Shown: positions 1-64,000 of the stretch, in pieces
How positions within the stretch are numbered: the stretch's first letter is position 1
How the letters are laid out: each line of letters opens with the position of its first letter
Source: Favolaschia claudopus
Taxonomy: Eukaryota; Basidiomycota; Agaricomycetes; Agaricales; Mycenaceae
Direction of reading: 5' to 3'
Assembly: GCA_037176885.1 (NCBI GenBank)
Contig: JAWWNJ010000095.1
Location: forward strand, 990,032-1,054,031
Length of the DNA: 64,000 nt
Program-made: the position numbers and the translations under genes
Notes under the pieces: model-generated
What the model was told of the DNA's origin: nothing
Seen by the model: the letters and a program-made list of their open reading frames with translations, nothing else
The model's database searches: none

Positions 1-306
1 TTACACTAAGTCATAACAATTTTCGTGCACAGCGCTACAGTGGACCTATCAACATGACACTGAGATGTCTGGTACTATTGTTCAGAAGGTGATGAAAAAC
101 AACGCTTCGGCTCGAACCGTACAGAAGCGGTGTAGAGCCATCTTCTAGCTCTCTTTCCATTTTCCGGCCACGAATTCGGACAAACAATTATGATTGGCAC
201 TGTTCATGCTACCGCTTGTTATACAAGACAATAATTTGGATCTTGTACGAAGCCGGCTTCGTGGAATTTCGTATGATTTGTGGGCTCAAGAAGCGTCTAT
301 TCGTCC

Positions 307-314
307 TATATAAG
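307..314 (+). promoter_or_regulatory. TATA box of the HNH gene
   Basis: A TATATAAG element lies about 32 bp upstream of the ATG at 346. An in-frame ATG at 322 is closer to the TATA box than a typical transcription start, so 346 is the preferred start codon. Confidence 0.5.
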
Positions 315-345
315 ACAGGTAATGCCTGCCACAGACCATACCACA

Positions 346-1740
346 ATGGCTCCTGAATTCACGGAAGACATGGAGTCTTACAACTGTGGACTACGCAATA
401 TCTTCATTTGGGCGAGCGAACTCGGGACAAATGGATATCCGTGCCTCGTCGGTGGTGAGCAAGGATAAATCTCGCCTTGCACATCATCTTCTGACCTACT
501 CACCAACAGGATGCTATACAGACGGCAAGCTCCAGAACAGTATACTGCATGAATGGACGAATGAAATTCTGCTTAGGAAAGCGACCGGTCAGTCGCCGAA
601 CATGCTTTCACCAGCTCAGATCCTACTCACCTTGCGAATAGGAACCCCGGTTGAATATGCGTTGGTTTATGTAAATAAACCTGTTACTAAGCGCTGGGAG
701 GGGCCGAAGATGAATTGTCGACTAGAATTCACGCAATACCTAGAAGATTTCTTAGCTCTGCCCGAGATTGCCAGACATGATCCAAGTATCGTGTTTCAAT
801 GGGATGGGCCCAAGAAAAAACTGGCACCCTTGGCTTCTGCTACAACCGCTCAGGAAGGAAACTATTTTCTCTGCGAACTTTCGAGGGCGAGGGGGAGGGT
901 ATCAGCTGCAAATCCTGACCTCACAGAGCTCCTTATCAAATCACGCACGGCCAATGAAGCAAGAAGTCAGGGTGTGAAGAAGGAAGCGTCTCATCGAGTG
1001 AGTCTTCACGCGCCGGTGAAGCTCCTGATTGCTCACTGCCAGAAAAACCCAGAGCCCCAAAACTCGCCAGGAAGTTCGTGACAGAGACGCTTGCTGTAGA
1101 GTCACAGGAACCAAAGTCATCGTGCGCGTCCGTGGGGATAACTACAAGGGCTTCCAGTCCGCTCATATATTCCCTCTGGCATATTGGTACAAAGTAAGCT
1201 TTTCAAACCGCCCGTCAAGTGCGAAGTTGCGGCTTACCTTCTTACCTCTAGGCAAAGGAGATTTTCAAGTCTATGAAGATGGAGGAGCTTTTCAATTCGC
1301 TAGCAACTGTGAAGGACGAGAACGGCGACATGAGAGATGTCAAAGCCGACCTACCTGAGAACGCGTTCCTCGTGAGGTCGGATGTCCACGATCAGTTCGA
1401 TGACTATCAGTGTGGATACTGGATGGTGAGAATTCATCCCAGAGGAATCGAGCGTTCATTGACCAGTGATAAGGTTAACGGGGTACTGATACTCTTTCGA
1501 ATCGAAAAGAATGGGGCTCCGTCAGTTCCTGACGATTTGTTCGGAAAGCCACTTCGTCCCGCCCAGGGCAATCCCATCAGGGCACCGAAGGGCAAAGGCG
1601 AGAAGGCCACAAACACGAAGGGCAGTAAGATCAAGGAGCCCGACCCCAGGCTGTTCAAAGTCCATTTCGTGACCGCTTTGAGGTGGCATTTCGCGGGATT
1701 CGGAAGGGATCCACAGGAGAAGAAATACACATGGTCCTAG
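346..1740 (+). CDS. HNH endonuclease-domain protein (fungal HNH_2-like), four exons
   Basis: The predicted protein is 408 residues. Exons are 346-454, 510-997, 1053-1193 and 1252-1740; all three introns are GT..AG and restore one open frame. An HNH-type nuclease domain spans roughly residues 208-300: RDRDACCRVTG (208-218, the usual opening strand), SAHIFPLAYW (235-244, with the first catalytic-type His at 237), Asn at 283, and VRSDVHDQFDDY (287-298), which matches the family's LRSDIHxLFDxY block. Such proteins are common and multiply duplicated in basidiomycetes; their substrate is generally unknown. The N-terminal ~200 residues are family-specific and I do not recognise them. The C-terminus is rich in Lys, Gly and Pro. 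The acceptor of intron 2 was chosen at 1052 because the nearer AG at 1042 breaks the frame. No stop or frameshift is seen, so the gene could be functional. Function beyond 'HNH nuclease-like' is not shown. Confidence 0.72.
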
Positions 1741-4046
1741 TCTTGAGGGCAATGCTGAAGGTAAATCCCGGTTCTTACTTAATAAACTAGCAATTTACTT
1801 ACTCGGCTTACCTTAGCGTCTGAGTGGGAGCTAAGTAGGAATAGGACGTACTTGTATCTTTTGTGCGAGAAAATAGAGGTTTGTGTTGCGACGAATGAAT
1901 ATACTGTGTGACATTTAGCACGTAACGGTACTACGGGGAGGCAAATATCGGCATATTATCAACATATTATGGTGTTTTTGCTCGCCTTTTTTCTCCACAT
2001 CATCAAATGATCAATTGCATCCAGAAAGGTCCCACGCGCCGTTTCGCTGACACCTGCGATAAAGATCAGTGTGAACAAGCCTGTTTAAGGACAGTTTACG
2101 GGAAAAATCAGCTATGAACGAGTTGGCAAACGGTTCTGTTCAGTCGGCAGCAAGTCGGCAGTCTAAGCGGCAATTTCAAAATTCCGTTTTAGAAAAAAAC
2201 ATTACTCCCGCACCAGAACAGTGTGCCCGGTATCATCCCGTGTCCGTTTCTCGGTGGTATGAGGGCAGTCTGGTGCTTTCGGAGGTTTTGGGACATGAGG
2301 GGTGGATTCAAGTATCGCTTTGGTATCGCTGCGGCTTGAGCTGACATACGGCATCGGCAATCAAACGCGGTCACGTGAACAGGATTCTCCCCAGCGTCCC
2401 TACGATTTTCACGCGATGAGAATGAAGTTAGTAAGGAACGAAATGATGGAAAGCTAGTTCTTGTTACTCAACCCAATTCGGATCGTCAGATTTAAGCTAG
2501 ATTGCACTACGGTCAACGAGCCGACGATTCTAATCTGGAGTCTAAGGTCAGTCAATGCTTTCGAGTTCAAGTGGATCAAGAAATAGCACCATTCGTGCAT
2601 GTGTTTGTGTACTAAAGTGTACATCTTACCGCGTCCTGTGCAGAAACCATGGCGTGAGTGGATTTCGACATAGTGAGCGGACTCACCCGCCGCTGGTAAA
2701 GCCAACATTCTTGCAAGTACCGAGTACGGAGGAATTTGAATCGGACCGGGATACAATCTTACGAAGTTCAGATTGAAATTTATAAACATAGAGCAATTAC
2801 ATACGAAGTTTTGTTATTGGACACGAATGTCGAAGACCGTGACCGTTGTGCCGATTCGTCGACTCGAAGACATTCAAAAATCGGACTTGAACACTTCGTG
2901 ATTCGTATAAAGTATACCACGGATACAAGCGAGTAAGCATCCCAGAGAATCAGAATGCGACAAAGCAATAGAAAATCACGACTCACCGATGACTTTCTGT
3001 TCCGGACGTACGTAGACGAACTGGCGAAGAACAAATCAGGGACGCTCACGTGCACGGAGCATGATGTTGTGCGGCCTGAAGCGGTGAAGCGAAGGCGAGG
3101 ATACGAGCAACACAAAAGGACGCATGAGCAGGGATTCACTCGCTCCCAAATCGACGGGGGTGTTGCATTTCAATTCGGGATGCGTAATTCTCAAGGTATA
3201 CTATCAGCGGTGGGTGAAGTGACGAGAAAAAGAGAATTTCACGCACGACGAAGAGAGTTTGGTCGGATTTGTTTCATCGACGATGACATAGATTCAAGGC
3301 GAAGGGACATCGAGGGGGTAACGAGAGCGGAGCGCTGAGGGAGTTCACAGTGGATTCTATTCTCCGACTGTAACTCGATCGTAAGTAGGAGATGTGTTAT
3401 TGATTCAAACGAGTGAGCCCAACGGAGAAAGAGTAGCTCTTAGAAAACGACGACTCACGCATGAATTTCTGTTCGAACGTGATATAGACAGAGGCAATTC
3501 AATGCATAGAGTAACAAACCTCCTGCTGTCGCTGGATCTCCAAAAAAATCGAGACGTTCGACAACACCGTAAGACCTAGAACGGGGAAACCATGTCGAGG
3601 ATACGGGGCAAGGAAGAATTGACCCACCATTGATCAAGTCCAAGCATGTTTGTTCTCACTGTGCTATTCGGTTGGAGTGGAGGAATAGGGTCAGGGTTTA
3701 GCGATTGTACTATTCACTCCGTTTCCTTTCGAAATGGAATGCCTGGAACGGCACCGTTAGCGCTGGATTGATCAGGAAGATAATAGAGACGAAAGGAAAA
3801 GAGAGTCGGGTTGCTTGGGAGGTTGAGTTTGTTTTGCACGATCAACTAGTGAGGAGTGGCATCGACAGAGTAACAATTTGCCTCATGAGCCTCAAAGGTA
3901 GGCAGGATTTTATCCATCGAGCGGGACAGCGGTTTGGGGCGACATAGGCGCACTGAATCTTCACGTCAAAGAGCAGCACTAAGATGATATAGGATAGGTG
4001 TAGGAGAGAGAAGCAGCTAAAGAAGTGGATATGAATGACTTGTGAG
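1741..4046. other. Gene-poor interval with weak exon-like pieces only
   Basis: I see no gene I can support here. The most protein-like stretch is on the minus strand (about 3455-3604). It is preceded by a TTCTAG acceptor and followed by a GTGAGT donor, and reads as a hydrophobic segment containing ERLDFFGDPATAGGLLLYAL. A second GTGAGT donor with a similar left context lies near 2989 on the minus strand. Neither could be built into a complete gene, and no family is recognised. The remainder shows only short, interrupted frames. Confidence 0.4.
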
Positions 4047-4066
4047 ACGCAGTGGTTAGTCTTATG

Positions 4067-4120
4067 GTTACCGCGCCCCTCCAACCGCGTCAGAATGTTA
4101 TTAGCTAATATTATATAAGC
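4067..4120 (+). repeat. Left inverted-repeat arm of the MITE-like element
   Basis: This is the reverse complement of 4453-4506 with about four mismatches. Confidence 0.7.
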
Positions 4121-4452
4121 AGATTTCACGTCGCGTATATCTCCCTCAAAAATCGCGTTCTTTTCTCATTTTTTCAGGAAATGCTCATTATAATACCTGA
4201 AACTACCTTTCTGTCTCCTCAGATCTTCGATAACGAGACGACGTGCTGCAGGAAAAGGTAGCGTGTTTGCATCACGTGGGAATCGGGCCTCTCGGCCGAA
4301 CCCTAAAATGCATTCAACCTGAGCCCAAAATGCCTCAGAAAATTTGAGAAAGAGCGTACAAAGGGTAAGACGCGAGATTGGAGTACCTTAGACGTAGAAA
4401 TAGCATTAAAATACTACAATGCAAGGGGGAAAACAGAAACCGGCGATTCCCG

Positions 4453-4506
4453 GCTTATATAAGATTAGCTAATAAGATTCTGACGCGGTCCGAGGGGCGC
4501 GGTAAC
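4453..4506 (-). repeat. Right inverted-repeat arm of the MITE-like element
   Basis: This pairs with 4067-4120. The unpaired loop between the arms is about 330 bp. Confidence 0.7.
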
Positions 4507-6448
4507 TAACAGACTCTATATAGCGAGGGCACCGAGCTGATACATATAGAGCGTCTGTCTACGAGAGACTACGCAGTGGTAACCAATTGAATTTTGAGCC
4601 GTCGTACAAGCGGTGCCAGGGAAGACTGAGAATGAGCGAAGGATTGAGGTATAATTATCGGGGTTTCGAAGAGGTACGGCTGACAGGAATTTCGTAGATG
4701 TAATGAGTGCAGGCTGACGCCGTCGACCCAGAATTGGGAAGAACCAATTTGAAGGAAGAACAGTGAATTTCTTCGTCTTGAAAGTTGAAACTTTGGGCCA
4801 AGAAAGCACAATGGAGCGTACACAAGACGAGCTCCCACATTAGATAGCTATAGAAGCTTACAGACTCAGTGAAAGACCGCAAAGCCGAAGATGGGTCTTG
4901 AATTGCAACAGGGAGACGAGATGAGCGTTCGGGACAAGCCGGCTTTTGTTTACCGATGTTGGATGATGACCGCAAGGCCAAACAAACTAGTACATCCCGA
5001 TTCCCGCTCTTCTTCCACGACGACCACCGCCGGCGGCGCGCCTATCGGCAACCATTGGGATGTTCGAGCGGGCAAGGCCTCCACTACGTCGAACTCGGCT
5101 AGCACGGCGCAGGAGCGAATCTACAAAAGCATTACGCTGGCGGTGATTCCGAGCCAGTGAAGAGTGGCGGGCCCCGGCGAGTGGATGCCACGACGTCGAT
5201 GAAGTTTGAAAGAAGAGAAGCGACCGAGATGCTCTCTACAGTGTGTCTTTTTGTCATTCCTCGTTTCTCACTGGCTAATTGACAATTGAGATGCCGACTA
5301 CACTTTTGAGTGTACACTGTATACCGCCCTCGTTAGTCAAGAACGAAGAGCTAACGATACAAACATATCTTGGGGGAGGAGGAAGCGTTTGCGATGGGGA
5401 GTACGCTCCTTGTTCCTTCACCGCCGACTCGATCTAACCCAATGAACACGCTGCGCCACAGTTTCATCGCCATCCCTGTCCCTTCACCTCGTTTTCCCCA
5501 CCCCCAAAAAAACACCTCTCTCCGATCTTCCCAAGTGCGACGCAGCCTTCAGTGCGCTGACTTATTTGTTGTCTTTTTGCTGACACTCACCAACTCTTGT
5601 GCAGAATTTATGACGTCTAGGTCTGCCTTCAATTGGAAGAAAGAGTTCGAGGGAAACGTGCCGTTGGGTGGAAGGGCAGTGGAACCCGGTACGCGTGGCA
5701 TTTTGTGGCCATACCCTCTTCCCTTGTCTTCCCGCTTGCCTTCGCCGTCTTCCACCTGCTGCTCGCCGCCGCCGCCGCCTGCTACTTCCGACTCCGCCGC
5801 ATTCGGCCTTCCACATATTCGTCCCGCCGCCACGTCCCCTCGATTCCAGCACATCCACTCTCAGCGCCACATCGACGAACACCACTGTCCAAATTCATGT
5901 GGCTCCCGCACGCACACCTTCTTCATCCGACCTGCTCGTCAACGTTTCCACCGTATTTGTAACTAGTCATTAAATCGATTTTCATCGAGAAACTGCTATG
6001 CCGGCCGTCTCGTCCTTCTCTCAACTTCTGTTTCGCAAGACCCGCTATAAGCACTTCCACCACGCTCGACGCTTGATCTTTCTCAAGTCTTCCGGCTCTA
6101 ATGGCTGGTGGTTCGCCGACTTTGAGTGCATGGAATGAAATCGAAATTCCCAGTTCGCTTCGTTAAGCCGACTTCGGGCTGCGATATCGGAGAACATGGT
6201 CATGTGGGTCACAGTAAGGAATCGGAGCAGCGCTGCTGCTCGAGGACGACAGTGAGATTGTAATGCGTACGTATGGTGGGGTTTTTTTTTTCGATAACTT
6301 ATGCGATGAGGAGAATGATTGTGGTTATTCCGCTATACCGAAAGGGCTTCGTGCCTGAAACGGAAGCCTGCCTGGATCTAACCCGCGGATAGATTGGCTT
6401 CCGACGTATCGCGGTAGACCGGTGACCGAGTCTGTCTATGGAGCAAGC

Positions 6449-6783
6449 TGTCGATAGACAGACCGGTCGATCTGAGTTTGAATTACCGTTACGCGCGAGA
6501 TACCCCATATGGGATCTTTGTAAGCAACATTTTGGCGGGGAGAGGGCAATGCCAAACAACGTCACCTTAAGTCAACAAAGGCTGTCTGGCCTGAATCATT
6601 TGTTTTGTATCGAGTTTAGAGCTCCAGTCGACGTTTTCCGTCTCATAATTGGTAGCCCAGCATTTATTCTTACCAACTTTACGGAGGGAAGTAGGGAACG
6701 GACCTTGCTAACAAAGATTCCATATCGGGTATCCCGCGCGTCAAGGGAATTTAAACTCAGATCGACCAGCCTGTCTATCGACA
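6449..6783. mobile_element. Foldback (MITE-like) element
   Basis: Arms at 6449-6487 and 6745-6783 are inverted copies sharing TGTCGATAGACAG and GGTCGATCTGAGTTT, about 34 of 39 positions. Extra fragments of the arm (TCTGTCTAT at 6431, CGATAGACAGGCTGG near 6803) lie just outside, which suggests nested or repeated insertion. It is absent from the paralogous duplication copy near 11 kb. It is too short to encode a transposase. Confidence 0.55.
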
Positions 6784-6990
6784 CAAACTCCCCCATGTAA
6801 ATTCCGATAGACAGGCTGGAATCGAGCCTAGTATCGCGGCAACATCTCCTCGCTGGTATCCTATTCAATCTTGTTGCCTCTTCTCTGACTAGCTATCTCC
6901 CCGCAACTTCAATATGGGCGTTTTCAAAGTGATCGCTGCAGCGATTCGCGCAGCTATCGCTTCACCCAGCTGGCTTTGCTCCCCTTCAAA

Positions 6991-8410
6991 CGGTAAGCTT
7001 TCTTCCGCTTTCACGGCGAGCTCCTCGCTGACGCCGTACGACATATCTTTCCAGCGTTCTCATTTTTCTTTTCACGCCTCCCTCTGACGGAGCTCTTCAA
7101 CCGAATCGCCGATAGCTATGGCTTTCAAAAGTATCGTATTATTTTTCTAGAACGAGGGATGTATGTTCTCTCGGCTTCCTTCTCCCAGCTTTGTACATCG
7201 ATTTTTGCGTCTCTAACTCGAGACTCAGATCTCCTCAATGATTTGGGCATCTATCGCAGTCCCTGGGTTGGCGGCTCTCCATTTCAAATGTAAAGTGCGA
7301 TTTCTCTTTTGACGACGAGCTTTTCTCGCTGCTCTCGAAGGATCGCCTGCAAGCTTTCTCAATATTTCGTGCGCTTCCCAGCGTTTTTTGCTTGTTGGGA
7401 TGCGCATGGGGGAGGGGTATATTATAGCGGGCGCGTGGGGGATGGTGTCGTTGGCGGCGCAGATTTGGAAGGAGGTGTGGATTTGTTTTGTTTTGAATCG
7501 TTCCAAGTTTCGTCGTATTGATTGATTGATTTCGTTCGTTTTGTTTCGTAGCTTGTTCTGCGTGACTCGATTCTTTATTTCTTCTTCACATCCGACGTGT
7601 ATGGATTGATTGATTCTGTGGAAATTAGTTCGCGAGAACTACGGTGCGAAATTGTCGGAGAAGTTGGCTACGCGTTGTCGAGTGCGTTTTTATGTTCTTT
7701 CTTCCTCTCATCTTCCTCCCGTCGCTTGACGCTGACGCTGAATCCGCTGTCGTCGGTGTCGTGCTTCATTTTTGGAAACATTCTACTTATATTGAAACTA
7801 TGGCAGCCCCAAAACAATTCTTAGGGTTCTAGACAAAGCTCTAGAACTGCATTCGATCTGCAATCGATTATCGCGGTGCGCCTTGAAATTCGACCAACGC
7901 CGCATCCATGATTGGCCGCATGGACTGAACGGTGGAAGACGATCTGGAAATTTTGGCGAGCCCCCGCCGACGGCCACGGCGTATAAGGAGTTTCAGGTGA
8001 GTTTTGAGAATTCGGTCTTTGCGGCCGGAGGGGACTGCGGAGGTATTGAATGAGTTTGGGTTTCCTGTGCGTGTGGGAGCGGAGGGAGAGTTGGGTATGG
8101 GTGTGATTGACGCGTTGGTCGCATGAGGATGGGATTGAATCGGAGGCAGTTCTGAACGAGGAGTTTTGGCCGGATTTTCGAGCGGGGGTGTAGTTGACAG
8201 CGATGCTTCGAGACACGCTACTTGGTTAACCGGGATCGAGAATCGCGCGTCGTTCCCTGAATCCGCATCTCAAGGACTTGAAATAATTGCTCGAAAATAC
8301 TTCGAGGAGGTAGATTAGCGGAAATTGCAAGGCTAGAAAGGACGATGCTTCTACGGTGTTGGTGTCAATCTATGGTATCATTACCTCGGTCCGTTGTAGC
8401 CGTCAGAGCT
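6991..8410. other. No supported gene
   Basis: Only short open frames are present. A stretch at about 7820-8000 on the plus strand reads openly up to a GTGAGT donor near 7996 and contains HDWPHGLN and YKEFQ. No adjoining exon could be found, and I do not assign it. Confidence 0.4.
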
Positions 8411-8417
8411 TGTCCGG

Positions 8418-8425
8418 ATAAAAAG
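8418..8425 (+). promoter_or_regulatory. TATA-like element of the small secreted protein gene
   Basis: ATAAAAAG lies 46 bp upstream of the ATG at 8464. This spacing is compatible with a short leader. Confidence 0.35.
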
Positions 8426-8463
8426 GTAGGAGGACGCCAGTGAATCTACAGCGAATACGAATC

Positions 8464-8715
8464 ATGCGCTTCACCCTCACCCCACTCCTAGGCCTCCTCC
8501 TCGCCCCATCCTTCATCTCTCTCGCAATCGGAGTGAAACTTCCACCACCCGATCCTGACTCGGTGTGCTGTTTCTCTATACCAGGCGCATGCAGCCGGCG
8601 CGCCGAAATTTCTGCACCAATTCAAATGAACCCAGTACCCCTTTCCTCCGTCAAGGCTCCCGACGTCTGCTGCTGCATTGCGGGGAATGAGGATGATTGC
8701 GAGACCCACTGCTGA
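8464..8715 (+). CDS. Small secreted cysteine-rich protein (83 aa)
   Basis: This is an intronless frame of 83 residues. Residues 1-23 (MRFTLTPLLGLLLAPSFISL...) look like a classical secretion signal: a positive residue at position 2, a long Leu-rich core and a small-residue cleavage region near Ala-Ile-Gly. The mature peptide of about 60 residues has eight cysteines arranged as CC, C, CCC, C, C, an even number suited to four disulphides, plus a Pro-rich stretch just after the signal. Such small secreted cysteine-rich proteins are typical of fungal secretomes, including effector-like and antimicrobial peptides. I recognise no named family, and it does not show the hydrophobin spacing. The ATG at 8464 was chosen because it places the signal peptide at the extreme N-terminus. 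Confidence 0.6.
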   Translation: MRFTLTPLLGLLLAPSFISLAIGVKLPPPDPDSVCCFSIPGACSRRAEISAPIQMNPVPLSSVKAPDVCCCIAGNEDDCETHC

Positions 8716-9442
8716 GGTCTGTGATGCTCGCCTTTTACATTCTTCCGAGGGGAACTCAATGTACCGTTTTCGAACAGATTGGGTAGGCTATAACCTGAAG
8801 TATCAAGCCTGGGTAGAATGAGGTGGGGCGGAAGCCAGAGAGCCCGTGTTCCCGCATATCACACAGTTACGCAGATCGCAGACCATGTTTGTACACCGAT
8901 TCAAAATGTCTAAAGCAATCTCATCAGCAGTGAATTGACAAGAGAGAATTAAGTGATCGTACGCGCGCCAAGGAGCGTTTAGATTGGTTTAGAGACGTGT
9001 TGGCGATGAATAAAGAAAGCGGTTTTATGCGTAAAGCTTCTGCAGCCGGATGGACCCTGAAATTGAGAGCTGGAGATCGTACGATCTGCAGGCTGCGGTA
9101 GTGAAAAAAAAAAGAAAGCCGATCGGAAATCTGGAGGCACGAGGAAGTCTTGGGGTTCATATTATTGTCAACGATATGATGGAGAAAACGAACGATTAAT
9201 ACAACCAAGATCAGGCTTGCTTGAGGAATCCCGAGTCGGTTATAGCTTGATGTCAATGGATTTCGCCGAAGTTAAACCAGATCGCTGGCGTCGCGGGTTA
9301 ACTTGAGAGATTGCGGTGAATTTTTTTCAACGAGACTAGTACGATGCTCAATGTGAGGATGATATTCGTGTATGTTGACATGATTGTTCTGAATTTTCGA
9401 GTGGAGACAGAGCACGAGAACGGTGCGGGAGTCGTGTAGCAG
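8716..9442. other. No gene seen
   Basis: The interval holds only short, interrupted frames. I see no repeat or RNA-gene signature. Confidence 0.4.
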
Positions 9443-11260
9443 CGAGAATCAGCAACAGAAGAGGAGATGAATGACTTGTGAGACGCAGTCTGCCAGTAAG
9501 TAAACGGTTGAATTCTGAGCCTAAGGAGCCGTCGTACCCCAAGCGGTGCCAAGGGCAAACTGAGAATGGACAAGGGGCAGAGGTATGAGGGTCGTAGTGT
9601 CGAGGGGTGTGGCTAATAAGGATTTCGCCGATTTTATGCGTGCGGAATGACTCGGTCGACACAGAATTTGAAGGTCAGTCTGACAGTGAATTTCTTCGTC
9701 TTGAAACTAGGATACAGTAGAGGAGCTCCCACGGTAGAGGCGAAGAATGAAACACTTGGAAAGCGGGGGTCTTGGGGAGATGAGATGAAAGTTTGGGACA
9801 AGCCGTACTTTGTTTGTCGCTGTGAGATGATGAAGGTGATGCCAATCAAGCCAACATATCTTACTCTTCAAGTTCTTCCACGACCACCACCGCGGCGCGC
9901 TCAGCAAAATGAGCGGGGAGGCCTCCACCACGTCAAGCTTAGTCAGCGCGGCGCACGACCTACTCCATCAATGTACTACGCTGGCGGTAAAGAGCTCTAG
10001 TGCGGGCGGGCAACTGGTTACTGGTGCCACAGTCTGGTGGATGGGAAGAAGGGAAAACGACGAGTCGACGACAGAGAGATTGAAAGGAAGAAAAGCGCGG
10101 GATGTGGCGAAGAGCTGGTCGAGCAGTGCGTCCATGGTGCGTCGTTTTGTAACTCCTCATCTCTAACTTGCTAATTTTTCTACAGCGTTTTTGGTGCGCA
10201 CGTTGCTTGTTCCTTCACCGTCGACTCGATCTAACCCAACGAACCCACTGCGCTACAGGTTCACCGCCCATGCCCGTCTCTTCACCTCGTTCTCTGCCCT
10301 CGGGTCTGCCTCTCTACGACTATGCTATCGGCAACGCAGCTCTGGTCCGTTGACTTGTTTGTCGTCTTTTTACTCCCACACCAACTTCAATCGGAAGCAA
10401 GGGAACGAGGGACACGTACCCTTGGGTCGAAAGACAGTGGGAACCGGTACGTTTGGTCTTTATACCCTCTTCCCTTGTTTCCCATCTTCGTTCGCCTTCG
10501 CCATCGTCCGCCCAAGCTTTTCGCTGCCGCCTTGTCACTCCCGACTTCAGCGCCCGTGCCTTCGACATATCTGTCGCGCAACCCTACCACCGTTCTCTCG
10601 TCAATTAGATCCATCCTTATCCCCACATCGAAATATGCCGCCGGCATCCAACCTGAAAAACTTCCTCTCAAATCACTGAACGCGTCAAGGAGCAATTTTC
10701 ATTGTTACGCACCGTATTTGTAACTAGTCAATAAATCGATTTCATCCGAGAAACTGCTGTGCCGACCGCCTCGTCCTACTCCAAACATTCACCGCCAATT
10801 CCCTCCCAGCACTTCCACGCGCTCGCCCGTTAAATCTCGGCGCCGTTTTTCGAGCATACCGCCCGGTCCCAGGCTCGGTCTTAATGGCCGGCCGGCGAGT
10901 CACCGACCTTGTCTTGCGAAAATAAAAATAAAAATTCCAGTCATCGGGATAGCCCTTGTACCTGCGCGTGAGCGGTTGAGCTGTATTACGTTTGTTTGTT
11001 TTGGTGGAGGTGCGTTCTGCGAGCATGACTTGAATTGGATGAGGAGACTGACTATTTCATTTGCCACCCAGATCTAGACGATTCTCGTGCCTCCGACGTG
11101 TCGCATGGTTCTCCAATGGCGACACCCGTGCTATTCTATCGTGCTTCGTCGAACCTGGTAGCTAGCTCCTCACGACTTCAATCTGTGTGTTTTCAACGTG
11201 ATGCCTGCAATGATTCACTCACCTGATCGCTTCACGGGGATGGCTTTAGTCCAATCCAAG
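9443..11260 (+). repeat. Segmental duplication, copy 2
   Basis: This is the collinear partner of about 4005-6990. It lacks both the MITE-like and the foldback insertion, so it is shorter. The best-conserved blocks are around 9680-9960, 10190-10450 and 10715-10770. No conserved open frame links the two copies. Confidence 0.65.
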
Positions 11261-11292
11261 CGATCGCACTGCGGGAAGGAAAAGGACTTCAT

Positions 11293-11545
11293 CTGAGTGC
11301 CCGAAAAGCGCTCAGGTGGAGTGTGTTGGAACACTCAGCTGAAGTGTGTCGACGCACTCAGCTGAAGTGCCTAAGCGGCAGATTTTGATAGTAGTATGAA
11401 GTCCCTGAAGCACTGTATGTGAGTGCTCCAGACGAACTCAAGTTGAGTCCCGTGAAGCACTCAGGCTGAGCGCTCAGACGGACTCAGGCTGAGCGCTTAG
11501 ACGGACTCAGATCGAGTGCTCAACAGCACTTCATGTGAGTTCGCG
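11293..11545. repeat. Cluster of short degenerate palindromic repeats
   Basis: About ten monomers of roughly 15-24 bp repeat the theme CACTCAGCTGAAGTG or GACTCAGGCTGAGCGCT. Each is close to its own reverse complement around a CAGCTG- or CAGGCTGAG-type centre. Examples are GCTCAGGTGGAGTG, ACACTCAGCTGAAGTGT, GCACTCAGCTGAAGTGC and ACTCAGGCTGAGCGCT (twice). The intervals are irregular, so this is not a simple satellite. Confidence 0.6.
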
Positions 11546-12772
11546 ACTGAGGTATGTACAGTACCATTTGATCATCCACAATTTGCATATATATTTGTAC
11601 TCGGTTACGGTACAACGCATCGTATAGAATTTGTACCATGAAAGCATCGCCGCGGAAATTCTTACCAAGTACAAACACGAGCCACAAATGAAATTGGCTA
11701 AGAAAAATCAATTTGGCAGGGCAAGCGAACGAACGAGCGAGCACCTACCAATGATTCGGCGAAATAGCAAAGTTGAGAACGGCGATACAAGTTAGTCTGA
11801 GGCCTGAGATCATCGAAAATTGATGAGCAAAGATCAAGAAAAAATTTATAATGTACCTGAATTGCGTTCAACAAGTTTACATGCAAATGATACAACATTC
11901 TAAGCAGATACGATGAGTATCCCGACAGTTGAGTACAGCGAGCCATCAACTCAACTTTTACCAGTGAGCAGATTTTGATTCTAAGCTTCGTGAAGAGCGC
12001 TGAGCCAAAAGTGTCAGTGTACGGTATTCACTCCGTTCAAAAAAGATTGACTCACAGCTCAATCAGCACGTTACCTAAACCCGGGGTGGATGAATTAGTG
12101 AGGATAAAATGTATACCATGGAAAACATACCGAACCATTGATGCAACTGAAGTAAACCGTTTGAACGATCAGAAGGCTTGAAGCCGTCAATGCATCAAAC
12201 AATACACCAGAAACAAGAACGAATGAGAACTCGGGAAGATAGTAGAAAAAGGAACGTACCTCAAGGTGGTGTCGGTTTCCGTCGGGAACAGCGGACCTGA
12301 GCGGAACGCGAAAATAGTCAGCACACGGACTTGATTAGAAACAAAAAAAAATACCTCAATGAGGCGCTTCCCGGACGATCTATGGGTAAATGAATGGAGA
12401 GGTGGTCAGCGAAAGATTTCAGAACAATCGAGTTATTCAAACGAAGGTAACTTACCCAAGTTTTGACAGGCGGAGCTGTACCATCAATTGACAACTTTCA
12501 ATACAATCAGTAGGTAGACGGCAGAATGAAAATCATCACTCAATTTTCATGCTTTACCGGGCGAGGTGTGAGTGATGAGTGTGGCGGTCCTGTAGTCAAT
12601 GAGCGCAGCGAGCAGACTCGACGAAGTGATAGCGGGGATCTGTGATGGTGTAGGAGATGCGATTTGTAGAGGGGGCGTTCGAAGCTGTCGCGTTGGGCTC
12701 GTAGGCTAGTAGTGCGCGCGGGACTTGATGTCGGTGGACACGGTGATGAATGAACGGTCGGAGAAGACGGAA
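11546..12772. other. No firm gene; minus-strand intron-like signals
   Basis: On the minus strand there are several intron-like boundaries, for example a GTAAGAATTT donor near 11664, TTTTTCTTAG near 11699 and GTAGGTGCTC near 11749. No combination gave a convincing protein. It may hold the 3' part of the tentative gene starting at 13421, or an untranslated or non-coding transcript. Confidence 0.3.
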
Positions 12773-13421
12773 TCAGACGTTCGCTAACGGCGAAGACTGC
12801 GGGCTTCGAGGCGGCGGTGCGACGTGGGGGCAAAGAATAGGAGAGGTGAAGATGCGGGGGAAAGTGCTGAGGTGTAGGTGAGGAACTAAAGAGAGAGTTA
12901 GCATTGAGTTGACAGGCAGGGGAGCATGGGGTGGGAGGATAAGCGGTAGAAACGAACGGAGAAAAAGCTCAGAGTGAAAGAGAGGGGGCGGGGAGGGGAA
13001 GGAGAATAGAGGCAGGAGTCGGGACACAAAATCGAAATCAACGGCGCACCGACTACCATGGCCTCTCGATCTCAACCGATACTTCTTGTGTTGCTTCACC
13101 AGATGCCTCCGACAGTAGCGAGTACCAGAGAAAAGGTGTATGACGACAAAATTCGAAGCAAAAAGGGATAGATATAATTACACACCTTAAGGCCATGGCA
13201 AGCCCTTCATAGCAGGCATCGGTGGAAGTCTGGGACGCGCCATAAGGGTTCATAGACAATGGTGTCCATCGTCGAAGTGTCTTCGAGCTGCTTTGAATGG
13301 AAACGACGCGTCCAAAGTCGCGTGTGATGCGGATGTCGTTGGGAGCTGATTTTACGCGATCACCGCCCGATGTTGCGGGAAACGTACCAGAGCGCGTGTA
13401 TAAGTAGTCGTAGAGTCGCAT
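12773..13421 (-). CDS. Tentative two-exon gene, function unknown
   Basis: The model starts at 13421 (MRLYDYLYTRSG...). It has exon 13186-13421, a 79-bp intron 13107-13185 (GTGTGT..GGAG) and exon 12773-13106, giving 189 residues in one frame. The first exon looks protein-like (residues 1-79, mixed composition, ending near ACYEGLAMALR). The second opens with a basic patch (KQHKKYRLRSRGHGSR) but then becomes a Pro, Ser and Leu-rich string of low complexity. Its true 3' structure is therefore probably different, for instance an additional intron ending at the TCTCTCTTTAG acceptor near 12889. No family is recognised. Confidence 0.3.
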
Positions 13422-13841
13422 AGCATCGTTTGAAGACCGAGCGGGGCCGCCGGGGTGGCTGGATGGTAGGCGATGAATCGATGATGGCGGGAGAAGGCAA
13501 GACGCGCGGGGTCACACGTAACGTCACAGTCACATTGATCACTGATGCGAGGCGGCTTTTTTCGAAATTTCTCTACCTTGCGCGCCTCGCCTCAGTCCTC
13601 CTTCTGCCAATCTCACGGCCCGCCGTAGATGGCGTAGGTCCCAGACCCTCAGCACACGCTCTTCTACAGTATAGCTCTTCTATAGCTCCTCGTGATCACC
13701 GGGTCCGCGGCTGGTCGCCTTGATAATAAGTCGGCCGTTAATTCCAAGTTAATTCTATCAATTTGCCTACACGATACAACTGCAGATAACGGATACAGGA
13801 CGTTCAAGAATACAGAATACAGTTTGTGACCAGGCAACCCT

Positions 13842-15408
13842 TCACTGCTGCACCTTCTTCGAGCGAGTTACATATGATTTCGTCGGCTCGGCTTTTGGCT
13901 TCGCGGTGGACTTTGCCTTTGATTTCGGAGCAGCCTGCATTGTATAGTGAGTGTATGGTCCCATATCAATACAACCACTCACTTCTTTCGATTTTTTCTT
14001 GACTACTTTGGGCTATTAAAGTGTTAGTTTTGTGCGCGCGGGTCGTGAAGCGAGACAAACTCACAGGAGTGAAGTCCGAAAGCGTGATGGTAGTGGCTTT
14101 AGGAGCTGAAGATCCCTAAACGGGAGTAAGCTGCGGTATCTACTCCCTCGCGCGCGACTCACAGAAGAAGGTTTGAGAGGTTTTGAGGATGATTTGGGTG
14201 CGACAATGCCGTCGGAAGCAGTTTTGATTGCCTTGATAGGCTTCAAAGGAAGAGCAGTCTGCTTGAATCAACGTTAGGAACAACCTGTAATGTGAGCTAC
14301 TCACCGAAGAGGGAACATCAGCTTTCACCATAGATTTCGTTGTGTCGGATTTAGCATCAGTTTGTTTCTAATGTTCTGATGAGCTTCCTTGACATCATGG
14401 AGAGAACACGATACTCACCTGGGTGGTACGAGAGATATTTGCGGGTTTTGGTGCGGCCGGCGAAGTTTTCTGAGGAAGCGCGGGACGAGGGGGATTGATA
14501 ACGTCGCCATAGTCGCTGCTGTCGTCCATGATTTGTATAGCATTTTCAAAGTCGACTCCCATATCTTCGGCGATAAGGATTGCGGCAACAAAAGGCGCCA
14601 GGAGATAGTGAACGAAATGAGCTTCGGGTATCAAGTGACATTCTGGCCGCGGAGAATCCCATGGTTGCGGGTAATTTTGTAGAGCTGTGACGGTCATCGA
14701 GATTTGTTGTTCATGGACTGTCTTCCAGAGGAATTGGTCAAGCGCGGAAACGATGACAGCCTTACCCTGTGGACCGAAACTAATAGACGTCAGTGCATTG
14801 TCGTTGTCAAAAATCTGCACACTCACTAGCCGCATCGCGCGGCTTGGTCCAATTGAGGAGAAAAGCCTCCGATGTCAGACCGAGCCCAAGCGTAGACTTT
14901 GTAGCCGATGAGTTGAAGGAAACGAGTCCAGAGAGGGCATTTCGACAATGTATGGGCATTGGTGACAATAGAACAAATGTCGTTCTGGACAGCAGTAGTA
15001 GAGATGCGGGTGCGGAGGTCATCGAGGTCGATTAAGTTCGGCCAGCCATTATTGTGAGCGTCTTCGAGAAGATTACGTAGTTTCAAGTCCGATCTCACGA
15101 GATAGCAAATTTTGCGGGTCAAATCGTTTGCGCCGACGATCAAGCCTTTCGCGGAAAGAAGATTGTGATGTTGAACTAGGAGCGAGAGAAGCTCCTCGCT
15201 TGGTTTTTGCGGTAGAGGATCATTGCAATGAGGGGCGGGACAGACGACAGGCAGTTGGAATTTCGAGACAGAAGTGTTGCCGGGACGCGCAGACGATGCA
15301 GGTACAGTAGCAGTTTTTGAATGTGGTGCGGTCTTGATCTATCCCAAAATAAATTAGATCGGTCAATATCTCCAATTGTTAGACATACTCTTTTGCGCGA
15401 AGATAATT
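13842..15408 (-). pseudogene. RTC4-like domain protein gene, 5' end removed by array A
   Basis: I place seven introns with consistent frame: 15339-15388, 14780-14826, 14368-14418, 14262-14304, 14116-14162, 14013-14064 and 13935-13982. All but the first start GTGAGT; the first starts GTATGT. Apart from the first 20 coding bases, the reading is 402 residues to a TGA at 13842-13844. It contains CPAPHCNDPLPQKPSEELLS, then helical sequence, then GYFGPQGKAVI, and a Lys/Pro/Ser-rich basic tail (residues ~290-402). The Cys/Pro opening and the GYFGP-G strand fit the fungal RTC4-like domain. Yeast RTC4 is named for restriction of telomere capping, but its biochemical role is poorly known. The upstream exon survives only as 15389-15408; the next base belongs to the Helitron-like array. 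The start codon is therefore missing and the copy is a 5'-truncated gene. The family call is from motif memory; the exon structure is firmer than the name. Confidence 0.55.
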
Positions 15409-15424
15409 CTAGCTATCTTACCCG

Positions 15425-15444
15425 GGAATGCAGGCCTGAATTCC
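15425..15444 (-). other. Terminal hairpin of module A1
   Basis: GGAATGCAGGCCTGAATTCC is self-complementary except for one mismatched pair. It lies about 12 nt inside the CTAG terminus. The same sequence recurs at the same offset in all 13 units. Confidence 0.75.
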
Positions 15445-15467
15445 GTGAAATAGGCCTCAAAACCAGT

Positions 15468-15587
15468 GGAATCCACACCACCTTTGGCAGCGTGGGAGGG
15501 AATCCATGCCACCTTTGTGCAAATGCCCCCAGAATGGACGGAATCCACACCACCTACTGGAATCCACGCCACCTGCTGGAATCCACC
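15468..15587. repeat. Module A1 iteron block
   Basis: Five GGAATCCAC-type repeats about 13-40 bp apart. The last two are nearly adjacent, a spacing shared by all four module types. Confidence 0.75.
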
Positions 15588-16120
15588 AAAAATCTGAGAG
15601 CCAACTCGAAAATGTGAACGGATACTTATAGACGACCCCAAGCCCTTATAATAGATGTGGAAAAAATTATAATCACCAGCAAGGCCTTATAAGAATTGCG
15701 ACTCACCGCCAAAAAAAATTATAAGCCAGAGCCAAGGCTTATAAGAAATGCGATTGAACAGCCGACTCAAGGCATCGGGAAAAAATGGTGAAGACCAAAA
15801 GGGTGCCAAATAGCCTGGGAATCAGCCTAGTGTCACCGCAAACACCCGAACAGGTCTCGTTGACGTGCTATATTGACTTGGAGGGAAACCGTACAGCTTG
15901 GACGGAAAGCTTGGTACGACAGTCAATTGAGCACCGATTGCCTTGGGTATGGGCTCGAATTGAAGCGATTGACGACGACTATAAGATGACATCATCATCG
16001 ATCGAGCCGCAGGTCACCTGACATTTACGACTCGGTCAAACACTGCGTTCGAAGCCATACGGAATACACAAGGCAACCCCCAAGCACAGACGTTAAGGTT
16101 TGCGACAACACCACAACACA

Positions 16121-16197
16121 GACGTTAAGGTTAGTGGTCCCACTCCCCCGACGGAATTCACCAAAATCCAAAATTTTTTCGGCAGCTTCGGAAAGGA
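16121..16197 (+). other. Conserved core with telomere-like seed (A1 example)
   Basis: GACGTTAAGGTTAG is followed by CACTCCCCCGACGGAAT and ATTTTTTCGGCAGCTTCGG. This block is almost unchanged in A1, A2 (17711-17788), B1 and B2, although the surrounding bodies have diverged. A second seed (GACGTTAAGGTT) lies about 32 bp upstream in A1 and A2. Confidence 0.7.
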
Positions 16198-16830
16198 AAC
16201 CACGGACCAAGCAATCCAGCAAGGCAATGCACGGGTTAGATGACGCAATCCAGGAAGGCATTGGGCAACTAGCCACTCAAACCTCCCCGCCTTCGTAAAG
16301 GAAATCGCGGGGCACCGAGTGAACAGAAGGACGTACTCAAGTGTACAACACAACTGCCAACAATACATTACCAAGTACGGTACACCACAGAGCCTTATAG
16401 TAGCCAATCAACCCAGTCTGACCCTGTCGAACACATTCGGAGTGCTCTACCCACCACGCCACCTTGAGTCACAGCAGCAATTGCTTGCCTGGCAGTTTTG
16501 ATTTCTACAAAACGACCCCGCACCAAGCCTACTTGTATCGCTGCAACTACATCCGTCTGGGCAGCTATAGGGAACAGAGATCAGGCACACCTACTGGCCT
16601 TCAAAGGCTATGTTTGAGTCTCCAATAGCGAGCAGACTCTGCTGATCGGAAATCGTACCCGAGTCAAACACAATGTACCAGACTCAATTAGCCACCCATT
16701 GCCTTGGGTATAGGCTCGAAACGAAGCCTTTGACCGGCATTATAAGGCTATATGCGTGGCGGGAAAATCCGAGGGCATTGAGGCACTCAAGCAGGATATT
16801 GACTTGAATATTGCCTAGCTACGGTAACGG

Positions 16831-16850
16831 GGAATTCAGAGCTCAATTCC
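16831..16850 (-). other. Terminal hairpin of module A2
   Basis: GGAATTCAGAGCTCAATTCC: the GGAATT/AATTCC arms pair around an offset GAGCTC. It is the least perfect of the four hairpins. Confidence 0.65.
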
Positions 16851-16874
16851 GTGCAACAGGTCCCCGAATCCATG

Positions 16875-17030
16875 GGAATCCACTGCCAGACTTTGAAACA
16901 GCCCACTCAATTGAGCGGAATCCACTGCCACCTTGTGAAAACGTCCTCGAACTCAGTGGAATCCACTGCCACCCTGTGAAAAGCCGCCTCAAATGGGTGG
17001 AATCCACTGCCACCCTGGAATCCACTGCCA
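16875..17030. repeat. Module A2 iteron block
   Basis: Five copies of GGAATCCACTGCCA, invariant in the first 14 bases. Spacers are 20-40 bp except the last, which is a few bases. Confidence 0.78.
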
Positions 17031-18210
17031 ACAACAAATTGAAGACACTTCTTATAGCTGAAAGCAAAGCGTTATAATAAACACAACTCAAAGGAAACCC
17101 TCTCAGCCAACGCAATTGCCCAAACGAATTATTATAACGGCTCACCAGCCCTTATAATAAATGCCAGCTAAAATCATTATGATAGTCACCGGTTGGAGAG
17201 AGCGGAAAATATTGCTGGAACCAAATATGTCCCAAACGGCCTACAAACCATGGTAGTGTCACCGCGAATGGCCTGACAGGTCTCGTTGACTTGCTATATG
17301 GCCTCGAACGGAAACCGTAGGCAAACAATCGAAACTCTGATAGCGGAGTCAATTCTCTACCGATTGCCTTGGTTGTAGGCTCGAATTGAAGCGTTTGAAT
17401 AGAGCTACAAGGGTCTGCAATGATCGGCCTTATCGAACCGCATGAAGGGACTCAAGTACTGGGAGGCGTTGAATATATACGGTCAAACTGTGTGCAGAGA
17501 CAAGTGCACTGCATCAACTGAATACGTCTCACTGATAGGCCTTCACAACCACGCATTACGAGTCACTGGTATCTTGGCAAGGTTTAGGGATATCAACTTC
17601 AACGGGTATAGACACTGCGTAAACCCAAACACACCGATCGAAGCTATACGGAATCCAGCAAGGCAACACCAGAGCAGAGACGTTAAGGTTGGCAACAACC
17701 CAACAGCACGGACGTTAAGGTTAGCGGCCCCACTCCCCCGACGGAATCCACCAAAATCCAAAATTTTTTCGGCAGCTTCGGAAAGGAAATCGAAGGGCAC
17801 ACAATCCAGCAAGGCAGTGTACGGGTTAACAACGGAATGCAGCAAGACATTGGCGAACTAGCCACTCATAGCTCCCCGCTATCGTAAAGGAAACCAAGGT
17901 CAACGGAGTGAAAGGAAGAGACGTAAGCAAGTAGCGACCATCCATTATAAGGCCGGAGCCCACAGAGCCTCGATACAACACTTCAAACAGTACAGACATT
18001 CAGTGAAGGTCAACCATCATTATAAGGCCAGAATAGCACCAATACGACCACAGCCTTATAGTGTTCAACTGAGTCAATACAATATGAGACTGTGTTCAAC
18101 CAGGCAAGTGAACACTGTTGAGCCCATGTACCAAGAGTCCGAGGCCATGCATTGTAATGGAGCGAAGCCTTGGTGATATTGCTTGGAATGCGGAGGGGGA
18201 TGCAGCAAGA

Positions 18211-21012
18211 CTAGCTATCTTACCCGGGAATGCAGGCCTGAATTCCGTGAAATAGGCCTCAAAACCAGTGGAATCCACACCACCTTTGGCAGCGTGGGAG
18301 GGAATCCATGCCACCTTTGTGCAAATGCCCCCAGAATGGACGGAATCCACACCACCTACTGGAATCCACGCCACCTGCTGGAATCCACCAAAAATCTGAG
18401 AGCCAACTCGAAAATGTGAACGGATACTTATAGACGACCCCAAGCCCTTATAATAGATGTGGAAAAAATTATAATCACCAGCAAGGCCTTATAAGAATTG
18501 CGACTCACCGCCAAAAAAAATTATAAGCCAGAGCCAAGGCTTATAAGAAATGCGATTGAACAGCCGACTCAAGGCATCGGGAAAAAATGGTGAAGACCAA
18601 AAGGGTGCCAAATAGCCTGGGAATCAGCCTAGTGTCACCGCAAACACCCGAACAGGTCTCGTTGACGTGCTATATTGACTTGGAGGGAAACCGTACAGCT
18701 TGGACGGAAAGCTTGGTACGACAGTCAATTGAGCACCGATTGCCTTGGGTATGGGCTCGAATTGAAGCGATTGACGACGACTATAAGATGACATCATCAT
18801 CGATCGAGCCGCAGGTCACCTGACATTTACGACTCGGTCAAACACTGCGTTCGAAGCCATACGGAATACACAAGGCAACCCCCAAGCACAGACGTTAAGG
18901 TTTGCGACAACACCACAACACAGACGTTAAGGTTAGTGGTCCCACTCCCCCGACGGAATTCACCAAAATCCAAAATTTTTTCGGCAGCTTCGGAAAGGAA
19001 ACCACGGACCAAGCAATCCAGCAAGGCAATGCACGGGTTAGATGACGCAATCCAGGAAGGCATTGGGCAACTAGCCACTCAAACCTCCCCGCCTTCGTAA
19101 AGGAAATCGCGGGGCACCGAGTGAACAGAAGGACGTACTCAAGTGTACAACACAACTGCCAACAATACATTACCAAGTACGGTACACCACAGAGCCTTAT
19201 AGTAGCCAATCAACCCAGTCTGACCCTGTCGAACACATTCGGAGTGCTCTACCCACCACGCCACCTTGAGTCACAGCAGCAATTGCTTGCCTGGCAGTTT
19301 TGATTTCTACAAAACGACCCCGCACCAAGCCTACTTGTATCGCTGCAACTACATCCGTCTGGGCAGCTATAGGGAACAGAGATCAGGCACACCTACTGGC
19401 CTTCAAAGGCTATGTTTGAGTCTCCAATAGCGAGCAGACTCTGCTGATCGGAAATCGTACCCGAGTCAAACACAATGTACCAGACTCAATTAGCCACCCA
19501 TTGCCTTGGGTATAGGCTCGAAACGAAGCCTTTGACCGGCATTATAAGGCTATATGCGTGGCGGGAAAATCCGAGGGCATTGAGGCACTCAAGCAGGATA
19601 TTGACTTGAATATTGCCTAGCTACGGTAACGGGGAATTCAGAGCTCAATTCCGTGCAACAGGTCCCCGAATCCATGGGAATCCACTGCCAGACTTTGAAA
19701 CAGCCCACTCAATTGAGCGGAATCCACTGCCACCTTGTGAAAACGTCCTCGAACTCAGTGGAATCCACTGCCACCCTGTGAAAAGCCGCCTCAAATGGGT
19801 GGAATCCACTGCCACCCTGGAATCCACTGCCAACAACAAATTGAAGACACTTCTTATAGCTGAAAGCAAAGCGTTATAATAAACACAACTCAAAGGAAAC
19901 CCTCTCAGCCAACGCAATTGCCCAAACGAATTATTATAACGGCTCACCAGCCCTTATAATAAATGCCAGCTAAAATCATTATGATAGTCACCGGTTGGAG
20001 AGAGCGGAAAATATTGCTGGAACCAAATATGTCCCAAACGGCCTACAAACCATGGTAGTGTCACCGCGAATGGCCTGACAGGTCTCGTTGACTTGCTATA
20101 TGGCCTCGAACGGAAACCGTAGGCAAACAATCGAAACTCTGATAGCGGAGTCAATTCTCTACCGATTGCCTTGGTTGTAGGCTCGAATTGAAGCGTTTGA
20201 ATAGAGCTACAAGGGTCTGCAATGATCGGCCTTATCGAACCGCATGAAGGGACTCAAGTACTGGGAGGCGTTGAATATATACGGTCAAACTGTGTGCAGA
20301 GACAAGTGCACTGCATCAACTGAATACGTCTCACTGATAGGCCTTCACAACCACGCATTACGAGTCACTGGTATCTTGGCAAGGTTTAGGGATATCAACT
20401 TCAACGGGTATAGACACTGCGTAAACCCAAACACACCGATCGAAGCTATACGGAATCCAGCAAGGCAACACCAGAGCAGAGACGTTAAGGTTGGCAACAA
20501 CCCAACAGCACGGACGTTAAGGTTAGCGGCCCCACTCCCCCGACGGAATCCACCAAAATCCAAAATTTTTTCGGCAGCTTCGGAAAGGAAATCGAAGGGC
20601 ACACAATCCAGCAAGGCAGTGTACGGGTTAACAACGGAATGCAGCAAGACATTGGCGAACTAGCCACTCATAGCTCCCCGCTATCGTAAAGGAAACCAAG
20701 GTCAACGGAGTGAAAGGAAGAGACGTAAGCAAGTAGCGACCATCCATTATAAGGCCGGAGCCCACAGAGCCTCGATACAACACTTCAAACAGTACAGACA
20801 TTCAGTGAAGGTCAACCATCATTATAAGGCCAGAATAGCACCAATACGACCACAGCCTTATAGTGTTCAACTGAGTCAATACAATATGAGACTGTGTTCA
20901 ACCAGGCAAGTGAACACTGTTGAGCCCATGTACCAAGAGTCCGAGGCCATGCATTGTAATGGAGCGAAGCCTTGGTGATATTGCTTGGAATGCGGAGGGG
21001 GATGCAGCAAGA
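18211..21012 (-). repeat. Array A unit 2 (2,802 bp)
   Basis: A complete A1 plus A2 pair. I saw no difference from unit 1. Confidence 0.9.
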
Positions 21013-21663
21013 CTAGCTATCTTACCCGGGAATGCAGGCCTGAATTCCGTGAAATAGGCCTCAAAACCAGTGGAATCCACACCACCTTTGGCAGCGTGGG
21101 AGGGAATCCATGCCACCTTTGTGCAAATGCCCCCAGAATGGACGGAATCCACACCACCTACTGGAATCCACGCCACCTGCTGGAATCCACCAAAAATCTG
21201 AGAGCCAACTCGAAAATGTGAACGGATACTTATAGACGACCCCAAGCCCTTATAATAGATGTGGAAAAAATTATAATCACCAGCAAGGCCTTATAAGAAT
21301 TGCGACTCACCGCCAAAAAAAATTATAAGCCAGAGCCAAGGCTTATAAGAAATGCGATTGAACAGCCGACTCAAGGCATCGGGAAAAAATGGTGAAGACC
21401 AAAAGGGTGCCAAATAGCCTGGGAATCAGCCTAGTGTCACCGCAAACACCCGAACAGGTCTCGTTGACGTGCTATATTGACTTGGAGGGAAACCGTACAG
21501 CTTGGACGGAAAGCTTGGTACGACAGTCAATTGAGCACCGATTGCCTTGGGTATGGGCTCGAATTGAAGCGATTGACGACGACTATAAGATGACATCATC
21601 ATCGATCGAGCCGCAGGTCACCTGACATTTACGACTCGGTCAAACACTGCGTTCGAAGCCATA

Positions 21664-22000
21664 CTATACTGCCAATTAGGGCTGGATTTGCACAATGGGT
21701 CTGGATTTCCGATTTCTCTCTGTTCCCTTTTATCTCTTGCCCCCGGAAACTTCCGGCATTCATTCATGTACATCTTAGCTACACACATATGAAAAAACTA
21801 AGGGAAAGGACGAGAGGAAGGTATTAAGAAAGACTTACCGGAGCATCAAAGTCAGTGATGCTGGAAGGTATCATCCTATTCCGGCCTCAAATCTCAAGGA
21901 AAAAACCCCGGGAAAGGGGGAGCAGAGTTGAGATGCATACTAGGCATGCTCTGCGTGCTCGGAATTTTTTACCGGTGCGTCGTTGTTGCGCGCTGGAGGA
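21664..22000 (+). repeat. Left 337-bp terminal inverted repeat
   Basis: It matches the reverse complement of 24506-24842 and ends at GCGCGCTGGAGGA, after which the two sides diverge. It contains a small stem GCATCA/TGATGC near 21843. Confidence 0.88.
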
Positions 22001-22083
22001 GAAACGCGTCAGGTCACAAAATGTCACAATAGAAATCAATCTCCGCTCTGATTGATGTGATTCGTGCTCAGCACTCACCCTCC

Positions 22084-22909
22084 ATGTCTGACGATTCCTT
22101 CATCCCCTCATCTCCATCTACCGCATTCAGCTTAGCTTTGGACTGGGAGCAGTCTCAACATAAACAGGAAGCCCGGGAAGCACGGGAGGCTGAACTCACA
22201 CCACAAGAACGGGAGGAAGAGGCCGAGGAACGTCGCCGAAAACGCGTCAGATTCAATGGCGAATCTCCCCGGCCAGGAGACTCTTCCCCTCTCCTTCGCA
22301 AGAGGCGCCGGTTCATTGAAAAGTCTCTAGGATGGTCTAGCCCTTCGCAAACGCCCCGCCCTTCAGCTTTGCAGTCTACAGAGAAAACTTCCAGGTGTGT
22401 CCTGCTTCGTTATCTGTATTCTTCTAGCTCACCCTTCTCAGTTATTATCTGCCCCTGGGATATCTGGACTCGCAGGCTGACTCGCAAGACGTTGTCAATG
22501 CCCTCATTGCTAATCAACCTCAAGGACATTCACCTGAAATGCACACACCGCCCCGTCGTGTCTACGACTTTACGTCCCAAGACGTTCTGGATCAGCTGGA
22601 TCATCGGCTGCAGCCGCCTGTATATGGTACGCAAATTCACATCTCTGTTATCTTGCCTTTATTAACACCTATTGAGATGATGATGATCTTTCCCAAGAAC
22701 TCGACCTAAACCTCGAGCTTCGCGCGCAGCTGTTGCAAGCAGAAGAAGAACGCGACACGGCTTTTGACCAGCTGCGCGCTGCTGAATCCGCATGCGCCGA
22801 GGCCATCTCCGACAAACTGCGGGCAGAGGCAGAGTTGGCGCGATGGAAACAAGCTGCTGAGTCTGCGGCTCCGCTCGTCGCATTAGCTGCTTCCTGTATC
22901 AATACATAA
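22084..22909 (+). CDS. Transposon second ORF: coiled-coil protein of unknown function
   Basis: Three exons, 22084-22394, 22442-22626 and 22677-22909, with introns of 47 and 50 bp (GTGTGT..CAG, GTACGC..GAG), join into 242 residues. The N-terminal half is acidic/basic and low complexity (EEEAEERRRKRVRF around residues 47-60). It carries a basic cluster LRKRRRF that could act as a nuclear-localisation signal. The C-terminal ~70 residues form a heptad-like Leu/Ala/Glu coiled coil (LELRAQLLQAEEERDTAFDQ). It converges on the transposase gene with about 85 bp between stops. The splicing and intact frame argue for real coding. No homologous domain is recognised; a DNA- or transposase-binding accessory role is only an inference. 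Confidence 0.6.
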
Positions 22910-22994
22910 CAATTTATTGCATTCATATGGACCACTATTCAAAGGGTGAAACTATTTACTGGATGGAAATATTGCTATGGACATGTATGAAAGA

Positions 22995-24403
22995 TTATGG
23001 AGGAGGTAACTGATTATACGACGGGAAACCGAAGTCCGGATTAAAGTCAGAATAGGTAAAATTTTGGATGGGATGCAGCGGTTCTTGGGCAAAGGAAGGC
23101 ATCGAAAGCGGCGGGTGAGCAAGCACCGGGTCCACCGAGCCAAGCTGGCCAGAATATTGGATTCGGGGTGCGGAAGTTTGTTGGTACGAGATTGGTGTGT
23201 TGTCGAGGTAGAACGGAGTGGGCTGTGCAGGCAGTTGAGATGTGGATGGGGGCGGGGCAGCTTGAGAGGTGGAAGCGATGGGAGGAGAGGGAATAGCAGC
23301 ACGACGACCGCGTGGCGCACGCGTGAAAAGCCCACGATATTTGTTGCTGTCGCGCTCGGTAGGATGCTCGTCGAAATATTTGGTAATTCGCTCGAGAAGG
23401 GCGGCTCTTGTGCCGGCTTCGTCGAGCTGTAGCGAGAAGGCAATATCAACGAGGTTGTCCTTGTTCTTCGCAGAGAGGAGACCAGTGTAAGCTGCATTTG
23501 GGTCGCGGTTCCGGCGATTCTCGTCACGCTGATTCTCCTTCTCCCTGCGACGCTGTGCCGCATCCACTTTCTTCTGATCCTTTCGAGTCCTCTCTGCTTC
23601 TTTTTCCGCCGCCAACTTTTTGCCCTCGGCTGATGTCAAGACCCGCGCTTCGACATTCAGCTTCCGCTTCTTGCTCACCCGCGCATCCCGCTCATTTACC
23701 ACTCGGGAGATTGGGTAGCCCCGGAGAACACGAACCCGGGCTTGAGCTTGGTGCCATCTGCACATACCGCCTCGATGATTGTGATGAGCTCCAAGTTTGC
23801 GCTGCGATGCTTATACTTGGCGCGTTGTTTGCGTGAGTACAGATACTTGCGCCGGCTTGCCTTCTTCCCACCACCCCGCTGTACGCCTTTTTCGTCCATG
23901 TTGTATATATTCTCGATGGGAATTTCATGCTTCTCCACGAGTTCCGCGAGTTTATCAAAGTAGCGACCAATGACAGGCTCGTTAAAGGCTTTTGCGCGCT
24001 TGGGATCAAGAGCGGAGGCATTGAAAAAGGAGAGGGAAGGATGCCGTTTGAGAAAGGCATAAACCCAGTTACGGCTGGGCCTCTTTTTGAGCGGGTGTAG
24101 CTGCTGGGCGCGAGCTCGAACAGCCTTTTTTGAGAGTGGGACACCGATTTCACCAAGGTACTCCGCCCATTTGACCAGTACAAACTCCACTGAGGGGCTG
24201 AGAAAGGATTGGGATTGGCGGGCCTCAGAAGGGGAGCTATGGATATTACTGAAGCGAGCGTGAAGAGTAGAATAAGGTATGCCGAAGTCGCGAGCAGCTT
24301 GCTTGATGTTTGGCTTCCGGCCATACTGCCTCTGATGCAGGAGGCAGTTGCAGGCTTGCTTGATCTTCTGTTCTCGGTCATCAGAAGATGGGCCCGCTGG
24401 CAT
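22995..24403 (-). pseudogene. pogo-like transposase lacking its central catalytic region
   Basis: The first frame runs from ATG 24403 to TAA 23696 (235 residues). It shows an N-terminal helix-turn-helix (REQKIKQACN...IKQAARDFGIPYSTLHARF, ~12-50) and a CENPB/Tc5-type DNA-binding region (SVEFVLVKWAEYLGEIGVPL and RNWVYAFLKRHPSLSF, ~70-125). The start of the DDE domain follows, with the first catalytic Asp in NMDEKG, and it stops just after SPEW. The sequence then continues in another frame (from ~23720 to 22995) with a Lys/Glu/Arg-rich linker and a SAP-like motif (LVDIAFSLQLDEAGTRAALL). The segment with the second and third acidic residues is missing, so an internal deletion plus frameshift is inferred. 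The product could bind DNA but not catalyse transposition. Confidence 0.82.
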
Positions 24404-24505
24404 GCAACGCGTCAAGGAAGACGCGTACGGTCAACAACACGGTCGCGTGGGTGCTTGTTTGGTACACATCAGCGGAGTTTGATTTTGTCACGCTCACCAG
24501 AAATG

Positions 24506-24842
24506 TCCTCCAGCGCGCAACAACGACGCACCGGTAAAAAATTCCGAGCACGCAGAGCATGCCTAGTATGCATCTCAACTCTGCTCCCCCTTTCCCGGGG
24601 TTTTTTCCTTGAGATTTGAGGCCGGAATAGGATGATACCTTCCAGCATCACTGACTTTGATGCTCCGGTAAGTCTTTCTTAATACCTTCCTCTCGTCCTT
24701 TCCCTTAGTTTTTTCATATGTGTGTAGCTAAGATGTACATGAATGAATGCCGGAAGTTTCCGGGGGCAAGAGATAAAAGGGAACAGAGAGAAATCGGAAA
24801 TCCAGACCCATTGTGCAAATCCAGCCCTAATTGGCAGTATAG
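24506..24842 (-). repeat. Right 337-bp terminal inverted repeat
   Basis: Reverse complement of 21664-22000. I noticed no mismatch when reading the two arms side by side. Confidence 0.88.
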
Positions 24843-26995
24843 TACGGAATACACAAGGCAACCCCCAAGCACAGACGTTAAGGTTTGCGACAACACCACA
24901 ACACAGACGTTAAGGTTAGTGGTCCCACTCCCCCGACGGAATTCACCAAAATCCAAAATTTTTTCGGCAGCTTCGGAAAGGAAACCACGGACCAAGCAAT
25001 CCAGCAAGGCAATGCACGGGTTAGATGACGCAATCCAGGAAGGCATTGGGCAACTAGCCACTCAAACCTCCCCGCCTTCGTAAAGGAAATCGCGGGGCAC
25101 CGAGTGAACAGAAGGACGTACTCAAGTGTACAACACAACTGCCAACAATACATTACCAAGTACGGTACACCACAGAGCCTTATAGTAGCCAATCAACCCA
25201 GTCTGACCCTGTCGAACACATTCGGAGTGCTCTACCCACCACGCCACCTTGAGTCACAGCAGCAATTGCTTGCCTGGCAGTTTTGATTTCTACAAAACGA
25301 CCCCGCACCAAGCCTACTTGTATCGCTGCAACTACATCCGTCTGGGCAGCTATAGGGAACAGAGATCAGGCACACCTACTGGCCTTCAAAGGCTATGTTT
25401 GAGTCTCCAATAGCGAGCAGACTCTGCTGATCGGAAATCGTACCCGAGTCAAACACAATGTACCAGACTCAATTAGCCACCCATTGCCTTGGGTATAGGC
25501 TCGAAACGAAGCCTTTGACCGGCATTATAAGGCTATATGCGTGGCGGGAAAATCCGAGGGCATTGAGGCACTCAAGCAGGATATTGACTTGAATATTGCC
25601 TAGCTACGGTAACGGGGAATTCAGAGCTCAATTCCGTGCAACAGGTCCCCGAATCCATGGGAATCCACTGCCAGACTTTGAAACAGCCCACTCAATTGAG
25701 CGGAATCCACTGCCACCTTGTGAAAACGTCCTCGAACTCAGTGGAATCCACTGCCACCCTGTGAAAAGCCGCCTCAAATGGGTGGAATCCACTGCCACCC
25801 TGGAATCCACTGCCAACAACAAATTGAAGACACTTCTTATAGCTGAAAGCAAAGCGTTATAATAAACACAACTCAAAGGAAACCCTCTCAGCCAACGCAA
25901 TTGCCCAAACGAATTATTATAACGGCTCACCAGCCCTTATAATAAATGCCAGCTAAAATCATTATGATAGTCACCGGTTGGAGAGAGCGGAAAATATTGC
26001 TGGAACCAAATATGTCCCAAACGGCCTACAAACCATGGTAGTGTCACCGCGAATGGCCTGACAGGTCTCGTTGACTTGCTATATGGCCTCGAACGGAAAC
26101 CGTAGGCAAACAATCGAAACTCTGATAGCGGAGTCAATTCTCTACCGATTGCCTTGGTTGTAGGCTCGAATTGAAGCGTTTGAATAGAGCTACAAGGGTC
26201 TGCAATGATCGGCCTTATCGAACCGCATGAAGGGACTCAAGTACTGGGAGGCGTTGAATATATACGGTCAAACTGTGTGCAGAGACAAGTGCACTGCATC
26301 AACTGAATACGTCTCACTGATAGGCCTTCACAACCACGCATTACGAGTCACTGGTATCTTGGCAAGGTTTAGGGATATCAACTTCAACGGGTATAGACAC
26401 TGCGTAAACCCAAACACACCGATCGAAGCTATACGGAATCCAGCAAGGCAACACCAGAGCAGAGACGTTAAGGTTGGCAACAACCCAACAGCACGGACGT
26501 TAAGGTTAGCGGCCCCACTCCCCCGACGGAATCCACCAAAATCCAAAATTTTTTCGGCAGCTTCGGAAAGGAAATCGAAGGGCACACAATCCAGCAAGGC
26601 AGTGTACGGGTTAACAACGGAATGCAGCAAGACATTGGCGAACTAGCCACTCATAGCTCCCCGCTATCGTAAAGGAAACCAAGGTCAACGGAGTGAAAGG
26701 AAGAGACGTAAGCAAGTAGCGACCATCCATTATAAGGCCGGAGCCCACAGAGCCTCGATACAACACTTCAAACAGTACAGACATTCAGTGAAGGTCAACC
26801 ATCATTATAAGGCCAGAATAGCACCAATACGACCACAGCCTTATAGTGTTCAACTGAGTCAATACAATATGAGACTGTGTTCAACCAGGCAAGTGAACAC
26901 TGTTGAGCCCATGTACCAAGAGTCCGAGGCCATGCATTGTAATGGAGCGAAGCCTTGGTGATATTGCTTGGAATGCGGAGGGGGATGCAGCAAGA

Positions 26996-29797
26996 CTAGC
27001 TATCTTACCCGGGAATGCAGGCCTGAATTCCGTGAAATAGGCCTCAAAACCAGTGGAATCCACACCACCTTTGGCAGCGTGGGAGGGAATCCATGCCACC
27101 TTTGTGCAAATGCCCCCAGAATGGACGGAATCCACACCACCTACTGGAATCCACGCCACCTGCTGGAATCCACCAAAAATCTGAGAGCCAACTCGAAAAT
27201 GTGAACGGATACTTATAGACGACCCCAAGCCCTTATAATAGATGTGGAAAAAATTATAATCACCAGCAAGGCCTTATAAGAATTGCGACTCACCGCCAAA
27301 AAAAATTATAAGCCAGAGCCAAGGCTTATAAGAAATGCGATTGAACAGCCGACTCAAGGCATCGGGAAAAAATGGTGAAGACCAAAAGGGTGCCAAATAG
27401 CCTGGGAATCAGCCTAGTGTCACCGCAAACACCCGAACAGGTCTCGTTGACGTGCTATATTGACTTGGAGGGAAACCGTACAGCTTGGACGGAAAGCTTG
27501 GTACGACAGTCAATTGAGCACCGATTGCCTTGGGTATGGGCTCGAATTGAAGCGATTGACGACGACTATAAGATGACATCATCATCGATCGAGCCGCAGG
27601 TCACCTGACATTTACGACTCGGTCAAACACTGCGTTCGAAGCCATACGGAATACACAAGGCAACCCCCAAGCACAGACGTTAAGGTTTGCGACAACACCA
27701 CAACACAGACGTTAAGGTTAGTGGTCCCACTCCCCCGACGGAATTCACCAAAATCCAAAATTTTTTCGGCAGCTTCGGAAAGGAAACCACGGACCAAGCA
27801 ATCCAGCAAGGCAATGCACGGGTTAGATGACGCAATCCAGGAAGGCATTGGGCAACTAGCCACTCAAACCTCCCCGCCTTCGTAAAGGAAATCGCGGGGC
27901 ACCGAGTGAACAGAAGGACGTACTCAAGTGTACAACACAACTGCCAACAATACATTACCAAGTACGGTACACCACAGAGCCTTATAGTAGCCAATCAACC
28001 CAGTCTGACCCTGTCGAACACATTCGGAGTGCTCTACCCACCACGCCACCTTGAGTCACAGCAGCAATTGCTTGCCTGGCAGTTTTGATTTCTACAAAAC
28101 GACCCCGCACCAAGCCTACTTGTATCGCTGCAACTACATCCGTCTGGGCAGCTATAGGGAACAGAGATCAGGCACACCTACTGGCCTTCAAAGGCTATGT
28201 TTGAGTCTCCAATAGCGAGCAGACTCTGCTGATCGGAAATCGTACCCGAGTCAAACACAATGTACCAGACTCAATTAGCCACCCATTGCCTTGGGTATAG
28301 GCTCGAAACGAAGCCTTTGACCGGCATTATAAGGCTATATGCGTGGCGGGAAAATCCGAGGGCATTGAGGCACTCAAGCAGGATATTGACTTGAATATTG
28401 CCTAGCTACGGTAACGGGGAATTCAGAGCTCAATTCCGTGCAACAGGTCCCCGAATCCATGGGAATCCACTGCCAGACTTTGAAACAGCCCACTCAATTG
28501 AGCGGAATCCACTGCCACCTTGTGAAAACGTCCTCGAACTCAGTGGAATCCACTGCCACCCTGTGAAAAGCCGCCTCAAATGGGTGGAATCCACTGCCAC
28601 CCTGGAATCCACTGCCAACAACAAATTGAAGACACTTCTTATAGCTGAAAGCAAAGCGTTATAATAAACACAACTCAAAGGAAACCCTCTCAGCCAACGC
28701 AATTGCCCAAACGAATTATTATAACGGCTCACCAGCCCTTATAATAAATGCCAGCTAAAATCATTATGATAGTCACCGGTTGGAGAGAGCGGAAAATATT
28801 GCTGGAACCAAATATGTCCCAAACGGCCTACAAACCATGGTAGTGTCACCGCGAATGGCCTGACAGGTCTCGTTGACTTGCTATATGGCCTCGAACGGAA
28901 ACCGTAGGCAAACAATCGAAACTCTGATAGCGGAGTCAATTCTCTACCGATTGCCTTGGTTGTAGGCTCGAATTGAAGCGTTTGAATAGAGCTACAAGGG
29001 TCTGCAATGATCGGCCTTATCGAACCGCATGAAGGGACTCAAGTACTGGGAGGCGTTGAATATATACGGTCAAACTGTGTGCAGAGACAAGTGCACTGCA
29101 TCAACTGAATACGTCTCACTGATAGGCCTTCACAACCACGCATTACGAGTCACTGGTATCTTGGCAAGGTTTAGGGATATCAACTTCAACGGGTATAGAC
29201 ACTGCGTAAACCCAAACACACCGATCGAAGCTATACGGAATCCAGCAAGGCAACACCAGAGCAGAGACGTTAAGGTTGGCAACAACCCAACAGCACGGAC
29301 GTTAAGGTTAGCGGCCCCACTCCCCCGACGGAATCCACCAAAATCCAAAATTTTTTCGGCAGCTTCGGAAAGGAAATCGAAGGGCACACAATCCAGCAAG
29401 GCAGTGTACGGGTTAACAACGGAATGCAGCAAGACATTGGCGAACTAGCCACTCATAGCTCCCCGCTATCGTAAAGGAAACCAAGGTCAACGGAGTGAAA
29501 GGAAGAGACGTAAGCAAGTAGCGACCATCCATTATAAGGCCGGAGCCCACAGAGCCTCGATACAACACTTCAAACAGTACAGACATTCAGTGAAGGTCAA
29601 CCATCATTATAAGGCCAGAATAGCACCAATACGACCACAGCCTTATAGTGTTCAACTGAGTCAATACAATATGAGACTGTGTTCAACCAGGCAAGTGAAC
29701 ACTGTTGAGCCCATGTACCAAGAGTCCGAGGCCATGCATTGTAATGGAGCGAAGCCTTGGTGATATTGCTTGGAATGCGGAGGGGGATGCAGCAAGA
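26996..29797 (-). repeat. Array A unit 4 (2,802 bp)
   Basis: A complete A1 plus A2 pair; no transposon. Confidence 0.9.
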
Positions 29798-32599
29798 CTA
29801 GCTATCTTACCCGGGAATGCAGGCCTGAATTCCGTGAAATAGGCCTCAAAACCAGTGGAATCCACACCACCTTTGGCAGCGTGGGAGGGAATCCATGCCA
29901 CCTTTGTGCAAATGCCCCCAGAATGGACGGAATCCACACCACCTACTGGAATCCACGCCACCTGCTGGAATCCACCAAAAATCTGAGAGCCAACTCGAAA
30001 ATGTGAACGGATACTTATAGACGACCCCAAGCCCTTATAATAGATGTGGAAAAAATTATAATCACCAGCAAGGCCTTATAAGAATTGCGACTCACCGCCA
30101 AAAAAAATTATAAGCCAGAGCCAAGGCTTATAAGAAATGCGATTGAACAGCCGACTCAAGGCATCGGGAAAAAATGGTGAAGACCAAAAGGGTGCCAAAT
30201 AGCCTGGGAATCAGCCTAGTGTCACCGCAAACACCCGAACAGGTCTCGTTGACGTGCTATATTGACTTGGAGGGAAACCGTACAGCTTGGACGGAAAGCT
30301 TGGTACGACAGTCAATTGAGCACCGATTGCCTTGGGTATGGGCTCGAATTGAAGCGATTGACGACGACTATAAGATGACATCATCATCGATCGAGCCGCA
30401 GGTCACCTGACATTTACGACTCGGTCAAACACTGCGTTCGAAGCCATACGGAATACACAAGGCAACCCCCAAGCACAGACGTTAAGGTTTGCGACAACAC
30501 CACAACACAGACGTTAAGGTTAGTGGTCCCACTCCCCCGACGGAATTCACCAAAATCCAAAATTTTTTCGGCAGCTTCGGAAAGGAAACCACGGACCAAG
30601 CAATCCAGCAAGGCAATGCACGGGTTAGATGACGCAATCCAGGAAGGCATTGGGCAACTAGCCACTCAAACCTCCCCGCCTTCGTAAAGGAAATCGCGGG
30701 GCACCGAGTGAACAGAAGGACGTACTCAAGTGTACAACACAACTGCCAACAATACATTACCAAGTACGGTACACCACAGAGCCTTATAGTAGCCAATCAA
30801 CCCAGTCTGACCCTGTCGAACACATTCGGAGTGCTCTACCCACCACGCCACCTTGAGTCACAGCAGCAATTGCTTGCCTGGCAGTTTTGATTTCTACAAA
30901 ACGACCCCGCACCAAGCCTACTTGTATCGCTGCAACTACATCCGTCTGGGCAGCTATAGGGAACAGAGATCAGGCACACCTACTGGCCTTCAAAGGCTAT
31001 GTTTGAGTCTCCAATAGCGAGCAGACTCTGCTGATCGGAAATCGTACCCGAGTCAAACACAATGTACCAGACTCAATTAGCCACCCATTGCCTTGGGTAT
31101 AGGCTCGAAACGAAGCCTTTGACCGGCATTATAAGGCTATATGCGTGGCGGGAAAATCCGAGGGCATTGAGGCACTCAAGCAGGATATTGACTTGAATAT
31201 TGCCTAGCTACGGTAACGGGGAATTCAGAGCTCAATTCCGTGCAACAGGTCCCCGAATCCATGGGAATCCACTGCCAGACTTTGAAACAGCCCACTCAAT
31301 TGAGCGGAATCCACTGCCACCTTGTGAAAACGTCCTCGAACTCAGTGGAATCCACTGCCACCCTGTGAAAAGCCGCCTCAAATGGGTGGAATCCACTGCC
31401 ACCCTGGAATCCACTGCCAACAACAAATTGAAGACACTTCTTATAGCTGAAAGCAAAGCGTTATAATAAACACAACTCAAAGGAAACCCTCTCAGCCAAC
31501 GCAATTGCCCAAACGAATTATTATAACGGCTCACCAGCCCTTATAATAAATGCCAGCTAAAATCATTATGATAGTCACCGGTTGGAGAGAGCGGAAAATA
31601 TTGCTGGAACCAAATATGTCCCAAACGGCCTACAAACCATGGTAGTGTCACCGCGAATGGCCTGACAGGTCTCGTTGACTTGCTATATGGCCTCGAACGG
31701 AAACCGTAGGCAAACAATCGAAACTCTGATAGCGGAGTCAATTCTCTACCGATTGCCTTGGTTGTAGGCTCGAATTGAAGCGTTTGAATAGAGCTACAAG
31801 GGTCTGCAATGATCGGCCTTATCGAACCGCATGAAGGGACTCAAGTACTGGGAGGCGTTGAATATATACGGTCAAACTGTGTGCAGAGACAAGTGCACTG
31901 CATCAACTGAATACGTCTCACTGATAGGCCTTCACAACCACGCATTACGAGTCACTGGTATCTTGGCAAGGTTTAGGGATATCAACTTCAACGGGTATAG
32001 ACACTGCGTAAACCCAAACACACCGATCGAAGCTATACGGAATCCAGCAAGGCAACACCAGAGCAGAGACGTTAAGGTTGGCAACAACCCAACAGCACGG
32101 ACGTTAAGGTTAGCGGCCCCACTCCCCCGACGGAATCCACCAAAATCCAAAATTTTTTCGGCAGCTTCGGAAAGGAAATCGAAGGGCACACAATCCAGCA
32201 AGGCAGTGTACGGGTTAACAACGGAATGCAGCAAGACATTGGCGAACTAGCCACTCATAGCTCCCCGCTATCGTAAAGGAAACCAAGGTCAACGGAGTGA
32301 AAGGAAGAGACGTAAGCAAGTAGCGACCATCCATTATAAGGCCGGAGCCCACAGAGCCTCGATACAACACTTCAAACAGTACAGACATTCAGTGAAGGTC
32401 AACCATCATTATAAGGCCAGAATAGCACCAATACGACCACAGCCTTATAGTGTTCAACTGAGTCAATACAATATGAGACTGTGTTCAACCAGGCAAGTGA
32501 ACACTGTTGAGCCCATGTACCAAGAGTCCGAGGCCATGCATTGTAATGGAGCGAAGCCTTGGTGATATTGCTTGGAATGCGGAGGGGGATGCAGCAAGA
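29798..32599 (-). repeat. Array A unit 5 (2,802 bp)
   Basis: A complete A1 plus A2 pair; no variant noticed. Confidence 0.9.
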
Positions 32600-35399
32600 C
32601 TAGCTATCTTACCCGGGAATGCAGGCCTGAATTCCGTGAAATAGGCCTCAAAACCAGTGGAATCCACACCACCTTTGGCAGCGTGGGAGGGAATCCATGC
32701 CACCTTTGTGCAAATGCCCCCAGAATGGACGGAATCCACACCACCTACTGGAATCCACGCCACCTGCTGGAATCCACCAAAAATCTGAGAGCCAACTCGA
32801 AAATGTGAACGGATACTTATAGACGACCCCAAGCCCTTATAATAGATGTGGAAAAAATTATAATCACCAGCAAGGCCTTATAAGAATTGCGACTCACCGC
32901 CAAAAAAATTATAAGCCAGAGCCAAGGCTTATAAGAAATGCGATTGAACAGCCGACTCAAGGCATCGGGAAAAAATGGTGAAGACCAAAAGGGTGCCAAA
33001 TAGCCTGGGAATCAGCCTAGTGTCACCGCAAACACCCGAACAGGTCTCGTTGACGTGCTATATTGACTTGGAGGGAAACCGTACAGCTTGGACGGAAAGC
33101 TTGGTACGACAGTCAATTGAGCACCGATTGCCTTGGGTATGGGCTCGAATTGAAGCGATTGACGACGACTATAAGATGACATCATCATCGATCGAGCCGC
33201 AGGTCACCTGACATTTACGACTCGGTCAAACACTGCGTTCGAAGCCATACGGAATACACAAGGCAACCCCCAAGCACAGACGTTAAGGTTTGCGACAACA
33301 CCACAACACAGACGTTAAGGTTAGTGGTCCCACTCCCCCGACGGAATTCACCAAAATCCAAAATTTTTTCGGCAGCTTCGGAAAGGAAACCACGGACCAA
33401 GCAATCCAGCAAGGCAATGCACGGGTTAGATGACGCAATCCAGGAAGGCATTGGGCAACTAGCCACTCAAACCTCCCCGCCTTCGTAAAGGAAATCGCGG
33501 GGCACCGAGTGAACAGAAGGACGTACTCAAGTGTACAACACAACTGCCAACAATACATTACCAAGTACGGTACACCACAGAGCCTTATAGTAGCCAATCA
33601 ACCCAGTCTGACCCTGTCGAACACATTCGGAGTGCTCTACCCACCACGCCACCTTGAGTCACAGCAGCAATTGCTTGCCTGGCAGTTTTGATTTCTACAA
33701 AACGACCCCGCACCAAGCCTACTTGTATCGCTGCAACTACATCCGTCTGGGCAGCTATAGGGAACAGAGATCAGGCACACCTACTGGCCTTCAAAGGCTA
33801 TGTTTGAGTCTCCAATAGCGAGCAGACTCTGCTGATCGGAAATCGTACCCGAGTCAAACACAATGTACCAGACTCAATTAGCCACCCATTGCCTTGGGTA
33901 TAGGCTCGAAACGAAGCCTTTGACCGGCATTATAAGGCTATATGCGTGGCGGGAAAATCCGAGGGCATTGAGGCACTCAAGCAGGATATTGACTTGAATA
34001 TTGCCTAGCTACGGTAACGGGAATTCAGAGCTCAATTCCGTGCAACAGGTCCCCGAATCCATGGGAATCCACTGCCAGACTTTGAAACAGCCCACTCAAT
34101 TGAGCGGAATCCACTGCCACCTTGTGAAAACGTCCTCGAACTCAGTGGAATCCACTGCCACCCTGTGAAAAGCCGCCTCAAATGGGTGGAATCCACTGCC
34201 ACCCTGGAATCCACTGCCAACAACAAATTGAAGACACTTCTTATAGCTGAAAGCAAAGCGTTATAATAAACACAACTCAAAGGAAACCCTCTCAGCCAAC
34301 GCAATTGCCCAAACGAATTATTATAACGGCTCACCAGCCCTTATAATAAATGCCAGCTAAAATCATTATGATAGTCACCGGTTGGAGAGAGCGGAAAATA
34401 TTGCTGGAACCAAATATGTCCCAAACGGCCTACAAACCATGGTAGTGTCACCGCGAATGGCCTGACAGGTCTCGTTGACTTGCTATATGGCCTCGAACGG
34501 AAACCGTAGGCAAACAATCGAAACTCTGATAGCGGAGTCAATTCTCTACCGATTGCCTTGGTTGTAGGCTCGAATTGAAGCGTTTGAATAGAGCTACAAG
34601 GGTCTGCAATGATCGGCCTTATCGAACCGCATGAAGGGACTCAAGTACTGGGAGGCGTTGAATATATACGGTCAAACTGTGTGCAGAGACAAGTGCACTG
34701 CATCAACTGAATACGTCTCACTGATAGGCCTTCACAACCACGCATTACGAGTCACTGGTATCTTGGCAAGGTTTAGGGATATCAACTTCAACGGGTATAG
34801 ACACTGCGTAAACCCAAACACACCGATCGAAGCTATACGGAATCCAGCAAGGCAACACCAGAGCAGAGACGTTAAGGTTGGCAACAACCCAACAGCACGG
34901 ACGTTAAGGTTAGCGGCCCCACTCCCCCGACGGAATCCACCAAAATCCAAAATTTTTTCGGCAGCTTCGGAAAGGAAATCGAAGGGCACACAATCCAGCA
35001 AGGCAGTGTACGGGTTAACAACGGAATGCAGCAAGACATTGGCGAACTAGCCACTCATAGCTCCCCGCTATCGTAAAGGAAACCAAGGTCAACGGAGTGA
35101 AAGGAAGAGACGTAAGCAAGTAGCGACCATCCATTATAAGGCCGGAGCCCACAGAGCCTCGATACAACACTTCAAACAGTACAGACATTCAGTGAAGGTC
35201 AACCATCATTATAAGGCCAGAATAGCACCAATACGACCACAGCCTTATAGTGTTCAACTGAGTCAATACAATATGAGACTGTGTTCAACCAGGCAAGTGA
35301 ACACTGTTGAGCCCATGTACCAAGAGTCCGAGGCCATGCATTGTAATGGAGCGAAGCCTTGGTGATATTGCTTGGAATGCGGAGGGGGATGCAGCAAGA
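32600..35399 (-). repeat. Array A unit 6 (2,800 bp, two 1-bp deletions)
   Basis: One A is missing from the A-run near 32901 and one G from the GGGG before the A2 hairpin (about 34020). Both are homopolymer changes. Confidence 0.9.
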
Positions 35400-38201
35400 C
35401 TAGCTATCTTACCCGGGAATGCAGGCCTGAATTCCGTGAAATAGGCCTCAAAACCAGTGGAATCCACACCACCTTTGGCAGCGTGGGAGGGAATCCATGC
35501 CACCTTTGTGCAAATGCCCCCAGAATGGACGGAATCCACACCACCTACTGGAATCCACGCCACCTGCTGGAATCCACCAAAAATCTGAGAGCCAACTCGA
35601 AAATGTGAACGGATACTTATAGACGACCCCAAGCCCTTATAATAGATGTGGAAAAAATTATAATCACCAGCAAGGCCTTATAAGAATTGCGACTCACCGC
35701 CAAAAAAAATTATAAGCCAGAGCCAAGGCTTATAAGAAATGCGATTGAACAGCCGACTCAAGGCATCGGGAAAAAATGGTGAAGACCAAAAGGGTGCCAA
35801 ATAGCCTGGGAATCAGCCTAGTGTCACCGCAAACACCCGAACAGGTCTCGTTGACGTGCTATATTGACTTGGAGGGAAACCGTACAGCTTGGACGGAAAG
35901 CTTGGTACGACAGTCAATTGAGCACCGATTGCCTTGGGTATGGGCTCGAATTGAAGCGATTGACGACGACTATAAGATGACATCATCATCGATCGAGCCG
36001 CAGGTCACCTGACATTTACGACTCGGTCAAACACTGCGTTCGAAGCCATACGGAATACACAAGGCAACCCCCAAGCACAGACGTTAAGGTTTGCGACAAC
36101 ACCACAACACAGACGTTAAGGTTAGTGGTCCCACTCCCCCGACGGAATTCACCAAAATCCAAAATTTTTTCGGCAGCTTCGGAAAGGAAACCACGGACCA
36201 AGCAATCCAGCAAGGCAATGCACGGGTTAGATGACGCAATCCAGGAAGGCATTGGGCAACTAGCCACTCAAACCTCCCCGCCTTCGTAAAGGAAATCGCG
36301 GGGCACCGAGTGAACAGAAGGACGTACTCAAGTGTACAACACAACTGCCAACAATACATTACCAAGTACGGTACACCACAGAGCCTTATAGTAGCCAATC
36401 AACCCAGTCTGACCCTGTCGAACACATTCGGAGTGCTCTACCCACCACGCCACCTTGAGTCACAGCAGCAATTGCTTGCCTGGCAGTTTTGATTTCTACA
36501 AAACGACCCCGCACCAAGCCTACTTGTATCGCTGCAACTACATCCGTCTGGGCAGCTATAGGGAACAGAGATCAGGCACACCTACTGGCCTTCAAAGGCT
36601 ATGTTTGAGTCTCCAATAGCGAGCAGACTCTGCTGATCGGAAATCGTACCCGAGTCAAACACAATGTACCAGACTCAATTAGCCACCCATTGCCTTGGGT
36701 ATAGGCTCGAAACGAAGCCTTTGACCGGCATTATAAGGCTATATGCGTGGCGGGAAAATCCGAGGGCATTGAGGCACTCAAGCAGGATATTGACTTGAAT
36801 ATTGCCTAGCTACGGTAACGGGGAATTCAGAGCTCAATTCCGTGCAACAGGTCCCCGAATCCATGGGAATCCACTGCCAGACTTTGAAACAGCCCACTCA
36901 ATTGAGCGGAATCCACTGCCACCTTGTGAAAACGTCCTCGAACTCAGTGGAATCCACTGCCACCCTGTGAAAAGCCGCCTCAAATGGGTGGAATCCACTG
37001 CCACCCTGGAATCCACTGCCAACAACAAATTGAAGACACTTCTTATAGCTGAAAGCAAAGCGTTATAATAAACACAACTCAAAGGAAACCCTCTCAGCCA
37101 ACGCAATTGCCCAAACGAATTATTATAACGGCTCACCAGCCCTTATAATAAATGCCAGCTAAAATCATTATGATAGTCACCGGTTGGAGAGAGCGGAAAA
37201 TATTGCTGGAACCAAATATGTCCCAAACGGCCTACAAACCATGGTAGTGTCACCGCGAATGGCCTGACAGGTCTCGTTGACTTGCTATATGGCCTCGAAC
37301 GGAAACCGTAGGCAAACAATCGAAACTCTGATAGCGGAGTCAATTCTCTACCGATTGCCTTGGTTGTAGGCTCGAATTGAAGCGTTTGAATAGAGCTACA
37401 AGGGTCTGCAATGATCGGCCTTATCGAACCGCATGAAGGGACTCAAGTACTGGGAGGCGTTGAATATATACGGTCAAACTGTGTGCAGAGACAAGTGCAC
37501 TGCATCAACTGAATACGTCTCACTGATAGGCCTTCACAACCACGCATTACGAGTCACTGGTATCTTGGCAAGGTTTAGGGATATCAACTTCAACGGGTAT
37601 AGACACTGCGTAAACCCAAACACACCGATCGAAGCTATACGGAATCCAGCAAGGCAACACCAGAGCAGAGACGTTAAGGTTGGCAACAACCCAACAGCAC
37701 GGACGTTAAGGTTAGCGGCCCCACTCCCCCGACGGAATCCACCAAAATCCAAAATTTTTTCGGCAGCTTCGGAAAGGAAATCGAAGGGCACACAATCCAG
37801 CAAGGCAGTGTACGGGTTAACAACGGAATGCAGCAAGACATTGGCGAACTAGCCACTCATAGCTCCCCGCTATCGTAAAGGAAACCAAGGTCAACGGAGT
37901 GAAAGGAAGAGACGTAAGCAAGTAGCGACCATCCATTATAAGGCCGGAGCCCACAGAGCCTCGATACAACACTTCAAACAGTACAGACATTCAGTGAAGG
38001 TCAACCATCATTATAAGGCCAGAATAGCACCAATACGACCACAGCCTTATAGTGTTCAACTGAGTCAATACAATATGAGACTGTGTTCAACCAGGCAAGT
38101 GAACACTGTTGAGCCCATGTACCAAGAGTCCGAGGCCATGCATTGTAATGGAGCGAAGCCTTGGTGATATTGCTTGGAATGCGGAGGGGGATGCAGCAAG
38201 A
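35400..38201 (-). repeat. Array A unit 7 (2,802 bp)
   Basis: A complete A1 plus A2 pair; both homopolymers have the usual length again. Confidence 0.9.
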
Positions 38202-41004
38202 CTAGCTATCTTACCCGGGAATGCAGGCCTGAATTCCGTGAAATAGGCCTCAAAACCAGTGGAATCCACACCACCTTTGGCAGCGTGGGAGGGAATCCAT
38301 GCCACCTTTGTGCAAATGCCCCCAGAATGGACGGAATCCACACCACCTACTGGAATCCACGCCACCTGCTGGAATCCACCAAAAATCTGAGAGCCAACTC
38401 GAAAATGTGAACGGATACTTATAGACGACCCCAAGCCCTTATAATAGATGTGGAAAAAATTATAATCACCAGCAAGGCCTTATAAGAATTGCGACTCACC
38501 GCCAAAAAAAATTATAAGCCAGAGCCAAGGCTTATAAGAAATGCGATTGAACAGCCGACTCAAGGCATCGGGAAAAAATGGTGAAGACCAAAAGGGTGCC
38601 AAATAGCCTGGGAATCAGCCTAGTGTCACCGCAAACACCCGAACAGGTCTCGTTGACGTGCTATATTGACTTGGAGGGAAACCGTACAGCTTGGACGGAA
38701 AGCTTGGTACGACAGTCAATTGAGCACCGATTGCCTTGGGTATGGGCTCGAATTGAAGCGATTGACGACGACTATAAGATGACATCATCATCGATCGAGC
38801 CGCAGGTCACCTGACATTTACGACTCGGTCAAACACTGCGTTCGAAGCCATACGGAATACACAAGGCAACCCCCAAGCACAGACGTTAAGGTTTGCGACA
38901 ACACCACAACACAGACGTTAAGGTTAGTGGTCCCACTCCCCCGACGGAATTCACCAAAATCCAAAATTTTTTCGGCAGCTTCGGAAAGGAAACCACGGAC
39001 CAAGCAATCCAGCAAGGCAATGCACGGGTTAGATGACGCAATCCAGGAAGGCATTGGGCAACTAGCCACTCAAACCTCCCCGCCTTCGTAAAGGAAATCG
39101 CGGGGCACCGAGTGAACAGAAGGACGTACTCAAGTGTACAACACAACTGCCAACAATACATTACCAAGTACGGTACACCACAGAGCCTTATAGTAGCCAA
39201 TCAACCCAGTCTGACCCTGTCGAACACATTCGGAGTGCTCTACCCACCACGCCACCTTGAGTCACAGCAGCAATTGCTTGCCTGGCAGTTTTGATTTCTA
39301 CAAAACGACCCCGCACCAAGCCTACTTGTATCGCTGCAACTACATCCGTCTGGGCAGCTATAGGGAACAGAGATCAGGCACACCTACTGGCCTTCAAAGG
39401 CTATGTTTGAGTCTCCAATAGCGAGCAGACTCTGCTGATCGGAAATCGTACCCGAGTCAAACACAATGTACCAGACTCAATTAGCCACCCATTGCCTTGG
39501 GTATAGGCTCGAAACGAAGCCTTTGACCGGCATTATAAGGCTATATGCGTGGCGGGAAAATCCGAGGGCATTGAGGCACTCAAGCAGGATATTGACTTGA
39601 ATATTGCCTAGCTACGGTAACGGGGAATTCAGAGCTCAATTCCGTGCAACAGGTCCCCGAATCCATGGGAATCCACTGCCAGACTTTGAAACAGCCCACT
39701 CAATTGAGCGGAATCCACTGCCACCTTGTGAAAACGTCCTCGAACTCAGTGGAATCCACTGCCACCCTGTGAAAAGCCGCCTCAAATGGGTGGAATCCAC
39801 TGCCACCCTGGAATCCACTGCCAACAACAAATTGAAGACACTTCTTATAGCTGAAAGCAAAGCGTTATAATAAACACAACTCAAAGGAAACCCTCTCAGC
39901 CAACGCAATTGCCCAAACGAATTATTATAACGGCTCACCAGCCCTTATAATAAATGCCAGCTAAAATCATTATGATAGTCACCGGTTGGAGAGAGCGGAA
40001 AATATTGCTGGAACCAAATATGTCCCAAACGGCCTACAAACCATGGTAGTGTCACCGCGAATGGCCTGACAGGTCTCGTTGACTTGCTATATGGCCTCGA
40101 ACGGAAACCGTAGGCAAACAATCGAAACTCTGATAGCGGAGTCAATTCTCTACCGATTGCCTTGGTTGTAGGCTCGAATTGAAGCGTTTGAATAGAGCTA
40201 CAAGGGTCTGCAATGATCGGCCTTATCGAACCGCATGAAGGGACTCAAGTACTGGGAGGCGTTGAATATATACGGTCAAACTGTGTGCAGAGACAAGTGC
40301 ACTGCATCAACTGAATACGTCTCACTGATAGGCCTTCACAACCACGCATTACGAGTCACTGGTATCTTGGCAAGGTTTAGGGATATCAACTTCAACGGGT
40401 ATAGACACTGCGTAAACCCAAACACACCGATCGAAGCTATACGGAATCCAGCAAGGCAACACCAGAGCAGAGACGTTAAGGTTGGCAACAACCCAACAGC
40501 ACGGACGTTAAGGTTAGCGGCCCCACTCCCCCGACGGAATCCACCAAAATCCAAAATTTTTTCGGCAGCTTCGGAAAGGAAATCGAAGGGCACACAATCC
40601 AGCAAGGCAGTGTACGGGTTAACAACGGAATGCAGCAAGACATTGGCGAACTAGCCACTCATAGCTCCCCGCTATCGTAAAGGAAACCAAGGTCAACGGA
40701 GTGAAAGGAAGAGACGTAAGCAAGTAGCGACCATCCATTATAAGGCCGGAGCCCACAGAGCCTCGATACAACACTTCAAACAGTACAGACATTCAGTGAA
40801 GGTCAACCATCATTATAAGGCCAGAATAGCACCAATACGACCACAGCCTTATAGTGTTCAACTGAGTCAATACAATATGAGACTGTGTTCAACCAGGCAA
40901 GTGAACACTGTTGAGCCCATGTACCAAGAGTCCGAGGCCATGCATTGTAATGGAGCGAAGCCTTGGTGATATTGCTTGGAATGCGGAGGGGGGATGCAGC
41001 AAGA
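38202..41004 (-). repeat. Array A unit 8 (2,803 bp, one inserted G)
   Basis: An extra G lengthens the G-run near 40987, just inside the 5' (minus-strand) end of A2. Confidence 0.9.
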
Positions 41005-43806
41005 CTAGCTATCTTACCCGGGAATGCAGGCCTGAATTCCGTGAAATAGGCCTCAAAACCAGTGGAATCCACACCACCTTTGGCAGCGTGGGAGGGAATC
41101 CATGCCACCTTTGTGCAAATGCCCCCAGAATGGACGGAATCCACACCACCTACTGGAATCCACGCCACCTGCTGGAATCCACCAAAAATCTGAGAGCCAA
41201 CTCGAAAATGTGAACGGATACTTATAGACGACCCCAAGCCCTTATAATAGATGTGGAAAAAATTATAATCACCAGCAAGGCCTTATAAGAATTGCGACTC
41301 ACCGCCAAAAAAAATTATAAGCCAGAGCCAAGGCTTATAAGAAATGCGATTGAACAGCCGACTCAAGGCATCGGGAAAAAATGGTGAAGACCAAAAGGGT
41401 GCCAAATAGCCTGGGAATCAGCCTAGTGTCACCGCAAACACCCGAACAGGTCTCGTTGACGTGCTATATTGACTTGGAGGGAAACCGTACAGCTTGGACG
41501 GAAAGCTTGGTACGACAGTCAATTGAGCACCGATTGCCTTGGGTATGGGCTCGAATTGAAGCGATTGACGACGACTATAAGATGACATCATCATCGATCG
41601 AGCCGCAGGTCACCTGACATTTACGACTCGGTCAAACACTGCGTTCGAAGCCATACGGAATACACAAGGCAACCCCCAAGCACAGACGTTAAGGTTTGCG
41701 ACAACACCACAACACAGACGTTAAGGTTAGTGGTCCCACTCCCCCGACGGAATTCACCAAAATCCAAAATTTTTTCGGCAGCTTCGGAAAGGAAACCACG
41801 GACCAAGCAATCCAGCAAGGCAATGCACGGGTTAGATGACGCAATCCAGGAAGGCATTGGGCAACTAGCCACTCAAACCTCCCCGCCTTCGTAAAGGAAA
41901 TCGCGGGGCACCGAGTGAACAGAAGGACGTACTCAAGTGTACAACACAACTGCCAACAATACATTACCAAGTACGGTACACCACAGAGCCTTATAGTAGC
42001 CAATCAACCCAGTCTGACCCTGTCGAACACATTCGGAGTGCTCTACCCACCACGCCACCTTGAGTCACAGCAGCAATTGCTTGCCTGGCAGTTTTGATTT
42101 CTACAAAACGACCCCGCACCAAGCCTACTTGTATCGCTGCAACTACATCCGTCTGGGCAGCTATAGGGAACAGAGATCAGGCACACCTACTGGCCTTCAA
42201 AGGCTATGTTTGAGTCTCCAATAGCGAGCAGACTCTGCTGATCGGAAATCGTACCCGAGTCAAACACAATGTACCAGACTCAATTAGCCACCCATTGCCT
42301 TGGGTATAGGCTCGAAACGAAGCCTTTGACCGGCATTATAAGGCTATATGCGTGGCGGGAAAATCCGAGGGCATTGAGGCACTCAAGCAGGATATTGACT
42401 TGAATATTGCCTAGCTACGGTAACGGGGAATTCAGAGCTCAATTCCGTGCAACAGGTCCCCGAATCCATGGGAATCCACTGCCAGACTTTGAAACAGCCC
42501 ACTCAATTGAGCGGAATCCACTGCCACCTTGTGAAAACGTCCTCGAACTCAGTGGAATCCACTGCCACCCTGTGAAAAGCCGCCTCAAATGGGTGGAATC
42601 CACTGCCACCCTGGAATCCACTGCCAACAACAAATTGAAGACACTTCTTATAGCTGAAAGCAAAGCGTTATAATAAACACAACTCAAAGGAAACCCTCTC
42701 AGCCAACGCAATTGCCCAAACGAATTATTATAACGGCTCACCAGCCCTTATAATAAATGCCAGCTAAAATCATTATGATAGTCACCGGTTGGAGAGAGCG
42801 GAAAATATTGCTGGAACCAAATATGTCCCAAACGGCCTACAAACCATGGTAGTGTCACCGCGAATGGCCTGACAGGTCTCGTTGACTTGCTATATGGCCT
42901 CGAACGGAAACCGTAGGCAAACAATCGAAACTCTGATAGCGGAGTCAATTCTCTACCGATTGCCTTGGTTGTAGGCTCGAATTGAAGCGTTTGAATAGAG
43001 CTACAAGGGTCTGCAATGATCGGCCTTATCGAACCGCATGAAGGGACTCAAGTACTGGGAGGCGTTGAATATATACGGTCAAACTGTGTGCAGAGACAAG
43101 TGCACTGCATCAACTGAATACGTCTCACTGATAGGCCTTCACAACCACGCATTACGAGTCACTGGTATCTTGGCAAGGTTTAGGGATATCAACTTCAACG
43201 GGTATAGACACTGCGTAAACCCAAACACACCGATCGAAGCTATACGGAATCCAGCAAGGCAACACCAGAGCAGAGACGTTAAGGTTGGCAACAACCCAAC
43301 AGCACGGACGTTAAGGTTAGCGGCCCCACTCCCCCGACGGAATCCACCAAAATCCAAAATTTTTTCGGCAGCTTCGGAAAGGAAATCGAAGGGCACACAA
43401 TCCAGCAAGGCAGTGTACGGGTTAACAACGGAATGCAGCAAGACATTGGCGAACTAGCCACTCATAGCTCCCCGCTATCGTAAAGGAAACCAAGGTCAAC
43501 GGAGTGAAAGGAAGAGACGTAAGCAAGTAGCGACCATCCATTATAAGGCTGGAGCCCACAGAGCCTCGATACAACACTTCAAACAGTACAGACATTCAGT
43601 GAAGGTCAACCATCATTATAAGGCCAGAATAGCACCAATACGACCACAGCCTTATAGTGTTCAACTGAGTCAATACAATATGAGACTGTGTTCAACCAGG
43701 CAAGTGAACACTGTTGAGCCCATGTACCAAGAGTCCGAGGCCATGCATTGTAATGGAGCGAAGCCTTGGTGATATTGCTTGGAATGCGGAGGGGGATGCA
43801 GCAAGA
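41005..43806 (-). repeat. Array A unit 9 (2,802 bp, one C-to-T change)
   Basis: ATAAGGCTGGAGCC near 43544-43557 replaces ATAAGGCCGGAGCC. It is the only base substitution I noticed within the array. Confidence 0.85.
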
Positions 43807-46608
43807 CTAGCTATCTTACCCGGGAATGCAGGCCTGAATTCCGTGAAATAGGCCTCAAAACCAGTGGAATCCACACCACCTTTGGCAGCGTGGGAGGGAA
43901 TCCATGCCACCTTTGTGCAAATGCCCCCAGAATGGACGGAATCCACACCACCTACTGGAATCCACGCCACCTGCTGGAATCCACCAAAAATCTGAGAGCC
44001 AACTCGAAAATGTGAACGGATACTTATAGACGACCCCAAGCCCTTATAATAGATGTGGAAAAAATTATAATCACCAGCAAGGCCTTATAAGAATTGCGAC
44101 TCACCGCCAAAAAAAATTATAAGCCAGAGCCAAGGCTTATAAGAAATGCGATTGAACAGCCGACTCAAGGCATCGGGAAAAAATGGTGAAGACCAAAAGG
44201 GTGCCAAATAGCCTGGGAATCAGCCTAGTGTCACCGCAAACACCCGAACAGGTCTCGTTGACGTGCTATATTGACTTGGAGGGAAACCGTACAGCTTGGA
44301 CGGAAAGCTTGGTACGACAGTCAATTGAGCACCGATTGCCTTGGGTATGGGCTCGAATTGAAGCGATTGACGACGACTATAAGATGACATCATCATCGAT
44401 CGAGCCGCAGGTCACCTGACATTTACGACTCGGTCAAACACTGCGTTCGAAGCCATACGGAATACACAAGGCAACCCCCAAGCACAGACGTTAAGGTTTG
44501 CGACAACACCACAACACAGACGTTAAGGTTAGTGGTCCCACTCCCCCGACGGAATTCACCAAAATCCAAAATTTTTTCGGCAGCTTCGGAAAGGAAACCA
44601 CGGACCAAGCAATCCAGCAAGGCAATGCACGGGTTAGATGACGCAATCCAGGAAGGCATTGGGCAACTAGCCACTCAAACCTCCCCGCCTTCGTAAAGGA
44701 AATCGCGGGGCACCGAGTGAACAGAAGGACGTACTCAAGTGTACAACACAACTGCCAACAATACATTACCAAGTACGGTACACCACAGAGCCTTATAGTA
44801 GCCAATCAACCCAGTCTGACCCTGTCGAACACATTCGGAGTGCTCTACCCACCACGCCACCTTGAGTCACAGCAGCAATTGCTTGCCTGGCAGTTTTGAT
44901 TTCTACAAAACGACCCCGCACCAAGCCTACTTGTATCGCTGCAACTACATCCGTCTGGGCAGCTATAGGGAACAGAGATCAGGCACACCTACTGGCCTTC
45001 AAAGGCTATGTTTGAGTCTCCAATAGCGAGCAGACTCTGCTGATCGGAAATCGTACCCGAGTCAAACACAATGTACCAGACTCAATTAGCCACCCATTGC
45101 CTTGGGTATAGGCTCGAAACGAAGCCTTTGACCGGCATTATAAGGCTATATGCGTGGCGGGAAAATCCGAGGGCATTGAGGCACTCAAGCAGGATATTGA
45201 CTTGAATATTGCCTAGCTACGGTAACGGGGAATTCAGAGCTCAATTCCGTGCAACAGGTCCCCGAATCCATGGGAATCCACTGCCAGACTTTGAAACAGC
45301 CCACTCAATTGAGCGGAATCCACTGCCACCTTGTGAAAACGTCCTCGAACTCAGTGGAATCCACTGCCACCCTGTGAAAAGCCGCCTCAAATGGGTGGAA
45401 TCCACTGCCACCCTGGAATCCACTGCCAACAACAAATTGAAGACACTTCTTATAGCTGAAAGCAAAGCGTTATAATAAACACAACTCAAAGGAAACCCTC
45501 TCAGCCAACGCAATTGCCCAAACGAATTATTATAACGGCTCACCAGCCCTTATAATAAATGCCAGCTAAAATCATTATGATAGTCACCGGTTGGAGAGAG
45601 CGGAAAATATTGCTGGAACCAAATATGTCCCAAACGGCCTACAAACCATGGTAGTGTCACCGCGAATGGCCTGACAGGTCTCGTTGACTTGCTATATGGC
45701 CTCGAACGGAAACCGTAGGCAAACAATCGAAACTCTGATAGCGGAGTCAATTCTCTACCGATTGCCTTGGTTGTAGGCTCGAATTGAAGCGTTTGAATAG
45801 AGCTACAAGGGTCTGCAATGATCGGCCTTATCGAACCGCATGAAGGGACTCAAGTACTGGGAGGCGTTGAATATATACGGTCAAACTGTGTGCAGAGACA
45901 AGTGCACTGCATCAACTGAATACGTCTCACTGATAGGCCTTCACAACCACGCATTACGAGTCACTGGTATCTTGGCAAGGTTTAGGGATATCAACTTCAA
46001 CGGGTATAGACACTGCGTAAACCCAAACACACCGATCGAAGCTATACGGAATCCAGCAAGGCAACACCAGAGCAGAGACGTTAAGGTTGGCAACAACCCA
46101 ACAGCACGGACGTTAAGGTTAGCGGCCCCACTCCCCCGACGGAATCCACCAAAATCCAAAATTTTTTCGGCAGCTTCGGAAAGGAAATCGAAGGGCACAC
46201 AATCCAGCAAGGCAGTGTACGGGTTAACAACGGAATGCAGCAAGACATTGGCGAACTAGCCACTCATAGCTCCCCGCTATCGTAAAGGAAACCAAGGTCA
46301 ACGGAGTGAAAGGAAGAGACGTAAGCAAGTAGCGACCATCCATTATAAGGCCGGAGCCCACAGAGCCTCGATACAACACTTCAAACAGTACAGACATTCA
46401 GTGAAGGTCAACCATCATTATAAGGCCAGAATAGCACCAATACGACCACAGCCTTATAGTGTTCAACTGAGTCAATACAATATGAGACTGTGTTCAACCA
46501 GGCAAGTGAACACTGTTGAGCCCATGTACCAAGAGTCCGAGGCCATGCATTGTAATGGAGCGAAGCCTTGGTGATATTGCTTGGAATGCGGAGGGGGATG
46601 CAGCAAGA
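43807..46608 (-). repeat. Array A unit 10 (2,802 bp)
   Basis: A complete A1 plus A2 pair; the unit-9 variant is not present. Confidence 0.9.
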
Positions 46609-49410
46609 CTAGCTATCTTACCCGGGAATGCAGGCCTGAATTCCGTGAAATAGGCCTCAAAACCAGTGGAATCCACACCACCTTTGGCAGCGTGGGAGGG
46701 AATCCATGCCACCTTTGTGCAAATGCCCCCAGAATGGACGGAATCCACACCACCTACTGGAATCCACGCCACCTGCTGGAATCCACCAAAAATCTGAGAG
46801 CCAACTCGAAAATGTGAACGGATACTTATAGACGACCCCAAGCCCTTATAATAGATGTGGAAAAAATTATAATCACCAGCAAGGCCTTATAAGAATTGCG
46901 ACTCACCGCCAAAAAAAATTATAAGCCAGAGCCAAGGCTTATAAGAAATGCGATTGAACAGCCGACTCAAGGCATCGGGAAAAAATGGTGAAGACCAAAA
47001 GGGTGCCAAATAGCCTGGGAATCAGCCTAGTGTCACCGCAAACACCCGAACAGGTCTCGTTGACGTGCTATATTGACTTGGAGGGAAACCGTACAGCTTG
47101 GACGGAAAGCTTGGTACGACAGTCAATTGAGCACCGATTGCCTTGGGTATGGGCTCGAATTGAAGCGATTGACGACGACTATAAGATGACATCATCATCG
47201 ATCGAGCCGCAGGTCACCTGACATTTACGACTCGGTCAAACACTGCGTTCGAAGCCATACGGAATACACAAGGCAACCCCCAAGCACAGACGTTAAGGTT
47301 TGCGACAACACCACAACACAGACGTTAAGGTTAGTGGTCCCACTCCCCCGACGGAATTCACCAAAATCCAAAATTTTTTCGGCAGCTTCGGAAAGGAAAC
47401 CACGGACCAAGCAATCCAGCAAGGCAATGCACGGGTTAGATGACGCAATCCAGGAAGGCATTGGGCAACTAGCCACTCAAACCTCCCCGCCTTCGTAAAG
47501 GAAATCGCGGGGCACCGAGTGAACAGAAGGACGTACTCAAGTGTACAACACAACTGCCAACAATACATTACCAAGTACGGTACACCACAGAGCCTTATAG
47601 TAGCCAATCAACCCAGTCTGACCCTGTCGAACACATTCGGAGTGCTCTACCCACCACGCCACCTTGAGTCACAGCAGCAATTGCTTGCCTGGCAGTTTTG
47701 ATTTCTACAAAACGACCCCGCACCAAGCCTACTTGTATCGCTGCAACTACATCCGTCTGGGCAGCTATAGGGAACAGAGATCAGGCACACCTACTGGCCT
47801 TCAAAGGCTATGTTTGAGTCTCCAATAGCGAGCAGACTCTGCTGATCGGAAATCGTACCCGAGTCAAACACAATGTACCAGACTCAATTAGCCACCCATT
47901 GCCTTGGGTATAGGCTCGAAACGAAGCCTTTGACCGGCATTATAAGGCTATATGCGTGGCGGGAAAATCCGAGGGCATTGAGGCACTCAAGCAGGATATT
48001 GACTTGAATATTGCCTAGCTACGGTAACGGGGAATTCAGAGCTCAATTCCGTGCAACAGGTCCCCGAATCCATGGGAATCCACTGCCAGACTTTGAAACA
48101 GCCCACTCAATTGAGCGGAATCCACTGCCACCTTGTGAAAACGTCCTCGAACTCAGTGGAATCCACTGCCACCCTGTGAAAAGCCGCCTCAAATGGGTGG
48201 AATCCACTGCCACCCTGGAATCCACTGCCAACAACAAATTGAAGACACTTCTTATAGCTGAAAGCAAAGCGTTATAATAAACACAACTCAAAGGAAACCC
48301 TCTCAGCCAACGCAATTGCCCAAACGAATTATTATAACGGCTCACCAGCCCTTATAATAAATGCCAGCTAAAATCATTATGATAGTCACCGGTTGGAGAG
48401 AGCGGAAAATATTGCTGGAACCAAATATGTCCCAAACGGCCTACAAACCATGGTAGTGTCACCGCGAATGGCCTGACAGGTCTCGTTGACTTGCTATATG
48501 GCCTCGAACGGAAACCGTAGGCAAACAATCGAAACTCTGATAGCGGAGTCAATTCTCTACCGATTGCCTTGGTTGTAGGCTCGAATTGAAGCGTTTGAAT
48601 AGAGCTACAAGGGTCTGCAATGATCGGCCTTATCGAACCGCATGAAGGGACTCAAGTACTGGGAGGCGTTGAATATATACGGTCAAACTGTGTGCAGAGA
48701 CAAGTGCACTGCATCAACTGAATACGTCTCACTGATAGGCCTTCACAACCACGCATTACGAGTCACTGGTATCTTGGCAAGGTTTAGGGATATCAACTTC
48801 AACGGGTATAGACACTGCGTAAACCCAAACACACCGATCGAAGCTATACGGAATCCAGCAAGGCAACACCAGAGCAGAGACGTTAAGGTTGGCAACAACC
48901 CAACAGCACGGACGTTAAGGTTAGCGGCCCCACTCCCCCGACGGAATCCACCAAAATCCAAAATTTTTTCGGCAGCTTCGGAAAGGAAATCGAAGGGCAC
49001 ACAATCCAGCAAGGCAGTGTACGGGTTAACAACGGAATGCAGCAAGACATTGGCGAACTAGCCACTCATAGCTCCCCGCTATCGTAAAGGAAACCAAGGT
49101 CAACGGAGTGAAAGGAAGAGACGTAAGCAAGTAGCGACCATCCATTATAAGGCCGGAGCCCACAGAGCCTCGATACAACACTTCAAACAGTACAGACATT
49201 CAGTGAAGGTCAACCATCATTATAAGGCCAGAATAGCACCAATACGACCACAGCCTTATAGTGTTCAACTGAGTCAATACAATATGAGACTGTGTTCAAC
49301 CAGGCAAGTGAACACTGTTGAGCCCATGTACCAAGAGTCCGAGGCCATGCATTGTAATGGAGCGAAGCCTTGGTGATATTGCTTGGAATGCGGAGGGGGA
49401 TGCAGCAAGA
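46609..49410 (-). repeat. Array A unit 11 (2,802 bp)
   Basis: A complete pair; no variant noticed. Confidence 0.9.
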
Positions 49411-52212
49411 CTAGCTATCTTACCCGGGAATGCAGGCCTGAATTCCGTGAAATAGGCCTCAAAACCAGTGGAATCCACACCACCTTTGGCAGCGTGGGAG
49501 GGAATCCATGCCACCTTTGTGCAAATGCCCCCAGAATGGACGGAATCCACACCACCTACTGGAATCCACGCCACCTGCTGGAATCCACCAAAAATCTGAG
49601 AGCCAACTCGAAAATGTGAACGGATACTTATAGACGACCCCAAGCCCTTATAATAGATGTGGAAAAAATTATAATCACCAGCAAGGCCTTATAAGAATTG
49701 CGACTCACCGCCAAAAAAAATTATAAGCCAGAGCCAAGGCTTATAAGAAATGCGATTGAACAGCCGACTCAAGGCATCGGGAAAAAATGGTGAAGACCAA
49801 AAGGGTGCCAAATAGCCTGGGAATCAGCCTAGTGTCACCGCAAACACCCGAACAGGTCTCGTTGACGTGCTATATTGACTTGGAGGGAAACCGTACAGCT
49901 TGGACGGAAAGCTTGGTACGACAGTCAATTGAGCACCGATTGCCTTGGGTATGGGCTCGAATTGAAGCGATTGACGACGACTATAAGATGACATCATCAT
50001 CGATCGAGCCGCAGGTCACCTGACATTTACGACTCGGTCAAACACTGCGTTCGAAGCCATACGGAATACACAAGGCAACCCCCAAGCACAGACGTTAAGG
50101 TTTGCGACAACACCACAACACAGACGTTAAGGTTAGTGGTCCCACTCCCCCGACGGAATTCACCAAAATCCAAAATTTTTTCGGCAGCTTCGGAAAGGAA
50201 ACCACGGACCAAGCAATCCAGCAAGGCAATGCACGGGTTAGATGACGCAATCCAGGAAGGCATTGGGCAACTAGCCACTCAAACCTCCCCGCCTTCGTAA
50301 AGGAAATCGCGGGGCACCGAGTGAACAGAAGGACGTACTCAAGTGTACAACACAACTGCCAACAATACATTACCAAGTACGGTACACCACAGAGCCTTAT
50401 AGTAGCCAATCAACCCAGTCTGACCCTGTCGAACACATTCGGAGTGCTCTACCCACCACGCCACCTTGAGTCACAGCAGCAATTGCTTGCCTGGCAGTTT
50501 TGATTTCTACAAAACGACCCCGCACCAAGCCTACTTGTATCGCTGCAACTACATCCGTCTGGGCAGCTATAGGGAACAGAGATCAGGCACACCTACTGGC
50601 CTTCAAAGGCTATGTTTGAGTCTCCAATAGCGAGCAGACTCTGCTGATCGGAAATCGTACCCGAGTCAAACACAATGTACCAGACTCAATTAGCCACCCA
50701 TTGCCTTGGGTATAGGCTCGAAACGAAGCCTTTGACCGGCATTATAAGGCTATATGCGTGGCGGGAAAATCCGAGGGCATTGAGGCACTCAAGCAGGATA
50801 TTGACTTGAATATTGCCTAGCTACGGTAACGGGGAATTCAGAGCTCAATTCCGTGCAACAGGTCCCCGAATCCATGGGAATCCACTGCCAGACTTTGAAA
50901 CAGCCCACTCAATTGAGCGGAATCCACTGCCACCTTGTGAAAACGTCCTCGAACTCAGTGGAATCCACTGCCACCCTGTGAAAAGCCGCCTCAAATGGGT
51001 GGAATCCACTGCCACCCTGGAATCCACTGCCAACAACAAATTGAAGACACTTCTTATAGCTGAAAGCAAAGCGTTATAATAAACACAACTCAAAGGAAAC
51101 CCTCTCAGCCAACGCAATTGCCCAAACGAATTATTATAACGGCTCACCAGCCCTTATAATAAATGCCAGCTAAAATCATTATGATAGTCACCGGTTGGAG
51201 AGAGCGGAAAATATTGCTGGAACCAAATATGTCCCAAACGGCCTACAAACCATGGTAGTGTCACCGCGAATGGCCTGACAGGTCTCGTTGACTTGCTATA
51301 TGGCCTCGAACGGAAACCGTAGGCAAACAATCGAAACTCTGATAGCGGAGTCAATTCTCTACCGATTGCCTTGGTTGTAGGCTCGAATTGAAGCGTTTGA
51401 ATAGAGCTACAAGGGTCTGCAATGATCGGCCTTATCGAACCGCATGAAGGGACTCAAGTACTGGGAGGCGTTGAATATATACGGTCAAACTGTGTGCAGA
51501 GACAAGTGCACTGCATCAACTGAATACGTCTCACTGATAGGCCTTCACAACCACGCATTACGAGTCACTGGTATCTTGGCAAGGTTTAGGGATATCAACT
51601 TCAACGGGTATAGACACTGCGTAAACCCAAACACACCGATCGAAGCTATACGGAATCCAGCAAGGCAACACCAGAGCAGAGACGTTAAGGTTGGCAACAA
51701 CCCAACAGCACGGACGTTAAGGTTAGCGGCCCCACTCCCCCGACGGAATCCACCAAAATCCAAAATTTTTTCGGCAGCTTCGGAAAGGAAATCGAAGGGC
51801 ACACAATCCAGCAAGGCAGTGTACGGGTTAACAACGGAATGCAGCAAGACATTGGCGAACTAGCCACTCATAGCTCCCCGCTATCGTAAAGGAAACCAAG
51901 GTCAACGGAGTGAAAGGAAGAGACGTAAGCAAGTAGCGACCATCCATTATAAGGCCGGAGCCCACAGAGCCTCGATACAACACTTCAAACAGTACAGACA
52001 TTCAGTGAAGGTCAACCATCATTATAAGGCCAGAATAGCACCAATACGACCACAGCCTTATAGTGTTCAACTGAGTCAATACAATATGAGACTGTGTTCA
52101 ACCAGGCAAGTGAACACTGTTGAGCCCATGTACCAAGAGTCCGAGGCCATGCATTGTAATGGAGCGAAGCCTTGGTGATATTGCTTGGAATGCGGAGGGG
52201 GATGCAGCAAGA
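49411..52212 (-). repeat. Array A unit 12 (2,802 bp)
   Basis: A complete pair; no variant noticed. Confidence 0.9.
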
Positions 52213-54872
52213 CTAGCTATCTTACCCGGGAATGCAGGCCTGAATTCCGTGAAATAGGCCTCAAAACCAGTGGAATCCACACCACCTTTGGCAGCGTGGG
52301 AGGGAATCCATGCCACCTTTGTGCAAATGCCCCCAGAATGGACGGAATCCACACCACCTACTGGAATCCACGCCACCTGCTGGAATCCACCAAAAATCTG
52401 AGAGCCAACTCGAAAATGTGAACGGATACTTATAGACGACCCCAAGCCCTTATAATAGATGTGGAAAAAATTATAATCACCAGCAAGGCCTTATAAGAAT
52501 TGCGACTCACCGCCAAAAAAAATTATAAGCCAGAGCCAAGGCTTATAAGAAATGCGATTGAACAGCCGACTCAAGGCATCGGGAAAAAATGGTGAAGACC
52601 AAAAGGGTGCCAAATAGCCTGGGAATCAGCCTAGTGTCACCGCAAACACCCGAACAGGTCTCGTTGACGTGCTATATTGACTTGGAGGGAAACCGTACAG
52701 CTTGGACGGAAAGCTTGGTACGACAGTCAATTGAGCACCGATTGCCTTGGGTATGGGCTCGAATTGAAGCGATTGACGACGACTATAAGATGACATCATC
52801 ATCGATCGAGCCGCAGGTCACCTGACATTTACGACTCGGTCAAACACTGCGTTCGAAGCCATACGGAATACACAAGGCAACCCCCAAGCACAGACGTTAA
52901 GGTTTGCGACAACACCACAACACAGACGTTAAGGTTAGTGGTCCCACTCCCCCGACGGAATTCACCAAAATCCAAAATTTTTTCGGCAGCTTCGGAAAGG
53001 AAACCACGGACCAAGCAATCCAGCAAGGCAATGCACGGGTTAGATGACGCAATCCAGGAAGGCATTGGGCAACTAGCCACTCAAACCTCCCCGCCTTCGT
53101 AAAGGAAATCGCGGGGCACCGAGTGAACAGAAGGACGTACTCAAGTGTACAACACAACTGCCAACAATACATTACCAAGTACGGTACACCACAGAGCCTT
53201 ATAGTAGCCAATCAACCCAGTCTGACCCTGTCGAACACATTCGGAGTGCTCTACCCACCACGCCACCTTGAGTCACAGCAGCAATTGCTTGCCTGGCAGT
53301 TTTGATTTCTACAAAACGACCCCGCACCAAGCCTACTTGTATCGCTGCAACTACATCCGTCTGGGCAGCTATAGGGAACAGAGATCAGGCACACCTACTG
53401 GCCTTCAAAGGCTATGTTTGAGTCTCCAATAGCGAGCAGACTCTGCTGATCGGAAATCGTACCCGAGTCAAACACAATGTACCAGACTCAATTAGCCACC
53501 CATTGCCTTGGGTATAGGCTCGAAACGAAGCCTTTGACCGGCATTATAAGGCTATATGCGTGGCGGGAAAATCCGAGGGCATTGAGGCACTCAAGCAGGA
53601 TATTGACTTGAATATTGCCTAGCTACGGTAACGGGGAATTCAGAGCTCAATTCCGTGCAACAGGTCCCCGAATCCATGGGAATCCACTGCCAGACTTTGA
53701 AACAGCCCACTCAATTGAGCGGAATCCACTGCCACCTTGTGAAAACGTCCTCGAACTCAGTGGAATCCACTGCCACCCTGTGAAAAGCCGCCTCAAATGG
53801 GTGGAATCCACTGCCACCCTGGAATCCACTGCCAACAACAAATTGAAGACACTTCTTATAGCTGAAAGCAAAGCGTTATAATAAACACAACTCAAAGGAA
53901 ACCCTCTCAGCCAACGCAATTGCCCAAACGAATTATTATAACGGCTCACCAGCCCTTATAATAAATGCCAGCTAAAATCATTATGATAGTCACCGGTTGG
54001 AGAGAGCGGAAAATATTGCTGGAACCAAATATGTCCCAAACGGCCTACAAACCATGGTAGTGTCACCGCGAATGGCCTGACAGGTCTCGTTGACTTGCTA
54101 TATGGCCTCGAACGGAAACCGTAGGCAAACAATCGAAACTCTGATAGCGGAGTCAATTCTCTACCGATTGCCTTGGTTGTAGGCTCGAATTGAAGCGTTT
54201 GAATAGAGCTACAAGGGTCTGCAATGATCGGCCTTATCGAACCGCATGAAGGGACTCAAGTACTGGGAGGCGTTGAATATATACGGTCAAACTGTGTGCA
54301 GAGACAAGTGCACTGCATCAACTGAATACGTCTCACTGATAGGCCTTCACAACCACGCATTACGAGTCACTGGTATCTTGGCAAGGTTTAGGGATATCAA
54401 CTTCAACGGGTATAGACACTGCGTAAACCCAAACACACCGATCGAAGCTATACGGAATCCAGCAAGGCAACACCAGAGCAGAGACGTTAAGGTTGGCAAC
54501 AACCCAACAGCACGGACGTTAAGGTTAGCGGCCCCACTCCCCCGACGGAATCCACCAAAATCCAAAATTTTTTCGGCAGCTTCGGAAAGGAAATCGAAGG
54601 GCACACAATCCAGCAAGGCAGTGTACGGGTTAACAACGGAATGCAGCAAGACATTGGCGAACTAGCCACTCATAGCTCCCCGCTATCGTAAAGGAAACCA
54701 AGGTCAACGGAGTGAAAGGAAGAGACGTAAGCAAGTAGCGACCATCCATTATAAGGCCGGAGCCCACAGAGCCTCGATACAACACTTCAAACAGTACAGA
54801 CATTCAGTGAAGGTCAACCATCATTATAAGGCCAGAATAGCACCAATACGACCACAGCCTTATAGTGTTCAA
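52213..54872 (-). repeat. Array A unit 13, truncated at the A/B junction (2,660 bp)
   Basis: The last 142 bp of module A2 are replaced by array B immediately after TAGTGTTCAA. On the minus strand the junction reads CTAG from B1, then TTGAACAC from A2. Confidence 0.9.
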
Positions 54873-54888
54873 CTAGCTATCTTCCCCG

Positions 54889-54908
54889 GGAATTACGATC
54901 GTAATTCC
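54889..54908 (-). other. Perfect terminal palindrome of module B1
   Basis: GGAATTACGATCGTAATTCC equals its own reverse complement over all 20 bases. It recurs at 57633-57652 and 60376-60395. Confidence 0.85.
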
Positions 54909-54931
54909 GTGAAAAGGGTTCCCAAACCGGT

Positions 54932-55048
54932 GGAATTATGGTTGCAATTGACATCGTGGGAAGGAATTATGGTTGCAGTGCTTAACAACAGGTCTAAAAT
55001 GACTCAGATTGCAGGAATTATGGTTGATGACTGGAATTATGGTTGCAC
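54932..55048. repeat. Module B1 iteron block
   Basis: Four copies of GGAATTATGGTTG(C/A)(A/T), different in sequence from the A1, A2 and B2 iterons but equivalent in place and spacing. Confidence 0.78.
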
Positions 55049-56328
55049 CCAGAATCTTCGGAGTAGAAAACAAACACACAATACTTATAACACCTCGCAA
55101 CCGACTATAAGAAACGAACGAAATGAACTCAACTCTTATAGCCCGAAGCAAGGCCTTATAATAAACGCAACTCAAAGGAAACCCTCTCAGCCGACGCAAT
55201 TGCCCAAACGAATTATTATAACGGCTCACCAGCCCTTATAATAAATGCCAGCTAAAATCATTATTATAGTCACCGGTGGGACAGTGCGGAAAATATTGCT
55301 GGAACCAAATATGTCCCAAATGGCTTACAAACCATGGTAGTGTCACCGCGAATGCCCTGACAGGTCTCGTTGACTTGCTAGATGGCCTCAAACGGAAACC
55401 GTAGGGTGAAAACCGAAACTCTGATAGCGCAGTCAATTCTCTACCGATTGCCTTGGGTCTAGGCTCAAATTGAAGCGTTTGAGTAGGGCTACAAGGCTAC
55501 ACTGCCAGCGATTGCATTGAACTATGTCAAGGTGCTCAGATATTCACACGTCTTGAATATATCTGGTAGTATGCGTCCAGAGACAAGTACACTGCATCGA
55601 TTGAATATGTCTCACTCATAGGCCTTCAAAACCAAGCATTATATGGCCCTGGTATTCTGGCAAGGTTTAGGCATATCGACTTCAGACAGTACAGACACTG
55701 CGTAGACAATACAAGCACCGAACACACCGATCGAAGCTATATGGAATCCAGCAGGGCAACACCAGAGCAGAGACGTTAAGGTTGGCGACAACCCAACAGC
55801 ACAGACGTTAAGGTTAGTGGTCCCACTCCCCCGACGGAATCCACCAAAATCCAAAATTTTTTCGGCAGCTTCGGAAAGGAAGTCGAAGGGCACACAATCC
55901 AGCAAGGCAGTGTACGGGTTAACAACAGAATGCAGCAAGACATTGGCGAACTAGCCACTCATAGCTCCCCGCTATCGTAAAGGCAACCAAGGTCATTGGA
56001 GTGAGGGAAGAGACGTTCTCAAGTAGAGACCAACCATTCATTATAGGGCCAGAGACCACAGAGCCTCAATACAACACTTCAAACAGTACAGACATTCAGT
56101 GAAGGTCAAGCATTATTACTATAAGGCCGGAATGGTACTGAATACAACCAGAGCCTTAGAGTCTTCAATTCAGTCAATACAGGATAAGACTGTGTTCAAC
56201 CAGCCAAGGTGAACACCGTTGAGCCCATGTACCAACAGCCAGAGTCAATGCCTTGGAATGGAGCAAAGCCTTGGTGATATAGCCTGGAATGCGGAGGGGA
56301 ATCCAGAAAGACTAGCTATGGTAATGGA

Positions 56329-56346
56329 GAATGCGGTGCCGCATTC
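56329..56346 (-). other. Terminal hairpin of module B2
   Basis: GAATGCGGTGCCGCATTC: 8-bp arms separated by two bases. It recurs at 59072-59089 and 61815-61832. Confidence 0.8.
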
Positions 56347-56371
56347 CTTGCAAAAGGTCCCCAAAAGTGCT

Positions 56372-56490
56372 GGGATTCGGGTGGGCACTGGCAGTGTGAG
56401 AGGGAATTCGGAGGGGCACCAATTCAAACACCTCCTAATCTGACTGACTTGGAGGAATTCGGAGGGGCACGTGGAATCGGGAGGGGCAAG
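56372..56490. repeat. Module B2 iteron block
   Basis: GGGATTCGGGTGGGCAC, then GGAATTCGGAGGGGCAC twice, then GGAATCGGGAGGGGCA. The last two are almost adjacent. Confidence 0.72.
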
Positions 56491-57616
56491 CAATCTGACC
56501 CCCCAAGTCAAAAACAAAAACAGAATCTTATAGTCACCAGCAAGGCCCTATAAGAATTGCGACTCACTGCCAAAAAAAATTATAAGCCAGAGCCAAGGCT
56601 TATAAGAAATGCGATTGAACAGCCGACTCAAGCCATCGGGAAGAATTGGTGGAAACCAAAAGGGTGTCAAATAGCTTGGGAATTAGCCTAGTATCACCGC
56701 AAACGCCTGACCAGGTCTCGTTGACGTGCTATATTGACTTGAACCGAAATCGTAAGGCAAAAAGCAAAACTACAACAGCACAGTCAATTGAGCACCGATT
56801 GCCTTGGTTGTAGGCTCGAATGGAAGCCTTTGACGAGGACTATAAGACGGTGTCATCAGCGATCGAGTCGCAGGTCACCTGACATTTACGACTCGGTCAA
56901 ACACTGCGTTCGAAGCCATACGGAATGCACAAGGCAATACCAAAGCATGGATGTTAAGGTTTGGGACAACAACACAGCACAGACGTTAAGGTTAGTGGTC
57001 CCACTCCCCCGACGGAATTCACCAAAATCCAGAATTTTTTCGGCAGCTTCGGAAAGGAAACCGCGGACCAAGCAATCCAGCAAGGCAATGCACGGGTTAG
57101 ATGACACAATCCAGCAAGACATTGGCGAACTAGCCGCTCAAACCTCCCCGCCTTCGTAAAGGCAATCAATCACGGGGCACCGAGTAAATAGAAGGACGTA
57201 CTCAAGTGTACAACACGACGGCCAACAATACATTACCAAGTACGGTACACCACAGAACCTTATAGTAGCCAATCAACCCAGTCTGACCCTGTCGAACACA
57301 TTCGGAGTGCTCTACCCACCGAGCCGGTCTGAGTCAGAGCAGCAGAAGTCTGACTTGTCCAACACCATCCCGTTCATCGACTCATCATCAGACGGAGTCG
57401 TGGCAGTATACCGAGCATTATAGTGGGCAATATATCATTGAAAGAGTCAAGTGAACACATTCTACCCATCAGACTCGGAGAATACCGACTACCAACACCG
57501 CATCTGGCACCCACTCCAATAATCACTTGCCGAGCTAACAGGAGGCTATAACGACAGGGAAGTGCATGCCAAAAGAAGATACAAACTGCCGGAATCAGGA
57601 GACGGATCCAGAGAGA

Positions 57617-60359
57617 CTAGCTATCTTCCCCGGGAATTACGATCGTAATTCCGTGAAAAGGGTTCCCAAACCGGTGGAATTATGGTTGCAATTGACATCG
57701 TGGGAAGGAATTATGGTTGCAGTGCTTAACAACAGGTCTAAAATGACTCAGATTGCAGGAATTATGGTTGATGACTGGAATTATGGTTGCACCCAGAATC
57801 TTCGGAGTAGAAACAAACACACAATACTTATAACACCTCGCAACCGACTATAAGAAACGAACGAAATGAACTCAACTCTTATAGCCCGAAGCAAGGCCTT
57901 ATAATAAACGCAACTCAAAGGAAACCCTCTCAGCCGACGCAATTGCCCAAACGAATTATTATAACGGCTCACCAGCCCTTATAATAAATGCCAGCTAAAA
58001 TCATTATTATAGTCACCGGTGGGACAGTGCGGAAAATATTGCTGGAACCAAATATGTCCCAAATGGCTTACAAACCATGGTAGTGTCACCGCGAATGCCC
58101 TGACAGGTCTCGTTGACTTGCTAGATGGCCTCAAACGGAAACCGTAGGGTGAAAACCGAAACTCTGATAGCGCAGTCAATTCTCTACCGATTGCCTTGGG
58201 TCTAGGCTCAAATTGAAGCGTTTGAGTAGGGCTACAAGGCTACACTGCCAGCGATTGCATTGAACTATGTCAAGGTGCTCAGATATTCACACGTCTTGAA
58301 TATATCTGGTAGTATGCGTCCAGAGACAAGTACACTGCATCGATTGAATATGTCTCACTCATAGGCCTTCAAAACCAAGCATTATATGGCCCTGGTATTC
58401 TGGCAAGGTTTAGGCATATCGACTTCAGACAGTACAGACACTGCGTAGACAATACAAGCACCGAACACACCGATCGAAGCTATATGGAATCCAGCAGGGC
58501 AACACCAGAGCAGAGACGTTAAGGTTGGCGACAACCCAACAGCACAGACGTTAAGGTTAGTGGTCCCACTCCCCCGACGGAATCCACCAAAATCCAAAAT
58601 TTTTTCGGCAGCTTCGGAAAGGAAGTCGAAGGGCACACAATCCAGCAAGGCAGTGTACGGGTTAACAACAGAATGCAGCAAGACATTGGCGAACTAGCCA
58701 CTCATAGCTCCCCGCTATCGTAAAGGCAACCAAGGTCATTGGAGTGAGGGAAGAGACGTTCTCAAGTAGAGACCAACCATTCATTATAGGGCCAGAGACC
58801 ACAGAGCCTCAATACAACACTTCAAACAGTACAGACATTCAGTGAAGGTCAAGCATTATTACTATAAGGCCGGAATGGTACCGAATACAACCAGAGCCTT
58901 AGAGTCTTCAATTCAGTCAATACAGGATAAGACTGTGTTCAACCAGCCAAGGTGAACACCGTTGAGCCCATGTACCAACAGCCAGAGTCAATGCCTTGGA
59001 ATGGAGCAAAGCCTTGGTGATATAGCCTGGAATGCGGAGGGGAATCCAGAAAGACTAGCTATGGTAATGGAGAATGCGGTGCCGCATTCCTTGCAAAAGG
59101 TCCCCAAAAGTGCTGGGATTCGGGTGGGCACTGGCAGTGTGAGAGGGAATTCGGAGGGGCACCAATTCAAACACCTCCTAATCTGACTGACTTGGAGGAA
59201 TTCGGAGGGGCACGTGGAATCGGGAGGGGCAAGCAATCTGACCCCCCAAGTCAAAAACAAAAACAGAATCTTATAGTCACCAGCAAGGCCCTATAAGAAT
59301 TGCGACTCACTGCCAAAAAAAATTATAAGCCAGAGCCAAGGCTTATAAGAAATGCGATTGAACAGCCGACTCAAGCCATCGGGAAGAATTGGTGGAAACC
59401 AAAAGGGTGTCAAATAGCTTGGGAATTAGCCTAGTATCACCGCAAACGCCTGACCAGGTCTCGTTGACGTGCTATATTGACTTGAACCGAAATCGTAAGG
59501 CAAAAAGCAAAACTACAACAGCACAGTCAATTGAGCACCGATTGCCTTGGTTGTAGGCTCGAATGGAAGCCTTTGACGAGGACTATAAGACGGTGTCATC
59601 AGCGATCGAGTCGCAGGTCACCTGACATTTACGACTCGGTCAAACACTGCGTTCGAAGCCATACGGAATGCACAAGGCAATACCAAAGCATGGATGTTAA
59701 GGTTTGGGACAACAACACAGCACAGACGTTAAGGTTAGTGGTCCCACTCCCCCGACGGAATTCACCAAAATCCAGAATTTTTTCGGCAGCTTCGGAAAGG
59801 AAACCGCGGACCAAGCAATCCAGCAAGGCAATGCACGGGTTAGATGACACAATCCAGCAAGACATTGGCGAACTAGCCGCTCAAACCTCCCCGCCTTCGT
59901 AAAGGCAATCAATCACGGGGCACCGAGTAAATAGAAGGACGTACTCAAGTGTACAACACGACGGCCAACAATACATTACCAAGTACGGTACACCACAGAA
60001 CCTTATAGTAGCCAATCAACCCAGTCTGACCCTGTCGAACACATTCGGAGTGCTCTACCCACCGAGCCGGTCTGAGTCAGAGCAGCAGAAGTCTGACTTG
60101 TCCAACACCATCCCGTTCATCGACTCATCATCAGACGGAGTCGTGGCAGTATACCGAGCATTATAGTGGGCAATATATCATTGAAAGAGTCAAGTGAACA
60201 CATTCTACCCATCAGACTCGGAGAATACCGACTACCAACACCGCATCTGGCACCCACTCCAATAATCACTTGCCGAGCTAACAGGAGGCTATAACGACAG
60301 GGAAGTGCATGCCAAAAGAAGATACAAACTGCCGGAATCAGGAGACGGATCCAGAGAGA
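57617..60359 (-). repeat. Array B unit 2 (2,743 bp)
   Basis: A complete B1 (57617-59054) and B2 (59055-60359). Confidence 0.9.
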
Positions 60360-62474
60360 CTAGCTATCTTCCCCGGGAATTACGATCGTAATTCCGTGAA
60401 AAGGGTTCCCAAACCGGTGGAATTATGGTTGCAATTGACATCGTGGGAAGGAATTATGGTTGCAGTGCTTAACAACAGGTCTAAAATGACTCAGATTGCA
60501 GGAATTATGGTTGATGACTGGAATTATGGTTGCACCCAGAATCTTCGGAGTAGAAACAAACACACAATACTTATAACACCTCGCAACCGACTATAAGAAA
60601 CGAACGAAATGAACTCAACTCTTATAGCCCGAAGCAAGGCCTTATAATAAACGCAACTCAAAGGAAACCCTCTCAGCCGACGCAATTGCCCAAACGAATT
60701 ATTATAACGGCTCACCAGCCCTTATAATAAATGCCAGCTAAAATCATTATTATAGTCACCGGTGGGACAGTGCGGAAAATATTGCTGGAACCAAATATGT
60801 CCCAAATGGCTTACAAACCATGGTAGTGTCACCGCGAATGCCCTGACAGGTCTCGTTGACTTGCTAGATGGCCTCAAACGGAAACCGTAGGGTGAAAACC
60901 GAAACTCTGATAGCGCAGTCAATTCTCTACCGATTGCCTTGGGTCTAGGCTCAAATTGAAGCGTTTGAGTAGGGCTACAAGGCTACACTGCCAGCGATTG
61001 CATTGAACTATGTCAAGGTGCTCAGATATTCACACGTCTTGAATATATCTGGTAGTATGCGTCCAGAGACAAGTACACTGCATCGATTGAATATGTCTCA
61101 CTCATAGGCCTTCAAAACCAAGCATTATATGGCCCTGGTATTCTGGCAAGGTTTAGGCATATCGACTTCAGACAGTACAGACACTGCGTAGACAATACAA
61201 GCACCGAACACACCGATCGAAGCTATATGGAATCCAGCAGGGCAACACCAGAGCAGAGACGTTAAGGTTGGCGACAACCCAACAGCACAGACGTTAAGGT
61301 TAGTGGTCCCACTCCCCCGACGGAATCCACCAAAATCCAAAATTTTTTCGGCAGCTTCGGAAAGGAAGTCGAAGGGCACACAATCCAGCAAGGCAGTGTA
61401 CGGGTTAACAACAGAATGCAGCAAGACATTGGCGAACTAGCCACTCATAGCTCCCCGCTATCGTAAAGGCAACCAAGGTCATTGGAGTGAGGGAAGAGAC
61501 GTTCTCAAGTAGAGACCAACCATTCATTATAGGGCCAGAGACCACAGAGCCTCAATACAACACTTCAAACAGTACAGACATTCAGTGAAGGTCAAGCATT
61601 ATTACTATAAGGCCGGAATGGTACCGAATACAACCAGAGCCTTAGAGTCTTCAATTCAGTCAATACAGGATAAGACTGTGTTCAACCAGCCAAGGTGAAC
61701 ACCGTTGAGCCCATGTACCAACAGCCAGAGTCAATGCCTTGGAATGGAGCAAAGCCTTGGTGATATAGCCTGGAATGCGGAGGGGAATCCAGAAAGACTA
61801 GCTATGGTAATGGAGAATGCGGTGCCGCATTCCTTGCAAAAGGTCCCCAAAAGTGCTGGGATTCGGGTGGGCACTGGCAGTGTGAGAGGGAATTCGGAGG
61901 GGCACCAATTCAAACACCTCCTAATCTGACTGACTTGGAGGAATTCGGAGGGGCACGTGGAATCGGGAGGGGCAAGCAATCTGACCCCCCAAGTCAAAAA
62001 CAAAAACAGAATCTTATAGTCACCAGCAAGGCCCTATAAGAATTGCGACTCACTGCCAAAAAAAATTATAAGCCAGAGCCAAGGCTTATAAGAAATGCGA
62101 TTGAACAGCCGACTCAAGCCATCGGGAAGAATTGGTGGAAACCAAAAGGGTGTCAAATAGCTTGGGAATTAGCCTAGTATCACCGCAAACGCCTGACCAG
62201 GTCTCGTTGACGTGCTATATTGACTTGAACCGAAATCGTAAGGCAAAAAGCAAAACTACAACAGCACAGTCAATTGAGCACCGATTGCCTTGGTTGTAGG
62301 CTCGAATGGAAGCCTTTGACGAGGACTATAAGACGGTGTCATCAGCGATCGAGTCGCAGGTCACCTGACATTTACGACTCGGTCAAACACTGCGTTCGAA
62401 GCCATACGGAATGCACAAGGCAATACCAAAGCATGGATGTTAAGGTTTGGGACAACAACACAGCACAGACGTTA
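60360..62474 (-). repeat. Array B unit 3, truncated by the telomere tract
   Basis: B1 is complete (60360-61797). B2 (61798 onward) runs to GACGTTA at 62474, where the expected AGGTTAGTGG is replaced by GGGTTAGGG. Confidence 0.92.
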
Positions 62475-62669
62475 GGGTTAGGGTTAGGGTTAGGGTTAGG
62501 GTTAGGGTTAGGGTTAGGGTTAGGGTTAGGGTTAGGGTTAGGGTTAGGGTTAGGGTTAGGGTTAGGGTTAGGGTTAGGGTTAGGGTTAGGGTTAGGGTTA
62601 GGGTTAGGGTTAGGGTTAGGGTTAGGGTTAGGGTTAGGGTTAGGGTTAGGGTTAGGGTTAGGGTTAGGG
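62472..62669 (+). repeat. Interstitial telomere tract, 33 perfect TTAGGG repeats
   Basis: The tract is 198 bp without a single interruption. The G-rich strand points right, so it is oriented as the right-hand end of a chromosome ending in array B. The length is in the range of a whole fungal telomere, yet coding DNA follows directly. Confidence 0.97.
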
Positions 62670-64000
62670 TGTGTGAATATTTTGCCAATGAAGGCGCCGT
62701 CTTCGAGAGCAACCGAATATGAATGCACGGCACCCGGCTTCCCAGAATGTTAGAGATAAATAAAACAAGAATTTTGAGATTTCGTACCGGAAGCGGATGT
62801 GCAGCGTCGCCAAGGACCAGAACACGTCCGCTTGCCGAAACCCAGGACTCGAGTGCATGGTGTTCCTTCATCTGAATACAAGTAGCTGGTCCGGCGAGGG
62901 CTACCAATTTTTGTAGCCTTTGTGGTGAGTGTTTAGGGTTACTATATCGAGATGAATTACTGCTTCTCACATTGAATCGCAAGGACCAAGAACATCAGTA
63001 ATCTTTTTCTGCGCTTCTTCCATCCAGTTTCCTTCTTGAGAGCTATCGGGAGTATAAAACAATATCCAGATGTCGTTGTGGGCTCCCTAATTGGACCAAT
63101 GCTATCTAGTTGTCAATATTAAAAGCACTCGCTTGACTTACAACAGGAAACGTCTTGAGGCCTAATGTGCAAAGTAAATTCATGAACCGCTGATTAACTT
63201 GTTACACAAATGTGCTTTCCTCGATTTGAGCCGGCCCATATTGTGGACTTCGAGGCAAAACCATCAGGGGAGAAAATTAATACGGTTGACAGAGGCACTT
63301 ACTCCGGGATAATCGACAAACAGATTCAGCCCGTTTTCAACAGCAACCGAGTTCTCAACAATCGCACTGGGCTGCTTCAACATTTAATCAGTTCATAGAA
63401 GACACCTTCGCACCTATACACCGCCATCCCCGTGTTTGCTTCAGTATCCGTACACTCTCCCTCCTCCTGCAAAAGTGTTCTGCGCACCACTCCGTTCACG
63501 CCATCCGCGCCAATGATCGCATCCGCCGCGTGAGCTTCACCCGATCGTAAGGTTACAGAGCACGCATTGCAGTCGATCTCCACAACCTCCGCTTCAAATC
63601 TAAAAGATACCGGAGGTGCGAATTCGGTATCTTTTGTTGCCACATTATAGAGGAATTGTGTTAGTTCTCGATGCTAGGAAGGATTGTTCAAATCGAAAAC
63701 GATTCGAGATTCATCTGCTGCTCACTGAGAATTGCAGATATCCTCCTCGAGCTTCTTCCAGCAATTCAAGGTCCCACATATTATTTCCTGCGCTCGTTTG
63801 AGTTTCGTGAAACGAAAACCGTCAAACGACAAACCCATGTGATCTGGGCCGGGTATTTGTCCTTCGGCGGCATCTAGAATTGATTCAGCACATATTGAGG
63901 ACGTCTAACTCATAGATCTTCACATTTGTACAACGCAAAGCCGGCCAGAGGTGCGGAATGAGTCTCAATCTCTTTTGCTAGTCCCCAGTCTAGTAGAATT
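62670..64000 (-). pseudogene. FAD-dependent monooxygenase (salicylate-hydroxylase-like), broken at its 3' end by telomere repeats
   Basis: Minus-strand exons include 63924-64000 (ILLDWGLAKEIETHSAPLAG), an exon at about 63430-63660 with IIGADGVNGVVRRTLL, 62971-63086 (GAHNDIWILFYTPD), 62788-62917 with GRVLVLGDAAHPLP, and 62670-62737 (VALEDGAFIGKIFT). Introns 62738-62787, 62918-62970 and 63874-63923 are 50-53 bp. The GADG and GDAAHP motifs are the second and third FAD-contact signatures of class A flavoprotein monooxygenases (FAD_binding_3 fold). These hydroxylate small, often aromatic, substrates using NAD(P)H and O2. The N-terminal GxGxxG nucleotide-binding motif would lie beyond the right edge. 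Reading stops after GKIFTH, where the C-terminal ~100 or more residues expected of the family are replaced by (CCCTAA)n. The coding junction bases ACACACCC overlap the repeat. Exon borders between 63087 and 63430 are uncertain. Confidence 0.75.

Follow-up and report, generated by a model that had tools for sequence, protein, structure and literature searches.

Gene-less repeats appear to extend chromosome ends one-sidedly in the mushroom-like fungus Favolaschia claudopus, joining tail-first and usually after the dinucleotide AG. On our reading of the sequence, the repeats are diverged, non-coding modules of about 1.3-1.4 kb that lie mostly at chromosome ends, and their constant 3' end has very probably been joined one-sidedly to truncated recipients at AG or G, after which the modules were cut back, re-used or capped. 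These palindrome-ended, end-capping repeats appear to fit no known element family fully.

The window, a 64,000-nucleotide stretch of contig JAWWNJ010000095.1, had been described from its sequence as an array of head-to-tail Helitron-like elements next to a telomere. This basic observation was confirmed, and the repeats are indeed head-to-tail and adjoin telomere repeats. Array A (15409..54872, minus strand) consists of 2,802-bp two-module units that are 99.97-100% identical in self-comparison; each unit holds module A1 (1,406 bp, 5'-truncated, start GCAATATT) and module A2 (1,396 bp, start TCTTGCTGCATC). It contains 13 A1 ends and 11 complete units in succession, with 4 distinct sequences. The innermost 3' terminus, of A1 type and made up of palindrome, spacer and CTAG, occupies 15409..15443 (minus), with host DNA joined at 15408, and one of 13 A2-type termini lies at 16815..16849 (minus). 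The outermost A2 module is truncated at 54872, where it is joined to the CTAG of array B (54873..62470, minus; 2,743-bp two-module units, approximately 2.8 copies). The array B terminus at this join spans 54873..54907 (minus), and a second B-type terminus, with the palindrome core GCGGCACCGC, spans 56312..56346 (minus). The 2.8-kb units look like composite dimers that were amplified later and enlarged the array in the window.

Alignment offsets in the self-comparison revealed a secondary insertion in array A, a 3.18 kb DNA transposon at 21665..24842 (minus) with a 3-bp flank overlap; its ORF at 23696-24415 encodes a Tc5-type DNA-binding domain (PF03221) of a transposase fragment. Apart from this insertion, the modules enclose no entire ORF of at least 150 aa, and no Rfam family reached its gathering score in the window. 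Array B ends in a truncated module capped by a (GTTAGG)n tract (62471..62670, plus). The 1,330 bases beyond it (62671..64000, plus) are 100% identical to internal sequence at C13:675417-676746 and were taken as a probable chimeric tip of the contig, which makes the tract likely to be the real chromosome end.

The pattern GAAT-N10-ATTC-N10-TAGCTAG was found 31 times in the window, always on the minus strand, against a mean of 0.00 in 100 dinucleotide shuffles. When lengths were allowed to vary slightly, 32 ends were recovered between 15409 and 61798 and none on the plus strand. Genome-wide, the same terminus occurred 1,500 times and its reversed control 0 times. Loose matching, in which overlapping loci were counted more than once, gave 215 termini, 209 of them with CTAG. 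The palindrome measures about 20 nt and stands 12-13 nt from CTAG, in agreement with the published description of the Helitron terminus (PMC4778049, PMC4289320; these and all other papers are cited from their accessible portions). Among the inner palindrome pairs of 32 variants, which covary, 117 were Watson-Crick, 1 was G-T and 10 were other, giving no sign of RNA-type G-U tolerance; the outer four pairs, which the search pattern itself dictates, carry no evidence. Single-stranded DNA folding of four termini gave z-scores against shuffles of 0.45, -0.37, -2.41 and -1.07, which is weak for two of the four. Of the hairpin, spacer and CTAG originally placed at each module boundary, the palindrome and CTAG were present at 32 of 32 ends, and the hairpin is a presumed structure.

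Directly after CTAG, the window ends read GCAATATTCAAG (13 times), TCTTGCTGCATC (12), TCTTTCTGGATT (3), TCTCTCTGGATC (2) and TTGAACACTATA (1), and the remaining one, at the inner edge, continues into host sequence AATTATCTTCGC. Three of the four module types thus begin TCT, as originally stated, but 14 of the 31 between-module junctions were not TC. Intact starts were TC in 98 of 100 among the matches listed (246 in total); of 14 distinct starts judged full-length, 9 read TC, 3 CC and 1 AC, and 1 was without the base. With 5 of 14 differing, the TC start is not strict; a T[C/G] start has been reported for Pleurotus Helitrons (PMC4289320). All 246 intact 5' starts found by a pattern that covers types other than TCTCTCTGGATCC were preceded by G and none by any other letter, and no two-ended solo copy was thus seen. 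Helraiser requires its 5' end and can do without its 3' end (PMC4778049), whereas the modules have a constant 3' end and a variable 5' end.

To examine the join itself, each recipient was compared with an intact relative. Of the 38 junctions that were informative, 27 had AG and 35 had G immediately ahead of the join in that relative, whereas AG was counted only 0-3 times at shifted registers. Eleven junctions were without AG, and three without G (AATTGATGC, AGTCCGTC and CATTCCAAG). The sample started from 73 junctions that differed from one another within the first 20 letters downstream, of which 35, including full-length starts and several host edges, were dropped because they had no usable intact relative. 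As three ACCTG rows represent one site and two TGTCTATA rows another, the 38 correspond to about 35 independent sites; one ACCTG row was scored GG despite AG in the majority of its relatives. Under looser matching the number of rows rose to 46, and TG, CG and GG became more frequent; an earlier version of the comparison gave the same picture. Because some junctions came from lists in which CTAG is followed by A or C, mostly A, and others were chosen mostly with A, C or G in that place, the sample is biased in the letter that follows CTAG, and T, at 8 of 38, is scarce by choice. A host junction on C3 (CAG) is outside the 38 because its terminus reads TAGCTTTAGCTAG.

The sequences that received a module were single-copy host DNA, older modules and dispersed repeats, and in one case a reverse-transcriptase element. 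For eight of the host recipients an intact counterpart exists elsewhere, and seven of these counterparts read AG. For the innermost join of the window, the element-free counterpart at C17:2011k reads TTGAAG, and at the join of array B to array A the intact A2 relative reads ACTCAG. The letter before AG in the 27 joins was A in 10, G in 9, C in 7 and T in 1, unlike the 3' splice-site consensus, and AG as a splice site was rejected. Erosion or telomerase capping was likewise rejected as the origin of the rule, as none of 7 telomere caps began at AG (boundaries placed by eye); the intact relative of the B module under the cap in the window reads TTAAC.

In a hand tally among the matches listed, restricted to contigs of known length and modules within about 100 kb of an end, the terminus faced away from the chromosome end in every case (23 of 23). 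Modules were on the plus strand near the start of C7, C10, C15, C27, C34, C46, C61, C88 and C134 and on the minus strand near the end of C5, C8, C11, C13, C16, C17, C28, C32, C36, C43, C47, C83, C95 and C98. Loci away from known ends or on contigs of unknown length were left out (C3, C14, C21:1221k, C21:2050k, C27:640k, 1006k and 1741k, C33, C47:1462k, C59 and C130). Telomere repeats cap modules on C5, C16, C32, C36, C7, C15 and C95, and the ends of C5, C32 and C36 carry a single 0.15-1.34 kb module piece each beneath them. The modules thus share with terminal retroelements their chromosome-end siting, single orientation, truncated 5' side and telomere capping. Among 18 contig starts examined, three bore telomere repeats and two of these three had no module in the first 2.5 kb, indicating that module arrays are not universal at ends. 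Truncated pieces were also found away from contig ends on C3, C21, C27 and C33. Two readings were rejected in this respect: the C27 pieces at 640k and 1006k as independent, since the spacing of their flanks suggests the same 465-bp piece at C86, C127 and C145, and C21:2050k as internal, since it adjoins a TTAGGG tract. The palindrome and CTAG followed by TT occurred at six dispersed sites.

These features very probably reflect modules that attach by their 3' end first to exposed or broken chromosome ends, behind an AG, or at minimum a G, of the recipient. On this reading the outer 5' side is later cut back and receives either the next element or a TTAGGG cap, which yields head-to-tail arrays with all 3' ends inward; two-module composite units were amplified afterwards into the larger array of the window. 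For the joining enzyme, a one-ended Helitron-like HUH protein is our first choice and a Penelope-type reverse transcriptase our second. Supplied in trans, the HUH protein would recognise the palindrome, cut after CTAG and pass the resulting end to a strand that has been cut behind an AG close to a break or a chromosome end; DNA distal to that cut would be lost rather than joined to the 5' end of the element. The same machinery would also account for the precise CTAG|TC junctions, as junctions of circles or concatemers. Helraiser circles join TC to CTAG, and one-ended joins of Helraiser and IS91 have 2-nt overlaps (PMC4778049), both of which we count for an HUH protein. Against it, no Rep gene is linked to the modules among the matches listed, and no Helitron in the accessible portions of the literature is described as targeting AG or chromosome ends. 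The telomere-bearing starts that have no module, the junctions lacking AG or G, the weak folding of two termini and the truncated pieces remote from contig ends also count against the explanation. The genome contains at least 167 PF14214 matches to Helitron Rep genes, which were counted as support for the Helitron reading; for Rep matches on C3, C5 and C8, no exact-pattern terminus was present within the same few kilobases among the matches listed. Rep genes near the starts of C83 (first 20 kb) and C436 (9 kb) were rejected as partners, having neither a terminus nor a module match. The whole explanation, HUH enzyme included, has in our judgement slightly less than an even chance, and we propose more tentatively that rolling-circle, HUH-driven DNA elements act as chromosome-end adders by one-sided transfer of their 3' terminus to AG sites at exposed ends.

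Terminal retroposition offers an unlikely but serious alternative, in which module RNA ending in AG would pair with a chromosome 3' end in CT and be copied on by an endonuclease-free reverse transcriptase, either from Penelope-type elements at the same ends or telomerase, much as in HeT-A or Athena addition. Such elements are described as having inward 3' ends, truncated 5' sides and telomere caps (PMC3846280, PMC5537684), as the modules do, and the first letter varies among full-length starts. A reverse-transcriptase element in the same orientation lies beneath the C15 array, and C21 has a hammerhead-like motif with CCCTAA repeats between its modules. However, the C15 element, whose two frames had no PDB or Pfam match, ends in CCCTAA repeats and the modules in CTAG; there is no sign of G-U tolerance in the palindrome, three features of the 3' terminus agree with Helitrons, and the longer pairing that a TAG ahead of the join would permit was available in only 1 of 27 cases. 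Capture of extrachromosomal, linear CTAG-ended copies at broken ends by microhomology-mediated joining, with no dedicated enzyme, is less probable still. Overlaps of one or two letters and unrelated, single-copy joined sequences fit such repair, but general microhomology joining should produce varied ends and longer overlaps, whereas the overlap here ends abruptly at two letters and the element is joined by exactly the same end.

The original prediction, that the array is a Helitron concatemer arising from missed termination of rolling-circle transposition, was half right and is partly supported. The 3' terminus and the precise CTAG|TC junctions agree with it, but a canonical concatemer is very improbable. 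No intact 5' start, and hence no two-ended solo copy, was found outside G-preceded junctions. In place of the A/T or T/T sites predicted, (A)G stands before the join, and in 763 of approximately 1,500 junction copies the letter after CTAG is not T; Helitrons, by contrast, lie between A and T (PMC4778049, PMC4289320). Nor is the whole stretch one concatemer, since one module of the array A unit is cut short at a recipient AG site, and array B joins a differently truncated A module. We give an equally slim chance to an ordinary subtelomeric satellite that moved from one chromosome end to another by homologous exchange alone. In its favour, the amplified units are near-identical, and C95 and C402 have a common edge (100% over 1,201 bp); however, one element end is joined under one rule to many unrelated sequences that are element-free elsewhere, and the host junctions speak against homologous exchange as the only process.

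In the accessible portions of the literature cited, the mobile elements that build chromosome ends are retroelements. The modules end like a rolling-circle DNA transposon but behave as one-ended additions to chromosome ends that obey a sharp target rule. If a Helitron protein performs the joining, a DNA-based route would be added to chromosome-end growth, and a DNA transposon would do, alongside telomerase, what HeT-A does by reverse transcription. The AG rule can be tested on any long-read fungal assembly, and terminal single copies with intact counterparts make the order of break, addition, truncation and capping readable.

Compared with known systems, the modules resemble Helitrons such as Helraiser of bats and HELPO of Pleurotus in their 3' palindrome, which measures about 20 nt and stops some 12 nt short of CTAG, their usual TC start and their precise CTAG|TC junctions (PMC4778049, PMC4289320). 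Unlike Helitrons, they join at (A)G, sit at chromosome ends, show no two-ended solo copies, are not strict in TC and contain no Rep gene. One-ended rolling-circle transposition of IS91 also overlaps the target by the last two element letters (PMC4778049), although IS91 is bacterial and is likened here by description. Endonuclease-deficient Penelope-like elements (Athena, Terminons) likewise occupy exposed ends in one orientation, 5'-truncated and telomere-capped (PMC3846280, PMC6431247), whereas the modules have no reverse transcriptase, end in CTAG rather than telomere repeats and join AG of any sequence. HeT-A, TART and TAHRE of Drosophila form oriented head-to-tail arrays with 3' ends toward the centromere (PMC5537684), but they are coding retroelements with a poly-A end that replace telomerase repeats, while the modules carry TTAGGG caps. 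The fungal name among endonuclease-deficient Penelope-like elements is Coprina. The MoTeRs of the blast fungus share telomeric arrays, truncated members, later expansion and new telomeres on truncated ends (PMC7367193); in contrast to MoTeRs, which insert in telomere repeats, the modules directly abut each other or host DNA in most junctions examined.

The assembly comprises 264.6 Mb in 460 contigs (designated C with a number), of which C95 is 1,054,031 bases long and contributes its final 64 kb as the window. Modules, which are non-coding repeats of ~1.3-1.4 kb, form two minus-strand arrays there: array A (15409-54872), composed of two-module units of 2,802 bp, and array B (54873-62470), composed of two-module units of 2,743 bp. 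A hairpin, a spacer, and CTAG had been noted at each boundary. On the minus strand, the palindrome GGAAT...ATTC, a spacer, and TAGCTAG were detected at every module end identified in the window (32/32), so the palindrome and CTAG stand; hairpin folding is less clear, as single-stranded DNA folding of two of the four termini was not clearly better than that of shuffles. Array B is capped by a (GTTAGG)n tract (62471-62670). The 1,330 bases past this tract (62671-64000) exactly match a stretch inside C13 (675417-676746) and are therefore probably a chimeric contig tip; C42 and C100 also have matching places, at 93-94% identity. A Tc5-type DNA-binding-domain DNA transposon lies inside one array A unit (21665-24842), with flanks overlapping by 3 bp. 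Short direct repeats with 41-bp and 19-bp units occur shortly before the palindrome (16875-17017, 15540-15586, and copies); their letters differ between module types, each with its own set, and they are reminiscent of iterons.

Genome-wide, the module terminus gave 661 + 839 matches, and the control gave 0. The CTAG end was nearly invariant: it was present in 209 of 215 termini under loose matching, a tally in which overlapping loci recur. Counted as copies and not as events, the letter after CTAG was A 288 times, G 395 times, and C 80 times; T plus a non-C letter followed in 169 copies, a figure from a less strict pattern that also picked up a small number of unrelated, dispersed sites. A palindrome with CTAG and then TT was seen dispersed at C14:2225116, C18:1728987, C20:1030655, C21:1320428, C52:100088, and C52:211225; these sites are unrelated to the modules and may represent the 3' terminus of a conventional Helitron family.

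Among the matches listed, all 23 ends of contigs with known length had the module 3' end pointing away from the chromosome end. About 10 loci lay away from known ends, and the five that were read (C3, C21:1221k, two on C27, and C33) were truncated pieces. Modules are not present at every chromosome end: telomere repeats were found on three of 18 contig starts fetched, of which C15 carries modules, and no modules were detected within the first 2.5 kb of C6 and C8. A 465-bp module piece next to a DNA-transposon end lies at C27:640k and C27:1006k and, judging by spacing, on C86, C127, and C145; it seems to have been copied along with the neighbouring sequence, giving at least five locations. A TTAGGG tract beside the array at C21:2050.9k, 222 kb from the contig end, would mark either an interstitial telomere or a join made during assembly.

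Some chromosome ends carry only one or two copies. The C5 end consists of unique DNA, the CTAG terminus, a ~0.66 kb element, and telomere repeats to the contig end. The insert separating unique DNA from telomere repeats is a ~0.15 kb element on C36, a ~1.34 kb element on C32, and two modules on C16. For eight host recipients, a counterpart without the element exists. Before the join, AAG was read in the counterparts of C95 in the window (C17:2011k, 97.2% over 502 bp), C32 (more copies on C32 and C235, up to 100%), and C15 (a second copy of a reverse-transcriptase element on the same contig). CAG was read for C36 (counterpart C47:1487k, 99.75% over 405 bp), the C27 start, and C3, GAG for the C27 internal piece, and GG for C7 (counterpart C61, 86.7% over 412 bp); the counterparts of the C27 start, the C27 internal piece, and C3 are several copies of a dispersed sequence. 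The far side of the counterpart matched no fetched joined-locus sequence for C36, C7, and C32.

Of 73 distinct junctions, 38 had an intact relative. The dinucleotide immediately preceding the join was AG in 27, GG in six, TG in two, CA in two, and AC in one, and shifting the register by 1-8 letters in either direction left only 0-3 AG. Against a background of 4.7% of module dinucleotides, the binomial p is ~1e-27, a guide and not an exact probability because the modules are related to each other. AG occurred at none of seven telomere-capped positions, which suggests that the rule governs how elements are joined rather than how their outer part is lost. Sequence comparison thus shows that a constant 3' end is joined one-sidedly at (A)G and that the modules sit at chromosome ends, have been truncated and capped, and include composite units that were amplified.

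All 246 intact 5' starts found by pattern followed G and none any other letter, although this pattern misses the TCTCTCTGGATCC type. TC opened 98 of 100 rows among the matches listed for these starts, and five of 14 distinct starts judged full-length were non-TC.

An RNA-selected structure is expected to tolerate G-U better than other mismatches. Across the four inner palindrome pairs of 32 distinct variants, 117 combinations were Watson-Crick, one was G-T, and 10 were others. G-U was thus tolerated no better than other mismatches, which favours a palindrome acting at the DNA level, as a hairpin or a two-fold protein site; the evidence is moderate because the variants are not independent.

Reverse-transcriptase elements adjoin the modules. 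Directly under the C15 array (C15:19697-25645) lie two tandem copies, a truncated one in the same orientation as the array and then a longer one that passes into CCCTAA repeats at its 3' end. From its motif and telomere-repeat end, we take this element to be Penelope-type; no library named it so. Coprina is a fungal name among endonuclease-deficient Penelope-like elements. The search found 323 relatives, several annotated as reverse transcriptase; the best named was from Mycena chlorophos (64% identical), and others were from Armillaria, Sanghuangporus, Phellinidium, and Lyophyllum, which makes a Mycena-like mushroom the probable host. Between two modules at C21:2050k, CCCTAA repeats accompanied a type-III hammerhead match (positions 560-614 of the fetched stretch, minus strand; E 1e-6) whose 43.5 bits fall under the family's gathering score of 48.5. 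Elsewhere, a Rep-domain gene was seen at the same coordinate (near 13192) on C83, C129, and C194, and also on C286 and C436; the C83 and C436 copies were identical over 8.2 kb.

Joining by a Penelope or telomerase-type reverse transcriptase would need fewer new assumptions to explain where the modules sit and which way they face; we regard it as the less likely of two readings. In the other, a Helitron-like HUH protein supplied in trans would join the module 3' end. This would explain the form of the terminus, a palindrome acting at the DNA level, why the donor end shares AG with the target, and the exactness of the CTAG|TC junctions. One-sided joining combined with such a protein is the whole statement that we put forward, tentatively, the enzyme being its conjectural part.

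The original prediction took the array for a Helitron rolling-circle concatemer. The end does work, or at least looks, like that of a Helitron, although the modules are not filed as Helitrons because a feature that bars membership when absent was tested for and not found. In the titles and opening abstract lines consulted, which include few subscription papers, no Helitron-like or palindrome-ended elements at chromosome ends were described. As far as the consulted portions of these sources extend, the modules were compared with Helitrons (PMC4778049, PMC4289320), with Penelope-like and Athena elements (PMC3846280, PMC6431247), with HeT-A/TART/TAHRE of Drosophila (PMC5537684), and with MoTeR (PMC7367193).
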